Origin: Flavobacterium resistens
GTDB lineage: Bacteria > Bacteroidota > Bacteroidia > Flavobacteriales > Flavobacteriaceae
Length of the DNA: 64,000 nt
Reading direction: 5' to 3'
Assembly: GCF_900182645.1 (NCBI RefSeq)
Contig: NZ_FXTA01000003.1
Coordinates: 434,001 to 498,000 of the forward strand
Below, one piece after another: positions 1-64,000 of the stretch. Position 1 is the stretch's first letter. Each line of letters starts with the position of its first letter. A program made the translations under genes and the position numbers. The notes beneath the pieces are model-generated. The model was given only the letters and a program-made list of their open reading frames with translations, searched no databases and had not been told where the DNA came from.

Positions 1-93
1 ATTCAGGCTATACAAAATTAGTTTTTAGATTTCCCCCAATCTACCTAAAACATCCACATACAACCAAATAATATCTTAATTTTATTTAGTCAA

Positions 94-101
94 TATTTTT
101 G
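94..101 (+). promoter_or_regulatory. Candidate -7 promoter box for the MurNAc salvage operon
   Basis: The sequence TATTTTTG fits the Bacteroidota -7 consensus TAnnTTTG and lies 24 bases before the start codon at 126, which would give a very short leader. No clear TTG -33 element is visible at the expected distance, so this is a motif match only. The window edge leaves only 125 bases upstream, and these contain no recognisable gene. Confidence 0.35.
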
Positions 102-125
102 TCTTAACTATTAACTGTATTTAAA

Positions 126-1319
126 ATGATAAAATTTATAGCAAAAAGCGCTTTTGTTGCAGCATTTCTATTTTCTATTCCGACTTATTCCTCAGCAATT
201 CAAACTAATAATTCAAAAGAAATCAATGCTGCTGTTATCAAGACCGGGGCTGATAATTACGAAAAATATCTCCCTCTTTTAAAAGATAAAAAAGTTGGAA
301 TTGTGACCAATCAAACCGGAATTTTATCCAACAAAACACATGTTGTTGATTTTCTTTTAGAGAAAAAAATTGCTATACAAACTATTTTTGCTCCTGAACA
401 CGGATTTAGAGGAACTGCTGATGCTGGTGAACACATTGTTGACGGAAAAGATCCTAAAACCGGCTTGTCAATCATTTCACTTTACGGTGATAACAAAAAG
501 CCAAAACCAGCGCAATTATCAGGAATCGATGTCATGATTTTTGATTTACAGGATGTAGGTGCGCGTTTCTATACTTATATTTCTTCGTTGCATTATGTAA
601 TGGAAGCTTGCGCTGAAAACAACGTTCCGCTTATTGTTTTTGACCGACCAAATCCAAATGGTTCTATTGTTGACGGTCCGCTTTTAGAAAAAGAATTTAC
701 AAGTTTTGTGGGGATGCACCCTATTCCATTATTACACGGAATGACAATTGGTGAATATGCACAAATGGTAAACGGCGAAAAATGGCTGAAAGATGGTGCT
801 CAATGCAAATTGACCATTATTCCATGTTTGGATTATAAACGTACAATGCCTTACAGCTTATTGGTAAAGCCATCTCCAAATTTGCCAAACGACCAATCAA
901 TCAATCTTTATGCAAGTTTATGTCTTTTTGAAGGAACAAATGTAAGTGTTGGCCGAGGTACTGAAACGCAATTTCAAATTTACGGTTCTCCTTATTTAAG
1001 CAAAACGAATTTCACTTTTACACCTAAACCTAATTTTGGTGCGAAAGATCCTTTATACAATGGAAAAGAATGTTTTGGCGAAGACCTGACTTCTTATCCA
1101 AAATTAAAACAGCTTGAGCTAAAATGGCTCATTAAAGCGTATCAAAATACGAGTGATAAAACAAAATTCTTTAATGCTTTTTTTACCAAATTGGCTGGAA
1201 CAAAAAAATTACAACAGCAAATTGAAACTGGCATTTCTGAAACTGAAATCAGAAAAAGTTGGAAAAAAGACTTGGAAACTTTCAAAAAAATGCGAGTAAA
1301 ATACCTTATTTACAAATAA
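126..1319 (+). CDS. namZ: NamZ-type exo-beta-N-acetylmuramidase (DUF1343)
   Basis: The 397-residue protein is a DUF1343 family member. Members studied in Bacillus and Bacteroidota release terminal MurNAc from the non-reducing end of peptide-free peptidoglycan chains. An N-terminal signal peptide (hydrophobic stretch at residues 8-25, ending near SSA) places it in the periplasm or outside. Conserved blocks are visible: VGIVTNQTG near residue 57, APEHGFRGTADAGEH near 92, DLQDVGARFYTY near 138, DRPNPNG near 176 and VGRGTE near 273. It is the first of five co-directional genes whose products all act on MurNAc or GlcNAc, which supports the assignment strongly. The start is the first ATG after a TAnnTTTG-like box. 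Confidence 0.9.
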   Translation: MIKFIAKSAFVAAFLFSIPTYSSAIQTNNSKEINAAVIKTGADNYEKYLPLLKDKKVGIVTNQTGILSNKTHVVDFLLEKKIAIQTIFAPEHGFRGTADAGEHIVDGKDPKTGLSIISLYGDNKKPKPAQLSGIDVMIFDLQDVGARFYTYISSLHYVMEACAENNVPLIVFDRPNPNGSIVDGPLLEKEFTSFVGMHPIPLLHGMTIGEYAQMVNGEKWLKDGAQCKLTIIPCLDYKRTMPYSLLVKPSPNLPNDQSINLYASLCLFEGTNVSVGRGTETQFQIYGSPYLSKTNFTFTPKPNFGAKDPLYNGKECFGEDLTSYPKLKQLELKWLIKAYQNTSDKTKFFNAFFTKLAGTKKLQQQIETGISETEIRKSWKKDLETFKKMRVKYLIYK

Positions 1320-1443
1320 GTTTTTATCCCATAATCTCCTCAAAAAAATAAAACTATTTCTCTATAAATAGAGATCATTAATGTAAAATATCGAAGCTAA
1401 TTATTCGAAGAATTTTGGCTTCAAAAATCAAAAAAAAAGAAAA

Positions 1444-2256
1444 ATGAAAAATAAAAATCCTGAAACTGAACAAGAATCTCTGTACAAAGATTTGGATCAA
1501 ATGAGCGTGAAAGAACTTCTTACTAACATTAATACAGAAGATAAAAAAGTACCACATATTATTGAGGAGCAAATCCCTAAAATTGAAAAACTGGTTAAGG
1601 CGATTGTCAAAAAAATGCAATTAGGTGGGCGATTATTTTATATCGGAGCAGGAACTTCAGGACGAATTGGGATTTTAGATGCATCAGAATGCCCGCCTAC
1701 ATTTGGCGTTCCGCATGACATGATTATCGGGATTATTGCCGGAGGAGATACAGCTATCAGAAAAGCGGTTGAAAATGCTGAAGATGATACCGAACAAGCC
1801 TGGAAAGATTTGGCCAAATATGAAATCTCAAGTTTAGATTTTATTATTGGAATTGCGGCTTCTGGAAATACGCCTTATGTTTTAGGAGCTTTGAAAAAAG
1901 CAAAAGAACACAATGTCAAAACAGGAAGTATTTCCTGCATTAGCAACGGACTTATTGCTCAGGAAGCAGATTATCCAATTGAATTGATTGTCGGACCAGA
2001 ATTTTTAACTGGAAGCACTAGAATGAAATCAGGAACAGCACAAAAACTGACACTAAATATGATCTCAACTTCGGTGATGATTAAATTAGGAAAAGTAAAA
2101 GGCAACAAAATGGTTGATATGCAGCTTTCTAACGAAAAACTGGTAAAACGCGCTATCAAAATGATTATAGAAGAACTTGGAATTGAATATGATTTAGCCG
2201 AAGAATTACTTCATAAGCATAAAAGCGTAAGAGCGGTTTTACAGGCTCAAAAATAA
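1444..2256 (+). CDS. murQ: N-acetylmuramic acid 6-phosphate etherase
   Basis: MurQ removes the lactyl ether from MurNAc-6-phosphate, giving GlcNAc-6-phosphate and D-lactate in the cytosol. The 270-residue protein has no signal peptide. It carries the SIS sugar-isomerase fold with the signature GAGTSGRIGILDASECPPTFG around residues 72-92 and a second characteristic block, TGSTRMKSGTAQK, near residue 190. Family members are often near 300 residues, so this one is slightly short, mainly at the C-terminus. It follows the exo-muramidase by 124 bases and precedes the symporter, as expected for a MurNAc catabolic operon. Its product is the substrate of the convergent nagA. Confidence 0.96.
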   Translation: MKNKNPETEQESLYKDLDQMSVKELLTNINTEDKKVPHIIEEQIPKIEKLVKAIVKKMQLGGRLFYIGAGTSGRIGILDASECPPTFGVPHDMIIGIIAGGDTAIRKAVENAEDDTEQAWKDLAKYEISSLDFIIGIAASGNTPYVLGALKKAKEHNVKTGSISCISNGLIAQEADYPIELIVGPEFLTGSTRMKSGTAQKLTLNMISTSVMIKLGKVKGNKMVDMQLSNEKLVKRAIKMIIEELGIEYDLAEELLHKHKSVRAVLQAQK

Positions 2257-2324
2257 AATCAGCAAAACCAAAACTATTTAAAATCTTTTATAGTTTTATA
2301 AAAGAATCAAAAACCAAAAATAAA

Positions 2325-3833
2325 ATGACACCAAGTACCATTCTTATCCTTATTATCGTTTATTTCGGAACATTATTTTATATCTCACACAGAGTTAGTA
2401 AGAAAGACAGTGGAAACGATGCTTTTTTTACAGCCAATAAAAATTCGAAATGGTATTTAGTAGCCTTCGGAATGATTGGAACTGCACTTTCCGGAGTGAC
2501 TTTTATATCGGTTCCTGGCGAAGTTGGTGCTGCAAGTGGTGAACAATTCAAATATTTTCAGTTTGTTTTAGGTAATGCACTAGGTTTCATTGTTATTACA
2601 AAATTATTATTGCCTTTGTATTACAGAATGAATCTGACTTCTATTTATGGCTATATTGAGCACCGAATGGGCGTTTTCAGTTATAAAACAGCAGCTTCTA
2701 TTTTCTTAATCAGTAGAACTATTAGCTCAGCGTTCCGACTTTATTTGGTAGTGATTGTTTTGCAGCGTTTTGTTTTTGATTTCTATCACATTCCGTTTGC
2801 TTTCACGGTTTTGATTTCGCTGTTACTTATTTTCTCTTATACTTACAGAGGTGGTTTAAAAACCATTATTATTACAGATACTTTGCAGACTTTCTTTTTA
2901 GTAACTTCAGTTTTCCTTACTATTTATTTTATCTGTGACCGAATGGATTTGAGTGCCATCAGCGCTTTTGAAGAAGTAAAAAACAGTAATTATTCGAAGA
3001 TCTTTTTCTTTGATGATTTTATGGGAAGTAAATTCCATTTCATAAAACAAATTTTAGGTGGAATGTTTGTTACAATTGCAATGACAGGTCTGGATCAGGA
3101 TTTAATGCAAAAAAACCTGAGCTGTAAAAACATCGGCGAAGCACAAAAAAATATGTTCACTTTTACAGGAATATTTGTTGTTATCAATATTTTCTTTTTG
3201 AGTGTTGGCGCATTGTTATACATTTATGCGAATAAAAATGGAATCGCAATTCCAACTGATTTGGTGACAGGAAAACCAAGAACCGATTTATTATTTCCTG
3301 AAATTGCCTTAAATCATTTAGCACTAATTCCTGCAATTGTCTTTTTATTGGGAATTATTGCTGCCACTTTTGCCACTACAGATTCGGCTTTAACAGCCTT
3401 GACGACTTCTTTTTGCGTGGACTTTTTAGGAATGAACAAAGCAGAAAACAATCATAAGAAAAACACAGTAAAAATTAGACATTTAGTTCATATTAGTTTT
3501 TCGATTTTAATCTTTTTTATCATTTTGATTTTTAATTCGATAAATGACAGTTCTGTTGTTGGAATGATTTTTAAAGTAGCGTCTTATACTTATGGTCCAT
3601 TGTTAGGATTATACGCTTTTGGTTTATTCCAAAAAACAAGAAATGTCAACGACAAACTGGTTCCGATAATTTGTTTATTGTCTCCATTTTTCACGTATTT
3701 AATTAATGAGAATTCGAAAACATTATTTGGAGGATATGTTTTTGACAATGAATTAATCGTTCTAAACGGACTAATTACCTATTTAGGATTGTATTTTACA
3801 AGTTCAAGAAGTACTACCAGAATAAGTTTCTAA
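2325..3833 (+). CDS. Sodium:solute symporter, probable MurNAc transporter (MurT-like)
   Basis: The 502-residue protein has about 13 hydrophobic membrane segments and belongs to the sodium:solute symporter (SSS) family. An early block, GTALSGVTFISVPGEVG near residue 52, is typical of SSS transporters. In the oral Bacteroidota Tannerella forsythia an SSS protein (MurT) beside murK and murQ imports MurNAc, and the position here directly after murQ suggests the same job; this is inferred from context. It could instead carry another amino sugar or sialic acid. The start is the ATG at 2325, 68 bases after the murQ stop. Confidence 0.8.
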   Translation: MTPSTILILIIVYFGTLFYISHRVSKKDSGNDAFFTANKNSKWYLVAFGMIGTALSGVTFISVPGEVGAASGEQFKYFQFVLGNALGFIVITKLLLPLYYRMNLTSIYGYIEHRMGVFSYKTAASIFLISRTISSAFRLYLVVIVLQRFVFDFYHIPFAFTVLISLLLIFSYTYRGGLKTIIITDTLQTFFLVTSVFLTIYFICDRMDLSAISAFEEVKNSNYSKIFFFDDFMGSKFHFIKQILGGMFVTIAMTGLDQDLMQKNLSCKNIGEAQKNMFTFTGIFVVINIFFLSVGALLYIYANKNGIAIPTDLVTGKPRTDLLFPEIALNHLALIPAIVFLLGIIAATFATTDSALTALTTSFCVDFLGMNKAENNHKKNTVKIRHLVHISFSILIFFIILIFNSINDSSVVGMIFKVASYTYGPLLGLYAFGLFQKTRNVNDKLVPIICLLSPFFTYLINENSKTLFGGYVFDNELIVLNGLITYLGLYFTSSRSTTRISF

Positions 3834-3903
3834 ACAGCATACGAATTACCAGAATAATCAATTGAAAACTAAGTTTAAATTCAATTGTTTCAAAAAAAAT
3901 TAC

Positions 3904-6900
3904 ATGAAAAATTCAATCTTAAAAATAAGTCTATACGCCGCTTTTATTTTTTTAATTACCAATTGTGCTTCCAAAAAAAACACGAATACAATTGATGCAA
4001 AAAAAAATATTTCCTTAAAAGATACCGTTGTGTATGATCAAAAAAAAGAAAGCGAGAAAAAGACTTTTTTCAAAGATTCCGATAAAGAAACGGCTTGGGT
4101 TGACAGCATTTACAATAAAATGTCGGTTCAGGAAAAAATCGGGCAATTGTTTATGGTTTCGGCTTATTCCAATAAAGATTCCGTTCATGTTAATCAGATC
4201 AATAAATTAGTTACCGATTATAAAGTTGGAGGTGTTATCTTTTTTCAGGGCGGGCCAGTTCGTCAGGCAAAATTGACCAATTTATATCAGTCAAAAGCAA
4301 AAGTTCCTTTGTTTGTTGGAATTGATGCCGAATGGGGATTAGCCATGCGTTTAGATTCTACATATCGTTATCCTTGGAACATGACTTTGGGCGCGATTCA
4401 GGATTTGAGCTTAATTGAAAAAGTGGGGAAAAATATGGCAGCCGAAAATAAACGAATTGGCGTTCATTTTAATTTTGCCCCAGTTTTGGATATTAATACA
4501 AATCCTAAAAACCCTATTATTGGAAATCGTTCTTTTGGAGAAGATAAAGTGAATGTAAGTGAAAAAGCGATTGCTTTAATGAAGGGAATTCAAGGAAATG
4601 GTGTTTTCTGTACTGGAAAACATTTCCCTGGACACGGCGACACTTCTACCGATTCGCATCACGCATTGCCTACCGTTAATTTTTCTAAAGAACGTCTTGA
4701 TTTAGTGGAGTTATATCCATACAAAAAAATGTTCAATGAAGGTTTGGTTTCTGTCATGGTTGCGCATCTTAATATTCCGAGTTTAGAATCACAGCCAAAT
4801 TGTCCTTCTTCGGCTTCATATAACGTCGTTACAAATCTGCTTCAAAAAGAATTAGGTTTCGATGGATTGATTTTTACTGATGGTTTAGGAATGAAAGGTG
4901 CTGCCAATTTTAAAGGTCCGGGAGACTTGGAAATAGCCGTGATTTTAGCCGGAAATGATATTTTGCTTTGTCCTGATAATGTTCCAGTTGCTTTTCAAAA
5001 ACTGGAAACCGCTTACAATGAAAAAGTAATTACAGAAGAACGTTTGGCGCATTCTGTAAAAAAGATTTTGCATTACAAATACAAAGCAGGATTAAATAAA
5101 TACAAGCCAATTGATATGGCGAATATTTACAACGATCTAAATCCTTCTGCTAATGATGCTTTACATTATAAATTGTATGAAAATGCAATTACGGTTTTAA
5201 AGAATGATAAAGAAATACTTCCGATAAAAGATTTAAGCGAAAAAATTGCTTACATAAAACTTGGTGAAGACACGAACAGCACTTTTGTTTCTACCTTAAA
5301 AAAATATACCGAAATCACAGAAGTTAAAGACACCAATCTTGACAGTCTGAACAAGGAATTGAAAAAATTTGACAAGGTTATTATCAGTTACCACAAAGTG
5401 AACAAACCCTGGGAAAAACAAGAATTTACTTTAACAGAACTGCTTTGGCTGAAAGAAGTTGCAAAACACAATAAAGTAATTTTAGACATTTTCGCAAAAC
5501 CATATTCACTTCTGTCAATTGATAATTTTGAGGATATTGAAGGATTGGTGGTTTCCTATCAAAACTCAGATATCAGTCAGGTAGTTTCTGCAGAATTGCT
5601 TTTTGGAGCGATTGATGCGAAAGGTAAACTTCCCGTTTCTATTAATAATGCTTTCCATGTCAATGATGGTTTAACTACCGAAAAACTAAATCGTCTTGCT
5701 TTTACAGCTCCGGAAAATGTCGATATGAATCCTGCGATTTTATCCAAAATAGATGCTGTTGCACAAAAAGCAATTGATGGAAAAATGGCGCCGGGAATGC
5801 AGGTTTTGGTTGCAAGAAAAGGAAATGTGATTTTTCAGAAATCGTATGGAGCGCAGACTTACGATAACGGAAAAAAAGTAACCAATTCTGATTTATATGA
5901 TGTCGCTTCGATTTCAAAAATGATTTCAACATTGCCAAATGTGATGCAATTGTATGATAAAAGCAAAGTAACGCTAGACACGAAACTAAAAGATATGTTG
6001 CCTTTTTTTGCCAAAACCAACAAAGAAAATATCATTTTCAAAGATTTGCTAAATCATTACGCAGGACTTCAGGCATGGATTCCGTTTTACAAAGCAACTT
6101 TAGACAATAACAATCAGCCTTCTGACAAATACTATCGAAAAATAGCCGAAAACGGTTTTACAACAAAAGTTGCCGACAATCTTTATATTCGAAATGATTA
6201 TCACGATACGATTATGAAAATCATTGCTCAAAGTCCGGTATCACAAAAAAAGGAATACAAATACAGCGACTTTACTTTTATCATTTTAAAAGAATATTTA
6301 GAACGAAAAACGCATAAAAAACTGGAAGATTTAAGCAAAGAAAATTTCTACAGCACATTAGGAATGACGAATACGCTTTACAATCCGCTGGATAAATTTG
6401 ATAAAAGCAATATTGCTCCAACCGAAATTGATAATTATTTCAGACATCAGGCAATTCAAGGTTATGTGCACGATATGGCAGCCGCGATGGAAGGCGGAAT
6501 AGCGGGTCACGCCGGAATTTTTTCAAACAGTATGGACGTTGCCAAAATGATGCAGCTGTTTTTGCAAAAAGGAAATTACGGAGGTATTCAATATTTTTCT
6601 CCACAAACTTTTGATACTTTCAATACTTGTTATTATAAAAATCAAGGCGTTCTGAGAGGTTTAGGATTTGACAAAAGAGTACACAAAGGCGGACCAACTT
6701 GCAACTGCGTTTCTGAAGCAAGTTTTGGACATACAGGTTTTACAGGAAACATGGCCTGGGCAGATCCTGAAACCGAAATTGTCTATGTATTTCTTTCCAA
6801 CAGAACTTATCCAGAAGTAGTTAACGACGAAAATAAATTAGCCAAAGGAAATATCAGAGAAGACATTCAAAAAATAATCCAAGAAGCGATGATAAAATAA
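3904..6900 (+). CDS. NagZ-AmiE fusion lipoprotein (GH3 beta-N-acetylglucosaminidase plus serine muramyl-peptide amidase-like domain)
   Basis: This 998-residue lipoprotein (Cys near residue 21, after a hydrophobic segment) joins two enzymes. The N-terminal half (about 60-590) is a GH3 N-acetylglucosaminidase with the NagZ motif KHFPGHGD from residue 239, its Asp250/His252 catalytic dyad and the probable nucleophile Asp326 in FTDG. The C-terminal half (about 615-995) is a penicillin-binding/beta-lactamase-fold hydrolase with SISK at 669-672, YSD at 787-789 and HTG at 943-945. In Bacillus, separate NagZ and AmiE proteins do these steps, and AmiE removes the peptide from MurNAc. An in-frame TTG at 3862 would place 14 polar residues before the lipoprotein signal, so the ATG at 3904 was chosen. 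The product would supply bare disaccharides and MurNAc to the neighbouring symporter and exo-muramidase. Confidence 0.9.
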   Translation: MKNSILKISLYAAFIFLITNCASKKNTNTIDAKKNISLKDTVVYDQKKESEKKTFFKDSDKETAWVDSIYNKMSVQEKIGQLFMVSAYSNKDSVHVNQINKLVTDYKVGGVIFFQGGPVRQAKLTNLYQSKAKVPLFVGIDAEWGLAMRLDSTYRYPWNMTLGAIQDLSLIEKVGKNMAAENKRIGVHFNFAPVLDINTNPKNPIIGNRSFGEDKVNVSEKAIALMKGIQGNGVFCTGKHFPGHGDTSTDSHHALPTVNFSKERLDLVELYPYKKMFNEGLVSVMVAHLNIPSLESQPNCPSSASYNVVTNLLQKELGFDGLIFTDGLGMKGAANFKGPGDLEIAVILAGNDILLCPDNVPVAFQKLETAYNEKVITEERLAHSVKKILHYKYKAGLNKYKPIDMANIYNDLNPSANDALHYKLYENAITVLKNDKEILPIKDLSEKIAYIKLGEDTNSTFVSTLKKYTEITEVKDTNLDSLNKELKKFDKVIISYHKVNKPWEKQEFTLTELLWLKEVAKHNKVILDIFAKPYSLLSIDNFEDIEGLVVSYQNSDISQVVSAELLFGAIDAKGKLPVSINNAFHVNDGLTTEKLNRLAFTAPENVDMNPAILSKIDAVAQKAIDGKMAPGMQVLVARKGNVIFQKSYGAQTYDNGKKVTNSDLYDVASISKMISTLPNVMQLYDKSKVTLDTKLKDMLPFFAKTNKENIIFKDLLNHYAGLQAWIPFYKATLDNNNQPSDKYYRKIAENGFTTKVADNLYIRNDYHDTIMKIIAQSPVSQKKEYKYSDFTFIILKEYLERKTHKKLEDLSKENFYSTLGMTNTLYNPLDKFDKSNIAPTEIDNYFRHQAIQGYVHDMAAAMEGGIAGHAGIFSNSMDVAKMMQLFLQKGNYGGIQYFSPQTFDTFNTCYYKNQGVLRGLGFDKRVHKGGPTCNCVSEASFGHTGFTGNMAWADPETEIVYVFLSNRTYPEVVNDENKLAKGNIREDIQKIIQEAMIK

Positions 6901-6972
6901 CTCAAAAATCTTTCTTCTTGCATCTTGCCTCTTTTTTCTAAAAAAAAAACTAACCACAAAAAACAAAACCCA

Positions 6973-8244
6973 ATGACCAAAGAACGTTTAACCTCACTAG
7001 ATGTATTTAGAGGATTTACCATCTTCTTAATGACAATTGTAAATAATCCCGGAAGCTGGTCTTCTATCTATCCACCTTTAGAACATGCCGAATGGAATGG
7101 CTGTACGCCTACCGATTTAGTTTTTCCGTTTTTCGTTTTCATAATGGGAACTGCAATTCCGTTTGCAATGCCAGTAAAACATTTTGATGGAAGTGTTTTT
7201 AATAAAATCTTAGTCCGTTCGCTTCGAATTTTTTGTTTGGGATTATTTTTAAGTGTCTTCAGCAGAATACATTTATTTGGTTTAGAAGGAATTCCGTTAT
7301 TGGGAGTACGATTGATTATAGCTTTTGCAGTTGCTTATGCCCTTTTAGGAAATTTTTCCATGAAAGTCAAAACGTATCTTGCTGTAGGAATCTTTTTGAT
7401 CTTGATTACATTATCATTTAGCGGTCTTGAACATTTTGAAGATACCCGAATTCCAGGCGTTTTACAGCGAATTGCAATTGTGTATTTCTTTACTTCGATT
7501 TTGTATTTAAAGACCAATTTAAAAACACAACTTCTAGTTTTAGCGACGCTCTTAATTGGATATTGGCTATTGATGGCTTTTGTACCTGTTCCAGGATTTG
7601 GTCCTGCTAATTTTGAAAAAGGAACAAATCTAGCAGCTTGGATTGACGATACACTTTTAAACGGACATTTATGGGCATCTTCTAAAACGTGGGATCCTGA
7701 AGGAATCTTAAGCACATTACCAGCAATTGGAACTGGAATTTTAGGAATGTACATTGGTCAGCTTTTAAACTTATCAATCGATAAAATTGAAATTGTCAAA
7801 AAAACAGCCATCACAGGAATTGTTTTATTAATTGGAGGTTTACTTTGGAATATTATTTTCCCGATTAACAAATCACTTTGGACAAGTTCCTATGTTTTGT
7901 ATACTGCAGGAATAGCTACCATTTTATTGACGCTTTTATATTTTATAATTGATGTAAAAGGTTATAATAAATGGACCAAACTATTTTTAATTTGGGGTGT
8001 AAATCCAATGATTGTATTTTTCTTTTCTGGAATAATCCCGAGGGTTTTAAGCGCCATAAAAGTTGCTGATCCTGAAATCGCTGGAGAAGAAATCAGCTTT
8101 CAAACTTCAATATACAAACACGGAATTGCTACTTGGTTTGAAAATCCATTAAACGCTTCCTTAGCTTATGCTTTATTATACGCGGCTTTCTGGTGTTTTA
8201 TTTTGTGGATTTTCTATAAAAAGAAATTGATTTTTAAAGTGTAA
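6973..8244 (+). CDS. NagX-like membrane acyltransferase (heparan-alpha-glucosaminide N-acetyltransferase family, DUF5009)
   Basis: The 423-residue polytopic membrane protein has about ten hydrophobic segments and begins with the family signature RLTSLDVFRGFTIFLM, followed by NNPGSW and WNGCTPTDLVFPFFVFIMGT. It belongs to the family of lysosomal HGSNAT and bacterial NagX proteins, which are thought to transfer acetyl groups to glucosamine across a membrane. NagX-like genes often sit with GlcNAc or chitin genes, and this one ends the MurNAc operon. Its exact reaction in bacteria is not firmly known to me. A TTG 48 bases upstream opens the frame, but the ATG at 6973 sits directly at the signature and is preferred. 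Confidence 0.8.
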   Translation: MTKERLTSLDVFRGFTIFLMTIVNNPGSWSSIYPPLEHAEWNGCTPTDLVFPFFVFIMGTAIPFAMPVKHFDGSVFNKILVRSLRIFCLGLFLSVFSRIHLFGLEGIPLLGVRLIIAFAVAYALLGNFSMKVKTYLAVGIFLILITLSFSGLEHFEDTRIPGVLQRIAIVYFFTSILYLKTNLKTQLLVLATLLIGYWLLMAFVPVPGFGPANFEKGTNLAAWIDDTLLNGHLWASSKTWDPEGILSTLPAIGTGILGMYIGQLLNLSIDKIEIVKKTAITGIVLLIGGLLWNIIFPINKSLWTSSYVLYTAGIATILLTLLYFIIDVKGYNKWTKLFLIWGVNPMIVFFFSGIIPRVLSAIKVADPEIAGEEISFQTSIYKHGIATWFENPLNASLAYALLYAAFWCFILWIFYKKKLIFKV

Positions 8245-8270
8245 TTCTATTTTAATTAGAACAAAATTTT

Positions 8271-8308
8271 ATTCGCATCACTGCTATTTTTAAGTCAATG
8301 ATGCGAAT
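8271..8308. terminator. Terminator between convergent nagX and nagA
   Basis: ATTCGCATCA at 8271-8280 pairs perfectly with TGATGCGAAT at 8299-8308 around an 18-base loop. A T-run follows on the plus strand and a shorter T-rich stretch on the minus strand. It lies between the ends of the MurNAc operon and nagA and can serve both. Confidence 0.75.
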
Positions 8309-8323
8309 ATTTTTTTTGTCGCT

Positions 8324-9439
8324 TTAGAAATTAAGAACTTCAATTTCACTTAAATCTGCAGAAAACTGCACGAAACTCGCAGGAAATCCAGCCTTAATTT
8401 TTCCGATTTTATTTTCCATTCCAATTGCTGAAGCCACTCTGGTATTCGCCATTTTTATTGCTTCATCTGCTGAAACATTCAAATGATTATAAGCATTTTG
8501 TACCGCTTCTTTCATCGAAATTGTAGCGCCTGCCAAATTTCCATCTTCATTTCTGTAAAAACCATTTTCTAAATGCGCATCAAAATTATCCCATTTAAAA
8601 TTAGCTACTTTTCGTCCTAAAAATGTCGCATCGCTTATTAAAAAGAATTTTTCTTGCTTTAATTTATAAGCCACTTTTGCTGCTGCATAATCACAATGTG
8701 CTCCGTCTAAAATAATAGGCGCATACACTTTTTCGTTTTCAAAAACTGCCCCAACCAAACCCGGTTCACGATGCCCAAATTGTGTCATCGCATTAAATAA
8801 ATGCGTTACCAGATTTATACCTTTCGAAAAATAAAATTGCGCTTCTTTATGAGTTATTGTAGAATGTCCAACTGAAATGATAATACCACTATCTAATAAC
8901 ATTTTCAGTTGTTCTTCTGTAAAACACTCGGGAGCAATTGTAATAACTTTTATAATATCTTTTCCGTGTTTGATAATTTCTTCAAGTTCTTCATTCGTTG
9001 GTTTTCGAACCTGATCAATACTGTGCGCGCCACGTTTTAACGGGTTTAAAAATGGGCCTTCCAAATGCATTCCCAAAACTCCATTATTGTATTTTGCTTT
9101 ATAATCACGTATCGCATCAATTCCTTTTAAGATTGTTTCTTTTGAAGACGAAATTAAACACGGTAAAACATGCGTTGTTCCAAATTTCAAACTGGAATCA
9201 TAAATATCCTGAATGGTTTCTTCATTAGGCGTTTGGCTAAAATAATATTGCTCTCCGCCGTTAATCTGAATGTCAATAAAACCTGCTGCAATATGATTTC
9301 CTTTAAGATCAATTTGTTTTATATCGTTTGGAATTTCCTTTTGTATTGAAATGATTTTTCCGTTTTCAATAACAATTACACCATTTTCAATTATTTCTTC
9401 ACCTGTATGCACTACAGCATTTACAATCGCCTGTTTCAT
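8324..9439 (-). CDS. nagA: N-acetylglucosamine-6-phosphate deacetylase
   Basis: NagA hydrolyses GlcNAc-6-phosphate to glucosamine-6-phosphate and acetate in the cytosol, the step after MurQ. The 371-residue protein has the amidohydrolase layout: GFIDIQINGG near residue 53, the metal ligand Glu in HLEGPF near 127, GHSTITH, HLFNAM, DGAHCD and ISDAT in order. The frame is open to a TTG at 9467, but the ATG at 9439 starts right at the conserved N-terminal strand. It converges on the MurNAc operon, so it is transcribed separately but acts on the same pathway. No nagB deaminase is in the window. Confidence 0.95.
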   Translation of the reverse strand: MKQAIVNAVVHTGEEIIENGVIVIENGKIISIQKEIPNDIKQIDLKGNHIAAGFIDIQINGGEQYYFSQTPNEETIQDIYDSSLKFGTTHVLPCLISSSKETILKGIDAIRDYKAKYNNGVLGMHLEGPFLNPLKRGAHSIDQVRKPTNEELEEIIKHGKDIIKVITIAPECFTEEQLKMLLDSGIIISVGHSTITHKEAQFYFSKGINLVTHLFNAMTQFGHREPGLVGAVFENEKVYAPIILDGAHCDYAAAKVAYKLKQEKFFLISDATFLGRKVANFKWDNFDAHLENGFYRNEDGNLAGATISMKEAVQNAYNHLNVSADEAIKMANTRVASAIGMENKIGKIKAGFPASFVQFSADLSEIEVLNF

Positions 9440-9463
9440 GATTTTTGTTCGCTCTTTTTCTTT

Positions 9464-9496
9464 CAAAATTAAAGAGTAAGATCGGATAAATTATCC
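9464..9496 (-). promoter_or_regulatory. Candidate nagA promoter with an overlapping palindromic operator
   Basis: On the minus strand TAATTTTG (plus-strand positions 9464-9471) fits TAnnTTTG and would place transcription start about 18 bases before the nagA ATG. Just upstream, in the spacer region, lies the odd palindrome GGATAAATTATCC (9484-9496). A repressor bound there would block RNA polymerase. No regulator gene for it is in the window, and the site is seen only once. Confidence 0.35.
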
Positions 9497-9590
9497 ACAT
9501 TCACGTTATATTTTAGTGGATTTTTAAAAAATATGAAACAATAAATTGGCCGTCAAAAAGAGAATATAAAATCTCGAATTTGCACAAAAA

Positions 9591-9620
9591 AAACGGAATA
9601 GCAGTTTAGCTATTCCGTTT
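9591..9620 (-). terminator. Terminator after dsbD
   Basis: A 12-bp perfect stem (9591-9602 with 9609-9620) encloses a 6-base loop and is flanked by A and T runs, so the minus strand reads into TTTTTTT. It lies 35 bases beyond the dsbD stop codon. Confidence 0.85.
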
Positions 9621-9654
9621 TTACAATTTAACCTTGGGTAACAATAAATAAAAA

Positions 9655-11700
9655 TTAATTAAAACTATTTTTAAAATTACAAATGCCACTTTGGAGCCAA
9701 TTCAGATAATCATCGATATCTGGATTATATGCCGAAGTTTCATTTAGTGCTTCGCCTTCGTTATTTACCAATACGTAAAAAGGCTGAGCATTTGTTTTGT
9801 ATTTAATGGTTTGGAATTCACTCCATTTTTGTCCAATATATTTAATTTTTCTGCCTGTCAATTTCGACACAACCTGTTCGTTTTTAGGCAATTCTCTTTT
9901 ATCATCAACATATAAAGAAATTAAGACAAGATCATCTTTCAAAACCTTAAGGACTTTTTTGTCAGACCAGACATTATCTTCCATTTTTCGGCAATTCACA
10001 CAGGCATGTCCGGTAAAATCAATCATGACTGGTTTTCGCATTTTTTTGGCGTATGCCATTCCTAAATCATAATCGGTAAAAGCAATAATATTGTGTGGAC
10101 CAAATTCTGCTCCGGCTGGCAATTTTGATGGCAATTCATCGGAATTAGTTCCTAAGCCATTCGGAATTTCACTGTAATTCAACGGTGGCGGAAAACCGCT
10201 GATTAATTTCAAAGGCGCACCCCAAATACCTGGAATCAAATAAATTGTAAAAGATAAAACGACGATTCCAAGACTTAATCTCCCAACGCTGATATGCGAT
10301 AAAGGACTATCATGCGGCAATTGTATTTTTCCTAATAAATAAAGACTCAGCACTGCAAAAATCGCAATCCAAATCGCTAAAAAAGTTTCCCTTTCCAGCC
10401 AATGCAATTGCAGCACCAAATCGGCATTGGACAAAAATTTAAAAGCCAAAGCCAATTCTAAAAATCCTAAAAATACTTTTACCGAATTTAGCCATCCACC
10501 TGATTTTGGCAACGAATTCAGCCAGCCCGGAAAAGCCGCAAATAAGGTAAACGGCAAAGCCAAAGCCAGAGAAAAACCAAACATCCCCATAAAAGGTGCA
10601 ATTCCTCCTCTTGAAGCAGCTTCCACCAATAGTGTCCCAACAATTGGACCTGTGCATGAAAACGAAACAATTGCTAAAGCCAAAGCCATAAATAATATTC
10701 CGATAATCCCGCCTCTGTCTGCCTGACTGTCTACTTTATTGGCTAATGAATTGGGAAGCATAATTTCAAATGCACCCAAAAATGACATTGCAAAAACAAT
10801 TAAAAGGACGAAGAAAATCAGGTTAAACCAAACATTTGTCGAAAGCGCATTCAGCGAATCGGCACCAAAAGCCCAAGTTACAACAGCTCCTAGAAAAATA
10901 TAAATCGTAATGATAAAAATACCGTAAAAAATAGCTTTTCTAATTCCCTGCGATTTGCTTTTGCTTTGTTTGGTAAAAAAACTTACCGTCATAGGAATCA
11001 TCGGGAAAACACATGGCGTAAGCAAAGCAGCAAAACCAGAGAAAAATGACAATATAAAAATTGTCCATAAACTATCTAATTCGGCTTTATTCAGCTTTTT
11101 GTGAACAACTGGTTTTGTTGGTAAAACTGTCTTTTCCTGAACCGGAATTTCGGCTTTAACTTCTGCCAATAATGAATCTGTTTTTATTTCTTCAACAACT
11201 TCAACAGGAGCAATTTCTTTTACAATTGCGGCATTGGCACTGATCGTTGCGTTTACATCAAACTCAAGTTCATCATAACTCGGCGGAAGGCAATTTTCAT
11301 CATTGCAAACCATATATTCAACCTCCGTTTTGATTTTAAAAGACTTTTTTCCAATGTTTTTTATACGTTGTCTAAATGTCGTTTCTTTTTCAAAAAACTT
11401 AATTGACATTTTGAAAACAGGATCATTTATGGTTTTTCCTTTCTCTTCTCTTACATTTCCAATCAATTGAAAATCTGGAGTTTTAGTAAAAACAAAATGC
11501 GTTGGAATTGGGCCTCCATCAGAAACTTCCTGGCTGTATAAATGCCAGCCTGTGTCTAAAGTTGCTTTTGCCTGCAATTCATATTCAGTATCTGAAATCT
11601 TTTCGACACTGGTTTTCCACTTAATGGGAGTATAAATTTGAGCCTTTACCATTATTGTAAACAACAACAGCAAACTCACTAAAAATATGTTCTTGTTCAT
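9655..11700 (-). CDS. dsbD: Thiol:disulfide interchange protein DsbD
   Basis: DsbD carries electrons from cytosolic thioredoxin across the inner membrane to periplasmic reductases. The 681-residue protein shows all three parts: a signal peptide and N-terminal beta domain with a Cys pair in MVCNDENCLPP near residue 132, a core of about eight membrane helices with the redox motifs LTPCVFPM and SFSCTGP, and a C-terminal thioredoxin domain with ACVNC near residue 563. It lies 144 bases after the M16 protease gene and faces the same way, so it may be co-transcribed with the cluster that encodes two periplasmic thioredoxin-fold proteins. Those are likely electron acceptors; this is inferred from context. 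Confidence 0.93.
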   Translation of the reverse strand: MNKNIFLVSLLLLFTIMVKAQIYTPIKWKTSVEKISDTEYELQAKATLDTGWHLYSQEVSDGGPIPTHFVFTKTPDFQLIGNVREEKGKTINDPVFKMSIKFFEKETTFRQRIKNIGKKSFKIKTEVEYMVCNDENCLPPSYDELEFDVNATISANAAIVKEIAPVEVVEEIKTDSLLAEVKAEIPVQEKTVLPTKPVVHKKLNKAELDSLWTIFILSFFSGFAALLTPCVFPMIPMTVSFFTKQSKSKSQGIRKAIFYGIFIITIYIFLGAVVTWAFGADSLNALSTNVWFNLIFFVLLIVFAMSFLGAFEIMLPNSLANKVDSQADRGGIIGILFMALALAIVSFSCTGPIVGTLLVEAASRGGIAPFMGMFGFSLALALPFTLFAAFPGWLNSLPKSGGWLNSVKVFLGFLELALAFKFLSNADLVLQLHWLERETFLAIWIAIFAVLSLYLLGKIQLPHDSPLSHISVGRLSLGIVVLSFTIYLIPGIWGAPLKLISGFPPPLNYSEIPNGLGTNSDELPSKLPAGAEFGPHNIIAFTDYDLGMAYAKKMRKPVMIDFTGHACVNCRKMEDNVWSDKKVLKVLKDDLVLISLYVDDKRELPKNEQVVSKLTGRKIKYIGQKWSEFQTIKYKTNAQPFYVLVNNEGEALNETSAYNPDIDDYLNWLQSGICNFKNSFN

Positions 11701-11844
11701 GGGTAAAATTTTAGAAAAGAGGGCTGAATAGCAAAAAACAACCCTCTCGTAAAATCCGATATTACAACTAATAATGCTTACTAATTCAAAATATCAATTG
11801 ATTACGGAAGTACAAATTAAATTCTGGCTAAAATAGGTGTCAGA

Positions 11845-14661
11845 TTATTTTAATGGCTTGAAAACAACTTCCATAGCATCTGCTTTATCTAAAACTGAAA
11901 CTGCAAATTCCTGAATATCTTTTGCAGTAATGCTTTTTACAATATCCACATAATTTTTAGGATCGTTCATATTGTAATCGTTCTCAAAATAATTATAAAT
12001 CAAGTTCATGCTGTAACTATTGAAGTTTTTGCTGTCTTCTCTTGATTTCAAATAATTTGTTCTTGTTTTCTCGATATCTTCAGCAGCGATTTCTCCTTTT
12101 TTAATTTTATCAATTTCCTGATAAACAATTGGCAATAAATGCTCTACTTTATCAGCATCACAATCAAAATTAATTTGAATGTTTACTTTTGAAATCGGAA
12201 GTTTATCAATGCCTGCTTTTACGCCCGCACCATAAGTTCCGCCCTCTTTTTCACGAAGACTTTCCGTATAACGCAACGTCAGAATATCACCTAAATATGA
12301 CGCTAAGATTCTGTTTTTTTGAGTAAAAGCACAATCTTTTAAAAATGCGATACGAACCGAGCTTTTTGGTGTTTCCATTTTAATGAAAATATCGCGATCA
12401 ATTTTATTCGAAACCCATTTTGGAACGTTTGTTTTAAACTTTTCCTTGCGTTTAATTCCGTTTATACTCGCAATATATTTTTCCAATAAAGGTTTCAGAA
12501 CTTCTGGCGAAATATCTCCAACAATATAAAATTCAAAATTTGAAACATCTGCAAAACGATCTTGGTAGAATGATTTCATTTTATCAAAAGACAAATCATC
12601 AATATATTTTTGGTTGAATGGCAGCACTCTTGGATTATTTTTTCCATAAACCACAGCTGATAAACTGTCTTCCATTTTTGCATTAATGTCATTTGCTCTG
12701 TTTTTCAACGAATTTTCCAATCGTTGTTTTAAAAGCGCATACATCTGATTATCAAATCTTGGCTGAACAAAACGCAAATGAACCAATTGCATCATCGTTT
12801 CTATATCTTTTACATTTGCAGAACCCGAAACTGTTTCTTTAAGCGAACTGATGCTTACTGAAGAATTAGCAATTTTTCCTTTTAAAACTTTTTCCAAATC
12901 AACATTTGAAAGTTCTCCAACTCCAGACATCATTGCCAATACCGTAGCACGACCAATTGATGGAAGATCTTGTGGCTCATACAATGAAGTCCCGCCAAAA
13001 CTTTCTGCTTTAAGTTCTACCTCTTTTTTGTTTTTATCAGCAAATTTATAGTGCACTTTTACGCCATTGCTCAATACAAAAGTTGTCGCATCAATTGCAG
13101 TTTCTTTTTTTTCTGAAACAATTTTTCCCGAATTGATTTTCAGATTTCCTAAAAGTGTTTTCCCTTCAAAAGTATCAACATATGGCTGCAATGACGCATC
13201 ATTTTCAGCTTTCTGAATAATATCAAAAGCTTTTTCCTGGCTTAGATTTTCTTCACCTTCTACTCCTGTTACGGTGATAACACGATTTTGTTTTGTGTAT
13301 AATTTGGCAATTTGATCTTGCAGAATTTTGCTATCCAGACTTTTCAAAATGCTTTTCGTCATTTCAAATTCTACTTTCGGGTCTGCAATTATTTCATGAT
13401 CCAAATAATCGTCTTTCACCATTTCGATTACTTGTTTATGCGAAATCTCATTTAATTTTTCTAAATAATTTTCGTAACCCGAAATAGTTTCCGTAACGGC
13501 TCTTTCAATTTCTCCTTTTGAAAAACCAAATTTATACGCTCGAACCCATTCGTTCATAACAGCTGCGAAAGCTTCGGCTTGTTTTTCAGGTTTTGGCGAA
13601 ACATTTAGAATCCATATATCGTTCAAACGTGAATAGTTTTGATAGCCAATTTGTGCACTTTTAAACGGACATTCTTGTTTCTGAGCCAATTCAGCCAAAC
13701 GATTATTTAAAATTGAAAAAGCAATACTTTTTTCTGTAGATTTTTCTAAATCGACGAAAGTTCCGGTTGGTTTTTCAGCTGTATGACGAATCATAAAACT
13801 GATATTAGAAGCCGAAATTTCTTTATCCAAAGCCAATTTGAAAGTTGGTTCTTCTTTCTCAGGAATTGCAATTTCAAAACGTTGTTTAGGATTTTGAGGC
13901 GTCGGAATATCAGCAAAAAGTTTTTTGATTTTCGCCTCAATTTCATCTGAATTAATATCTCCAACAATAGCAATCGCCTGCAAATCCGGGCGATACCAAT
14001 CTTTATAAAAATCTTTTAAAACTTGATATTTGAAGTTTTTAACGATTTCCATATCGCCAATCGGCATGCGGTCTGCATAAAGCGAATTATTGTAATAATA
14101 AGGCGCCAATTGATTGTAAATTCTTGCTCGGGCATTTTGTCTTGTACGCCATTCTTCGGTAATTACGCCACGTTCAGCATCGATTTCTTCATTTGTCAGA
14201 GACAAAAAATTTGACCAATCGTGCAAAACCAGCAAACATGTATCGACAACGCTTCCATCTTTTGACGGAATATTATCTAAATTGTAAACTGTTTCGTCTG
14301 TGCTAGTATACGCATTGATATTTTTCCCAAAAACGGCTCCTTGTTTTTGAAGCGTATTCAGAATTCCTTTTCCTTCAAAATGTTTGGTTCCATTGAAAGC
14401 CATATGTTCTAGAAAATGCGCCAAACCTTTCTGTTGGTCGTTTTCTAAAATCGAACCTACATTTTGAATAATGTAATAACTCGCCGTATTTTTATTTACA
14501 TCAGTTGGATAAATGTAATACGTCATTCCGTTTGGAAGAACACCTTTTTTGATTTTTTGGTTGACCGCAATTGGGTCTGTTGCTTTAAAATTCTGCGCTT
14601 TCGCGGATGAAAAACATCCAACGATGAATAATAAAATTGATATTTTTTTGCTGTACTTCAT
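11845..14661 (-). CDS. M16 family zinc metallopeptidase, periplasmic
   Basis: The 938-residue protein has a signal peptide (possible lipobox ending at Cys16) and two tandem M16 halves. The first half holds the inverted zinc motif HFLEH (His82, Glu85, His86) and the third ligand Glu163 in DAERG, the spacing expected of pitrilysin-type enzymes. The second half, from about residue 515, lacks the motif and probably forms the other half of the closed peptide chamber. M16 enzymes cut peptides small enough to enter the chamber. The gene starts 11 bases after the TlpA-like gene, so the two are translated together. In this cluster it probably degrades an imported peptide. Confidence 0.9.
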   Translation of the reverse strand: MKYSKKISILLFIVGCFSSAKAQNFKATDPIAVNQKIKKGVLPNGMTYYIYPTDVNKNTASYYIIQNVGSILENDQQKGLAHFLEHMAFNGTKHFEGKGILNTLQKQGAVFGKNINAYTSTDETVYNLDNIPSKDGSVVDTCLLVLHDWSNFLSLTNEEIDAERGVITEEWRTRQNARARIYNQLAPYYYNNSLYADRMPIGDMEIVKNFKYQVLKDFYKDWYRPDLQAIAIVGDINSDEIEAKIKKLFADIPTPQNPKQRFEIAIPEKEEPTFKLALDKEISASNISFMIRHTAEKPTGTFVDLEKSTEKSIAFSILNNRLAELAQKQECPFKSAQIGYQNYSRLNDIWILNVSPKPEKQAEAFAAVMNEWVRAYKFGFSKGEIERAVTETISGYENYLEKLNEISHKQVIEMVKDDYLDHEIIADPKVEFEMTKSILKSLDSKILQDQIAKLYTKQNRVITVTGVEGEENLSQEKAFDIIQKAENDASLQPYVDTFEGKTLLGNLKINSGKIVSEKKETAIDATTFVLSNGVKVHYKFADKNKKEVELKAESFGGTSLYEPQDLPSIGRATVLAMMSGVGELSNVDLEKVLKGKIANSSVSISSLKETVSGSANVKDIETMMQLVHLRFVQPRFDNQMYALLKQRLENSLKNRANDINAKMEDSLSAVVYGKNNPRVLPFNQKYIDDLSFDKMKSFYQDRFADVSNFEFYIVGDISPEVLKPLLEKYIASINGIKRKEKFKTNVPKWVSNKIDRDIFIKMETPKSSVRIAFLKDCAFTQKNRILASYLGDILTLRYTESLREKEGGTYGAGVKAGIDKLPISKVNIQINFDCDADKVEHLLPIVYQEIDKIKKGEIAAEDIEKTRTNYLKSREDSKNFNSYSMNLIYNYFENDYNMNDPKNYVDIVKSITAKDIQEFAVSVLDKADAMEVVFKPLK

Positions 14662-14672
14662 AAAGCTAATTA

Positions 14673-16055
14673 TTAACCTTTCAATAATTTATCCAACTGC
14701 ACTCTCAATTCCGGATTTGACGGACGAAGTGCATCGGCATTGATGATATTTCCTTTTGTGTCAAACAATAAAAATCTAGGAATAGCATTTACATCGTAAT
14801 TTTTAGCCACATCAGAGCCAAAATCTTTATCTGCCATTAACTGAATTCCTTTTAATTGTTCTTTAGTCACAAAATCTTTCCATTTTTGAGCATCTTTTGG
14901 TTTGTCTAACGAAAGACTTACAAAAACGATATTTTTTCCGTGATAATCTTCTTCGATTTTTTTCATGTGTGGAATCTCCGCTTTGCAAGGTCCGCACCAA
15001 GTTGCCCATAAATCGATGTAAACAAATTTACCTTTAAAATCTGAAAACGAAACTGGTTTATCGTTTATGTCGTTATAGGTGAATTCAAGTCCTTTTTGAC
15101 CCACATTTTTATGAAGTACTTTTTCGTATTCGATTAAAAACGTTTTACTTGCATCAGAAATCATATACGGTTTGATGCTTGGAGCGATTTTTTCATATTC
15201 TTCAATTTTCATTCTTGAAGTTGCTACCCCATCACGAAGATAAACATCTTTTAAAGCCGGTTCTGTAATATGTGTAATTGCTTCAGCCAAATCCAAACGT
15301 TTTGGCGCATCACCACTATTCATTGTTACATAAAAGAAATAATTTGACATTAATGAGAGACCGTTTTGCAATTTTAACAAATCAGCATCCGTAAATTTTT
15401 TGTCTGTTTGCCAAGTTTTGATAACTGCTGGGCGATCGTCTTTATCAGGAAAAGCGCTTCTTGGCATTCTGAAAAAAGTGTACGTCAATTCTTCAACATC
15501 AGTCGCTACGGCTAATTTTAATAATTTATCAAAAACTGCATCTTTGGTTTTAATGTTTTTTGAAAATTCATTTGCTTTTGCAATTCCTTTATCAATCCAC
15601 GGATAAAAATCAACATACGTAATATTAGTTCCGAGTCTCGAAAATGGTGCAAATTCGTTGTAGATTTCATTTGCTTTTTGAACCAAAGCATTCTGTCCAA
15701 CATTTTTGCCGCTTAAAACATAATTCTCTTTATTGATCAAAAGGCTAATGTCTAATTTTGGTTCCAAGTACAAACGAATCAATTGATTTCTACTTTTCAT
15801 CTGACCGTAATCAACGTAATAAAAACCAGCTGCTGAAACCGGTATCATAAAGCCAAATTCCCCAAGTGTGTTGACTTTTGCAGTTGCAGCTACCGCTGGT
15901 TTTCCTTCTTCGACATTATAAAGTGTAACTTCTTTTGCTTTAAAATCTGGAATTGAAACTGTTCCTTTAATAACTGCATATTCCGAAAAATTTGCAGCAA
16001 AACTCACCTGAACCGCAAAGCAGATCAAAATGAAATTGAAAATGTGTTTTTTCAT
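14673..16055 (-). CDS. TlpA-like thioredoxin-fold thiol oxidoreductase
   Basis: The 460-residue exported protein (signal peptide residues 1-20) ends in a redoxin domain with WATWCGPC near residue 350 and a cis-Pro loop near VNAIPRF. The N-terminal part, with a DUF4369-like beta region at about 25-110, and the helical middle resemble the many Bacteroidota TlpA-like proteins. It is expected to reduce disulfides in the periplasm with electrons from DsbD, encoded downstream. It is 28 bases after the aspartic protease gene and 11 before the M16 gene. Confidence 0.88.
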   Translation of the reverse strand: MKKHIFNFILICFAVQVSFAANFSEYAVIKGTVSIPDFKAKEVTLYNVEEGKPAVAATAKVNTLGEFGFMIPVSAAGFYYVDYGQMKSRNQLIRLYLEPKLDISLLINKENYVLSGKNVGQNALVQKANEIYNEFAPFSRLGTNITYVDFYPWIDKGIAKANEFSKNIKTKDAVFDKLLKLAVATDVEELTYTFFRMPRSAFPDKDDRPAVIKTWQTDKKFTDADLLKLQNGLSLMSNYFFYVTMNSGDAPKRLDLAEAITHITEPALKDVYLRDGVATSRMKIEEYEKIAPSIKPYMISDASKTFLIEYEKVLHKNVGQKGLEFTYNDINDKPVSFSDFKGKFVYIDLWATWCGPCKAEIPHMKKIEEDYHGKNIVFVSLSLDKPKDAQKWKDFVTKEQLKGIQLMADKDFGSDVAKNYDVNAIPRFLLFDTKGNIINADALRPSNPELRVQLDKLLKG

Positions 16056-16083
16056 GATATTCTATTGTTTTTTGTTGATAATT

Positions 16084-17556
16084 TTAAATTGAAATTCGCA
16101 TCGATTGATCGCCTTGTTCAATGATGAAATCTTTGCTTTCTTTATTTTCTTTCAGCTTTTTGAGATTTTCCGGATTCAGTAAATCTTTGGCTTCAAAATC
16201 ATTTATTTGAGTGACTTTGGCACCTTCCTTTACTTTCTTTAAATCTTCATTTTGCTGATCTATGATTCTTTTTACTACCAAGTTTTGGTTTTCATCAAAA
16301 TCTAAATTCATTCCGCCTAGATAGAAAGAAGACATTTTTTTGAAATTTTTATTCGGTTCTAAATAAACCGTTTTATGCAAAAGATCGATTGTGAAATTGA
16401 AACGTTTTATTAAATCAATTCCGAGTGATCCATCGGCGAAAGCCCAGCTTTTATTGGCTTCATCATATTCCTGCAACGCGATGGTTACGTTTGGAAAATT
16501 ATTTCCGTTAATCGCTACATTTGGAATCGCCCCCCCGACAATTTTAGTTTGTTTTCCTAAACTGTAATTCACCGAAGTGTATTCTGTTTTTAGACTTGTT
16601 TCCAGATTATTTTTATGATTGAAAGGACCGTAAGCAATTAAATCGTAACCTGCTCCGGTATCAAAAGTGAAACTGCCTTCGACTGTTTTTTTATCTTCAA
16701 AAGTCAGACTCATTTTTACTACCGGAAGCCCCGATTTATAGTCAAAAACAAATGGTTTTGCTTTTCCCCAGTAATTGAAATTTCCGAAATTGTACAAATC
16801 AATTGTCATCGTATCAAAATTGACAGAAGTAATAAAATTGCGAAGCAGGTTTGCACCAAATAATCCATCATAAACGCCATGTTTTGGAAAAATAACCAAG
16901 CCTTGATTCTTCAAAACCTGATCGCCAATATAAATGGTATTGTCTGCTGAATATTGTACTTGCTGACTTCCGCCAACCACAGAAGCCGATTTATTTTTGG
17001 TAACCACAACTCCAGCTTTGTAAGCGCTGTCAGGATTCAAAGCCATTCCGTCTGCGCCGGTATCAAAAAGCATTAAAAATTCGCGATCGGCTTTGTTTAG
17101 TTTTATTTTGATGGCGATTCCGTTTTCGACAATTTGAAACGGAATGCTTGCTACTTCTTTTACAACAGCATGACGGTCAACTTTATACAAACCATCAAAA
17201 AAGGTCACATACAAAATTTTATTATCTGAATTGAAAACAATTTGAGATGGCTTTTTTTCTTTTCCTTTGAAACAAAAATCGGCCAAAACAAAAGTTTCAT
17301 TTTTAATTGCTACCGATTTTACCATCTGAATAGAATCCAGAACAGGAAATGCATTGAAAATTCCGTTTAAATAAAATTCATTTGAAGAAGCATCTCCAAC
17401 ACCAACAGTAAACTCTGGAGCTAAAAGACTTTTAATCTCACTATAACTTTTATTTTGAAATGCTTTTTCGAAAGATTCAATAGATTTTTGAATGCTGTTT
17501 TGAGCATAAATAGAGCATCCAAAAATCAATATTGAAAACAAGAATAACTTTTTCAT
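16084..17556 (-). CDS. Aspartic protease with two DTG motifs and a C-terminal PDZ domain
   Basis: The 490-residue protein has a signal peptide (residues 1-18), an N-terminal helical/NTF2-like part, two retropepsin-type lobes and a PDZ domain at about 405-485. The catalytic motifs are both visible: DTGAD at 165 and DTGAG at 299, so a single chain could form a pepsin-like two-lobed site. Such aspartyl protease-PDZ proteins are common in Bacteroidota but few have known substrates. The gene lies 6 bases from the upstream thioredoxin gene, which indicates tight co-expression. The PDZ domain may hold substrate C-termini. Confidence 0.85.
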   Translation of the reverse strand: MKKLFLFSILIFGCSIYAQNSIQKSIESFEKAFQNKSYSEIKSLLAPEFTVGVGDASSNEFYLNGIFNAFPVLDSIQMVKSVAIKNETFVLADFCFKGKEKKPSQIVFNSDNKILYVTFFDGLYKVDRHAVVKEVASIPFQIVENGIAIKIKLNKADREFLMLFDTGADGMALNPDSAYKAGVVVTKNKSASVVGGSQQVQYSADNTIYIGDQVLKNQGLVIFPKHGVYDGLFGANLLRNFITSVNFDTMTIDLYNFGNFNYWGKAKPFVFDYKSGLPVVKMSLTFEDKKTVEGSFTFDTGAGYDLIAYGPFNHKNNLETSLKTEYTSVNYSLGKQTKIVGGAIPNVAINGNNFPNVTIALQEYDEANKSWAFADGSLGIDLIKRFNFTIDLLHKTVYLEPNKNFKKMSSFYLGGMNLDFDENQNLVVKRIIDQQNEDLKKVKEGAKVTQINDFEAKDLLNPENLKKLKENKESKDFIIEQGDQSMRISI

Positions 17557-17562
17557 TTCGGT

Positions 17563-18432
17563 TTACTTTTGTAAAGTATATGGATTAGTCACCACTTTTT
17601 CTACTCCAAAATCTTTTAATAAAATGCCCGAATATTTAGTGAATTCTTCTGGCGTATATAATTCTTTAGAGTCATTTACCAATTCCTGAAAACCTTTCAA
17701 ATCATTCTTTTTTTCAAATTCTTTTTTCTTGCGTTGCAAAATGCCGAATACGTGAGTTGTGACGTTCCATCTTCCGTAATCTTGAGCAAACTTTTTACTT
17801 GAAAAAAGAAAAGAATCATCATATTGTTTTCCTACTCTTAAACCCGTCACGATTACAAAAGAAACCTCATCAGTGGCATCTTTAGATTTTAAATAAGTGT
17901 CGATAACGTCAAAAGGAACATTTCTCTTGTTTGCCATATACGCCTGTACATAAAAATCTGGATACTCTTTTTCATTAATCTGCGGACTGTATTTTTTGAA
18001 GATTCCTTTTTTAGCTGCGTCTTTTGCATTTTGAAGCAAGGCTGTAAATTGCTCAACGTTTTGAAAACCGCCCGCAATATCAATCACTTTTCCATCAGCA
18101 TTCATAAATAAAAATGTTGGAAAACCCGTAACACCATATTTCATGCATAACTTTTTACCAATTTCTTCTTTCAAAATATCCGATTTGAAAGTGACAAAAT
18201 CTTTGCTTAAAACAGCTGCTACTTTAGGATCAGGAAATACCTCCTTGTCCATTTGTGCGCACGGCATGCAACCTGTGAAATACAAATCGACAAAAATTAG
18301 TTTTTTCTCCTTTTGAGCTTGTTTTTTAGCCAATTCCCAACTTTCATCAGCTGGATTTGTCTGTGCATTTAAGGCAATAGAAGAGCTGGCAAGCAGCAAA
18401 ACTGCACTTGCGATTTTAAAAAAACGTTTCAT
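17563..18432 (-). CDS. Periplasmic thioredoxin-like protein
   Basis: The 289-residue protein has a signal peptide (residues 1-24) and an N-terminal thioredoxin domain of the Thioredoxin_7/DUF255-like kind with the active site GCMPC (Cys55, Cys58) and a cis-Pro region GVTGFPTF. The C-terminal 130 residues are helical and of unknown function. It is the first gene after a strong hairpin that separates it from the SusCD/lipoprotein genes, and it overlaps functionally with the TlpA-like protein two genes on. A role in reducing imported substrate is inferred. Confidence 0.85.
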   Translation of the reverse strand: MKRFFKIASAVLLLASSSIALNAQTNPADESWELAKKQAQKEKKLIFVDLYFTGCMPCAQMDKEVFPDPKVAAVLSKDFVTFKSDILKEEIGKKLCMKYGVTGFPTFLFMNADGKVIDIAGGFQNVEQFTALLQNAKDAAKKGIFKKYSPQINEKEYPDFYVQAYMANKRNVPFDVIDTYLKSKDATDEVSFVIVTGLRVGKQYDDSFLFSSKKFAQDYGRWNVTTHVFGILQRKKKEFEKKNDLKGFQELVNDSKELYTPEEFTKYSGILLKDFGVEKVVTNPYTLQK

Positions 18433-18449
18433 AAAATGTGGTTTTAGAA

Positions 18450-18482
18450 ACCGAATGAAGAATGAGATTTATTCTTCATTCG
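18450..18482. terminator. Intercistronic hairpin between surface and processing genes
   Basis: A 13-bp perfect stem (CCGAATGAAGAAT with ATTCTTCATTCGG) with a 7-base loop lies in the 84-base gap between the PKD-like lipoprotein gene and the thioredoxin gene. On the minus strand it is followed only by TTTCTAAAA, so it may be a leaky terminator or an RNA processing or stability element. Confidence 0.55.
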
Positions 18483-18516
18483 GTATTTTAGTTTTTAAGT
18501 TTTAAATTATCTGTAA

Positions 18517-20019
18517 TTATCGTACACGGTAAGTAACATCGACAATTTTGCATAAGTTCGAATAGCTGTTTTCCAAAATTAAATTTCCATTTACAGGTGG
18601 CACTGTATACAATTCTAATTTTCCAGTTGTGCTGTAAGAACCTACAAGTAATTTGTTGACAATCTCTTTTTTACCTCTCTTGCTGAAACCTAAATAAGTA
18701 ATTTCTTCATTTCCTTTGTCTAACATTAATTTTGCAGATTGCGTTCCGCTATCATATTCATACACTTTGTTTCCAACAGTATAAAATAAATAGCCTGTAT
18801 CTGGACTTACGGCAAATTTTGTTGCTTTATCAAAATCTGGTGCATTTAGAATTTCTTTAAAATAGGTTTGTAATAATGCTGGCGAAAAACGAAGCAACTG
18901 ATATTTTCCTGTTGTAAGATTTTTTAGCACTGCAAAACTTTCCCCTTGATTATAATCAGAACTCGTCATGTAAACCAAATCAGAATTAGTTTTATTCCAA
19001 TCTAAAACAGTTGAAGAACCTACAAGCGGCGGCATTGCGGAACAAGAACCTTTTAAAGTATTAAAACGTAGAAAACGACGTAAATCCCTATCAAAAAATA
19101 CTGGATTATACGGTGACGATACCACGCTTTCTGCAATAAAAGGCGCCGCGTAAAAGTTCTTGGCTTCTGTTTCTACCTTATTTTGTGGTAAGCCATATCT
19201 AATTTGCTGTGCTTTATTATAATAGTAAATGTTTCCATCGCTGTAAAGAAAGTTTTCACCTCCCAAACCAACGGCTTTCATAAAATCGACACCAAAATTA
19301 TTTGGAAGCGCACCACCAATTGTTTCATAAGCGATATTTTGCGTTGGAACCCAGCCGAAAGAATCAGGATCAAGTCTTGCCGTTCCAGATTCTGATGCTG
19401 TAACATAAACACCATAAGTAGGAGAAGTTGTTGGCAATGCCGATGTAAAACAATCTACATCTACCGCCTTTCCTTCTAGTTTCAATGCTGATCCAGAAAA
19501 ATCTAAAACATCATTGATAATACGAATATTTGTACTTCCTGGAATTATAGAAACCATATCCAGACGTGCTTTCCCATCGACATTACCAATAATCATCCAG
19601 CCTTCGTAAATAGAAGAAACAACATTTAATGTAAAAGGTTTTTGCTGCCATCTTACGCCCGTTATTTTATCTTTTATAAAATAATAAACCGTGTATTTTG
19701 CAGGCGGCAATTTTAAAACATCATTATAATCTTTTGTAGTAGCAATCGTTGTTCTGGATTCTGATGCTAATTTAGAAGGATTAACAGCTACCCATTCATA
19801 CTCATAGCGATCTTTAGTACTACCATCATCCAATGTTGGATTTAAATTTGGTTTAATCACAAACGGATCGCCATTATAAACAGTATACTCTTCTTGTATT
19901 CCCGTAACATTTAATTCGTTTATGGCATTATAATCGTAATTTCCTTCGTCGTTTGCACAGCTCCAGTTCAAAAGCACAAGCACGAGCAAGACCAATTGTA
20001 TCTTTATATTTTTAAACAT
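18517..20019 (-). CDS. PKD-like/beta-propeller surface lipoprotein of a SusCD cluster
   Basis: The 500-residue protein has a lipoprotein signal (Cys near residue 21, NWSCAND), a PKD-like beta-sandwich at about 35-135, and then repeated beta-rich blocks such as DGNIYYYNK, SDLVYMTSS and GYLFYTVGNKVYEYD that suggest a beta-propeller. Proteins of this kind (PKD-like family) are regularly encoded with SusCD and DUF4843 genes. It probably sits on the cell surface and helps bind the substrate; the ligand is unknown. It is the last gene before the hairpin at 18450-18482. Confidence 0.78.
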   Translation of the reverse strand: MFKNIKIQLVLLVLVLLNWSCANDEGNYDYNAINELNVTGIQEEYTVYNGDPFVIKPNLNPTLDDGSTKDRYEYEWVAVNPSKLASESRTTIATTKDYNDVLKLPPAKYTVYYFIKDKITGVRWQQKPFTLNVVSSIYEGWMIIGNVDGKARLDMVSIIPGSTNIRIINDVLDFSGSALKLEGKAVDVDCFTSALPTTSPTYGVYVTASESGTARLDPDSFGWVPTQNIAYETIGGALPNNFGVDFMKAVGLGGENFLYSDGNIYYYNKAQQIRYGLPQNKVETEAKNFYAAPFIAESVVSSPYNPVFFDRDLRRFLRFNTLKGSCSAMPPLVGSSTVLDWNKTNSDLVYMTSSDYNQGESFAVLKNLTTGKYQLLRFSPALLQTYFKEILNAPDFDKATKFAVSPDTGYLFYTVGNKVYEYDSGTQSAKLMLDKGNEEITYLGFSKRGKKEIVNKLLVGSYSTTGKLELYTVPPVNGNLILENSYSNLCKIVDVTYRVR

Positions 20020-20053
20020 TGTCGTATATTTTAAATTAAATAAATGTCTCTAA

Positions 20054-20830
20054 TTAAGGAAAAAGCATTTCTGTACCATTTTCTTCATAAATCGTATTTC
20101 CGGCTGCTTTTTGTTCAACCAAATAACGTTTCATAAAACTTTGGTAATACTGAACCTCCGGAATTGATAAACCAACGGCTCCAGGTGATGAATTAAAAAT
20201 CACAGGATCCAAATGCATTAAATCGCACATCATAAAGAATTTCTTGGCAGAAAAAGTTCCAAAAAAACCTACTATCCATCCTTTTGGCTGTGATAAAAAA
20301 TCATCAATCGTTAATTCAAAACTTATAAAACTCATTGTTTTCTTTGTCAAAGCATTGGTCACTCTAGTTTTCATTTCGGTTTTGAAAAATTCATTTTCTT
20401 CTAAATTAAAAACTAGAGAAAATGTACTTTTTTTCATATCAGGAGTTCTAATAACTTGTACCCTAATTGTATCAACTACTTTCCCGGCAGGGATAATTAT
20501 TTTGTCAGGTATTGTAAAATGGGTTCCTTTTATTGCTGTACTCGAAGGATCGATACTAACTTTTACTTCTCTGTCAACATTGCTTGCTTTTCCTTGTACC
20601 GCAATAGGAATTTTAAACAAACGTCCTGTAATAGTAGGATTATCTAAACTAAAACTTAGACCAATACTATCCGTCAGTACTTTGGCACCATTAAGAGAAA
20701 TATAAGAAACTACTGCAGGCGAAAAATAGATATTATCTTTACCACTGTAGGTTTCGATTTCTTCTTTAGTACAAGATGAAAATCCTGCAATAAAAAGAAG
20801 CGTAATACTTAAAATCAATATTTTTTTCAT
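20054..20830 (-). CDS. DUF4843-like lipoprotein
   Basis: The 258-residue protein has a lipoprotein signal (Cys near residue 20, GFSSCTKEE) and a Calx-beta-like beta sandwich, as in DUF4843 proteins. These are found only beside SusCD pairs, and I know of no assigned function. The gene lies 12 bases after susD and 34 before the PKD-like gene, so it belongs to the same transcript. A surface accessory to the SusCD complex is the likely role. Confidence 0.75.
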   Translation of the reverse strand: MKKILILSITLLFIAGFSSCTKEEIETYSGKDNIYFSPAVVSYISLNGAKVLTDSIGLSFSLDNPTITGRLFKIPIAVQGKASNVDREVKVSIDPSSTAIKGTHFTIPDKIIIPAGKVVDTIRVQVIRTPDMKKSTFSLVFNLEENEFFKTEMKTRVTNALTKKTMSFISFELTIDDFLSQPKGWIVGFFGTFSAKKFFMMCDLMHLDPVIFNSSPGAVGLSIPEVQYYQSFMKRYLVEQKAAGNTIYEENGTEMLFP

Positions 20831-20842
20831 GCTATAGCTTTT

Positions 20843-22291
20843 TTAGTTTTGAAAATTAGTTTCCGACTCTGGCAATGGAACAACGTATTGCAAAGCACCC
20901 ATTGAAACATTTCCTGATGTCGCTGCACCATTAGGAATTGCTGTTGTATTATTTCTTTTGTAATAGAAAAAAAGCTGTCCTTCGCCAATAAATTCTTTTC
21001 GATATTCTTTTGTAATTTCTGTAGCTAATACAGCCGTTGCCGCCAGATTAGTTAAACCTCGATTAAATCGCAGTGTATTCAAATAAGCTATTCCATCAGC
21101 AGGAACTGCAGCCGTTTCTGCCGCGATCAAATACATTTCTGAAAGTTTAAGCATCGGAATCTGCAAACGAAATATTTTTGTTTTATCTGTTACATCTTCA
21201 TATTTGAAAAATGTTTTTTGGGTTTTTCCTCCAATGATTGGAACCTTCCAACTTGGCAAACTTCTATAATCATTATCATTAGATTCAAAAACCGCATTTA
21301 TTCTATTCAACAAAGGAGCATAGATTTTAGTGTCTTCTAAATTAGAATCGTATAAATCTCGCTGTTTGTTATATAAAGTATAATCGCTTAACGAAAAGAA
21401 ATTTTCTGAAGAAAAAGTACGATCAGGATTAGATGCATTTGTAGCATCTAAAAATGAAGTCCATGGAAAGAAGGTTGTGTTTTTAGTAAATGTGATTACT
21501 TCATTTGCAACAATAGAAGCATTCGTTTTGTCTCCTGAATATAAGAGAACACGCGCTTTTAAACATTTTACAGCCAAATAATTCATTCGTTGTCCGCGAT
21601 TTTGAGAATAATACGGATTAGCATCAAATGCTGTCGAAGGGCTATATTTGCCAGTAGTAAGTATTGGATCATTTGCCAATAAAACCAAAGCGGCATCAAG
21701 ATCTGTAATAATTTTAGCAATAACATCTTTAGCAGGCAAAATTGGTTTAGTGCTTGGCGTATATGCATCATAATAAGGAATAGACGGATCTGCTGGAGCA
21801 ACTTTATAAATTGGCCCGTATAATCGAAGCATATCAAAATGAATCATTGCGCGAATTGCAATAGCTTCTCCTTTTAACATATTGGCTTTTTCAGCTGATA
21901 TTACTTCTGGATGCTCATTAATGCTTTCCAAAAATTTATTAGCAGTTAAAATTGTCGTAAAAGCACTTTTCCAAATACCATTAAATATCGATTTTGGAGC
22001 AGCTTCAGCATAAGCATAAGCCGCAGTTCTAATTCTAATATGAGATCCTGAAATATTGTACTGCTGTCCTAAAATCTCTACAGCATCCATAGTAAGATGT
22101 CTGCCATACAAATTAGTTCCAGTCAACTGCAAATAGATTCCATTATGCGCATTTTGAATTCCGGCTTCAGAGCTATAGGTCTGCTCTTCTAAAATTTTGT
22201 CTTGTGGAACTACATCCAAAAAATCACTACAACTTGCTAGAGTTAGCGATGCAAGCAAAAGGAATGTAATTTTATATAAATACTTATTCAT
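20843..22291 (-). CDS. RagB/SusD family substrate-binding lipoprotein
   Basis: SusD proteins cap the SusC barrel on the cell surface and bind substrate. The 482-residue protein has a lipoprotein signal with Cys near residue 21 followed by SDFLDVVPQD, which is the typical SusD start, then helical TPR-like repeats, and RLQIPMLKLSEMYLIAAE near residue 380, the conserved C-terminal block. The gene starts 10 bases after susC. Its substrate is not evident from sequence; neighbouring proteases point to a peptide and not a glycan. Confidence 0.92.
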   Translation of the reverse strand: MNKYLYKITFLLLASLTLASCSDFLDVVPQDKILEEQTYSSEAGIQNAHNGIYLQLTGTNLYGRHLTMDAVEILGQQYNISGSHIRIRTAAYAYAEAAPKSIFNGIWKSAFTTILTANKFLESINEHPEVISAEKANMLKGEAIAIRAMIHFDMLRLYGPIYKVAPADPSIPYYDAYTPSTKPILPAKDVIAKIITDLDAALVLLANDPILTTGKYSPSTAFDANPYYSQNRGQRMNYLAVKCLKARVLLYSGDKTNASIVANEVITFTKNTTFFPWTSFLDATNASNPDRTFSSENFFSLSDYTLYNKQRDLYDSNLEDTKIYAPLLNRINAVFESNDNDYRSLPSWKVPIIGGKTQKTFFKYEDVTDKTKIFRLQIPMLKLSEMYLIAAETAAVPADGIAYLNTLRFNRGLTNLAATAVLATEITKEYRKEFIGEGQLFFYYKRNNTTAIPNGAATSGNVSMGALQYVVPLPESETNFQN

Positions 22292-22301
22292 AATTTCTTT
22301 A

Positions 22302-25300
22302 TTAAAATGATAAATTAAGACTCAAAGAATATATTCTTGAAAAAGGATAATCAATACCTCTTTCTGCTTTAATAGTTGAAACACGGAAGAATTCATTTGC
22401 CAAAGCATTAAATCCTAAAGCTGTAAGTCCATTTCTTTTTAACCAGGCTCTGTCAGTTATACGGTAACCTAATCGAATAGATTCTCCAGAGATATAATCA
22501 TCCTTCTGAATAAATCTTGAAGAAATTGGTGTTGAATTTGTCATGCTAATTCCTTTAAACTGAGCAATCTGCCCTGGTGTAGTCCAACGATCTGTAAAAG
22601 CTCTGGCATCTTGGTTATCAAAAATATTATCTTTTGAAATGTTTTCAACTTTGTCATACAATGCACTATTAAATCGCTCTGCACCAAAACTGTATCTCAC
22701 AAATAAGCCAAAACTAAAACCTTTGTAATTTAAATTTGTCGACACCACTCCTGTAGCCGTTTCTCTAGAATTCCCCATTACTACTTCATCTTTTTTATCA
22801 AGAATAAAAGTAGTCTGGCCATTTTTCTTTAAGAAAACTTCTTTTCCAGTTGCAGGATCAATTCCTAATGAAGGTACAGCCCAAAGATCATTGCTGCTGG
22901 CACCATCATAATATCTGATCAAACTGGTTGTTTTTTGAGCTGCATCATTTAAAGAAGCTAATGTATTGCCAAAACCACCTAGTTTATTATCTCCAGTAGT
23001 TCCCATTAAACCGATTCCCCATACAAAATTTCGGCTCAAATCGTAGATAAAATTATAGTTCATTTTTAGCTCTAATCCTTGTGTCGTTAAGTAACCAACA
23101 TTTAAAGGATAACCGTTAATACCTGACGAAGCAGCAAGATCAATTGCTACAATTTGTGGAGACGTTTTACGTTTGTAAGCACCCAAAGTCATTGTTAATC
23201 TATTTCTAAACATTGCCAGATCTAATCCTAAAGACAAATCTTTGGTTCTTTGTGGTTCTAAATCTGCATTTGCAACTTGAGAAATTGATAATGCTGGTCC
23301 AAAAATGTTCGTATTTGCACTATAAGAATACACATCATAAGAAGCATAACCGGCTAAATTCTGGTTTCCTGTCTGACCAATATTGGCACGTATTTTAAAA
23401 ATATTGACAATATCTTCGTTCATTTTAAACTCATTATTCAAATTCCATCCAAATCCAATTCCCCAATAAGGCGAATATTTTTTATTTGTTCCGAAATTAG
23501 TTGCTCCCGAAATTGTGTGCGTAAAATCAAATAAAAATCGGCGGTCGTAAGCGTAGTTAATTTGGTTTGTCAAGTCGACATTTCGAATTAATTCAGTAAA
23601 AATTTCTGGTTTACCATTTGGTTCATATCCGAAAGCAAATGAAGGATTTCCGGGAACACCAAGAGGGAAACCTCTTAAAAATGATTTATAAGAATTGTTT
23701 TTTGTCTCTGAAGCCGAAGCCCTAATCGTGTAATTAAAAGAATGAACACTTTTAAATACATTTGAATAAGTAGCCCCAAGATTAGTATTCCATTTATCTG
23801 TAATGGCTTCATATCTGCTATAAGTTCCTTTTTCTGTTGCAATATTACTTATAAAACGAGTATCGTCTGGAGAGACAAAAACGGTATTGTAATTATTCAA
23901 TCTTGAAACCGATAAAGCTCCCGTTGCCTTAATATGCGGGTTAATATCATAATTAATCGCAAAGTTATTCGTAAAATTAAAGTCGCTTCCCTTGTCATAA
24001 CTTGGCAAAAACACATTGTAAAGCGGATTTGTCGCGTGATTTACTATAACAGATTGGTTTGCTGGAATTGGCAATGAAGTTCCGTCTAGATAACGTGTTA
24101 CTACTCCGTTTTCATTATATTTTGGATAATACGGACTTGCTTTTGCCCAAATGTCAAATGTTCCATATGGCGATTCTTGGTTATTTCCTCCAGAAACAAA
24201 AAATTGATTATTAAAACTTAATTTATTTTTTCTGTAAGTCAAAGTTGCATTATAGCCCCAAGTATCGTGCTCAGAACCTTTCATTGTTCCTGTTAGTGTT
24301 TTATAATTTCCGGCAATGTTAAATCTGAATTCATCTGAGCCTCCGCCAAAATTCAAACTATGACCAGAAGTAATCCCCATCTGGATTGGTTCATTCAACC
24401 AATACGTGTTTACTCCACGTCGTACTGCAGCCAAACGTTTGTTGTACTCCTGATCCCATTTGTACTGTGTTGCTGCGGCAGCGCCATCTCCAGCATAATA
24501 AGCATTAGATAACCTTTCAAACTCTAATTTTTGTTCGGCACTCATTAAATTGTAGACACTCAAATCGGCTACTTCATAAGATGAATTATATACATAATTG
24601 AATTGTAATTTTCCAGGAATTGGCTTATTCGTTTCAATAACCACGACTCCGTTTGCAGATCGAGAACCGTATAATGCTGTCGAAGCAGCGTCTTTTAATA
24701 ATGTAATAGTTGCAATTCTGTTAATATCTAAATCGACAACTTGCTGCAAAGTAGTTGGAAATCCGTCCAAAATAAACAACGGTTGATTTGGGTCGTCTCT
24801 AAATTGGCTGTCCACCTGATTTGCAGTTAAACTTGTCTGCCCTCTCACCTCAATCGTTGGCAGAACATTTGGATTTGAACCTGCAATATTGTTATTCACA
24901 ACAATAAAAGAAGGGTCTAATGATTTTAAGGCCTGAACTGCATTTTGAGTAGAAATTTGTCTTAATTCTTCTCCTCTAAAAGTAGTTACTGCACCCGTTA
25001 TCAATTCTTTTTTACGAACTGTAACTCCGGTATTTACTATAACTCCTTCAAGTTCTTTTCGCTCTTCCAGAAGTTTTACATTGATAAGTTTTCTATTATT
25101 AACCTCCACAATTTGCGCACGATGTCCAATATAAGTAAACAAAATTTGTCCATCTTCTGGAGCTATGATGGTATATTTTCCGTCAAAATCAGTTTGAGAG
25201 GCAGCGCCTGTACCTTTTACTTTGATGTTTACACCCGGAATAGGATCTCCTTTATCATTGGTAACAATACCTTTAATTTCAATCAATTTTGATTGAAAAA

Positions 25301-25685
25301 CGACAACATTTTCCTTTGGTAATTTTCTAACTAAAATTGTATTTCCGTTTGATAAACTAAAATCGAAATCTTTATTAGGAAAACTGGCTTCTAATAAATC
25401 ATTTACTCTGATTTTACCTTTTTTCAAATGTACTTTCGGTAGTTTCTTAAATAAATCTTCCTGATAAATAAAAGTGTAGTCTGTTTGCTGTTTTATAAGA
25501 TCAAAAACTTCGTCAACAGTTACCGTTTTATCGGTTGCAATTACAATTTTTGTGTTTTGTGAAAATAAATTTGCGGGTGAAAAACCAAAAATTGCAGTAC
25601 AAAACAAGAATATAAAAGTTCTCATAATGTTAATAATTAGTCTTTTTCTAAAATAGAAAAAGACGTCGGTTAATTTAAATTTCAT
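22302..25685 (-). CDS. SusC/RagA TonB-dependent transporter with STN signalling domain
   Basis: This 1127-residue outer-membrane transporter has an exported N-terminus, an STN (secretin/TonB short N-terminal) domain at about 50-115, a carboxypeptidase-regulatory-like domain at about 137-215, a plug domain at about 225-350 with the LKDAAST block, and a barrel ending in SLNLSF. The STN domain normally contacts a FecR-type anti-sigma protein, and fecR and the ECF sigma gene lie just upstream in the same orientation. Substrate binding would therefore switch on the cluster. A second ATG 20 codons in (NIMRTF) is a possible alternative start and gives a better signal peptide. Confidence 0.93.
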   Translation of the reverse strand: MKFKLTDVFFYFRKRLIINIMRTFIFLFCTAIFGFSPANLFSQNTKIVIATDKTVTVDEVFDLIKQQTDYTFIYQEDLFKKLPKVHLKKGKIRVNDLLEASFPNKDFDFSLSNGNTILVRKLPKENVVVFQSKLIEIKGIVTNDKGDPIPGVNIKVKGTGAASQTDFDGKYTIIAPEDGQILFTYIGHRAQIVEVNNRKLINVKLLEERKELEGVIVNTGVTVRKKELITGAVTTFRGEELRQISTQNAVQALKSLDPSFIVVNNNIAGSNPNVLPTIEVRGQTSLTANQVDSQFRDDPNQPLFILDGFPTTLQQVVDLDINRIATITLLKDAASTALYGSRSANGVVVIETNKPIPGKLQFNYVYNSSYEVADLSVYNLMSAEQKLEFERLSNAYYAGDGAAAATQYKWDQEYNKRLAAVRRGVNTYWLNEPIQMGITSGHSLNFGGGSDEFRFNIAGNYKTLTGTMKGSEHDTWGYNATLTYRKNKLSFNNQFFVSGGNNQESPYGTFDIWAKASPYYPKYNENGVVTRYLDGTSLPIPANQSVIVNHATNPLYNVFLPSYDKGSDFNFTNNFAINYDINPHIKATGALSVSRLNNYNTVFVSPDDTRFISNIATEKGTYSRYEAITDKWNTNLGATYSNVFKSVHSFNYTIRASASETKNNSYKSFLRGFPLGVPGNPSFAFGYEPNGKPEIFTELIRNVDLTNQINYAYDRRFLFDFTHTISGATNFGTNKKYSPYWGIGFGWNLNNEFKMNEDIVNIFKIRANIGQTGNQNLAGYASYDVYSYSANTNIFGPALSISQVANADLEPQRTKDLSLGLDLAMFRNRLTMTLGAYKRKTSPQIVAIDLAASSGINGYPLNVGYLTTQGLELKMNYNFIYDLSRNFVWGIGLMGTTGDNKLGGFGNTLASLNDAAQKTTSLIRYYDGASSNDLWAVPSLGIDPATGKEVFLKKNGQTTFILDKKDEVVMGNSRETATGVVSTNLNYKGFSFGLFVRYSFGAERFNSALYDKVENISKDNIFDNQDARAFTDRWTTPGQIAQFKGISMTNSTPISSRFIQKDDYISGESIRLGYRITDRAWLKRNGLTALGFNALANEFFRVSTIKAERGIDYPFSRIYSLSLNLSF

Positions 25686-25796
25686 AAATTTACATGTTAA
25701 TTGGTTGGTCGGTTGTTAAATGATTAATTGATTAATACACAGAAAGGGATGAAGTGCGGTACGGTGAGAGGTCTGAACTTTAATCCCTTTTCTTTT
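25686..25796 (-). promoter_or_regulatory. fecR-susC leader with stem-loop; likely site of the ECF-dependent promoter
   Basis: The 111-base gap contains an 8-bp stem (AAAGGGAT at 25743-25750 with ATCCCTTT at 25783-25790) around a GC-richer 32-base loop. By analogy with fecIR-fecA systems the sigma-dependent promoter of the transporter operon should lie here, but I cannot define its boxes. Confidence 0.3.
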
Positions 25797-26942
25797 TTAT
25801 TTGATTATAATCTTATTGTCTTTTTTCTCATAGGCATTAATAAAATTAATATTCTTGATCGTGGTTAATATATCTTCTAATTTTTGATTTTTGTTCAAAA
25901 CACCATTGAATCTAACATTGCCGAGTGCCGGATCTGCAAACTCAATATCAACATCATACCATCTTGACAATACTCTTGCAATATCTTTCAAAGGCATTCC
26001 TTTAAAAACAAACAATCCTTTTCGCCATGAAATTTCGTTGTAAACATCAACTTCTGAAATTGCAATGCGATCATCACTTTTGCTGATTCTCGATTGTTCG
26101 TTTGGCGCTAAAATTTCTTTATTACTTGCATTGCTAACCGCAACTTTTCCTTCTACCAATGTGGTATAAATTGCCGTTTCGTCTCTGTAGGCTTTGATAT
26201 TGAATTCGGTACCAATAACCTCTACATTTTGCATTGCTGTTTTTACCTTAAACTTAGAGCCTTTGTGTTTTGTGCTTGGAGAAACTTCAAAATAAGCCTC
26301 GCCATAAACCAACTCTACTTGTCTGATTTCGCCATCAACAAAAGCAACAGGGTATTTTAGTTGCGATTCTGAGTTCAGCCAAACTTTTGTACTATCTGCT
26401 AATTGAACAAAAAACTGTCCTCCTCTCGGAATCGTTAAAAAGTTATTTGCAATCGTTCTAGTATTATTTTTAGAATTATAAATCAATTTTTCGCCGTTGC
26501 TAGTTGCATTTCCTTGATTGTAGGATTCTCCTTTTTTCAGTTCAATTACAGATCCGTCTTCTAGAGTCAATGTTGCTTTGTCGCTTCCAATCAGAATATT
26601 TTTATTAGCAACAACTGGAATATTTTGTTTTGAATTTTTCGCTGTATTGAATAATAACGAAATTGAAATCAACATTGCAACTGAGGCCGCAACTGCAACT
26701 TTAAAGCTTGTTCTGGAATAGAATGGCCTTAACGGAATAACTTTTGTTTCTTCCGATTTTATAGCTGTCTGAATCCGATGCAGCATTTTATTTTGAATTT
26801 CTTCTTTTGATCCTAAACTTTCGTCCCATTCATCTGAAGTTTGGAAACTTTCATAAAAATGCAACATTTGCTTATTCTCCTCCCGATTCGTATCGCCAGA
26901 AAGATATCTGTTTAATAACGTTAAGAATTCTTCTTTTTTCAT
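25797..26942 (-). CDS. FecR family anti-sigma factor
   Basis: FecR proteins span the inner membrane and pass the transporter signal to the ECF sigma factor. The 381-residue protein has an N-terminal cytosolic segment (1-80), one membrane helix at about 83-101, a FecR domain at about 165-265 (GGQFFVQLADSTKVWLNSES and YFEVSP are visible) and a DUF4974 domain at about 305-380 (VLSRWYDVDIEF). It lies 172 bases after the sigma gene and directly before the STN-type susC, so partner assignment is clear. Confidence 0.93.
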   Translation of the reverse strand: MKKEEFLTLLNRYLSGDTNREENKQMLHFYESFQTSDEWDESLGSKEEIQNKMLHRIQTAIKSEETKVIPLRPFYSRTSFKVAVAASVAMLISISLLFNTAKNSKQNIPVVANKNILIGSDKATLTLEDGSVIELKKGESYNQGNATSNGEKLIYNSKNNTRTIANNFLTIPRGGQFFVQLADSTKVWLNSESQLKYPVAFVDGEIRQVELVYGEAYFEVSPSTKHKGSKFKVKTAMQNVEVIGTEFNIKAYRDETAIYTTLVEGKVAVSNASNKEILAPNEQSRISKSDDRIAISEVDVYNEISWRKGLFVFKGMPLKDIARVLSRWYDVDIEFADPALGNVRFNGVLNKNQKLEDILTTIKNINFINAYEKKDNKIIIK

Positions 26943-27114
26943 TTTTTTTTATTATTAATGCAGAAGTATATTAGGTAAGTATCTAAAAAGATATTTACCC
27001 CCTAGTCCAAATTGTATTTTTTTGATTTTTTTTTAATCTTTTAAGAAAAGCCTCGCCGGAAACTAGAGAAATCAACGTTTTAGGCTTAGAATCGGCAATC
27101 ATTTTTATTTTCCT

Positions 27115-27744
27115 TTAAAGATTTTTAGACAGCCATAAAACCATTGCCACGCCCAGTGTACTGCCCATAGACAGACGAATTGTCTGAAGCGCTTTGGTAA
27201 TATGATTTTCAACAGTTTTGGTTGAAATATTAAGACGTTCAGCGATTTCTTTGTGACTCAATTGTTCTTCTCTGCTTAATTTATAAACTGCCTGACATTT
27301 TTCAGGAAGCGTTTCAACAATTAAATGAAGCTGCTGCACTAATTCTTCGTGCATCAATTGTGTTTCAGGTGTAGTATATTGAAATCGTTTTTCTAAATCA
27401 TCAAAAAGTTCGACATGAATTTTGTCTTTGTTTTTTCTCAAATGATTAAAAACCTGATAACGCGCGCAGGCATACATATAGCCTTTTAATGAAATATGGA
27501 TTTCTAGTTTTTCGCGATTTGTCCAAATATTCAGGAAGATATCCTGAATAATATCCTCGCACAATTCTTTGTCTTTAATGACATTGTAAGCCGACACAAA
27601 GAGCGCCTGCCAAAAGGCATTATACAATTCCGTCAAAGCCGATTCATCTCCGGAACGAAGACGATCGATTAAAGTTTTATCTTGATTTGATAACAGTGAC
27701 GGCAAGTTTTTTTGGCTTTTGGTAAATTGAATAATTCGCAACAA
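27115..27744 (-). CDS. ECF RNA polymerase sigma factor (FecI-like)
   Basis: The 209-residue protein has sigma region 2 at about 30-100 (ALFVSAYNVIKDKELCEDIIQDIF, then YMYACARYQVFN) and a region 4 helix-turn-helix at about 140-190 (LSHKEIAERLNISTKTVENH), the form seen in Bacteroidota partners of FecR. A hydrophobic C-terminal tail (GVAMVLWLS) is also usual. No ATG precedes region 2: the upstream in-frame stop is at 27769-27771, and the only start-like codons are TTG at 27744 and a TTG inside the NLPSLL segment. The given start is thus provisional. It should direct transcription of the SusCD cluster. Confidence 0.9.
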   Translation of the reverse strand: MLRIIQFTKSQKNLPSLLSNQDKTLIDRLRSGDESALTELYNAFWQALFVSAYNVIKDKELCEDIIQDIFLNIWTNREKLEIHISLKGYMYACARYQVFNHLRKNKDKIHVELFDDLEKRFQYTTPETQLMHEELVQQLHLIVETLPEKCQAVYKLSREEQLSHKEIAERLNISTKTVENHITKALQTIRLSMGSTLGVAMVLWLSKNL

Positions 27745-27771
27745 ACTTAATAATATTATCCAATAATCCTA

Positions 27772-28084
27772 ATTTGTTCTTCCGTCGATCATCCATTCTT
27801 TGTTGTTGATTTTATTTTACAAAAAACCAAAATCGTTATAAATTCAGCAATCAAAAACCTTGAATAATCTAAAAAATTATAATTTGCATAATTTTTAACC
27901 GTTTAAAAACGGATTTTACAAAGCGTCTTATGTTAAGATAAAATCATGTTTTTATTAATTATTATAAAAATACCGTAGCCAATTTCTTAATTCATAAATG
28001 CAACGGAAAACAGCTTATAGGAATTAGTAAAAAAAACTTTACTATAATTTTAGGTGCGTTTTATAAAACTTCAAGGCAAAAAAA
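27772..28084. other. AT-rich intergenic region without a recognised gene
   Basis: About 310 bases lie between the sigma gene, which must be transcribed from here, and the end of nrdA. I see no open frame, no clear TAnnTTTG/TTG pair and no repeat. The sigma promoter should be inside it. Confidence 0.5.
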
Positions 28085-28104
28085 ATCGGAAGAAAACCTC
28101 CGAT
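28085..28104 (-). terminator. Terminator after nrdA
   Basis: ATCGGA and TCCGAT pair across a short AG/CC extension and an AAAA loop. The minus strand then reads into seven T residues. It lies 8 bases past the nrdA stop. Confidence 0.8.
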
Positions 28105-28111
28105 CTTAAAT

Positions 28112-29806
28112 TTATGATTCGCAACTGCTGCAGGTAACCAAACTTGTAACCAATTCCTTTGAAACGCTTTGGCTTCGCTGATAATACAAACTTTTGATTC
28201 CGAGTTGCCAGGATTCGATCATTAATCGATTTACCTCTTTAATAGGCAGTTCAGCAGGAATATTTAGATTTAAACTTTGTCCCTGATCTACAAATTTCTG
28301 GCGAATTGCCGCTTGCTGTACAATTTCCAATTGACTGATTTCTTTGAAGGTTTTAAACACATCTTTCTCTTTTTGACTAAGTTGCTCCATGTGTTGAACA
28401 CTTCCGCCGTTCAGCATAATTCCTCTCCAAATTTCCTCATTATCAAGGTCTTTTTCCTCTAATAATTTTTTCAGGTATTTATTCTTACGCATAAAATTTC
28501 CTTTGCTTAAACCCGCTTTGTAATAATTACTACTAAAAGGTTCAATTCCAGGAGAAGTCTGCCCTAAAATCGCCGATGAAGAAGTAGTTGGAGCAATTGC
28601 CATTGTCGTTGTATTTCTTCTTCCATAACCTTTCAGCAATTCTGGTTCGCCGTAAATTCTAGCTAAATCCTGAGTCGCTTTATCGGCTTTGTCACTAATA
28701 TGTTTGAAGATTTCCGTCGTTTTCATTTTGGCTTCTAAACCTTCAAAGGGAATCATATTTTTTTGCAAATACGAATGCCATCCTAAAATGCCTAAACCTA
28801 AAGCGCGATGTCTTTTTGCAAATTTATTAGCTGCTGAAAGATAATAGTTGCCTTCTGTTTTTTCGATAAACTCCTGTAATACAGCGTCCAAGAAAAATAT
28901 CGCCAATTTTACTGCTTCAGTATCTTTCCATTCTTCATAAAGTTCCAGATTCATTGACGAAAGACAGCAAATAAACGATTCATCAAAATCAGATGGAAGC
29001 ATAATTTCACTGCACAAATTACTCGCATTGATACGCAAGTTTTTATCTTTATAAACTTGAGGTTTATTTTTGTTTACGTTGTCACTGAAAAAAATATAAG
29101 GCAATCCTTTTTGCTGACGACTTTCCAGAACTTTAGCCCAAATTTGACGTTTTTCGATATCGCCGTCAATCATTTCCTGCATCCAATAATCGGGTACCGA
29201 AATTCCGGTAAACAAATTCTGAATTGGATTACCAATACTTTTAATCTTCAAAAACTCTTCAATATCCGGATGATCAACGTCTAAATACGCTGCAAATGCA
29301 CCACGTCGCACACCACCTTGTGAAATCGTATCCATTGCGGTATCAAAAAGTTTCATAAAACTTACTGCACCGCTGCTTTTTCCGTTATCGGTTACGGCGC
29401 TTCCTCTTTCGCGTAATTCTCCAAAATATCCAGATGTACCTCCACCAATTTTGGTCTGCATGATTACTTCGCCCAGTTTATGCGTAATTCCTTCTATTTC
29501 GTCTGGAACGTGAACATTGAAACACGAAATTGGCAAACCACGTTCTGTACCCATATTTGCCCAAATCGGCGAACTGATGCTCATCCAGCCGCGTTCAATC
29601 ATTTCAACAAAAGACTCTTTTAATTCTGGTTTATAAAGTCGGCGGGCTGCGGCTGTGCAAATTCGGTCAATTGCACCTTCAACAGTTTCACCTTTTAAAA
29701 GATAACCGCGATTCAAGATTTGTTCACTTTCGGAGTTTTTCCACCACATTTTATTTCCAGCTTCGCTCATCGGAAGACTTTCTGGATTTATATCTATCGT
29801 ATTCAT
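28112..29806 (-). CDS. nrdA: Ribonucleoside-diphosphate reductase, alpha (catalytic) subunit
   Basis: NrdA reduces ribonucleotides with a radical passed from NrdB. The 564-residue protein is short because it lacks the N-terminal ATP-cone regulatory domain. Visible features are PISCFNVHVPDE (redox Cys), NLCSEI with the catalytic Asn/Cys/Glu triad, ATTSSSAI-type finger-loop residues (APTTSSSAILGQTSPG), the YYQRSQS tyrosine pair and the C-terminal Cys559/Cys562 shuttle. It follows nrdB by 12 bases. Loss of the ATP cone means overall-activity control by dATP must be absent or different. Confidence 0.96.
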   Translation of the reverse strand: MNTIDINPESLPMSEAGNKMWWKNSESEQILNRGYLLKGETVEGAIDRICTAAARRLYKPELKESFVEMIERGWMSISSPIWANMGTERGLPISCFNVHVPDEIEGITHKLGEVIMQTKIGGGTSGYFGELRERGSAVTDNGKSSGAVSFMKLFDTAMDTISQGGVRRGAFAAYLDVDHPDIEEFLKIKSIGNPIQNLFTGISVPDYWMQEMIDGDIEKRQIWAKVLESRQQKGLPYIFFSDNVNKNKPQVYKDKNLRINASNLCSEIMLPSDFDESFICCLSSMNLELYEEWKDTEAVKLAIFFLDAVLQEFIEKTEGNYYLSAANKFAKRHRALGLGILGWHSYLQKNMIPFEGLEAKMKTTEIFKHISDKADKATQDLARIYGEPELLKGYGRRNTTTMAIAPTTSSSAILGQTSPGIEPFSSNYYKAGLSKGNFMRKNKYLKKLLEEKDLDNEEIWRGIMLNGGSVQHMEQLSQKEKDVFKTFKEISQLEIVQQAAIRQKFVDQGQSLNLNIPAELPIKEVNRLMIESWQLGIKSLYYQRSQSVSKELVTSLVTCSSCES

Positions 29807-29818
29807 TATTTTATACTT

Positions 29819-30793
29819 TTAAAAAAGGTCGTTTGCCGTTATACTCTTATCATGTTTTGTATATTCTACAGGTCTTTTTGCAAAGAAATCATCAAGACTA
29901 TTGGCAAAAACTTCTTCTTCAAACCACAACATCGCTTTATAATCTTCTGCTGAAACATCAAATACAGTTGGAATTCCAATTTGTTTCAGACTTTCGTCTA
30001 ATCTGAATTTCATAAAATTAACGAGATCTATTTTATTGATTGATTCGATTTCTCCATCCTCAAAAATCCAATCCAAAATATCCGATTCAACATCAATAGA
30101 ATGTTTAACAGTATCTCTGATTGCCAGCAAAGTTGCATCATCAAAATAATCCGGAAATTCTTCACGTATTTTATTGATGATGAAAATTCCTCCATTTGCA
30201 TGAATTTGCTCATCGATTGAAGTCCACGCAATAATGTTGCTCACATTTTTCATGTAACCTTTGAATCTGGTAAACGAAAGCAAAATCGCAAACTGGCTGA
30301 AAAGCGAAACATTTTCGATCAAAATGCTGAACAAAATCAGCGAAACCATATATTTTTTATTGTCCTGCGAACGTGTATCTTTTAAAACATTTGAAAGATA
30401 ATCGACACGTTTGCGGATTATAGGAACGTCAAGTAATTTTTCGAATTCATCATTATATCCTAAAACTTCCAGCAAACGTGAATATGCTTCAGAATGTCTG
30501 AATTCACACTCAGCAAAAGTGGTTCCTAAACCATTAAATTCAGGCTTTGGGAAATGCTCGTAAATATTTCCCCAAAAACTTTTTACAGCAACTTCAATCT
30601 GAGCAATTGCCAATAGACTGTTTTTGATTGCCGTTTGTTCAGCTGGCGACAAATGCGAATGAAAATCTTGTGTATCAGCAGTAAAATCAACCTCTGTATG
30701 AACCCAGTACGCTTTGTTTATCGCTTCAGTAAATTGTAGTACCTCCGGGTATTCAAAAGGCTTATAATTGATTCTTTTATCGAAAATAGACAT
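29819..30793 (-). CDS. nrdB: Ribonucleoside-diphosphate reductase, beta (radical-generating) subunit
   Basis: The 324-residue beta subunit holds a dinuclear metal site. By motif the ligands are Glu67, Glu97, His100 (EFRH), Glu160, Glu195 and His198 (EQIH), and a tyrosine lies at 104, the place of the E. coli radical tyrosine. The first ligand is Glu and not Asp. The Flavobacterium johnsoniae enzyme of this size is described as class Id, with a dimanganese cofactor activated by superoxide, and this protein is probably of the same class; that is inferred from organism type and layout. It is the first gene of the nrdB-nrdA operon, and no NrdI or ATP cone is present. Confidence 0.95.
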   Translation of the reverse strand: MSIFDKRINYKPFEYPEVLQFTEAINKAYWVHTEVDFTADTQDFHSHLSPAEQTAIKNSLLAIAQIEVAVKSFWGNIYEHFPKPEFNGLGTTFAECEFRHSEAYSRLLEVLGYNDEFEKLLDVPIIRKRVDYLSNVLKDTRSQDNKKYMVSLILFSILIENVSLFSQFAILLSFTRFKGYMKNVSNIIAWTSIDEQIHANGGIFIINKIREEFPDYFDDATLLAIRDTVKHSIDVESDILDWIFEDGEIESINKIDLVNFMKFRLDESLKQIGIPTVFDVSAEDYKAMLWFEEEVFANSLDDFFAKRPVEYTKHDKSITANDLF

Positions 30794-31342
30794 AATAAAA
30801 TTGTATTTAATGGTGAATATGTAAGTAAACGAAATGCAGATTTGGGAGGTATTTTTACATCTCGCTACTTACAAATTTAAGCCACGATTTTTTGTTTTAC
30901 TTTCGTTTTGATGTTAAAAATAGAAGCAATTATCAACAGCGAAAATTGTGGTTTTTTATTCGTTAAAAAAGTTTTTATCAACATTACTTTTTAAAGTCAT
31001 AAAGCTCGAAAAACCAGTTATTTAAAAAGAATCTAAATAAAGTTGTCAACAGGAAAAAATGCTTTTATTCTTCGATCAAAAAAAACAGTTATCAACAGCG
31101 AACACAAAAAAGCGCAAAATTTTGCTCAAAAAACTGTTACAAAAAAAGGATTTTAAAGTCTCATTTGTACACTAAAAAAGTTTGAAGTTGAAAAAAATCG
31201 AATTGCCTAAATTAAACTAATTGTTTAATTTTAAACATTTTACATAATTTAAGAATTGTTTAAACTCTAATTTCTAAATCTAAGGAAAGAAATAAAAATG
31301 AGCTTTTTTTCTTAAACAGTTTTAAAATACACGACAAACAAA
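30794..31342 (-). promoter_or_regulatory. nrdBA upstream region with four DnaA-box-like repeats
   Basis: This gene-free gap of 549 bases holds four same-direction copies of TTRTCAACA at 30930-30938, 30975-30983, 31043-31051 and 31089-31097. The first and last share the 14-mer TTATCAACAGCGAA. A -7-like box on the minus strand (TAAATTTG, plus positions 30872-30879) lies about 80 bases before nrdB, so the repeats are upstream of the likely start site. Each copy differs from the DnaA box TTATCCACA by one or two bases. Confidence 0.5.
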
Positions 31343-32221
31343 ATGACGACAGATATTATAGAATTGAATGACTTTATTGTTTTAATCGAACAATCGAATA
31401 CGACAAAAACCATAGTTCAGAAATGCGAAATCGACGGCGACGCGGTTGGTTTTGCGTTTTACGGATCTGGCAATGTCGAACTGGAAATCAAACACAATAA
31501 TCAGACAAAATATTTGACGAATACAACGGGTTTGGCAATTTGTTTTTTCGGAAATCAAAAAGTGGAATTCTCACATAAAATCGAACCCGACAAACCTTTA
31601 CAGTCAATCAGTATTTTTACAAAACCGAAACATCTAAATTCGCTTCCTGAGGCCGAAAAAGAGATTTTTGAAAAACACCTTCCTGAATTATTAAATCCGA
31701 AGGAACATTTTGTAAAAGGTCCGTCGTATTATATGACGCTCGATATGCAATTGGCGGTTCAAAAAATCTTCAACACGACTTACGTTGGTAATACGCGATT
31801 GCTGTTTTTAAGAAGTCAGGTCAACGAACTTTTGGCACATTTTTTTGCGCTTTTGAGTACTGACGCCAAAATTGACTTTTCGGAAATCGACAAAAACAAA
31901 TTATACAAAGCGAAAGAAATTGTTGCCACGCATTATTCTAAACCGCCTTCACTCACTCAATTATCGCAAATGGTTGGGTTGAACAGCAATAAACTAAAAA
32001 AGAATTTTAAAGAACTTTTTGGCATTCCGGTTTTCAAATATGTTCAGGAAGAACGACTTCATAAAGCGTATGAGTTGCTCCGCGAAAGCGAAAAAACGGT
32101 TCAGGAAGCAGCATGGGAAGTTGGTTATGAAAGTTTGAGCTCTTTCTCGAATGCTTTCCATAAAAAATTCGGAATGCGCCCGAATGAAGTTCGGCTTCAA
32201 TTCCTTTCAGACAAATTATAA
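31343..32221 (+). CDS. AraC family transcriptional regulator
   Basis: The 292-residue protein has an N-terminal effector domain of unknown ligand (about 1-170) and a C-terminal AraC DNA-binding domain with two helix-turn-helix units; SLTQLSQMVGLNSNKLKKNFKELFG and VQEAAWEVGYESLSSFSNAFHKKFGMRPNEVR are the diagnostic blocks. It is followed by an NmrA-like oxidoreductase and a small membrane protein in the same direction, which it may regulate. Confidence 0.93.
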   Translation: MTTDIIELNDFIVLIEQSNTTKTIVQKCEIDGDAVGFAFYGSGNVELEIKHNNQTKYLTNTTGLAICFFGNQKVEFSHKIEPDKPLQSISIFTKPKHLNSLPEAEKEIFEKHLPELLNPKEHFVKGPSYYMTLDMQLAVQKIFNTTYVGNTRLLFLRSQVNELLAHFFALLSTDAKIDFSEIDKNKLYKAKEIVATHYSKPPSLTQLSQMVGLNSNKLKKNFKELFGIPVFKYVQEERLHKAYELLRESEKTVQEAAWEVGYESLSSFSNAFHKKFGMRPNEVRLQFLSDKL

Positions 32222-32292
32222 TTCTTTTGCGACAAATGTTTCGTTTTTAATCTAATCAACTTTGTATCAGTAATCATTTAAAGAATATTGAT

Positions 32293-33120
32293 ATGAGCAA
32301 AAAGAAAATTTTAGTTTTGGGTTCCAATGGGAAAACAGGACGCAGAGTAATTGAAAGATTGAAAAATAATTCGGACGTTGAAGTTCGTTTGGGTTCCCGA
32401 TCTGAAAAAATCCCTTTTGATTGGGAAAATCCAGAAACCTGGGAAAATGTGCTGAAAGATATTGAAGTTGTTTACATCACATTTCAGCCTGATTTAGCCA
32501 TTCCTTCGGCAGTTGAGACAATTCAGAAATTTACCGTTTTGGCAACAGAATTAGGCGTTCAAAAAATGGTTTTATTATCTGGAAGAGGCGAAAAAGAAGC
32601 ACAACTTTGTGAGGAAATCGTAAAAGAAAATGCCAAAAACTGGACGATTGTAAGGGCAAGTTGGTTCAATCAAAATTTTAGCGAAAGTATTTTTTTAGAA
32701 CCGATTTTAGCCGGAATTGTCGCCTTGCCAAGAGCCGAAGCGCTTGAACCTTTCACTGATGCCGACGATATTGCCGATGTTGTTGTCGAATCTCTTTTGA
32801 GCGATGCCCATAATGAACAAACTTACGAATTGACCGGACCAAGATTACTGACTTTTAAAGAAGCCGTAAATACTATTGCTGAAGCAAGCGACAAAAATAT
32901 TACTTTTCAGAGTTTATCATTAGATGAATATTCGCAAATGCTGAAAGAATATCAGGTTCCTGAAGATCATATTTGGCTTGCAAATTATCTTTTTGAACAG
33001 GTTTTGGATGGAAGAAATTCGCACATAACTTCGGATATTGAAAAAGTTTTGGGTCGAAAAGCTAAGGATTTTACCGCTTACGCGAAAGAAACTGCCAAAA
33101 CCGGAATTTGGAATTCTTAA
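32293..33120 (+). CDS. NmrA-like NAD(P)-binding oxidoreductase
   Basis: The 275-residue cytosolic protein starts with a Rossmann fold (ILVLGSNGKTGRRVIERL near residue 5) and follows the NmrA/atypical short-chain dehydrogenase pattern, including LLSGRGE and ASWFNQNF blocks. Such proteins often act on quinones or as NADP sensors. The actual substrate is unknown. It lies 71 bases after the AraC gene and 10 before a small membrane protein gene. Confidence 0.85.
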   Translation: MSKKKILVLGSNGKTGRRVIERLKNNSDVEVRLGSRSEKIPFDWENPETWENVLKDIEVVYITFQPDLAIPSAVETIQKFTVLATELGVQKMVLLSGRGEKEAQLCEEIVKENAKNWTIVRASWFNQNFSESIFLEPILAGIVALPRAEALEPFTDADDIADVVVESLLSDAHNEQTYELTGPRLLTFKEAVNTIAEASDKNITFQSLSLDEYSQMLKEYQVPEDHIWLANYLFEQVLDGRNSHITSDIEKVLGRKAKDFTAYAKETAKTGIWNS

Positions 33121-33130
33121 AACTAAAAAG

Positions 33131-33511
33131 ATGAATTATTTCAGAGCAATCTTTTCTGGTTTCCTAGTTTGGATTTTAGTCAGTATTTCATTTTATATTT
33201 TGGATCAAATTCCGTTTGTACAGAATTTCTTTTGGATTCAATGCATAATCGTAATGTTTGGAATTGTCTTTTTTGGAATTCTTGGCGCAAAATTATATTA
33301 TAAAAAAGTTCTCGAAACTCACGGATTATTCCTTGGAATTGCAATGTCGGCAACGGCTTTGATTTTAGATGTTTTGATAACCGTTCCTTTTGTAGAAATA
33401 CCAAATGGACGAAGTTATTACAGCTTTTTCAGCAGTCCGGTTTTATGGCTTTTGGCTGCTATAAATGCGCTTTCAGTTTATTTTTATTGGAAGAAAAAAA
33501 CAATTATTTGA
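33131..33511 (+). CDS. Small four-helix membrane protein of unknown function
   Basis: The 126-residue protein consists of about four hydrophobic helices (residues about 3-23, 32-52, 64-84 and 98-118) with few charges between them. I do not recognise the family. A longer reading frame starts at 33038 inside the preceding gene in another frame, but the ATG at 33131, 10 bases after the oxidoreductase stop, gives a clean membrane protein and is preferred. It is probably co-transcribed with the oxidoreductase. Confidence 0.75.
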   Translation: MNYFRAIFSGFLVWILVSISFYILDQIPFVQNFFWIQCIIVMFGIVFFGILGAKLYYKKVLETHGLFLGIAMSATALILDVLITVPFVEIPNGRSYYSFFSSPVLWLLAAINALSVYFYWKKKTII

Positions 33512-33528
33512 AGTTATAAAAAACAAAA

Positions 33529-33550
33529 AGCTTGTCCCACAGAACAAGCT
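33529..33550. terminator. Bidirectional terminator
   Basis: AGCTTGT (33529-33535) pairs with ACAAGCT (33544-33550) around an 8-base loop, and the stem is extended by A-rich and T-rich arms on both sides. It lies between the convergent small membrane protein gene and the MFS gene and can end both transcripts. Confidence 0.8.
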
Positions 33551-33574
33551 TTTGTTTTTATATCAAAACTCAGA

Positions 33575-34822
33575 TTAAGCAATTAAATCTTTAGCTTTCT
33601 TTTTTGCCAATTGATCCACGCGCCATATTAAAAACACTGTAAATAAAGTAACGACTGCAATTACGTATCCCAGAATATCATAATGTTCTAGCGGTGAAGT
33701 TTTTGTTTTTTGATGCACGATAAAGCCTGCACAAACTGCCGCAATCCCACCTGCAATCTGCTGTAATGAAGATGTAATTGACATATAAGCGCCACGATCT
33801 TTCATCTCCGGAATGGCTGTATTTAAAGTTGTAGCTGGAATCATTCTACTCATGATTCCCATAAACATAATCATAGTCAATCCGACAATTTGCCATAAAG
33901 GTACGGGTCCCAGATTAGTGTAAATTATAATAATAACAACAGAAATCGCAGATCCGGCTGCAAACAATTTAAACTTACTCACTTTGTCACTTAGCTTTCC
34001 AATGATTGGCATTATAAAAAGTACTGAAAGTCCCGTAAAGAAAAACACCATTGGCAATTCAAGCTGACTGATGTGAATATTATTTACTAAAAATGCGCTT
34101 CCAAAAGGTTGCAGCATAAATCCTCCAACTGAAAGAAATGCAATTGCAGCGAATCCTACCTGATATTGCTTATTGCTAATCGTATGCCAAAGATGCAAAA
34201 ACGGACTTTTATCTGATTGTAATTCCAAGTGCTTTGTTATTGCGGGCATTTGAGTAAAAACAGCAATAAGAATCAGTACGGCCAAAACCGCAATCATAAT
34301 AAATGCAGAATGCCATCCCCAATTATTGGCAAAATACAACCCTACCGGAATTCCTAAAATCTGGCTTGTTGCAAATGCCATTTGTATAACACCCATCACA
34401 CGTCCGCGTTGCTGAATCACAAATAAATCGGTTACAATGGCTAGTGATATCGAACCAATTACACCTCCAAAAAGTCCGGTTACAATGCGTGCCATAAGCA
34501 GCATTATATAACCTGTTGAAAGTGCACAGAAAACCGTTCCAATAATAAATCCGATATAAAAGAAAATCAATAATTTTTTGCGGTCAAATTTATCAGCAAA
34601 ACCTGCTGCCAATAATCCTGAAATTCCGGCACTAAAAGCATAAGCCGATACTGCAAAACCAAAGTTTGATGTTGTCATATCTAATGTTTTCATTAAGATA
34701 TCTCCAAGTGGAGAAATAACCATAAAATCAAGAATGACAGTAAATTGCAAAAGCGCCAATATGGCAATAATAATTTTTTGATGTGAAGTGAAAGCAGGGC
34801 TTTCAATGGTAGTTTTTTCCAT
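33575..34822 (-). CDS. Major facilitator superfamily efflux transporter
   Basis: The 415-residue protein has 12 predicted membrane helices and DHA1-type drug:proton antiporter features, including the loop ADKFDRKKLL after helix 2 and ARIVTGLFGG in helix 4. It is the last gene of a TetR/HMA-like/MFS operon, so it probably exports a toxic compound sensed by the TetR protein. Twelve extra codons from 34858 overlap the preceding gene; the ATG at 34822, 17 bases after that gene's stop, is the better start. Confidence 0.88.
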   Translation of the reverse strand: MEKTTIESPAFTSHQKIIIAILALLQFTVILDFMVISPLGDILMKTLDMTTSNFGFAVSAYAFSAGISGLLAAGFADKFDRKKLLIFFYIGFIIGTVFCALSTGYIMLLMARIVTGLFGGVIGSISLAIVTDLFVIQQRGRVMGVIQMAFATSQILGIPVGLYFANNWGWHSAFIMIAVLAVLILIAVFTQMPAITKHLELQSDKSPFLHLWHTISNKQYQVGFAAIAFLSVGGFMLQPFGSAFLVNNIHISQLELPMVFFFTGLSVLFIMPIIGKLSDKVSKFKLFAAGSAISVVIIIIYTNLGPVPLWQIVGLTMIMFMGIMSRMIPATTLNTAIPEMKDRGAYMSITSSLQQIAGGIAAVCAGFIVHQKTKTSPLEHYDILGYVIAVVTLFTVFLIWRVDQLAKKKAKDLIA

Positions 34823-34839
34823 TAATTTATAAATATTTT

Positions 34840-35067
34840 TTAAGACAATTCCTGGCATTCAAAGCCTAAATTGGTGATTATTGTAATAATTTCGTGAGGT
34901 TTCAAAGTCTCTGAAACCACGCGTAAAACGCAGTCAACATCTTCACAGTCAATACTCCATTGTTCAATGTTTTGATTATTATTCAGTACATAATGCGCTG
35001 GGCATTCTGCGTTAATTGCACTGATATTGGTTTTAAAAATATGTATGATATTTAAATCTGTTTCCAT
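34840..35067 (-). CDS. Small HMA-fold-like protein without a CxxC motif
   Basis: The 75-residue protein has the strand-helix-strand-strand-helix-strand pattern of heavy-metal-associated domains: IIHIFKTNI, WSIDCEDVDCVLRVV, EIITIITNLGF, then a final strand. The metal-binding MxCxxC loop is missing; Cys residues are instead at 23, 41, 46 and 72. It lies 6 bases after the TetR gene and 17 before the MFS gene, a tight operon. The role is unknown. It could bind a metal or small molecule through different residues or act as an adaptor. Confidence 0.6.
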   Translation of the reverse strand: METDLNIIHIFKTNISAINAECPAHYVLNNNQNIEQWSIDCEDVDCVLRVVSETLKPHEIITIITNLGFECQELS

Positions 35068-35073
35068 AATTTT

Positions 35074-35670
35074 TCAAGGTTTTAAGCCTTTAACAGCTGC
35101 TTGAAAGGCTTCTTTCATAATTTCTTTTGTAAGCACAAATGGTTTTCCTCCCATACTTTTGCGTTCAGCATGCATGTTCAATAAGGTATAAAGAGGTCCG
35201 TACGCCACACACCAAAACGCTTCAAAACTCATTGGGAGAAGTTCTTTGTTCCGAAGTGCGTTGTCTGTAAATTGAGTCATAATGGCTCTGAAATCAGCAA
35301 ATTCTTTAATAGAATCCAAAATGATTTCTCCGTGAGGCGAATGTTTGATGATTTCAAAAAATGCAACTTCTTTAGGATATTTCATTGCAAAGTTGGCGCG
35401 GTTTTCCCATTGTCTCCACAAACCTTCTTCAAATGGCATGTCGGGCGAAAAGTCTTTTATGGTGCTTTTAAAAAACTTCAGTGCCATGCTGGCTCCTATT
35501 TTTTGAATTAAATCATCTTTATCAGCATAATAAATATAGAGCGTACCAACAGAAATTGAACAGGCTTTCGCCAATTTATTCATACTGAAACCTTGAAATC
35601 CTTCCTGCACAATCTGGTCAATCGCCATTTCAATAACCAGTTTTTCTTTGTCAATATCTCTAACTCTCAT
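35074..35670 (-). CDS. TetR family transcriptional repressor
   Basis: The 198-residue protein has the TetR helix-turn-helix at the N-terminus (FSMNKLAKACSISVGTLYIYYADKDDLIQ near residues 24-52) and an all-helical ligand domain. It is first in the operon with the HMA-like protein and the MFS exporter and probably represses that operon itself. The promoter should lie in 35671-35795. Confidence 0.92.
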   Translation of the reverse strand: MRVRDIDKEKLVIEMAIDQIVQEGFQGFSMNKLAKACSISVGTLYIYYADKDDLIQKIGASMALKFFKSTIKDFSPDMPFEEGLWRQWENRANFAMKYPKEVAFFEIIKHSPHGEIILDSIKEFADFRAIMTQFTDNALRNKELLPMSFEAFWCVAYGPLYTLLNMHAERKSMGGKPFVLTKEIMKEAFQAAVKGLKP

Positions 35671-35795
35671 AGCTGTATTTTTTTTACAAAGATATAATAA
35701 TAAATGAATGAACGCTTTTTTATTAATTATTTTTTTAATGTGATTTGTTAGAAGTAAAATGTGAAATGTACTTTACATAACTTCTTTTCATAAAA

Positions 35796-35826
35796 AAAGT
35801 CTGTAAACAAAACGCTTACAGACTTT
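35796..35826 (-). terminator. Terminator after the galactanase-like GH43 gene
   Basis: AAAGTCTGTAA at 35796-35806 pairs perfectly with TTACAGACTTT at 35816-35826. The minus strand then reads TTTT, and it lies about 47 bases after the GH43 stop. Confidence 0.8.
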
Positions 35827-35872
35827 AAAAAACTAAACAAATAAAATTAGATCACTTTTTACATTTTACAGA

Positions 35873-37474
35873 TTACTTTTCACTTCTCACTAAAGAAACA
35901 TCATCTACTAAACAAAAAGATTTTGCTTTTCCATTCGCAAGAAATCCCACTTCGGCCTTCTCTCCTTTTATAGCTATATTATTGATGACAATTGTTTTCC
36001 ATTCTGCATTTTCCTCTTTTACTATAAACTGAAACTTTTTATCATTACTTACAGCATATACTTCAAGGTTATCAAATCCGTTACTGTTTCTAATTTTGGC
36101 AGTTAAAGTGTATAATCCATCTTCCAGTTTTACGTATGGGGAAGATGTTATAACCTGAAATACTTTTCTCTTAAAATCAATTTTATCACTGATATTCAAA
36201 CTCTTTTCTCCAATTACTATTTTTCTTTCGGCTTGTGTATTAAAATGATTTAAAACTGGCGAAGTAAGAGTATCTAAACTTATTTTATTGCCTTCAATAA
36301 CTTCGCTTGCCCAGCCTGTCAACTGAATTTGCACCGGTTTTACAGGACTCGGAATATGTCGGCGGTCAGCTTCAAAACTGCCATTTTTTACGTAATTATT
36401 TTCCTTGTTTACTTTCCAACTTCCTGTTTTTGCATCCAAATCCCAAGCGCTCAGCGAATTGAAATACGGTACACTTCCATCAAATGACATTGGACACCAT
36501 TGATTATATCCTAAACCATTTCCGGCAAAATCGGCCCAACGGTCTCCACAATACACAATCGTTTCCTGTTTACTTCCTTTTACAGAAAAGAAAAAACCTG
36601 TTTGCGAAACATGCGCAAAATCATCTTCGGCGCCTTTTGTTATCAGCATTTCATTCGTTGGAAGATAAGGTCCGCGAATATCATCGGCAACTAAATAATA
36701 GGCAAACGAACCGTCCCAGCCGTAAATATTTGAAGCGTACATATAATAGCGGTTTTTGTATTTGAACATACAATTTCCTTCTCTGCTTTCTCCTTTAAAA
36801 ATTTCTGTGCAATCTAAAAGGTTTACTTTCCCATCTTTCATTCCAATTTCAGAAACATAGATTCTGTTTCGTCCTTTTCCGTAGGAATAAATCAAATAGG
36901 ATTTTCCGGTGTCTTCATCTGTAAAAACGGTTTGGTCGCCAGTATTGCTGGTTCCGATCATTTTCTCCATATTTATTTTCTGATGCCAAATAAACTCACC
37001 TGTCGGAGAATCTGAAAGTGTAATCAAAACTTCGCTTCCATGCTGTACAAACATGGCGTATTTATTAATTTCTTTGATAAATGCGACTCCCAAACGTCCA
37101 ACCCAGGTTTTTCCGGTTTTGTTCGCTTCTTCTTTTGATAAAACATTTTTTTCAAAAGTCCAATTCACTAAATCAGTAGAACTATAGCAGGTTACAGCTT
37201 CAAAATTATTTTTTTCATGCGTCACTGAAGGATCTGCACGATATTGATCAGCTTCGGCATAATGCACGCCGTACCAATAATATTTTTGTTTACCAGTTTT
37301 AGGATCCGGAAATTTGAAGATACCACCGCCTTGACTGTTTAACGGTTTTCCGTCTTTAGTATTCCAAAAAACATCATTTTTAATCGTCTTATTTTGAGCT
37401 ATTGTTTTATTTGATATTCCGAAGAAAAACATTGTAAAAACAACGCTTAAGGAATACCATTTTTGAATTTTCAT
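35873..37474 (-). CDS. Secreted GH43-type glycoside hydrolase (galactan-active subgroup-like)
   Basis: The 533-residue protein has a signal peptide (residues 1-26), a five-bladed GH43 propeller at about 30-350 and a C-terminal beta-sandwich at about 365-530 that is CBM-like. The N-terminal block SQGGGIF followed by YYWYG, and SREGNCMFK near residue 230 with the probable acid Glu, resemble GH43 subfamily 24/34 enzymes active on beta-1,3-galactan or related arabinogalactan. The usual base Asp of the first blade is not seen. It stands alone and is not part of the xylan locus. The substrate is uncertain. Confidence 0.78.
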   Translation of the reverse strand: MKIQKWYSLSVVFTMFFFGISNKTIAQNKTIKNDVFWNTKDGKPLNSQGGGIFKFPDPKTGKQKYYWYGVHYAEADQYRADPSVTHEKNNFEAVTCYSSTDLVNWTFEKNVLSKEEANKTGKTWVGRLGVAFIKEINKYAMFVQHGSEVLITLSDSPTGEFIWHQKINMEKMIGTSNTGDQTVFTDEDTGKSYLIYSYGKGRNRIYVSEIGMKDGKVNLLDCTEIFKGESREGNCMFKYKNRYYMYASNIYGWDGSFAYYLVADDIRGPYLPTNEMLITKGAEDDFAHVSQTGFFFSVKGSKQETIVYCGDRWADFAGNGLGYNQWCPMSFDGSVPYFNSLSAWDLDAKTGSWKVNKENNYVKNGSFEADRRHIPSPVKPVQIQLTGWASEVIEGNKISLDTLTSPVLNHFNTQAERKIVIGEKSLNISDKIDFKRKVFQVITSSPYVKLEDGLYTLTAKIRNSNGFDNLEVYAVSNDKKFQFIVKEENAEWKTIVINNIAIKGEKAEVGFLANGKAKSFCLVDDVSLVRSEK

Positions 37475-37546
37475 ATTTATTACGGTTAGTTAGTTCGTAA
37501 TAAAATTATCGAATAGCTATAAAGTTTGCGTCATGTACTATCCTGT

Positions 37547-38146
37547 TTAATAATAGATATTTAAGATTATTGTAGATTTTGAATGGTCAATTATTTTTTC
37601 AAGTCTTTTAAAAAAAACTTCGCTCACCATAGGGCATCCTCGGCTGCGAGAAATATAATATTCCTGCTCAACATCAGGAACCGCCGAATATGAGTGCAAA
37701 ACAACGGCTCTTTTTAAGGCATTGCTGTTGCTTTGGTCTAAACCATTTAATTTATATGATTTTCCGAACATTCCTTTATAAGATTTTCCAATTGCATATC
37801 GGCCCAAAGATGTGGCATTTGAATTTGGTTCATTGCTGAATTTCAGATTTCCTGCAATCCCAGTTTCAGAACCGCTGCCGTGCGCAACAAGTCCTTCATC
37901 TATAATTTTATTGTTTTCTAAATCATATACAAAGAATCGATTTTTGCCTGATTTGATTTTCATATCAACAAAAAAAGCAATTTTTGTATTATATAGATTG
38001 CAGGTTTTTATTTTCTCTTTTACTTCTGCCAACTGATTATTGAATCTTTCGACTTCCGTTTCATTCCAATTTTCTTCGCCTGAAATTGCTTTTGGATTTC
38101 CAAAAATAGATAGAGAAAGTAATACAATTAAATTGAAAATTTTCAT
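37547..38146 (-). CDS. L,D-transpeptidase-like murein protein (YkuD_2 type)
   Basis: The 199-residue protein has a signal peptide and a catalytic-domain pattern of the YkuD_2 family: HGSGSETG near residue 89, LGRYAIG near 114, His151 in VVLHSYSA and Cys171 in SRGCPMV. Cys and His are the expected catalytic pair. The family is related to enzymes that form or edit peptidoglycan cross-links or attach proteins to murein. It lies 72 bases after the GH43 gene in the same direction but has no evident functional link. Confidence 0.85.
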   Translation of the reverse strand: MKIFNLIVLLSLSIFGNPKAISGEENWNETEVERFNNQLAEVKEKIKTCNLYNTKIAFFVDMKIKSGKNRFFVYDLENNKIIDEGLVAHGSGSETGIAGNLKFSNEPNSNATSLGRYAIGKSYKGMFGKSYKLNGLDQSNSNALKRAVVLHSYSAVPDVEQEYYISRSRGCPMVSEVFFKRLEKIIDHSKSTIILNIYY

Positions 38147-38492
38147 AAAAGTGGTATTTAAAATTTACGATAAGCAGCTTCTTAAAAAACTGTTTTATTT
38201 TGGTGCAAATTTATCTTGTCTTCAAATTAAAAAATACACCTTAAAAGACTCAAAAACAATATAATAAGACATTATTTTCAATTAATTATTTTGAATTTTT
38301 CGAAAAAATTCCTTTAAAACAAGAGGTTGAAGTCATTTTTCAATTTCAGCTTATTTACATTCCTATTTTCCTTCCAACATAAAACTAACACACTGATTAA
38401 AAGAATTTTACAATAAGAATTTTAAGACTAATACTTTTTTATATGCGTAATATTATCTAACTTGCATGTAGTAAATTAAAAACCAACACATT
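38147..38492. other. Divergent intergenic region without a recognised gene
   Basis: This AT-rich stretch of 346 bases separates the leftward transpeptidase-like gene from a rightward secreted-protein gene and must hold promoters for both. I see no convincing TAnnTTTG box with a TTG partner, no repeat and no open frame with a coding look. Confidence 0.5.
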
Positions 38493-39593
38493 ATGAAAAA
38501 ATTTCTATTCTTTTTTTTAGCAGTTGTGATTAGTTTAACAAGCCAATCTATTTTTTCTCAATCTGGTGACGATGCACCAGCTTTAAATCTTCCGGGAGAT
38601 AATCTTGATCTTTATGCCGTATTGACGTTATTTCAAAAATCAAAAACTATTGAAGACTTTGAAACAGCATTAAATAAAAAAGAAACCGGAATTAATAATC
38701 TGGATCTTAATCTGGATAAAAAAGTAGATTTTATAAAAGTCACTACGACGAAAAAAGATAATTCTTTCACATTTGTACTTCAGGATGCAGTCAGTAAAAC
38801 TGAAACTCAGGATGTCGCTGTCATTTTAGTAAATAAAGATAAAAACGGAAAAGTTTCTATTCAATGCGTTGGAGATGAAGATCTTTATGGTAAAAATTAT
38901 GTTATTGAGCCGAAAAGCACACCTGCAGTTACTGCAAATCCAGCTTACCAGGGTTCCAATCCTGTTACTGTAAGTGCCCCTGCAACAACTGTCGTGGTCG
39001 AATCGGCTCCGATAGTTCAATATGTTTATTCGCCAGCTTACGTACCTTATTATCCTCCCTATTATTACGGTTACTATCCTCCTTATTTTGCAGCATTTAC
39101 AGTTCTTGCGGTGGGTATTTATCGTCATAATAACTGGTATCATGGAGGTTATTATGGAGGACATTATAGTCGTAATACAGTAATTATAAACAATAACAAT
39201 AGAAATAGCATTAATCATTATAATAACAACAGAAATAGATCCAATACGGTCGCAAACAATAATAGAAATGGAAACTATGGCAATCGTGCCGGCAATACAG
39301 GCGTTTCTAATCGAATGTCAAATGGATCTGGAAACCGAGCCGGAGTATCTGACAGAGCTTCAAACGGAGCCGGAAATCGCGGATCAGGAGTATCAGACAG
39401 ATCTTCTGTAAATCGTCCTTCAGCAGGAACATCAGATAGATCTTTTGATCGTCCATCAACATCAAATCGTAGTTCTTCAAACTTTAATTCTGGTGGTGGT
39501 CGTACAAGATCAGGTGGAAGCGGATTTAGCGGTGGAGGCGGTGGCTTTCACGGCGGTGGAGGCGGCTTTGGAGGCGGTGGTCGCAGACGATAA
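38493..39593 (+). CDS. Secreted protein with Asn/Arg- and Gly-rich C-terminal tail
   Basis: I do not recognise the family. The 366-residue protein has a signal peptide (1-22), a folded-looking domain at about 30-145 that contains LDLNLDKKVDFIKV, a Pro/Tyr-rich segment with a possible membrane helix (YYPPYYYGYYPPYF then AAFTVLAVGIY, about 175-210), and a low-complexity tail with HGG, NNN, SNR and SDR units that ends in GGGG runs and RRR. Such tails suggest RNA or polysaccharide contact or flexible surface display. It is monocistronic and followed by a long terminator hairpin. Confidence 0.8.
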   Translation: MKKFLFFFLAVVISLTSQSIFSQSGDDAPALNLPGDNLDLYAVLTLFQKSKTIEDFETALNKKETGINNLDLNLDKKVDFIKVTTTKKDNSFTFVLQDAVSKTETQDVAVILVNKDKNGKVSIQCVGDEDLYGKNYVIEPKSTPAVTANPAYQGSNPVTVSAPATTVVVESAPIVQYVYSPAYVPYYPPYYYGYYPPYFAAFTVLAVGIYRHNNWYHGGYYGGHYSRNTVIINNNNRNSINHYNNNRNRSNTVANNNRNGNYGNRAGNTGVSNRMSNGSGNRAGVSDRASNGAGNRGSGVSDRSSVNRPSAGTSDRSFDRPSTSNRSSSNFNSGGGRTRSGGSGFSGGGGGFHGGGGGFGGGGRRR

Positions 39594-39610
39594 AAAAACG
39601 TTTTAAAATA

Positions 39611-39649
39611 AAAAAGGTGATTGAATAAAAATTATTTAATCACCTTTTT
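39611..39649. terminator. Bidirectional terminator
   Basis: A stem of about 18 base pairs (AAAAAGGTGATT with AATCACCTTTTT, extended inward by ATAA/TTAT-type pairs and one G-T pair) encloses a tiny loop. It lies between the convergent Gly-rich protein gene and the NTF2-like lipoprotein gene, with T-runs on both strands. Confidence 0.85.
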
Positions 39650-39668
39650 ATTTATATAGTATCTTATT

Positions 39669-40148
39669 TTAGTTAGGAGCTGTGTCAGAAGCGCTCATGT
39701 CTCTAACACACAAATATTTGCCATCTTTCTTTTCAAACAAACTCATATAATTTCCAGTTGCAATAGTTGCATTTGTCGAATCAACTACCGTATAAGCACC
39801 AGTTTCAACAACCTGATTTCCGTCAGTCGATACAAAAACTTCATTTGTTTTAAATGAAATTTTATTTGAATTTGCAACTGCATCGGCTTTTAAAAATTCT
39901 ACAATTGCTGCTTTTCCAACTAATGGCGCGCGATTCTGAAAAAAAGTTATAGCATTGTTATCATAGTAACCGATGCTTTTTATTTCGCCAGAATTATAAA
40001 CCGCTGCAAATTCATCTTCTTTGGCCTGAATTTCCTTTTTTATCGCTTCTTTATCAACCACGACAGGTTCTTCTTTTTTTGTATTGCAGGCAAAGACAGA
40101 AGTTAAAATACCTAACAATAAAATTTCTTTTAAGAGATTGTTTTTCAT
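39669..40148 (-). CDS. NTF2/SnoaL-like lipoprotein (DUF4440 type)
   Basis: The 159-residue protein has a lipoprotein signal (Cys21 in SVFACNTKK) followed by an NTF2-like domain (about 35-155) of the DUF4440/YybH kind, with YNSGEIKSIGYYDNNAITFFQNRAPLVGKAAI being typical. Such domains bind small molecules or act as weak enzymes. No partner gene is adjacent, so no specific role can be given. Confidence 0.78.
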   Translation of the reverse strand: MKNNLLKEILLLGILTSVFACNTKKEEPVVVDKEAIKKEIQAKEDEFAAVYNSGEIKSIGYYDNNAITFFQNRAPLVGKAAIVEFLKADAVANSNKISFKTNEVFVSTDGNQVVETGAYTVVDSTNATIATGNYMSLFEKKDGKYLCVRDMSASDTAPN

Positions 40149-40552
40149 ATATTTAAGGATTTAAAACTATACCTTAAAAGTACTTATAAAAATTAAAATA
40201 TCAAGTTATTTCGCATAAAAATATCATTTAAGGAAATCTGAAATTTTAAAAACATTTTATTATATTCAAATGAATTACAACAACTTACAAAAAACAATGT
40301 CTTTTTGTCAATATTTTTGCATGACACAAATAAGTAATTAGCATAATATTTATTCGTTGTCGAAAAAATAGCCCTATATTAGCAGTATAAAAAGCGTATT
40401 ATTGACAATAAATTAACCAAAGCCTTGTTTAAATGATAAGAAATTGGCAATACATTATCAAAAACAACTGAAGCACATTGGCTTATATTTAAACGTAGAT
40501 TCTTTTTCGCGGCAAATATGCTTTCAATTTAATTTTACTTCCATCTATAAAA
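40149..40552. other. Divergent intergenic region upstream of the response regulator
   Basis: About 400 AT-rich bases without a gene-like open frame. A weak promoter candidate for the response regulator is TTG at 40357-40359 and TATATTAG at 40375-40382, but the 15-base spacer is short and the -7 box deviates. Nothing else is seen. Confidence 0.35.
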
Positions 40553-41002
40553 ATGAATAAAAAACATTACAATATTTTACTAGCAGATGATGATGATGAT
40601 GACTGCTCTTTTTTTAGAGAAGCAATCGATGAATTGAAGCTTCCTGTAACTCTTGTAACAGTACATGATGGTGTACAATTAATGGATTATTTAAAAGCCA
40701 ATTCTCCCGGTGCTTTGCCGGATATTCTTTTTTTAGATCTTAATATGCCGCGTAAAAATGGTCATGAATGTCTTAAAGAAATCAAAGAACTTAGCGAGTT
40801 TGACACACTTCCAGTTATTATTTTTTCAACTTCTTTAGATATTGAAATTGTTGATTTGATGTACCAAAAAGGAGCAACACATTATATCCGAAAACCTGGT
40901 GAATTTGCTAAACTAAAAACGGTGATTAACAATGCTTTGACTACAACTGTCGAAAACAATTTAAAACAGCCTGCGCGGGAACAATTTGTTCTTCAGCCGT
41001 AA
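40553..41002 (+). CDS. Single-domain response regulator
   Basis: The 149-residue protein is only a receiver domain: acidic cluster DDDDDD at 12-17, phospho-acceptor Asp62 in FLDLNMP, Thr/Ser in IFSTS near 92 and the conserved Lys114 in RKP. There is no output domain, as in Rcp1-like regulators that work beside phytochrome-type kinases. It precedes the multi-PAS kinase by 11 bases, so the two are almost surely partners. Output must be by protein contact or phosphotransfer. Confidence 0.93.
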   Translation: MNKKHYNILLADDDDDDCSFFREAIDELKLPVTLVTVHDGVQLMDYLKANSPGALPDILFLDLNMPRKNGHECLKEIKELSEFDTLPVIIFSTSLDIEIVDLMYQKGATHYIRKPGEFAKLKTVINNALTTTVENNLKQPAREQFVLQP

Positions 41003-41013
41003 TTTTTTCAGGA

Positions 41014-44000
41014 ATGAGCCATAAAAACAGGGAACATTATTTTATAGCCGATGGTGGTGAAATGGGCGAATTAATGCGATCCAAAGACTGGAGCAAAACT
41101 TCATTAGGCAATCCTGAATTATGGCCACAAAGTCTGCGAACGATGGCTTCGGTAATACTCAGCAATCCATTCGGAATGTACATTGCCTGGGGAAATGATT
41201 TTACTCAAATTTATAATGACGCCTTTCGCCCTATTTTAGGCGCAACAAAACATCCTGATGCTTTAGGAATCAGTTCAAAAGAAACATTTTCGGAAATTTG
41301 GGACACAATTGGCCCCATGTTTAACGATGTAATGAAAGGAAACGCTGTCAGTTCTCCCGATTTTATGGTTGTTTTAAACCGAAATGGCTACGACGAAGAA
41401 TGTTATTTTGACTTTTCATACAGCCCCATAAAAAAAGAAGATGGCGAAGTTGGCGGTATTCTGGTCACTGTAATTGAAACTACTGAAAAAAATGAAAAAC
41501 TTTTAGCACAGTCGAAAGTAAGGGAAAGCGAGCAGAAAATAAGACAATTAGTCGAAAATGCACCATTCCCAATTGGTGTTTACACCGGTAAAGAAAAACG
41601 CATTGAACTTGCCAATCAAGCCATAATGGATGTTTGGGGAAAGGGCAATGATGTTGTTGGGAAATTATATACCGAAATTCTTCCTGAGCTCGATAATCAA
41701 TCTGTTTTTGAGCAAGTAAACCACGTTTTTGAAACTGGAGAGGCTTTTCACAATAAAAATGCACGCATTGATATTAAAATGAACGGCATTCTGGAAAGCT
41801 TTTATTTTAACTACAGTTTTACACCTCTTTACGATATAAATGGCAAAATTTATGGCGTAATGAATACGGCTGCAGATATTACAGATCTGCATCTTGCAAC
41901 AAAAAAAATAGAAGAAGCTGACAAGCGTTTTCGCAACACTGTAAAACAGGCTCCGGTAGGAATTACTATTTTGCGGGGATCCGATTTTATGGTCGAAATG
42001 GCCAATGATGCTTATTTAAAAATTATTGATCGGGAGGAAAATACTTTTGTTGGAAAACCGCTTTTTGATTCCTTGCCAGAGGTTAAGGAAAGTGTAAACA
42101 AACTTTTAAACGATGTATTAACAACCGGAATTCCATTTCATGGAAATGAAGTTCCAATTCCTTTAAACCGCTACGGGAAACTGGATATTTCTTATTTTGA
42201 CTTTCTTTATAATCCGCTGAAAGAGGAAAATGGCGAAATATCAGGAATTATTGTTACAGTAACTGAAGTAAGCGAAAAAGTTGAGGCTAGAAAAAAAATC
42301 GAACTCAATGAAGAAAGGCTGAAGATTATTGTAGAAGCCAGCGAACTTGGTACTTGGGAATTAAATGTAAAAGAAAAACAAGTTCATTATTCGCAACGCT
42401 ATTTGGAAATTGTAACCGGAAATAAAGAAAATATCAATTTAACTCACGAACAAATTCTAACTTATGTTCATCCGGATGATTTAGAAATACGAAATCTGGC
42501 GTATAATGAAGCACTTCATACTGGAGTTATAAATTATGAATTAAGAGTAATCTGGAAGGACAATTCGATTCATTGGGTTGAAGCCAAAGGAAAAGTCTTT
42601 TTTGATGCCAATAAAAATCCAGAAAAACTTCTTGGCACTGTCAGAGATATTACAGACGAGAAAAATCATCAGCAGGAACTAGAAAAAAGCGAGAAACGTT
42701 TTCGTTCTTTGGCAGAGAGTATTCCTCAATTAATTTGGGAAACAGACGAAAAAGGAAATTCCTTATTTGCCTCCGGAAAATGGTTTGAATACACCGGAAT
42801 TTATCCAAAAGGAGAAGAAGAATGGAGAAGCATGATTCATCCTGATGATTACGAAGAAAATGCCCGAATTTGGAGCAATAGTCTTGCAACAGGAGAAATT
42901 TACCGATGCGATGTTCGAATCAAAAGAAATGATGGTGTTTACAGATGGCATGCTGTAATTGGTGAGCCGATTTTAAACGAAGAAAATAAAATTATAAAAT
43001 GGGTTGGCGCTTTTACTGATATTCATACTGAAAAAGCATTTACAAATGAACTTGAACAACAAGTAACGGCAAGAACAAAAGAATTGAGCCTCATGAACGA
43101 ATCACTTCAAAAAAGTGAAGAACGTTATCATTTAATGGTTGAAGAAGTTCAGGATTATGCCATTTTATACCTCAATCACGAAGGAATTGTAGAAAATTGG
43201 AATCAGGGTGCGCAAAAAATAAAAGGCTACAAAGCAGAAGAAATTATCGGAAAAAGCTTCTCTGAATTTTATACCGAATCTGACAGAAAAAACAATCTTC
43301 CTCAAACTTTATTGAATCTAGCCATTGAAAAAGGAAAAGCAAGTCATGAAGGATGGCGCGTTCGCAAAGACAGAACCTTATTTTGGGCAAATGTGACTAT
43401 TACAGCTGTTCACAATAAAAAAAATCAGGTTATTGGTTTTTCAAAAATGACACATGACTTGACAGAGAAAAAAACTGCGGATGACAAGCTGAAATTAAAT
43501 GCCTTAGAACTTGAACAGAAAAATAAAGAACTTGAAAAAATGAATCAGGAACTTCAGTCTTTTGCCTATATTTCAAGTCATGATTTGCAGGAACCGTTAC
43601 GAAAAATCCAGACTTTTGCGACTCAGATTATGGAAAAAGAATCGGAAAATTTATCTGATTATGGAAAAGATAAATTTAAGCGAATGCAAAATGCAGCACA
43701 ACGCATGCAAACGTTGATCAACGATTTACTTTCCTATTCGAGAACAAATGTTCAGGAAAGAATTTTCGAAAAAACGAATATTAGCAAAATTATAAACGAA
43801 GTAAAAGAGGATTTAAAAGAAGAAATTGAACAAAAAAATGCCAAAATTGAAAGTTTGAAAAATTGCGAAGCGAAGATTATTCCGTTTCAATTTAGACAAC
43901 TTTTGTACAATTTAGTGAGCAATTCTCTTAAATTTTCAAATCCTGAAAATCCGATTGTCATTAAAATTAATAGTGAAATCGCTAAAGGTTCAGCTTTAAA

Positions 44001-44253
44001 TAATGAAATTTTAGAAGCAGAAATGAAGTACTGCCACATCAGAATTGAAGATAACGGAATTGGTTTTGAACAACAATACAGCTCCAAAATTTTCGAAGTT
44101 TTTCAACGTTTACACGGAAAACTTGAATATACCGGAACCGGGATTGGACTTGCTATCGTAAAGAAAATCGTAGACAATCATAACGGAATTATCACCGCTA
44201 AAGGCGAATTGAATAAAGGAGCTATCTTTGATATTTATATTCCGGCGAACTAG
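41014..44253 (+). CDS. Soluble multi-PAS sensor histidine kinase
   Basis: The 1079-residue protein has no signal peptide or membrane helix. Six PAS/PAC sensor domains follow each other at about 25-155, 170-290, 305-420, 435-550, 563-685 and 712-830, with a short coiled coil (LEQQVTARTKELSLMNESL) near 690. A HisKA domain holds the phospho-acceptor His856 in SSHDLQEPLRK, and an ATPase domain holds NLVSNSLKFS (N box), DNGIGF and GTGIGLAIVKKIVD. The kinase core resembles cyanobacterial phytochrome kinases. The bound ligands are unknown. It pairs with the upstream single-domain regulator. Confidence 0.94.
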   Translation: MSHKNREHYFIADGGEMGELMRSKDWSKTSLGNPELWPQSLRTMASVILSNPFGMYIAWGNDFTQIYNDAFRPILGATKHPDALGISSKETFSEIWDTIGPMFNDVMKGNAVSSPDFMVVLNRNGYDEECYFDFSYSPIKKEDGEVGGILVTVIETTEKNEKLLAQSKVRESEQKIRQLVENAPFPIGVYTGKEKRIELANQAIMDVWGKGNDVVGKLYTEILPELDNQSVFEQVNHVFETGEAFHNKNARIDIKMNGILESFYFNYSFTPLYDINGKIYGVMNTAADITDLHLATKKIEEADKRFRNTVKQAPVGITILRGSDFMVEMANDAYLKIIDREENTFVGKPLFDSLPEVKESVNKLLNDVLTTGIPFHGNEVPIPLNRYGKLDISYFDFLYNPLKEENGEISGIIVTVTEVSEKVEARKKIELNEERLKIIVEASELGTWELNVKEKQVHYSQRYLEIVTGNKENINLTHEQILTYVHPDDLEIRNLAYNEALHTGVINYELRVIWKDNSIHWVEAKGKVFFDANKNPEKLLGTVRDITDEKNHQQELEKSEKRFRSLAESIPQLIWETDEKGNSLFASGKWFEYTGIYPKGEEEWRSMIHPDDYEENARIWSNSLATGEIYRCDVRIKRNDGVYRWHAVIGEPILNEENKIIKWVGAFTDIHTEKAFTNELEQQVTARTKELSLMNESLQKSEERYHLMVEEVQDYAILYLNHEGIVENWNQGAQKIKGYKAEEIIGKSFSEFYTESDRKNNLPQTLLNLAIEKGKASHEGWRVRKDRTLFWANVTITAVHNKKNQVIGFSKMTHDLTEKKTADDKLKLNALELEQKNKELEKMNQELQSFAYISSHDLQEPLRKIQTFATQIMEKESENLSDYGKDKFKRMQNAAQRMQTLINDLLSYSRTNVQERIFEKTNISKIINEVKEDLKEEIEQKNAKIESLKNCEAKIIPFQFRQLLYNLVSNSLKFSNPENPIVIKINSEIAKGSALNNEILEAEMKYCHIRIEDNGIGFEQQYSSKIFEVFQRLHGKLEYTGTGIGLAIVKKIVDNHNGIITAKGELNKGAIFDIYIPAN

Positions 44254-44296
44254 TTAAAATTTATCAAAAGCAAATCTTATTTATAATTTAAAATCT

Positions 44297-44689
44297 ATGA
44301 GAAAGCTATTTTTTACCCTGGCATTGCTGTTTTTTGTTTCAGCACTTTTTTCACAAACTCAAGATCCTTCATCAAAACGCATTTTAGGAAATTGGTATTC
44401 GAACACCATCCGAACGACAAAATGGGTATTTACACAGGATGGAAAACTTTACAATTATGACAAAGACATAATGAAAGTGATGTATAAGTATTCTATTTCA
44501 AACAGCTGTCAGAACAATTCAAGTGATACTTCTGAATTTATAACGTTAAGAGATAGAGACGGCGATGAGTATTGCTTTAAAATCAACGCTGTTAATGAAA
44601 ACAAAAATGGCGTTTTATCACTTACCAATATGAGCAATATGCAACCGCTCATTTTTGTAAACGATGTAAATTTGAAGATTGCACAGTAG
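44297..44689 (+). CDS. Small exported protein of unknown function
   Basis: The 130-residue protein has a signal peptide (1-19) and a small beta-rich domain with ILGNWYSNTIRTTKWVF and YSISNSC blocks, like lipocalin-type or stress-related small domains of Bacteroidota; I cannot name a family. It lies 43 bases after the kinase gene and could share its transcript. Two Cys residues (near 77 and 97) could form a disulfide. Confidence 0.65.
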   Translation: MRKLFFTLALLFFVSALFSQTQDPSSKRILGNWYSNTIRTTKWVFTQDGKLYNYDKDIMKVMYKYSISNSCQNNSSDTSEFITLRDRDGDEYCFKINAVNENKNGVLSLTNMSNMQPLIFVNDVNLKIAQ

Positions 44690-44741
44690 TTGAAAAACAA
44701 AGATGAAAGAAGTTTTCCTTAATTCATTTTTCTTAATCGGA

Positions 44742-44800
44742 TAAAGATTAAATAAAAGCAGGATTTCTTTGTTTGAAATCCTGCTTTTATTTAATCTTTA
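44742..44800. terminator. Bidirectional terminator with a 26-bp perfect stem
   Basis: Bases 44742-44767 pair perfectly with 44775-44800 around the loop TTTGTTT. The core is AAAAGCAGGATTTC with long A/T arms. The outer end of the stem includes the stop codon of the leftward acetylesterase gene, and the other end serves the rightward small-protein gene. Confidence 0.9.
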
Positions 44801-46717
44801 TTTATCTAAACTTCCCTCAAAAGGTGAAGCTGGTAAATTTTCTTTATTATATAAATTTGCCTCAATTGGGTTATCCGCCCAAGCGTATCGAACTTTTACT
44901 GGTTTTGAAATATTCTCATTCCAAATTTTGATTTTATTTCCTTCGATCTTGGCATTTGCCCAAACAAATTTTCCGTCGCTTCCTGCGATTTCAAAACCTT
45001 TTAAACTGGAGTTATTCTTAGCTATTAATCCGCTTCCTGTATCTGAAAAAGACAAAATAAGTTGATTTCCTTTTTGTTCCATTGATTTAAAAAGTGGTCC
45101 CGAAGAAACTATGTTTTTTTCTCCATAAGCTACTTTTCTGGCTTGTAAAGACAATCTTTTTCCGACATCGTATTTATTTAGAGGATGAATATCATTCCAT
45201 TCTCCTAAATCAATAGTTACCGCCATTCCTGTATTTGGAACTGCTAAAGTATTTTTTTGCTGTTGTCGCAGCGCCGCCCAATTGCTTTCGGATGGCTCTG
45301 TTTTTGGTTCCATAAAATTCGTCAGCTGCACATATAAAAACGGAAAATCACCTTGCTTCCACTCTTTTCGCCAACTAGTAATCAAGGTTTCCATCAAAGC
45401 ACCATATTCCTGAGGTTTTTTAGTACTTGATTCACCTTGATACCAAAGCACGCCTTTTATTGCGTAATTTTTCAAAGGTGCAATCATCGAATTATAAAGT
45501 CCGACAGGTTTCCATCTAATAAAAGTTGGCGGTGGCAAAGGAGCCATTTTTACTCCTAATTTGTATTTCCATTCTCCTTTCAAATCAATCGAATCTTTAT
45601 CAAGAACTAACTGATAAGGTTTATCTTCAACAAAACCGCCTTTTCCGGAATTATTGATAACTCTGATGGCTATTTCATTTTTTCCTTCTTTTAATAATTT
45701 TGGATCAAAAGAATATTTTCTTGGCGGATATAAATACGAAGTTGTTCCAACGAAATTTCCGTTTACATAAACCGAATCGGCATCTACAATTCTTCCTAAA
45801 ATCAATTTTGCTGATGAAGCTTTTAGATTCGATAAATTAACTTCTTTTCTAAACCAAACTGCCCCGTTAGTTTTCTCTAAAGCATAATCGGTCCAATATC
45901 CGGGAATATTCATAACCGGCCAGTCGATATCATCAAAATCCGCTTTTGACCATTGTTTTTTTAAACCTTCATCCTGACGATTTACTTCAGAATACCAATC
46001 GGCGCTGACTTTTTTGTCATTTGCTTCAATTTGTGCGCCTAAAGTTCCATCTTTAAATTTCTGATATTCGGCATCATAATCAGGAAATTTTTTAATTGCA
46101 TCTGCACTAAGCCAGGATTCAGCTGGAGAACCTCCTAAAGCACTATTGATTAATCCAATTGGAACTTTATATTTTGCATAAATTTCGCTTGCAAAAAAAT
46201 AAGCCACAGCCGAAAAACTCAAAATATTTGATGCGTTTGCTTCTTTCCATTCTCCACTTGACAAATCGGTATTTTCTTTTGAGAAATCATATTGATCCGG
46301 CACTAAAAATTGTCTTATTTCCGAATTATTAATCTTTGAAATAACACCGCTGTATTTATCTTTTACACGTTCCATAGGAAGCTCCATATTCGATTGTCCG
46401 GAGCAAAGCCAAACATCTCCAAATAAAATATTCTTTACAACAATTGTATTGCTTGCCGTTAAAGTCATTTCATATGGCCCTCCCGCTTTTTGAGAAGGCA
46501 AAGTCAGAATCCAATTTCCATCTTGAGAAGTTGTAGTCTGAAACTTTTTTTTATTGAAGGTTATTTCTATTTTCTCATTTGGCGCCGCCCATCCCCAAAT
46601 TTTCACAGGAATATCGCGCTGTAAAATCATTCCGTCGCTAATAAGCCTTGGAAGTTTTATTTGAGAATAAATAGTGCCACAAATAAGCACACTGATAAGA
46701 ATTAATACTTTTCTCAT
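44798..46717 (-). CDS. SGNH-type carbohydrate acetylesterase (sialate O-acetylesterase family)
   Basis: The 639-residue protein has a signal peptide (1-18), a beta domain, and the SGNH nucleophile Ser109 in SGQSNME. A GH2-like jelly-roll is inserted at about 250-375 (WFRKEVNL, VYVNGNFVGTT), then comes WYQGES near 435, and the catalytic pair is in NDIHP near 545. Proteins annotated as sialate O-acetylesterase are often xylan or xyloglucan acetylesterases (for example family CE20) when they sit in plant-glycan loci. Its place directly after the xylan susCD suggests removal of acetyl groups from xylan. The true substrate is inferred. Confidence 0.85.
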   Translation of the reverse strand: MRKVLILISVLICGTIYSQIKLPRLISDGMILQRDIPVKIWGWAAPNEKIEITFNKKKFQTTTSQDGNWILTLPSQKAGGPYEMTLTASNTIVVKNILFGDVWLCSGQSNMELPMERVKDKYSGVISKINNSEIRQFLVPDQYDFSKENTDLSSGEWKEANASNILSFSAVAYFFASEIYAKYKVPIGLINSALGGSPAESWLSADAIKKFPDYDAEYQKFKDGTLGAQIEANDKKVSADWYSEVNRQDEGLKKQWSKADFDDIDWPVMNIPGYWTDYALEKTNGAVWFRKEVNLSNLKASSAKLILGRIVDADSVYVNGNFVGTTSYLYPPRKYSFDPKLLKEGKNEIAIRVINNSGKGGFVEDKPYQLVLDKDSIDLKGEWKYKLGVKMAPLPPPTFIRWKPVGLYNSMIAPLKNYAIKGVLWYQGESSTKKPQEYGALMETLITSWRKEWKQGDFPFLYVQLTNFMEPKTEPSESNWAALRQQQKNTLAVPNTGMAVTIDLGEWNDIHPLNKYDVGKRLSLQARKVAYGEKNIVSSGPLFKSMEQKGNQLILSFSDTGSGLIAKNNSSLKGFEIAGSDGKFVWANAKIEGNKIKIWNENISKPVKVRYAWADNPIEANLYNKENLPASPFEGSLDK

Positions 46718-46793
46718 TTTTACAATTTATTTATCTGCTTAAATTCTGAAATCTTTTTTAAATATAATTATTCTCCCTTACATCTGACGCCAA

Positions 46794-46822
46794 AAAGCCG
46801 AGAGGGCTCAACTCTCGGCTTT
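46794..46822 (-). terminator. Terminator downstream of xylan susD
   Basis: AAAGCCGAGAG (46794-46804) pairs perfectly with CTCTCGGCTTT (46812-46822) around a 7-base loop; the minus strand reads into TTTTTGG. It lies about 130 bases past the susD stop and before the acetylesterase gene, so that gene may have its own promoter or depend on read-through. Confidence 0.75.
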
Positions 46823-46951
46823 CTTTTATAAAACAAATGTATTTGCAGTTCTAACCAATTCTGTAAAATAACACTTACTTACAACCTTATCTAACTTAAT
46901 TGCTGCTTTACTTGTCTTATCATTTGATTTCGGAAAAATCAGGATTCATTC

Positions 46952-48883
46952 CTAATAACCAGGATTTTGATATGCTGCTTTTTCTTCATTAGTCATAATC
47001 ATTGCATCAAATTGAACCTGAGGAATTGGACGTAAATAATGGTACGGCTTAATATCTCTAGCAACTGTAAGTGGCGTGTGATTTCCATAAGCTGGACCGC
47101 AAATCTGGTATGAACTTGAAAGTTCTGTCCATTTTTGAGTACGAAGCAAATCATACCAACGGTATCCTTCACCAAAGTATTCACGAGAACGTTCTGCCAG
47201 GATATAATTGATATCAATAACTGCTGGCGTTGCTGCGGTCATTGCCGCACTGTTATCAGCAGATTTTGCTACATTTCCATTGTTATCAAATCTCCATTTT
47301 CCAGCACGAGCACGTAAAACATTTACTAGTTCTCTCGCACTTTTTCCACCTTGAGGAGCTGCTCCCATAACATTTGCTTCAGCAGCAATTAAATATAATT
47401 CTGACAATTTTGCAATATTATAAGGACGTGTGCTAGCTCCATTTGGAGAACCAAGTCCAGTTCCGTTGTCTGTTCTGTACGTTCCTAATTTCCATAAACC
47501 TGGATATATAATTCTGCTTATTCCGCTTGGAGCAATAACAAAATCAGATCTTCCTGCTAAAACTCCTGCACCAACAGCTCCTCCTTCAGGACCATTTCCT
47601 GCTGCATAAACAATAGCTGGATTTTCAGCATTTAAGAAGGAAAGAATTGCTCCTCCCGGAGCAACTGGCAATCCGTTTGCATTATTTAAAGTTGGTGTTG
47701 TGATACCCGCTTTATTCCAGTTTCCACGATATACTGTAGTAAATGTTCCATCGTAACGAGAATCGTTTGTTTTATCAGCAAATGTATTTGCAATTGCGCC
47801 AATAGTTGGACACATACGAATAAATGGACGTCCTAAATGCTGTTCTGCTTCACGTTGTACTGAACTCACACCTGAACTTCTGATAACGGTATAATTTGGC
47901 GTCATCATCCAAACAGCAAAGTTTTCTGGAGCATTACCGTTTGAAAACGTAAGACTGCTGGCATTATAAAATTCGCTTTTCTCCGTATGATCAGCATACA
48001 ATAAAATTTCGCTGTTACGGTCGTTGCTTCCTAAATTTACGTCATAATAAGTTGGTTGCAATGCAAATGCGCCATGGCTGTCAATACCTGCTGCTGCTAC
48101 ATCATAAGCTTTCTGGAAATACCACGCCGCATCATGTCCATCTGGATCAACACGAGTTGTTTCAGGATAAGTTGGAATATTATTTGGATTTTTCAACCAC
48201 CATGCATATGTCAAATACGCTTTAGCCAAATAAAGTCTTGCAGCTGTTTTAGTTACTCCACCTTTTACTCTACCTGCATCTGGTAAATCATTTACGGCTG
48301 TTACTAAATCAGGAAAAATAGCTTTAGTGTAAACTTGCGGTACTGTATTTCTAACAGAAAATCTTGACGGGCTTGTATTAAATTTCAATTCTCCTGCACC
48401 CAAATCTAATGGCACTCCACCAAAAGTCTGAACTAACAAGAAATAATCAAATGCACGAAAGAATCTAGCCTCAGCAATCATTGCATTTGAAACAGTTCCA
48501 ATTGCTGTAGCATTTTCGATAATTCCACTCGCTGTATTAATGTTGATGAATGCCGGTTGCCACAAAGCATCAGCACGGCTTGACGAAGGCGTAATTGATC
48601 CTACGCCAGAAAGATCCATATCTTTAAAATTAGCATCGGCACTTTGTGCATAAGTCGCTTCATCCGTTCCGGTTTCTGTCGTATTGTAGTAATAACCTTG
48701 TCCGTAGATATAGCGTAAATGTGCATACATTGATGTCAATCCTCCAACTACCCCTTTTTCGGTTTTAAAATATTCGGGAGTATAAATACTGCGAGGTTCT
48801 TCTTCTAAAACATTAGAACATGCTCCTAGGAACAGCGTTAACATTGCTGTTGCCATAAAAGTTTTTATTTGTATAGGTTTCAT
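46952..48883 (-). CDS. RagB/SusD family lipoprotein of the xylan locus
   Basis: The 643-residue protein has a lipoprotein signal (Cys22 in FLGACSNVLEEEPRS) and the SusD helical fold with AARLYLAKAYLTYAWW near residue 210, IAKLSELYLIAAEANVMG near 490 and LAERSREYFGEGYRWYDLLRT near 560. At the cell surface it should bind xylo-oligosaccharides and close the SusC barrel. It starts 11 bases after susC. It is longer than the SusD of the upstream protease cluster (482 residues), mostly through loops. Confidence 0.93.
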   Translation of the reverse strand: MKPIQIKTFMATAMLTLFLGACSNVLEEEPRSIYTPEYFKTEKGVVGGLTSMYAHLRYIYGQGYYYNTTETGTDEATYAQSADANFKDMDLSGVGSITPSSSRADALWQPAFININTASGIIENATAIGTVSNAMIAEARFFRAFDYFLLVQTFGGVPLDLGAGELKFNTSPSRFSVRNTVPQVYTKAIFPDLVTAVNDLPDAGRVKGGVTKTAARLYLAKAYLTYAWWLKNPNNIPTYPETTRVDPDGHDAAWYFQKAYDVAAAGIDSHGAFALQPTYYDVNLGSNDRNSEILLYADHTEKSEFYNASSLTFSNGNAPENFAVWMMTPNYTVIRSSGVSSVQREAEQHLGRPFIRMCPTIGAIANTFADKTNDSRYDGTFTTVYRGNWNKAGITTPTLNNANGLPVAPGGAILSFLNAENPAIVYAAGNGPEGGAVGAGVLAGRSDFVIAPSGISRIIYPGLWKLGTYRTDNGTGLGSPNGASTRPYNIAKLSELYLIAAEANVMGAAPQGGKSARELVNVLRARAGKWRFDNNGNVAKSADNSAAMTAATPAVIDINYILAERSREYFGEGYRWYDLLRTQKWTELSSSYQICGPAYGNHTPLTVARDIKPYHYLRPIPQVQFDAMIMTNEEKAAYQNPGY

Positions 48884-48894
48884 TGTTATCTTTT

Positions 48895-51800
48895 TTAAAA
48901 TGTTAAATTAAGGCCAAGCAAAAAGGTACGAGTTGAAGGAGTATTTGTTCCTAATGTCAGTAAACGTCTTTTGTAGAAATCAGTTACTGCTGCATTTTCG
49001 TTACCGTATGAGTTGGTTTCAGGATCCATACCAGTTTCTCTGTGGTAAGGTGATGAAATTACGAATGGGTTCTGCACTGTGCAGTACAAACGAAATCTAT
49101 CAACTCCTAAATCCTTAATGAATTTTTCAGTAATATTATAACCAAGAGTGATTGTACGGATTTTAACATAAGAAGCATCAAAGTATCCTAAAGTAGATCC
49201 ATATTTTGGATTGTCATTACTTGAAATTCCTCCAGGTCTTGGATATTTTGCATCAGTGTTTTCTGGTGTCCAATAATCTACATCCACATTTCCTCTACGA
49301 CCGCTCAACATATTCAAATAACCTGTTGAAGAATACAGTGTACTGATCAAAACACCTCCGCTTTGGAAAGCTCCTACTACACTAAGATCTAAATTTTTAT
49401 AGGCTACACGAGAATTGAAACCTCCAAGAAAATCAGGATTTACATCTATGATTTGTCTGTCTGCAGGTCCAATTTGTCTTGTTGGCGAACCATCTGCATT
49501 AAAATCTCCCGTATATTTTACTTTAATCATACCTACGTTTCCTCCTGGCTCGTATTTAGTAAGATTTGCATCTCCTTGTTGCCAAAGCCCTACTTTCTCA
49601 TAATCAAAGATTACATCAATTGGATGCCCTACAAACCACCAGTTGTTTTCATCTCTTGTTTGTCCTGAAGATAATGCTACTAGTTTGTTTTTATTAGAAT
49701 AGAAGTTAACGCCAACATCCCAAGACCAACCATTTGGATTGTCGAATATTGCTCCGTTAAGCGTAAATTCATAACCTTTATTTTGAGTTTGTCCAATATT
49801 TGCAGTGTAACTTCCCACACCTGCTGTTGGAGGCAAACCAACACTTAAAAGAATATCTTTTGTATCTGTAACATAATATTCAAATGTACCTGTTAATCTA
49901 TTTTTGAAAAAACCAAAATCAACACCGTAGTTCATTGTAGTCGAATATTCCCAGCCTAAATCAGGATTTGGCAATGTTGAAACATAATAACCTGTTGCAT
50001 TTGTCTCTCCAAAATTATATGGTCTTGAAGCCAAACTTCCTAATGTAGAATAAGGTGCAACTGCCTGATTAGAAGTTTCTCCATAACCTACACGCAATTT
50101 TAATTGTTCAAGCCAATTAACATTCTGCATAAATGCTTCATTTTTTACATTCCATCCAGCAGAAACCGCAGGATAAGTATGCCATTGATGTCCTTTAGCA
50201 AGTCTTGAAGAAGCATCAGAACGAACTGTCGCTGTAAGCATATAGCGATTGTCATAAGAATACATAGCACGCGCCATGTAAGAAACCAATCCGCTTTGTT
50301 GATAATCCTGATTGTCTGGATTAACTGAAATTTCACCTGCCGCTCTTCCTAAATTGTAAAACTGAAAAGCATCTGAAGGAATATCTCTGGCAGAAATCTG
50401 TGATTTGTTATATGTGGTTTGTTCTGCTGAATACATAGCAACTGCATTCACTTGATGTTTTCCAAAAGTACGATCGTATGTAAGCAAGTTTTGAATCGTC
50501 CAGTTGGTATTAAGAGTGTTTGTAACAGAAGCCGTAGAAACTGTTGTTGGGTTAATGTTAAATACTCCTTCTCCTGTATATTGACCTCCATTAGTAGTAC
50601 GGAAATTACCGCCTAAATCGAGATGATATTTTAAACCTTCTACGCCTGGTATTTTTACTTCAGCATATAAAGTATTGTACGAACTGTAAGCTTTTGTCTG
50701 ATCGATCCATTTATCTCCCAAATTTTCTATAACATCTCTTGTATATACCCAGTTTTCATCTATTGGCATCTTAACGGTTCTTTTCAAAGAACCATCTGCA
50801 TTGTACGGATTAGCAATTGAAGTCGTACTTAAAGTATTGTACAAACTCAAATTTGCACCGTTTGAAATAGAATAATTATTATTAGTCGTAAAACCAACTT
50901 TAAAGTACTGTCCTATCGCCTGATCTACAGCTGCTCTCAATGTTATACGGCTGTAATCCTGCCCTGGCACTACTGCTTCTTCTTTGTAATAACTTGTTCC
51001 AAAATTATAGTTTCCGTTTTCAGTACCGCCCGAAACACCAACATCATGATTGGTTACCAAACCTGCGCCATACATCAAATCCTGCCAATCTGTATTTATA
51101 TTATCAGCTTCGTCTACACCATTTGTATAAAGCGGAGTAGTTGTTCCTGGAAGTGTAGCCGCTTTACGCAAAGCAACAAATTCAGGTCCGTTCATCATTG
51201 GGAATTTAGCAAAAATGGTTTTCAAACCACTATATGTATTGTATGAAAATTTAGCTCTTTGCCCTTTTAATCCTTTATTCGTTGATATTAAAATAACACC
51301 ATTTGCTCCTCTTGATCCATAGATAGCAGTTGCCGAAGCATCTTTTAAGATATCAATACTTTTAATATTATCTGGACTGATATCACCAATTGATCCTGCA
51401 AATGGCACTCCATCTAATACAACAAGTGGATTATTATCTGCCGTTAACGAACGTGTACCTCTAATACGAATTTGCATCTCAGCACCTGGTTTCGAAGAAG
51501 TTTGATTCATTTGTACACCCGCTAAACGGCCCTGTAAAGCCTGTGTAACGTTTGCCGCTGGTACTTCACGAATTACGTCTCCTTTTATAGAAGACACAGA
51601 TCCTGTTACGGCTTCTTTTCGTTGCGTACCATATCCTATCACAACAACTTCCTGCAGATTATTTTGATTTTCTTCTAAAACTGCATTTATTTTATTTTTT
51701 CCTGCAACAGGAATTTCTTTATCCTTTAAACCTAAAAAACTGAATACTAAAACTCCATTTGAAGGAACATTAGCTATAGAATAATTTCCGTCAAAACCTG

Positions 51801-51969
51801 TAGCAACACTGTTTTTAGTGCCTTTAACAGTTACATTAGCTCCTGGAATTGGTCCATTTGCATCAGAAACAACTCCCGATACTGTAGTCTGAGCGGTGGC
51901 GCCCACAGAAAACAGAAACATAAGGGATAAAAACCCCAGACATTTCAGGAGCTTTTTTTTGCTTTTCAT
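48895..51969 (-). CDS. SusC/RagA TonB-dependent transporter of the xylan locus
   Basis: The 1024-residue outer-membrane transporter has a signal peptide, a carboxypeptidase-regulatory-like domain at about 30-105 (TVSGVVSDANGPIPGANVTVKG), a plug domain at about 115-230 (VVIGYGTQRKEAVTGSVSS, LKDASATAIYGSRGANGV) and a barrel ending in LLGLNLTF. Unlike the other SusC of this window it has no STN domain, so it is not wired to an anti-sigma factor; a palindromic operator at its promoter suggests repressor control. The ATG at 51969 is preferred over one six codons upstream because it starts a normal signal peptide. Confidence 0.95.
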   Translation of the reverse strand: MKSKKKLLKCLGFLSLMFLFSVGATAQTTVSGVVSDANGPIPGANVTVKGTKNSVATGFDGNYSIANVPSNGVLVFSFLGLKDKEIPVAGKNKINAVLEENQNNLQEVVVIGYGTQRKEAVTGSVSSIKGDVIREVPAANVTQALQGRLAGVQMNQTSSKPGAEMQIRIRGTRSLTADNNPLVVLDGVPFAGSIGDISPDNIKSIDILKDASATAIYGSRGANGVILISTNKGLKGQRAKFSYNTYSGLKTIFAKFPMMNGPEFVALRKAATLPGTTTPLYTNGVDEADNINTDWQDLMYGAGLVTNHDVGVSGGTENGNYNFGTSYYKEEAVVPGQDYSRITLRAAVDQAIGQYFKVGFTTNNNYSISNGANLSLYNTLSTTSIANPYNADGSLKRTVKMPIDENWVYTRDVIENLGDKWIDQTKAYSSYNTLYAEVKIPGVEGLKYHLDLGGNFRTTNGGQYTGEGVFNINPTTVSTASVTNTLNTNWTIQNLLTYDRTFGKHQVNAVAMYSAEQTTYNKSQISARDIPSDAFQFYNLGRAAGEISVNPDNQDYQQSGLVSYMARAMYSYDNRYMLTATVRSDASSRLAKGHQWHTYPAVSAGWNVKNEAFMQNVNWLEQLKLRVGYGETSNQAVAPYSTLGSLASRPYNFGETNATGYYVSTLPNPDLGWEYSTTMNYGVDFGFFKNRLTGTFEYYVTDTKDILLSVGLPPTAGVGSYTANIGQTQNKGYEFTLNGAIFDNPNGWSWDVGVNFYSNKNKLVALSSGQTRDENNWWFVGHPIDVIFDYEKVGLWQQGDANLTKYEPGGNVGMIKVKYTGDFNADGSPTRQIGPADRQIIDVNPDFLGGFNSRVAYKNLDLSVVGAFQSGGVLISTLYSSTGYLNMLSGRRGNVDVDYWTPENTDAKYPRPGGISSNDNPKYGSTLGYFDASYVKIRTITLGYNITEKFIKDLGVDRFRLYCTVQNPFVISSPYHRETGMDPETNSYGNENAAVTDFYKRRLLTLGTNTPSTRTFLLGLNLTF

Positions 51970-52095
51970 TGTAAAAAAGTCAGTCATAAAAATTGATTTA
52001 GATAATTAATATATGGTTTGAGTTAGTTGAAAGTTTTAAGCAGAATTTTATGTTTTTTACAAGATCAAAAAACATATCATTTTGCATTTCTTTAA

Positions 52096-52125
52096 CAAAT
52101 ATAAATAAAAATTCAAATCACACAA
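52096..52125 (-). promoter_or_regulatory. Predicted promoter of the xylan susCD genes
   Basis: On the minus strand a TTG (plus 52123-52125) is followed after 19 bases by TATATTTG (plus 52096-52103). This matches the Bacteroidota TTG-N17-23-TAnnTTTG promoter. It would start transcription about 120 bases before the ATG at 51969. The TTG lies inside the palindrome at 52120-52135. Confidence 0.65.
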
Positions 52126-52135
52126 CCGGTTGTGT
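52120..52135. promoter_or_regulatory. Perfect 16-bp palindromic operator at the xylan susC promoter
   Basis: ACACAACCGGTTGTGT is its own reverse complement and covers the predicted -33 element. The central CCGG with AACCGGTT symmetry is the shape of LacI-type sites. Degenerate copies occur at 58762-58777 and 61488-61503, so it is probably a regulon motif of the xylan locus. Confidence 0.65.
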
Positions 52136-52480
52136 ATTATTTTTTTATTTATTCCAAAAATAATTATCACTTAAATTAAATACTGAATAATTTTGATGCC
52201 AAATAATTAAACGATTAACAACAAAACTTCTTTTTTAACAAAACATTCAAGTCTATATTTATTGATTTTAAAAAATAACTAATAATTCTACAAAACTCAA
52301 TAAAATTAAGATTTACAGCATTTTAACATCAGTAAAATCAGATAAAAATAAGTGTAGTTTAAACAATTAAAAAACGTAATCTCAAACGATTATTCATTAC
52401 CCGGAAATGATTCCGAATCAAGTTTTTATTTTGTCTAAAAAAAGAATCGATTCTAACACAATCGCTTGCATAAAACAATA
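52136..52480. other. AT-rich intergenic region without a recognised gene
   Basis: Between the operator and the terminator of the epimerase gene lie about 345 bases of AT-rich sequence. There is no open frame of coding character. A loose dyad CGGAAATGATTCCG near 52412-52425 is the only structure seen. Confidence 0.45.
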
Positions 52481-52483
52481 AAA

Positions 52484-52510
52484 AAAGCCTCTTTTGAAAA
52501 AAGAAGCTTT
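52484..52510 (-). terminator. Terminator after the aldose epimerase gene
   Basis: AAAGCCTCTTTT (52484-52495) pairs with AAAAGAAGCTTT (52499-52510) with one mismatch around a 3-base loop, and the minus strand continues with TTT-rich sequence. It ends the xylose gene group. Confidence 0.75.
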
Positions 52511-52531
52511 AGAATTTTATTTGGATGTAAT

Positions 52532-53506
52532 TTATTTAAAAGTAAATGCAAAAATCATTTCATTTAGATAGTTTTCGCCTGCTCTCAAAATTGAATCCGG
52601 AAAGTGTTTTTTATTTGGAGCATCTGGAAAATTTTGCGGTTCAAAACAAATTGCAGGAAACTTTTCATATTGATCATTATTTGAAAAAGGCAAAACCGGA
52701 AATTCCTTTGGCGTATAAACAACCATTGCAGGCTGATTGGAAAAAATATCCATATTGATGCCACTTTCTGCAGAAGATAAAGATGCTTTCAACTGATTTT
52801 CGTTAAATACAAAAGTATCATCATAACCTTTAAAATCTTCTCTTCTGATTTTAGCTTTTTCATTTCTATCAAAATCAGTTCCTTCCGATTTATTCAATTT
52901 TCCTGTGGGAAGTAATTGCGAGTCAACATCTAAATGAAAATCACTGTTGATTTGAAGTTCGTGATCTAAAACAGATCCTTTTCCGTTTAAATTAAAATAA
53001 ACATGGCTTGTCAAATTTACAGGAGTTGACAAATCAGTATTTGCAGTATAAGTTATTTTGACTTCGTTTTCTGGAGTCAACTCAAATCGTGCTTCGACAT
53101 TTAAATTTCCTGGATAACCTTCTTCATTATTTTTGCTCAGATAAGATAAGACAACAAAATCGTCAGCCACTTCTTTTACTGACCAGAATTTTTTAAAAAA
53201 ACCGTTTTCACCTCCATGCAGATGAACACCATCTTGATTTTCTATCTTATAAACAATATCATCAATCTCAAATTCACCGCCAGAAATTCTGCCCGCGTAT
53301 CGTCCAATACTTGAACCTAAAAAAAGCTTTACATTTGAATAAGGCGCTTCAAGATAATCAGAAGCATTTTTCAAACCTGCTGCAACGTCATAGATTTCAC
53401 CTTTTGAATTTTTAACTTTTAACCCAATAACTGTTGCACCGAAATTAGAAATTGTCATTTCTAATGCCGATTTGTTTTTGATCGTAATTACTTCTAATTT
53501 TTCCAT
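52532..53506 (-). CDS. galM: Aldose 1-epimerase
   Basis: The 324-residue cytosolic enzyme interconverts alpha and beta anomers of sugars. Motifs of the family are GRYAGRISGGEFEID near residue 69, VHLHGGENGF with the active His near 97, TSHVYFNLNG with the second His near 166, and CFEPQNFPDAPN near 290 with the base Glu. In this locus it probably supplies alpha-xylose to xylose isomerase. The frame is open to a TTG at 53518; the ATG at 53506 was chosen. It lies 26 bases after the transaldolase gene. Confidence 0.93.
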   Translation of the reverse strand: MEKLEVITIKNKSALEMTISNFGATVIGLKVKNSKGEIYDVAAGLKNASDYLEAPYSNVKLFLGSSIGRYAGRISGGEFEIDDIVYKIENQDGVHLHGGENGFFKKFWSVKEVADDFVVLSYLSKNNEEGYPGNLNVEARFELTPENEVKITYTANTDLSTPVNLTSHVYFNLNGKGSVLDHELQINSDFHLDVDSQLLPTGKLNKSEGTDFDRNEKAKIRREDFKGYDDTFVFNENQLKASLSSAESGINMDIFSNQPAMVVYTPKEFPVLPFSNNDQYEKFPAICFEPQNFPDAPNKKHFPDSILRAGENYLNEMIFAFTFK

Positions 53507-53532
53507 TTTGATGCTCAACAGATTTTAAAATC

Positions 53533-54189
53533 TTATAAATTCATTTTTTTAGCATCTTCTATAAATTGGTTCAAACCAATATCAGTAAGAGGATGTTTCA
53601 ACAAACCTTTAATGGCCGACAATGGCCCAGTCATAACATCAGAACCTACTTTGGCACAATTGATTACGTGCATTGTGTGGCGTACAGAAGCCGAAAGAAT
53701 TTGTGTATTGAAAGCATAATTATCATAAATTTCTCTGATTTCGGCAATAAGATGCATTCCGTCAGTAGAGATATCATCCAATCTTCCTAAAAATGGAGAC
53801 ACATAAGTCGCACCCGCTTTTGCTGCTAAAAGCGCTTGTCCAGCAGAGAATACCAAAGTCACATTCGTTCTAATTCCTTTATCCGAAAAATATTTGCAGG
53901 CTTTAATTCCGTCAGCAATCATTGGCAATTTCACCACAATCTGCGGATGCAAAGCCGCAAGTTCCTCACCTTCTTTAATCATTCCGTCAAAATCTGTCGA
54001 AATTACTTCTGCCGAAACATCGCCGTCAACGATATTACAGATATCCAGATAATGCTTTAAAATATTGGCTTTTCCAGTAATTCCTTCTTTTGCCATTAAC
54101 GACGGATTTGTTGTTACGCCATCTAAAACGCCTAATGCCTGCGCTTCTTTTATATCATTTAAATTTGCTGTGTCAATAAAAAATTTCAT
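53533..54189 (-). CDS. Transaldolase of the small FSA/TalC type
   Basis: The 218-residue enzyme carries the Schiff-base Lys87 in VVKLPM and family blocks [38 protein letters not shown] and ILSASVRH. It may be a true transaldolase or a fructose-6-phosphate aldolase; the two cannot be told apart with certainty by eye. Beside xylA and xylB a role in returning pentose phosphates to glycolysis is likely. It is separated from xylA by a 360-base gap with two hairpins. Confidence 0.9.
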
Positions 54190-54549
54190 TGATTTTTGGT
54201 TTTTATGTTAATAGAGATTTCATATTTTCAATTCATTACAAAATGAATCTCAAATAAAGATGAAATGGTTTTTATGTTTTAATTTGAAATAAAAAGCAAA
54301 AGAAATTGCTTTAAAAAGACGGCAGAAAACTATCTTTTTGAGTACAGAATTAATATACGGCCGTCAACGCTTCAACATCCAACGGCCATACTTACTAATT
54401 AATAAATTTTTCTCTGGCGCATCAACTAACCTTCAAATATGCACCAGAGAAGAAAAACTACAAAAAACAATCTTCATTTCGATTTTGTAACCTCACACAA
54501 AACCGAAAATTATTTTATGCAAAAACTGTATTTACAGTTTGTCAATCAA
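54190..54549 (-). other. xylA-transaldolase intergenic region with two hairpins
   Basis: This gap has no gene-like frame but holds two stem-loops: GGCCGT/ACGGCC at 54359-54387, and a 12-of-13 stem TTCTCTGGCGCAT/ATGCACCAGAGAA at 54410-54451. Neither is followed by a real T-run on either strand, so they look like RNA stability or processing structures and not classical terminators. Confidence 0.45.
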
Positions 54550-55875
54550 TTAAATATATTGATTAATAATATTTTCAAACAATTCTTGTTTACCACTTTG
54601 AAGATTTAATTCTCCATTTTCATGAGCGATAGTATAAAGATCTTTCAGATTTAATTTTCCTTCAGCAAAATCTTTCCCTTTTCCAGAATCAAAAGAGCTG
54701 TATCTTTCCGTTCTTAATTTCTCGTAAGGAGAAGAAGTGATGATTTTATCTGCAGTCAGTAAAGCTCTTGCAAAAGTATCAGCTCCGCCAATGTGCGCTA
54801 AGAAAACATCTTCTAAGTCTGTAGAATTTCTTCTGATTTTAGCATCAAAGTTAACTCCACCACCTTGCAATCCGCCAGCTTTTAAGAAAACCAACATTGC
54901 CTCTGTTGTCTCTTGAATGTTATTTGGAAACTGATCTGTATCCCATCCGTTTTGGTAATCTCCTCTGTTTGCATCTATGCTTCCTAACATTCCAGCTTTT
55001 GCCGCAACTTCTAATTCATGTTGGAAAGTATGTTGTGCCAATGTAGCGTGGTTTACTTCGATATTGATTTTGAAATCTTTATCTAAACCATAATTTTTTA
55101 AGAATCCAATCGCAGTTGCCGAGTCAAAATCGTATTGGTGTTTAGATGGCTCCATTGGTTTTGGCTCGATGAAGAAAGTTCCTTTAAAACCTTGTGCTCT
55201 TGCATAATCTCTAGACATTGTAAGGAATTGGGCCATATGGTCTAATTCTCTTCCCATATCTGTGTTTAGTAAAGACATATAGCCTTCTCTACCGCCCCAA
55301 AATACATAGTTTTCTCCACCTAAAGCGATTGTTGCGTCAAGCGCTAATTTTACTTGTCCACCAGCTCTTGCTACTACATTAAAATCTGGATTTGTAGCTG
55401 CTCCGTTCATGAATCTTGGGTTTGAGAAACAGTTTGAAGTTCCCCAAAGCAATTTAATTCCAGATTCTGCTTTTTTCTGTTTTAAGTAATCCGTAATAAA
55501 AGCCAAACGTTTTTCTGATTCTGCAAAAGTTGGTCCTTCCGCAATCAAATCGTAATCGTGGAAACAGAAATAATCGAATCCCATTTTGCTGATAAATTCA
55601 AAAGCAGCATCTGCCTTATCTTTTGCAGCTTGATATGGATCCGATGAAACATCCCAAGCAAATTGCTGCGTTCCTGGTCCGAATGGATCGCTACCTTGTC
55701 CGCAGAAAGTATGCCAGTAAGCGATTGCAAATTTAAAGTGTTCACGCATTGTTTTTCCAGCTACAATTTGATCTGGATTGTAATATTTAAATGCCAACGG
55801 ATTATCAGATTCCTTTCCTTCAAATTTAATTTGGCCAATACCTTTGTAGTATTCTTTATCTCCTAAAACTATCAT
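54550..55875 (-). CDS. xylA: Xylose isomerase
   Basis: XylA converts D-xylose to D-xylulose. The 441-residue protein is the longer class II form. Catalytic His106 and Asp109 are in FCFHDYD; metal-site blocks include [18 protein letters not shown] near residue 233, [16 protein letters not shown] and [20 protein letters not shown] near 307. It begins 8 bases after xylulokinase, so it lies in an operon with the regulator and kinase. Confidence 0.97.
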
Positions 55876-55883
55876 TTTATCTC

Positions 55884-57365
55884 TTATTTAGTTGTTAATA
55901 TTAATTCTAATTCTTGTTTCCATTTTTTATAAGCCGTTTCATAAGGCTCTTTGTTGTGAAGTGGTAAAAACGTCATTACGTGATCGTTGTCGCTTACATT
56001 CGCACCAAACTTGCTGTAATCTCCATCTTTTAAACCAACCGCTCTCGCCGCTCCAACTGCTCCTGTTGTATTGTAAATTTCAATTTCGTGACCAATTAAA
56101 GTCGCAACAGTATTCGAGAAAATCTCCGAACGGAAAAGATTATCATTTCCGGCTCTAATCACATTAATTGTCGCATTATCCTCTTTTAAACATTCCATTC
56201 CGTACACAAACGAAAAAGCAATTCCTTCAAGAGAAGCTCTAAACAAATGTGCACTGTTATGAATATTCAAATTCAGATTTAAGAAATGCGTTCCGATGTT
56301 TTTATTATTGAACATGCGTTCTGCACCATTTCCAAACGGAATTACAACAACGCCTTCCGATCCAACCTCAACGTTTGAAGCTTTTTCGTTCATTGCCTCG
56401 TAACTTTCGTTGCCCATATTATTACGAAGCCATCTGTACTGAATTCCGGCTCCGTTAATATTCAAAAGTTTACCAACTCTCGGCGTTTCTAATTCGTAGT
56501 TTACGTGAACAAAATTGTTTACTCTCGTGCTTTTTCCAGATGACATTTCGCTTACTGCATAAAATACTCCCGAAGTTCCGCCCGTTGCCGCCACTTCGCC
56601 CGGATTCAAAACATTTAATGACAAAGCATTATTGGCCTGATCTCCGGCTCTGTACACAATCGGAATTCCTGCTGGAAGCCCAGATTCTTTTGAAGCTTTT
56701 TCAGTAACAACTCCCTGATTCGTAAAATTCTCTACAATTTTTGGAGTCAACGATTGATCGATTCCGTAATAATCCAAAAGCCAATCGGCTACTTTATTTT
56801 CTTTGTAATCCCAAAGCATTCCTTCAGACAAACCGTTTTTGGTAGTCGTTACTTCGCCTGTTAATTTCAAAGCGATGTAATCTCCCGGAAGCATGTATTT
56901 AGCAATTTTATTGTAAACTTCAGGTTCATTTTCTTTAACCCATTTTAATTTCGAAGCTGTGAAATTCCCCGGTGAATTCAATAAATGTGACATGCATTTT
57001 TCTTCTCCGATTTCGGCGAAAGCCTTATTTCCAATTTCAACCGCACGGCTGTCACACCAAATAATAGAATTTCGAAGTGCATTTCCAGCTGCATCCACAA
57101 TCACCAATCCATGCATTTGGTACGAAATACCAATTCCCTGAATTTTCGATGCGTCTATATTAGCTTCACGAATTACTCTTTTAGTCGCTGTACAAATGTG
57201 TTGCCACCAAATTTCAGGATCCTGCTCCGCCCAATCCGGGTGAATCGAAAGAATTTCCATTTCGTTTTGCGGTTCATTCAAAACGATTACTTTTTTTCCC
57301 GTTTCAACTTCTACCAAGGCTGCCTTGACAGAAGAACTTCCAATATCATATCCGATATAATACAT
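55884..57365 (-). CDS. xylB: Xylulokinase
   Basis: XylB phosphorylates D-xylulose. The 493-residue protein is a FGGY-family sugar kinase: [17 protein letters not shown] at the N-terminus is the first phosphate loop, [10 protein letters not shown] near residue 80 and IIWCDSRA near 98 follow, then [29 protein letters not shown] in the ATPase core, and [20 protein letters not shown] near the C-terminus. The open frame extends 15 codons upstream into the regulator gene, but the ATG at 57365, 2 bases from the regulator stop, starts the conserved strand. Confidence 0.96.
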
Positions 57366-57367
57366 AC

Positions 57368-58375
57368 TTACAATGATTCTCTTATTATTAATTTTGTCGG
57401 CACATAACACTGAGTATCTTCTTCATGCGTAATAAATGCCGCTGCTTTGGTTCCAATATCTTTAAAATCAGTTGATACAACCGAAATTCCTTTGTATATA
57501 AATTTCTTCATCGGGGTTTCATTGTAGGATAAAAATCCGACATCTTTTCCCGGTTCAAAATCTTTGTCTTTGCACTGCTCTAAAAAGTGTCCCAAAATCC
57601 TGTCGCTTACACTGATATAAGCCATTCCTTTCTCAATATTGAACTTTTTTGGATCTGTAATCACTTCATATTCAAAATTGAAATCAGCACAGAATTTCTT
57701 AAAAAACTCAACCGTTTCTTTTGGGTGATTTGTAAAGTCCGGATACACAAATTGTATCTTTTTATACTTTTTAAACAATTCAACCGCTTCTGTCAAAGAC
57801 TCATAAAATGCTTTCCCGAAATCCTGAAAAACATAATTATTCGTTTTCTCAGCATGAATATTCCAATCAATCAAAAGCAATTTATCTTTCGAAATTGCCG
57901 ACAAAGCCGGAGCAATTTCTTGGTGATCAAAATTCATCACCACATATTTGTAATACCTCCCAATTCCGTTATTAATGATCGTTTTAAAAACATCAATATT
58001 ATAATGATGAAACTGCACATCCGTAATCACATTATCCGGAAGATTGTTCACAAATGAATGATACAAAACCTCTTTATAAGCCTTAAACGTATCTAAAACC
58101 AAAAGCACTTTTCTGGTTTCACCCGCCACATAATAGCCTTTATTGGGCACAGATTCAATCGTATTCTGATCTTTCAAAATCGAATACGCCTTGAAAACCG
58201 TATCTCTCGAAAGCTGATATGTTTTGCAAATCACATTCACTGATGGAAGCAAATCTCCCTTTTGTAAAATATTCTCCGCAATAGCATTTGTAATTCCGTC
58301 AACCAACTGTTGGTATTTCGGAATATCACTTTCGTGATTAATTATAAACTCAAATTTTTCTTCTTCTTTTAGCAT
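57368..58375 (-). CDS. GntR-type regulator with a LacI-like sugar-binding domain
   Basis: The 335-residue protein has an N-terminal GntR winged helix (about 10-80; KYQQLVDGITNAIAENILQKGDLLPSVNVICKTYQLSRDTVFKAY) and a periplasmic-binding-like effector domain (about 85-330). This architecture is common among Bacteroidota regulators of sugar operons. It is first of the regulator-xylB-xylA operon, so its inducer is probably xylose or a xylose derivative. It may bind the upstream direct repeats TGTTATGCTWA; whether it also binds the CCGG palindrome is unclear, since that looks LacI-like. Confidence 0.9.
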   Translation of the reverse strand: MLKEEEKFEFIINHESDIPKYQQLVDGITNAIAENILQKGDLLPSVNVICKTYQLSRDTVFKAYSILKDQNTIESVPNKGYYVAGETRKVLLVLDTFKAYKEVLYHSFVNNLPDNVITDVQFHHYNIDVFKTIINNGIGRYYKYVVMNFDHQEIAPALSAISKDKLLLIDWNIHAEKTNNYVFQDFGKAFYESLTEAVELFKKYKKIQFVYPDFTNHPKETVEFFKKFCADFNFEYEVITDPKKFNIEKGMAYISVSDRILGHFLEQCKDKDFEPGKDVGFLSYNETPMKKFIYKGISVVSTDFKDIGTKAAAFITHEEDTQCYVPTKLIIRESL

Positions 58376-58392
58376 ACCGTTCTGTTCCGTTC

Positions 58393-58474
58393 TGTTATGC
58401 TAAAGTAGCTAAAAATCTTTTATAAAAAATTATTTTTTATATTAAAATTGTTAATTTTTAATATGTTATGCTTA
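58393..58474. promoter_or_regulatory. Direct repeats upstream of the GntR-type regulator
   Basis: TGTTATGCTAA (58393-58403) and TGTTATGCTTA (58464-58474) lie 71 bases apart just upstream of the regulator ATG, next to the tandem TTCTGTTCCG/TTCTGTTATG. They are candidate autoregulatory sites; no copy was noticed elsewhere in the window. Confidence 0.3.
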
Positions 58475-58478
58475 CTAA

Positions 58479-58575
58479 TTTGGGCGTGTTTCGCCGCGGC
58501 GAACCGGGCTATCTGTTGCAAGTCCTCGTCTCGTCAAAAGACGAGATGGACTTTTCACTTCTATCCCTCACTCAA
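58479..58575. repeat. GC-rich structured intergenic element
   Basis: In AT-rich surroundings this element holds the perfect palindrome TTCGCCGCGGCGAA (58490-58503) and a stem AGTCC-TCGTCT/AGACGA-GAT-GGACT (about 58521-58552), ending with TATCCCTCACTCAA. Its layout recalls dispersed intergenic repeats of Flavobacterium genomes that start with GGGCGT and contain CGGGCTATC. The copy number cannot be tested in this window, where it is single. Confidence 0.5.
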
Positions 58576-58616
58576 AACGTTTTCAAAAGAAATTTACTGA
58601 ACTATTCACCGCATCA

Positions 58617-58651
58617 TTTGTCATTTCGATTGAGAGAACCAAAATGACAAA
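58617..58651. repeat. Miniature inverted repeat, internal-deletion copy of the element at 62776-62879
   Basis: TTTGTCATTT and AAATGACAAA are perfect 10-bp inverted ends around 15 bases; the left end continues as CGA, as in the longer copy. It is probably a remnant of a small palindromic element. Confidence 0.55.
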
Positions 58652-58669
58652 CTGAACGGAAAACGTTGT

Positions 58670-58867
58670 CTACAAATGATTCTTTTCTGATCTAAAAATA
58701 TTGGCAGACGCATCATCTTTTCTTTGACAATTTATCCTATTGAAATCAACTACATTTTTTTGAACAACCGGTTGTGGTTTCAGGAAATTTTTTTTACATG
58801 CCATTATACTAACCATAGAAAAGGTTAATACTATAATTTTTAAACCAGCTGTTCTTAAGTCAATCAT
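58670..58867 (-). pseudogene. Truncated lipoprotein gene start
   Basis: A 65-codon frame begins with a good lipoprotein signal (IIVLTFSMVSIMAC, Cys near 23) and a SusD- or GH-like mature start KKNFLKPQP, then runs into residues without family character and stops. It starts 30 bases after the upstream GH43 stop. The palindrome-like ACAACCGGTTGT lies inside it, at codons for PVV. The short end and the repeats beside it suggest the remains of a longer surface lipoprotein gene that lost its body by deletion. A small intact lipoprotein cannot be excluded. Confidence 0.4.
58762..58777. promoter_or_regulatory. Degenerate copy of the xylan operator palindrome
   Basis: GAACAACCGGTTGTGG matches 13 of 16 positions of the operator at 52120-52135, with a perfect 12-bp core ACAACCGGTTGT. 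It lies inside the truncated lipoprotein frame and about 390 bases before the regulator-xylB-xylA operon. Confidence 0.4.
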
Positions 58868-58897
58868 CTTCAGAATTAATTTTGAAAATTGTCTTGT

Positions 58898-59923
58898 TTA
58901 ATCTTCTTTATTATAAGGATCAATTGTTACAATCGAACCATCTTCATTATATTCAATTCTAGTCACTTTTATGGATCTCAAATGTGTAACTCCTTTCGAC
59001 AAACTCGAATCGTGATAAAACAAATACCATTCATTTTCAATTTCGCAAATAGAATGATGCGAAGTCCAACCCACAACTGGATTCAAAATACGTCCTTTGT
59101 AAACAAACGGCCCGTACGGATTGTCACCAATTGCATAACAAATAAAATGCGTATCGCCTGTTGAATACGAGAAATAATATTTTCCATTGTATTTATGAAC
59201 CCATGAGGCTTCAAAAAAACGACGATCATTATCTCCGGCCAATAAAGGTTTTCCGTTTTCATCCAGGATTTTTATCTCTTTTGGATCTTCAGCAAACTCT
59301 TTCATATCATCAGAAAGCTGAGCCACAATTGGACCTAATGCTTCTTCATTTGCTAATGGCTCTTCATTCGATTTATCATATATATTGTTTCGGTATTTTT
59401 GAAGTTGACCTCCCCAAATTCCACCAAAATAAATATAAAACTTCCCATCATTATCCTCAAAAACTGCCGGATCAATAGTGTAACTTCCTTTTATAGCATT
59501 TGGTTCTGACTTAAATGGCCCAGTTGGAGAATCACTTATTGCAACACCAATCTGAAAAATTCCGTCTGCTCGCTTTGCCGGAAAATACAAATAATACTTG
59601 CCATTTTTACAAGCAGCATCTGGCGCCCACATTTGTCGAACAGCCCAGGGAACATCATCAACATGTAAAGCTACACCATGATCTACTGCTTCTGCATCAA
59701 CATTTTCCATTGAAATAACATGGTAATCTTCCATTCCGAAATGATCTCCATTATCATTAAATGGAATTCCCGCATCAATATCATGCGATGGATAAATATA
59801 TATTTTGCCGTTAAAAACGTGTGCCGATGGATCAGCGGTATAAATATGATTAACTAAGGGATTTGAAATTGCACGCTTATCTAACGCAGCAAAGTCAATG
59901 TTTTCAATGCTATCTTCAGGCAT
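58898..59923 (-). CDS. Cytosolic GH43 beta-xylosidase/arabinofuranosidase
   Basis: The 341-residue protein has no signal peptide. The five-bladed GH43 catalytic triad is visible: base Asp31 in TADPSAHVF, Asp151 in TIDPAVFED and acid Glu238 in FFEASWVHK. It follows the sugar symporter by 30 bases, so it most likely hydrolyses imported xylo-oligosaccharides to xylose in the cytosol; arabinofuranosidase activity is the main alternative. It complements the extracellular GH10 and GH115. Confidence 0.92.
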   Translation of the reverse strand: MPEDSIENIDFAALDKRAISNPLVNHIYTADPSAHVFNGKIYIYPSHDIDAGIPFNDNGDHFGMEDYHVISMENVDAEAVDHGVALHVDDVPWAVRQMWAPDAACKNGKYYLYFPAKRADGIFQIGVAISDSPTGPFKSEPNAIKGSYTIDPAVFEDNDGKFYIYFGGIWGGQLQKYRNNIYDKSNEEPLANEEALGPIVAQLSDDMKEFAEDPKEIKILDENGKPLLAGDNDRRFFEASWVHKYNGKYYFSYSTGDTHFICYAIGDNPYGPFVYKGRILNPVVGWTSHHSICEIENEWYLFYHDSSLSKGVTHLRSIKVTRIEYNEDGSIVTIDPYNKED

Positions 59924-59953
59924 ATTCTCTTTTTTTAAATTTTCTTTAATACA

Positions 59954-61387
59954 TTAAACTCTTCTTTCTTTTAAATCTGATTCAATTTGCACTTCCATTT
60001 TCTTGTCGATTTTGTAGAAAAACAATAATCCAACGCCAATAAGGAAAGGAATAGCTGGAAAAATACTAACCAACAGTTTTATTCCGTTTATAGCTATATC
60101 AGTCTGTTGTGCAGCATTTGGCACGTAATTAAAATATCCTAATAATGAAGTAGTCAAAGCGCCACCAATACTCAAACCTGCTTTTAATCCAACCATCATG
60201 GCTGAAAAAATGATTGCTGTTGCACGGCGGTTGTTCAGCCATTCTGAATAATCGGCAACATCGGCGATCATTGCCCAAAGAATCGGAATTGTGATTCCGT
60301 AGAAAAATCCATGCAAAATTTGAGAGAAAAACATGAAGCTGATTGATGTGGATGGAAAGAAATAAAAAGCGAGGATAAAAAGCGTTGAAATAAATAAAAA
60401 CAACCCGAATATATTACGCTTTCCGTGTTTATCTGCAAGGCTTTTAGACAAAGTAATCCCAACTATCATAAAGATAATTCCGCCAGCATTAAACAATCCA
60501 AATCCAGCTGAAACAGGATCACTCCCAAAATAATTCAACCCAATATTCGACAACGTATCTAAAATAGGCTGAATAAAAACCGCTAATTGTTCTTTATCAA
60601 CGTAGTTTTCAAAATAATATACATATGATCCGCCTTTCATTGCCAATGTAATAAAAACCAAAGTAGTAAGTGAAAGCATGATGATCCATGGTCTGTTTTT
60701 TACCAAATCGCTTAAATCTTCTTTTACACTTGATTTTTGTTCCGGCTTTGGAATAATTCTTTCTTTTGTTGTCAAAAAAGTGATTAAAAGCATAATCGTT
60801 CCAATAATCGCTAAAACCGTCATTACTTTTTCAATACCAATTGCCTTATCCCCGTTTCCGGCGCTTTTGATAATTCCGAGCATAAATACCTGAACAAAAA
60901 ACTGCGCAAACATAACTGCCACAAAACGGTAAGATGACATACTGTTTCGCTCGCCCATATCGCCTGTAATTACACCACTTAAGGCTGAATAAGGCAAATT
61001 ATTTCCTGCATAGAAAAGCAATAATAAACTATAAGTTACGACTGCATAAATCACTTTTCCCTGATAAGAGAAATTTGGAGTTGTAAATGCCAACAATGCA
61101 ATTACCCCCAATGGTACTGCTGTCCACAGAATCCAAGGTCTGAATTTCCCCCATTTCGTACTTGTTCTATCTGCGAGTACACCAATAATTGGGTTAAAAA
61201 TAAAAGCGGCAATCAAACCGACAACCAACATAATTATAGAAGAATGTGCAGGCGACAATCCGTAAATATCGGTATAAAAATACGCCAGATAAGTCATCAA
61301 GGTCTGAAAAACTAAATTTGCAGCAAGATCACCTAAGCTATATCCAATTTTTTCTTTTATGGATAGTTTTTGTGAGTTAAAATTCAT
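59954..61387 (-). CDS. GPH-family sugar:cation symporter, probable xyloside transporter
   Basis: The 477-residue protein has 12 membrane helices and the glycoside-pentoside-hexuronide symporter motifs SIKEKIGYSLGDLAANLVFQ near the start and ADRTSTKWGKFRPWILW after helix 2. It shares an operon with the cytosolic GH43 enzyme, so xylobiose or xylo-oligosaccharides are the likely cargo. Thirteen extra codons upstream are open, but the ATG at 61387 gives the family N-terminus. A partial operator lies about 100 bases upstream. Confidence 0.92.
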   Translation of the reverse strand: MNFNSQKLSIKEKIGYSLGDLAANLVFQTLMTYLAYFYTDIYGLSPAHSSIIMLVVGLIAAFIFNPIIGVLADRTSTKWGKFRPWILWTAVPLGVIALLAFTTPNFSYQGKVIYAVVTYSLLLLFYAGNNLPYSALSGVITGDMGERNSMSSYRFVAVMFAQFFVQVFMLGIIKSAGNGDKAIGIEKVMTVLAIIGTIMLLITFLTTKERIIPKPEQKSSVKEDLSDLVKNRPWIIMLSLTTLVFITLAMKGGSYVYYFENYVDKEQLAVFIQPILDTLSNIGLNYFGSDPVSAGFGLFNAGGIIFMIVGITLSKSLADKHGKRNIFGLFLFISTLFILAFYFFPSTSISFMFFSQILHGFFYGITIPILWAMIADVADYSEWLNNRRATAIIFSAMMVGLKAGLSIGGALTTSLLGYFNYVPNAAQQTDIAINGIKLLVSIFPAIPFLIGVGLLFFYKIDKKMEVQIESDLKERRV

Positions 61388-61487
61388 TATTGGTTTGTGG
61401 TTATTTTGGTTAATTTTTACAATCAATTCTTATAAAAAATCGATCATTTCAGTTAGCTCTTATACTGATTTCAAAAGCTTTTCACTT

Positions 61488-61503
61488 AAGCAATCGGTTG
61501 TGT
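61488..61503. promoter_or_regulatory. Half-conserved xylan operator upstream of the symporter-GH43 operon
   Basis: AAGCAATCGGTTGTGT keeps 13 of 16 bases of the perfect palindrome at 52120-52135, with one half intact (CGGTTGTGT). It lies about 100 bases before the symporter start and 107 bases after the GH10 stop, where an operon promoter is expected. Confidence 0.45.
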
Positions 61504-61609
61504 AAATTTAGTAAAAAAAATATACCATCCAAATTTACTTTGTTTAATTGCATTATTTTCAGAAAAACAGTCTGTTAGCATTCTCTATAAATAGAATTCG
61601 CATTCTTTT

Positions 61610-62719
61610 TTATTCTTTTTTTGCTTTAAGCTGAAGAATACTATCGTAAGCTTTTTTATGTTTCAATTGAGCGTCAAACGGCAATGGATAATTTGTTCTA
61701 CCTTTTATAGGCCAGTCGTTTAACCAAGATTGTCCGTCGTGAACACCCCAAAAAGTAACTCTGCTTATTTTGTCTTTATGCTTTAAAAACAGTTTAAAAA
61801 TAGAAGCATATCGCTCTGCCAATTTATTCTGAATCGAATCTGGCAATGCTTTTGGATATGGATTCATTTTTTCACTTCCTTCAAAGTTCTGATTTACATC
61901 AGCACCTTTTAAATCCCATGGATTTGGCAAAACCGTAATATCCAATTCTGTAAATGCTACCTTAATTCCTAAAGCCGAATATTCCAAAATACTTTTTTCA
62001 ATTTCTTCTATTGACGGACTTGCTAATCGCCAATGCCCCTGAATTCCAACTCCATCAACTTTTCCACCTGCAGCTTTTATTTTTTTGATTAAAGCAATAG
62101 CTCCGGCTCTTTTTGCTGGGTCTTCAATATTATAATCGTTGTAATATAAATCTACTTTGGGATCTGCTTTTGCTGCAAGTTTGAAAGCATCAACTAAATA
62201 TTGCTCTCCAAGCGTATTCAAAAATACTGACTTTCTTAAAGTTCCATCTTCGTTTAAAGCTTCATTTACAACATCCCATGAACCAATTCTTCCTTTGTAT
62301 TTAGAAACTATTGTTGTGATATGGTCTTTCATAAAAGCTTTCATTTCTGTACTGTCTTTTATTTTTTCCATCCAAGGAGCTAATTGGCTATGCCAAATCA
62401 AAGTATGGCCATGAATAAACATTTTGTTTTTTTCGCCGTATGCCACATATTTGTCCGCCAAAGTAAAATTGTACTTATCCTTTTGCGGATGCACAAACAT
62501 TGATTTCATAATATTTTCTGCTGTAATTGCATTAAACTCTTTTTTGATCAATGAATCTTCTTTTGTATTTTTTCCCTGAATTTGGTCTGCGCTTAAAGCC
62601 GTACCGATATAAAAATCGTTTTTATAAGCGTCTTTTAACGACAGTGTTTCTTTTTTTGAAGAACAGCTTACCATCAGCAACGTTGCGACGGCAAACACGT
62701 AAGGGTTAATAAATTTCAT
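61610..62719 (-). CDS. GH10 endo-beta-1,4-xylanase lipoprotein
   Basis: The 369-residue enzyme is a GH10 barrel with acid/base Glu153 in WDVVNEAL and nucleophile Glu259 in FTELDITV; the WHSQ and WGVHDGQSWLNDWP blocks are also typical. A lipobox with Cys19 (MVSCSS) and the acidic/charged mature start suggest surface or periplasmic anchoring. No carbohydrate-binding module is present. It cuts xylan to oligosaccharides for SusCD and GH43 and lies between the GH115 and symporter genes. Confidence 0.96.
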   Translation of the reverse strand: MKFINPYVFAVATLLMVSCSSKKETLSLKDAYKNDFYIGTALSADQIQGKNTKEDSLIKKEFNAITAENIMKSMFVHPQKDKYNFTLADKYVAYGEKNKMFIHGHTLIWHSQLAPWMEKIKDSTEMKAFMKDHITTIVSKYKGRIGSWDVVNEALNEDGTLRKSVFLNTLGEQYLVDAFKLAAKADPKVDLYYNDYNIEDPAKRAGAIALIKKIKAAGGKVDGVGIQGHWRLASPSIEEIEKSILEYSALGIKVAFTELDITVLPNPWDLKGADVNQNFEGSEKMNPYPKALPDSIQNKLAERYASIFKLFLKHKDKISRVTFWGVHDGQSWLNDWPIKGRTNYPLPFDAQLKHKKAYDSILQLKAKKE

Positions 62720-62775
62720 ATTTTGTGGTTTTAATAGTTAATAGTTTTTTCTTTTTTAGACTTACTTCGCTTTGT

Positions 62776-62879
62776 TTTGTCATTTCGACGGAGGAGAAAT
62801 CACACTCGAGATTCGACAAAGATTGGCGACATTCTGTGCAGAGTTTCGAGTGTGATTCCTCGTTCCTCGGAATGACAAA
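62776..62879. repeat. Palindromic inverted-repeat element (MITE/REP-like)
   Basis: TTTGTCATT at the left end and AATGACAAA at the right end frame about 104 bases that fold into a long imperfect hairpin: ATCACACTCGA pairs with TCGAGTGTGAT and GAGGAG-type arms pair near the ends. It lies between the GH115 stop and the GH10 start and could act as a terminator. The short copy at 58617-58651 shares its ends. Confidence 0.7.
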
Positions 62880-62891
62880 TAATACGGATAA

Positions 62892-64000
62892 TTAATTTTT
62901 TCTAAAACTCTCCGGCGGTCCTAAATACGACTCCAAAACTTTTCCTTCTTCTGTTTCAATTACGATTTTCTGAAGCACCAAAGCCGGATCTATCGCGTAA
63001 ATTTTCAAAACATGATTCCCGGAATTTTCAATTTGATGGTCCGATGTTATTATTTTAATATTATTTGCAACCGACTGTGCCCAATTTTTCTCTGAAGAAT
63101 CTGCATTGAGGTTCATAATTTGTGGTTTTTCCGAATCAAAAGCAATTCCGTATTTTAATCCATCACCCATTTTAAAATTAATTGTTGGCGAAAAATAAGC
63201 ACTTACTTTTATCTTTCCCTTGCTGAAAAAATGAACATTGTATTCTAATCTTGGTGATTGTTCTGAAATTTCAATCGGCTGAACATTGGAAGGTTTTATT
63301 GTTATCCCAGAATCTGTTTTTCCAAGATTTGGGATAACAGTCCATTTTACTGCATCCGAATTTATTGCTTTTGAATAATTTTTAGCTTCAATAGAAATAT
63401 AACCGTTGTCCTCAACGAAACCACGAGCATGACTTAAATCTCTATTTTTTTTAATTGATGTTTCCTCCTTTGGGGAATCCTTTACAGAAATTTTCGCTTC
63501 GCCTTTATTTGAAACCTCAATTGTTTTTGTTTTCGGAATCACATTTTTATCTGGCTGTTGCCAATTTGTATAACCAATATGCGTCTGCGACATCATATGA
63601 TTCCATTTCCCATTCGCTACTTTGGTATGAAAATAATTCGTCAACAGACTATCTTTTTCAAATAATGATTTTACTTTTTCAGCATAATCATTTGCCGAAA
63701 CTCTTCCCTGTTCTACGTATAAATGATTTTTAGCCGTCGCGACATACAATTCATTCAAATTTGCACTAGCCAAAACTGGAAACAAAATCAGCTGATAATA
63801 AGCATCTTTATAATCAGACTTCAATTTCTCGTTTATCAAATTGGCTTTTTTTACCAATTTCTGATAATCTACTAAAACTCTTTCTGCTTCATTATAATTA
63901 GTGATGCTATATGTTTTCTCATCCAACAATTCAGGTTTTCTGCGTGCATTGTATTTGGTGTACAATTTTAAAACCTCAGCAATTTCTCCTGCAAACTGAT
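62892..64000 (-). CDS. GH115 alpha-glucuronidase, C-terminal part (runs off the right edge)
   Basis: The frame is open to the window end, so the N-terminal catalytic part lies outside. The visible 369 residues contain GH115 blocks: LYTKYNARRKPELL, the WNHMMSQTHIGYTNWQQP segment near the middle, and a C-terminal beta domain with GYISIEAKNYSK and IYAIDPALVLQKIVIE that resembles the GH115 C-terminal domain. GH115 enzymes remove (4-O-methyl)glucuronic acid from xylan. It completes the debranching set of this locus. Confidence 0.9.
   Translation of the reverse strand, partial: QFAGEIAEVLKLYTKYNARRKPELLDEKTYSITNYNEAERVLVDYQKLVKKANLINEKLKSDYKDAYYQLILFPVLASANLNELYVATAKNHLYVEQGRVSANDYAEKVKSLFEKDSLLTNYFHTKVANGKWNHMMSQTHIGYTNWQQPDKNVIPKTKTIEVSNKGEAKISVKDSPKEETSIKKNRDLSHARGFVEDNGYISIEAKNYSKAINSDAVKWTVIPNLGKTDSGITIKPSNVQPIEISEQSPRLEYNVHFFSKGKIKVSAYFSPTINFKMGDGLKYGIAFDSEKPQIMNLNADSSEKNWAQSVANNIKIITSDHQIENSGNHVLKIYAIDPALVLQKIVIETEEGKVLESYLGPPESFRKN

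Follow-up and report, generated by a model that had tools for sequence, protein, structure and literature searches.

Two kinds of system close to the cluster described here import peptides or proteins. The solved complexes of RagAB from Porphyromonas gingivalis and of BT2261-64 from Bacteroides thetaiotaomicron hold oligopeptides (PMC7782687, PMC11992087, PMC11817032), and four ragAB alleles exist (PMC11817032), as described in the available parts of these papers. In Fus-like systems (FusA/FusC and YddB/PqqL), according to the parts of the papers available, TonB-dependent import adjoins a periplasmic M16 protease (PMC6793856, PMC6071955); in the available text of PMC6793856, SusC appears once, in a remark as an outgroup and a distant family, and thioredoxin is absent. 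Import of peptides or small proteins followed by periplasmic digestion is a known kind of system (RagAB, BT2261-64, Fus-like), and the reduction arm is the variant part of the cluster examined here. The statement in the original prediction that no described pathway with the full set was known was too strong, as the literature already contains peptide importers of SusCD type and import systems associated with a protease (PMC7782687, PMC11817032, PMC6793856). Nevertheless, in the literature searched, beyond the scope of which most subscription journals lay, we found no report that combines SusCD/protease import with a reduction arm, nor SusC, SusD, TlpA and M16 together, nor SusD with an aspartyl protease and thioredoxin in Bacteroidetes. 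The papers that name DUF4843 in their full text do not deal with transport, judging by title and abstract.

The window, a stretch of 64,000 nucleotides of Flavobacterium resistens DNA, contains eleven leftward genes in the order fecI-fecR-susC-susD-DUF4843-PKD_2-trx7-aspP-tlpA-M16-dsbD, running from 27744 to 9655 on the - strand. The list of open reading frames and the family matches agree on this order, as originally predicted, and the intergenic gaps from fecI to dsbD are 172, 111, 10, 12, 34, 84, 6, 28, 11 and 144 bp. The features are as follows.

27115..27744, - strand: fecI, ECF sigma factor (TIGR02985 141.7 bits; Sigma70_r2 and r4_2), listed start codon TTG
25797..26942, - strand: fecR, anti-sigma factor/signal transducer (FecR 64.6 bits, FecR_C 76.4 bits)
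22302..25685, - strand: susC, SusC/RagA TonB-dependent transporter of 1127 aa (TIGR04056 496.1 bits; CarbopepD_reg_2 at 137-217, Plug at 228-347)
25250..25685 (end approximate), - strand: 5' part of susC, leader and STN-like signalling domain, retained alongside fecI/fecR in receptor exchange
20843..22291, - strand: susD, SusD-type lid lipoprotein (SusD-like_3 57.8 bits, SusD_RagB 25.0)
20054..20830, - strand: DUF4843 lipoprotein (PF16132 77.2 bits)
18517..20019, - strand: PKD_2 lipoprotein (PF16407 81.9 bits), N-terminal PKD/Ig-like domain and beta-propeller-like domain (model pLDDT 86.3)
18449..18487, - strand: predicted RNA hairpin between the receptor cassette and the enzyme genes (PKD_2/trx7)
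17563..18432, - strand: trx7, secreted thioredoxin-fold protein (CMPC) with a C-terminal extension (Thioredoxin_2 48.4 bits, Thioredoxin_7 39.3 bits)
16084..17556, - strand: aspP, aspartic protease with the two lobes of the pepsin fold and additional domains at the N and C termini (Asp_protease_2 50.6 bits)
14673..16055, - strand: tlpA, TlpA/ResA-type thiol-disulfide oxidoreductase (WCGPC; AhpC-TSA 65.3 bits, Redoxin 65.5 bits)
11845..14661, - strand: M16 zinc protease, single chain of PqqL type (Peptidase_M16 91.5 bits, M16_C 146.8 bits)
9655..11700, - strand: dsbD, inner-membrane thiol:disulfide electron carrier (DsbD_TM 87.1 bits, DsbD_N 42.7 bits; Thioredoxin_7)

Co-occurrence across genomes confirmed that these genes form a conserved unit rather than a group of chance neighbours. 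Among 34 Flavobacterium loci, every one located via aspP, fecR through tlpA are kept in all 34, and M16 and dsbD are present in 33. By comparison, the 28 other 20-kb SusD regions of the same genome contain no match to aspP, trx7, M16, dsbD, DUF4843 or PKD2 (0/28) and a TlpA match in a single region. Outside Flavobacterium the picture is of a smaller core, SusCD-DUF4843-PKD2 with thioredoxin-fold proteins, around which the proteases and dsbD vary. When DUF4843 was used as a reverse anchor outside Flavobacterium (all 14 matches over the cut-off and 6 of the 28 weaker ones), susC and susD were present in all 12 loci with PKD2, and thioredoxin-fold proteins in 11 of them, as against 1/8 of the loci without PKD2. 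As aspP was found in only 2 of these 12 loci, a convincing M16 in 2 and dsbD in 1, the enzymes are not fixed. Likewise, the 40 aspP loci from outside Flavobacterium lack M16 altogether and have dsbD in 2 cases, indicating that the full gene set is a Flavobacterium elaboration of the smaller core; susC is absent from 6 of the 40.

With a SusC/RagA barrel (496.1 bits) and an adjoining SusD lid (57.8 bits) separated by 10 bp, the receptor is a SusCD transporter, and like RagAB and BT2261-64 it pairs SusC/SusD with accessory lipoproteins. Unlike those systems, the Flavobacterium cluster is a single block that also holds regulators, proteases and a reduction arm, and neither system supplies the nearest solved relative of its SusC: 8aa4, an unnamed 'SusC homolog', is nearest by sequence, RagA ranks third and BT_2264, a peptide importer, seventh, so that the SusC sequence itself gives no pointer to peptide. 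DUF4843 has no PDB relative by single-sequence or profile search, and PKD2 no convincing one by sequence or profile, its two weak matches being L-lysine oxidase. Neither lipoprotein matched BT2261 or BT2262 in the PDB by sequence or profile, a comparison made at the sequence level. The PKD_2 model matched BT1487, BACUNI_02894 and cobalamin-binding surface lipoproteins in Foldseek. No conserved paired cysteines were seen in the receptor proteins. The regulators resemble FecI/FecR-STN control of transporters in having an ECF sigma factor, a FecR with FecR_C and a SusC with an STN-like N-terminus, and differ in that the STN match lies under the Pfam cut-off (18.4 vs 28.4 bits), which makes the predicted STN type of this SusC weaker than first stated, the sigma factor and FecR being clear.

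The redox motifs are intact throughout the alignments, with CxxC in 18/18 Trx7 sequences, WCGPC in 39/39 TlpA sequences and a C-terminal CVNC or CINC in 38/38 DsbD sequences. The best PDB relative of trx7 is 2kuc, followed by DsbD C-terminal domains. The genome has two DsbD_TM loci, the dsbD of the cluster being a second copy. As a counterpoint, the thioredoxin-fold proteins and DsbD could assist the folding of the cluster's own proteins.

Both proteases also retain their catalytic residues. In aspP, D165TG and D299TG are invariant in 28/28 aligned sequences, and the model has the pepsin fold that goes with the predicted two-lobed enzyme (across residues 47-404 or so, Z is 22.5 to 9iy9 and 16-17.5 to enzymes related to pepsin). 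The PDZ domain originally assigned to this protein fared less well, having no match in the window's protein and weak ones in 4/28 relatives (best 0.00039), although the model does contain a separate C-terminal beta/alpha domain. The VIA-align list for aspP is without PDZ matches, but a single domain fills it and it is hence uninformative. The M16 motif, HFLEH, is present in 38/38 aligned sequences. As in Fus-like systems, the enzyme is a single chain of PqqL/FusC type with HxxEH intact, aligning over its full length with PqqL (6ofs; E 2.8e-68, residues 34-890) and also with 6b03 (E 1.7e-41, residues 23-918). We take 6b03 and 6brs to be FusC, their label in the PDB table being putative zinc protease. 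M16 proteases of the PqqL type are the ones used for digesting imported proteins. Unlike Fus-like systems, the receptor here is SusC/RagA (SusCD) rather than FusA/YddB, and the cluster adds the aspartic protease, Trx7, TlpA, DsbD and FecI/FecR.

Taken together, these features make the cluster a probable import system for peptides or small proteins that contain disulfides, with digestion of this cargo within the cell envelope. In the model that we propose, SusC/SusD and the DUF4843 and PKD2 lipoproteins would bind a proteinaceous ligand at the surface, with TonB energy driving import, and occupancy would be signalled by the SusC N-terminus to FecR, releasing FecI so that the operon is transcribed. 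The dedicated DsbD would recharge periplasmic Trx7 and TlpA, which may open the disulfides of the cargo, and the opened cargo would be cut by the aspartic and M16 proteases into pieces small enough for uptake. The earlier interpretation is partly supported, by the conserved unit, the lack of a glycosidase, the pepsin-fold protease, the second DsbD and the PqqL-type M16, its claim to an undescribed pathway being the overstated part.

A feature that is new here is that the SusC plug/barrel, SusD, DUF4843 and PKD2 act as a single cassette swapped between strains, while most enzyme genes share with the regulators and the N-terminus of SusC a history different from that of the cassette. Across 39 loci, SusC from residue 241, SusD, DUF4843 and PKD2 show mutual correlations of 0.63-0.86, and aspP, dsbD and fecR correlate at 0.64-0.78 among themselves, as against 0.10-0.25 between the cassette parts and these three genes. 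In tree tests on 37 of the 39 loci (L074 and L078 left out), which supersede an earlier topology test with fixed branch lengths and 1000 replicates, the flank topology was rejected by the cassette data and vice versa (pAU 6.2e-56 and 3.3e-86). Cassette and flank trees have 1/34 splits in common, compared with 16/34 within the flanks and 21/34 within the cassette. The cassette retains a weak vertical signal (Mantel test: aspP-PKD2 r 0.12, p 0.0035; aspP-susD r 0.24, p 0.0005). A third control SusCD operon was dropped, its ortholog being present in 2/13 genomes. The alleles are numerous and diverged, with 440/741 pairwise values at 65-70% identity, and the four ragAB alleles, as far as the available source describes them, offer a parallel. 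The single DUF4843 match in the genome means that no silent cassette copies were seen.

The start of SusC belongs with the flanks: residues 1-60 correlate with them at 0.84, change points fall at residues 96-144 in 25/38 pairs, and the topology test prefers the flank tree (pAU 0.918), with the cassette tree at 0.083 and not excluded. The C-terminal part of trx7 and the C-terminal half of M16 deviate from the flank history and do not follow the cassette either; that they travel with the receptor was rejected, their correlation with the cassette being r 0.08-0.21. In Bacteroides fragilis, SusC/SusD are shuffled by DNA inversion. That system likewise joins a constant SusC start to alternative receptor parts, but the Flavobacterium exchange takes place between strains.

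The border between cassette and enzyme genes is marked by a covarying hairpin, also new here, which was found in 35/35 Flavobacterium sequences and whose exact pattern occurs at a single place in the genome. Pairing is kept in 97.0% of 370 cells, and covariation is 0.179 vs 0.097 when shuffled (0/500). As a family-wide element the hairpin was rejected, the CGAATG arm being found in 0/38 loci outside Flavobacterium, several of which have other stems. A consensus scan for promoters and terminators stayed near shuffle level (85 vs 73.8, sd 9.0, and 14 vs 10.7, sd 3.3) and served only to point to the hairpin.

It is plausible that the cassette is replaced via homologous recombination with diverged alleles, and that the regulators are retained together with the signalling N-terminus and the greater part of the enzyme line. 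Replacing the receptor and keeping the rest would allow different ligands, or a receptor invisible to predators, to be connected to the same processing. With moderate confidence we favour this model as a whole, that is, regulated protein or peptide import, a reduce-and-digest line and an exchangeable receptor cassette. A bolder version, which we regard as rather unlikely, is that a fixed sensor (FecI, FecR and the N-terminus of SusC), with a reduce-and-digest line that is largely fixed too, serves cassettes whose ligands differ, each being a peptide or small protein locked by disulfides and possibly an antimicrobial peptide of a rival or host, receptor choice thus evolving by recombination with signalling and digestion staying compatible.

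The exchange may have another cause. SusCD barrels can serve as doors for phages or bacteriocins, and such agents could drive receptor exchange with the ligand class constant. This is a real possibility, if not the likely one: exchange affects the exposed part, signalling and most enzymes being retained, yet SusD, DUF4843 and PKD2 move with the barrel (r 0.63-0.86), which pressure on the barrel alone need not require. The cargo could also be a small iron-sulfur or cysteine-rich protein used for iron or sulfur. The M16 protease is of PqqL/FusC type, and Fus breaks down imported ferredoxin in the accounts available in part (PMC6071955, PMC6793856). In the Echinicola locus L082, a cysteine-synthase-like gene (319.4 bits, cut-off 344.15) lies between tlpA and dsbD, but the hint of sulfur comes from this one locus, and we consider such piracy improbable.

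Defence combined with feeding, in which disulfide-bonded antimicrobial peptides of competitors or hosts are imported and destroyed and receptor exchange follows the changing toxins, appears quite improbable. Reduction and digestion would fit such cargo, as would the many diverged alleles, and GldF/GldG-like ABC permeases adjoin the receptor genes at the related loci L186 and L190, one of them with M16. However, these ABC genes occur at 2/12 loci and are absent from the window's cluster, and no toxin or immunity gene was seen. Glycans are the chief known substrates of SusCD systems, and genes adjoining the cluster resemble amino-sugar catabolism (nagA-like, DUF5009-like and GH3, named by reading the ORFs alone), but ordinary polysaccharide or glycopeptide utilisation with accessory redox proteins is very doubtful, as the family search found no glycosidase among the eleven proteins, in line with the original prediction, nor any of the carbohydrate-active enzymes that define a polysaccharide utilisation locus, and the neighbours are not conserved and were rejected as members of the system (nagA within reach in 2/34 loci, a GH3 gene in 1/34).

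If the import and reduce-and-digest model is right, Bacteroidota possess an import line in which disulfide reduction and proteolysis are coupled to a receptor of SusCD type, and protein piracy extends past Fus-like systems. The exchange cassette also amounts to a natural experiment, in which near-identical strains have the receptor as their main difference, so that part swaps at the natural breakpoints can test which ligands a receptor takes, how sensitive a strain is to phages and whether signalling stays compatible. Between the window and locus L046, the DNA of aspP and dsbD is 95-98% alike, and that inside susC to PKD2 about 64-80%.

The eleven leftward genes of the original prediction are all present as ORFs on the minus strand, running from 27744 to 9655 in the order fecI, fecR, susC, susD, DUF4843, PKD_2, trx7, aspP, tlpA, M16 and dsbD, with spacings of at most 112 bp in eight of ten gaps and of 172 and 144 bp in the other two. 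Two of its domain assignments fared less well: the STN match on SusC exists but is sub-threshold, and the PDZ domain of the aspartic protease was not detected in the window's protein, although it appears weakly in 4 of 28 relatives. SusD, DUF4843 and PKD2 carry a cysteine after the leader, compatible with lipoproteins, followed in most sequences by acidic residues, which at this position direct surface export.

The aspP search gave 119 relatives, the best 80 of which were taken as loci; the nearest 34 of these 80 are from Flavobacterium. There, fecR, susC, susD, DUF4843, PKD2, trx7 and tlpA each occur in all 34 loci, M16 and dsbD in 33 and fecI in 31, the remaining three having none, with the sequence stretch stopping near the fecI position. 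As nagA (2/34) and a GH3 gene (1/34) are rare while dsbD is kept, we place the downstream operon border at dsbD. Read from the ORF listing, the genes at 3862-9466 (a GH3 with a beta-lactamase-like part, a DUF5009-like and a nagA-like gene) suggest amino-sugar catabolism; they are neighbours not conserved beside the operon. The other 29 SusD genes of the genome sit in 28 regions, none containing aspP, trx7, M16, dsbD, DUF4843 or PKD2, and one containing TlpA. Another SusD gene lies at 46955-47467 (contig 480955-481467), in control region L148.

Forty of the 46 non-Flavobacterium aspP loci exceed 20 kb and were counted. They contain susC (34), susD (34), DUF4843 (34), PKD2 (35) and a thioredoxin-fold protein (36); 33 loci combine all five. 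The regulators fecR and fecI occur in at least 17 and at least 11, which are lower bounds because many stretches stop near susC. The full set is kept in Flavobacterium, but elsewhere it does not extend to M16 (0/40) and scarcely to dsbD (2/40). With DUF4843 as the reverse anchor outside Flavobacterium (all 14 matches over the cut-off and 6 of 28 weaker ones), 12 loci from six genomes had PKD2; susC and susD occur in 12/12, aspP in two, a convincing M16 in two and dsbD in one, a third M16 match (L189) being weak and on the opposite strand. A thioredoxin-fold protein occurs in 11 of these 12 (about 8 kb off in locus L190), as against two each for aspP and M16, and reduction therefore accompanies the receptor type more than any single protease does. 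TlpA was found in one of the eight DUF4843-anchored loci lacking PKD2. In L186 (10010-15542) and L190 (9739-15223), GldF/GldG-like ABC permeases and an ATPase lie directly 3' of PKD2, with an M16 protease behind them in one of the two.

The distribution of the cluster is patchy. The aspartic protease occurs at E <= 1e-40 in 13 of 199 Flavobacterium genomes, own genome counted, and at E <= 1e-60 in at least 4 of 345 phylum genomes, all of the window's genus, the latter being a lower bound with few candidates scored per genome. DUF4843 exceeds its cut-off in 5/120 family and 6/247 phylum genomes. In one Flavobacteriaceae genome (G115, with L182 and L183), DUF4843 exceeds its cut-off at five loci, of which two are adjacent and one has M16 and DsbD.

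The most interesting part of the cluster is the exchange cassette. Pairwise protein identities among 35 sequences showed that susC, susD, DUF4843 and PKD2 co-vary, apart from the other operon genes. Across 39 loci, SusC from residue 241, SusD, DUF4843 and PKD2 inter-correlate at 0.63-0.86; aspP, dsbD and fecR correlate at 0.64-0.78 among one another and at 0.10-0.25 with the cassette proteins. Mantel r values of 0.12-0.24 indicate a weak vertical signal left in the cassette. In the 14 loci (91 pairs) from genomes where control operons could be taken, SusD, DUF4843 and PKD2 correlate with fecR, trx7, aspP, tlpA, M16 and dsbD at -0.03 to 0.12. A starch-type control SusCD operon (7 loci) gave 0.84 for susC-fecI, 0.81 for susC-fecR, 0.57 for susD-fecI and 0.51 for susD-fecR, and a second (8 loci) gave 0.92, 0.46, 0.87 and 0.56, respectively; as these controls are smaller and themselves partly mosaic, the contrast with the cassette is one of degree, yet clear. 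A third control, present in 2/13 genomes, was dropped. In the starch-type operon L135 and its relatives, the susD-to-GH13-like genes inter-correlate at 0.78-0.95, versus 0.43-0.59 with fecR, and receptor exchange may therefore reach beyond the present cluster.

Topology tests, run with 37 of these 39 loci, rejected the flank topology with cassette data (delta logL 15895, pAU 6.2e-56) and the cassette topology with flank data (delta logL 5383, pAU 3.3e-86). The SusC N-terminus leans, not significantly, to the flank topology (pAU 0.918 vs 0.083 for the cassette topology). Of 34 splits, one is common to the flank tree and the cassette tree, compared with 16 between flank halves and 21 between cassette halves. 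In 38 non-independent strain pairs (flanks >=93%, cassette <80% identical), the fitted left change point fell at SusC residues 96-144 in 25, at 361-393 in 11 and within SusD in two; the median change points were SusC 116 and Trx7 8. At the DNA level, L046 matches the window at 95-97% in fecR and aspP and at 91-100% at the susC start, then at about 64-80% through PKD2. Conversely, some strains with differing flanks carry almost the same cassette: L055 and L056 share 96.5% across susD/DUF4843/PKD2, while fecR, M16 and dsbD share 77%. These discordant histories are most simply read as recombination between strains. The M16 3' half (11845-13200) is likewise only ~70-76% identical to L046 between neighbours at 93-98%, a diverged copy having been swapped in; M16 C-terminal halves generally deviate from the flank history, and their history and that of the trx7 C-terminal part are partly separate.

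SusCD peptide import and M16-linked protein import are already known, and the processing part that we propose follows the logic of Fus-like systems (PMC6793856, PMC6071955) and SusCD peptide importers (PMC7782687, PMC11992087, PMC11817032). A SusCD iron-capture system is a rival reading; the passages of PMC5429918 that were searched for it mention a seven-gene system by name only and show no thioredoxin or M16 in it. Passages of PMC10434189 hold nothing on the present system. Searches of the open-licence literature turned up no publication that combines a SusCD system with a reduction arm, and none that describes exchange of the SusC/SusD/DUF4843/PKD2 receptor block.

The border between cassette and enzymes carries one further feature:

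18449-18487, minus strand, stem-loop in the 84-bp PKD2-trx7 intergenic gap

It is recognisable in 35/35 Flavobacterium sequences, imperfectly in a few, and its exact pattern occurs at a single place in the genome. Over 11 pairs, 97.0% of 370 cells are paired; both-side changes at three pairs were equalled by 7/500 shuffles, and the covariation score (0.179 vs 0.097 shuffled) was reached by 0/500. Because no clear U run follows it on the operon strand, we favour a role in processing of the mRNA or in partial attenuation, through which receptor and enzyme levels would come to differ.

The aspartic protease model (pLDDT 86.6, pTM 0.84) has a pepsin fold; its best Foldseek match was a putative endopeptidase of Bacteroides fragilis, 9iy9 (257 residues aligned by VIA-align at Z 22.5 and rmsd 3.0), followed by pepsin-like enzymes. 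The PKD2 model (pLDDT 86.3, pTM 0.78) resembles propeller-bearing surface proteins including cobalamin-binding lipoproteins (TM-scores by query 0.42-0.47), a modelled likeness that indicates a shared fold and is no proof of ligand. M16 aligned in sequence with 9ldy (E 7.8e-165), with PqqL (E 2.8e-68, residues 34-890) and with 6b03, which we take to be FusC (E 1.7e-41, residues 23-918); insulin-degrading enzyme aligned with residues 42-264 only. The genome holds two DsbD loci; M16 domains give five matches in it, spread over three places. In Echinicola arenosa (L082:12921-14042), a cysteine-synthase-like gene under the NCBIfam cut-off lies between tlpA and dsbD, a possible sulfur link. In Solitalea longa (L104:5259-7004), a trypsin-like protease sits within the thioredoxin-fold gene run adjoining aspP, a different protease at the same place.
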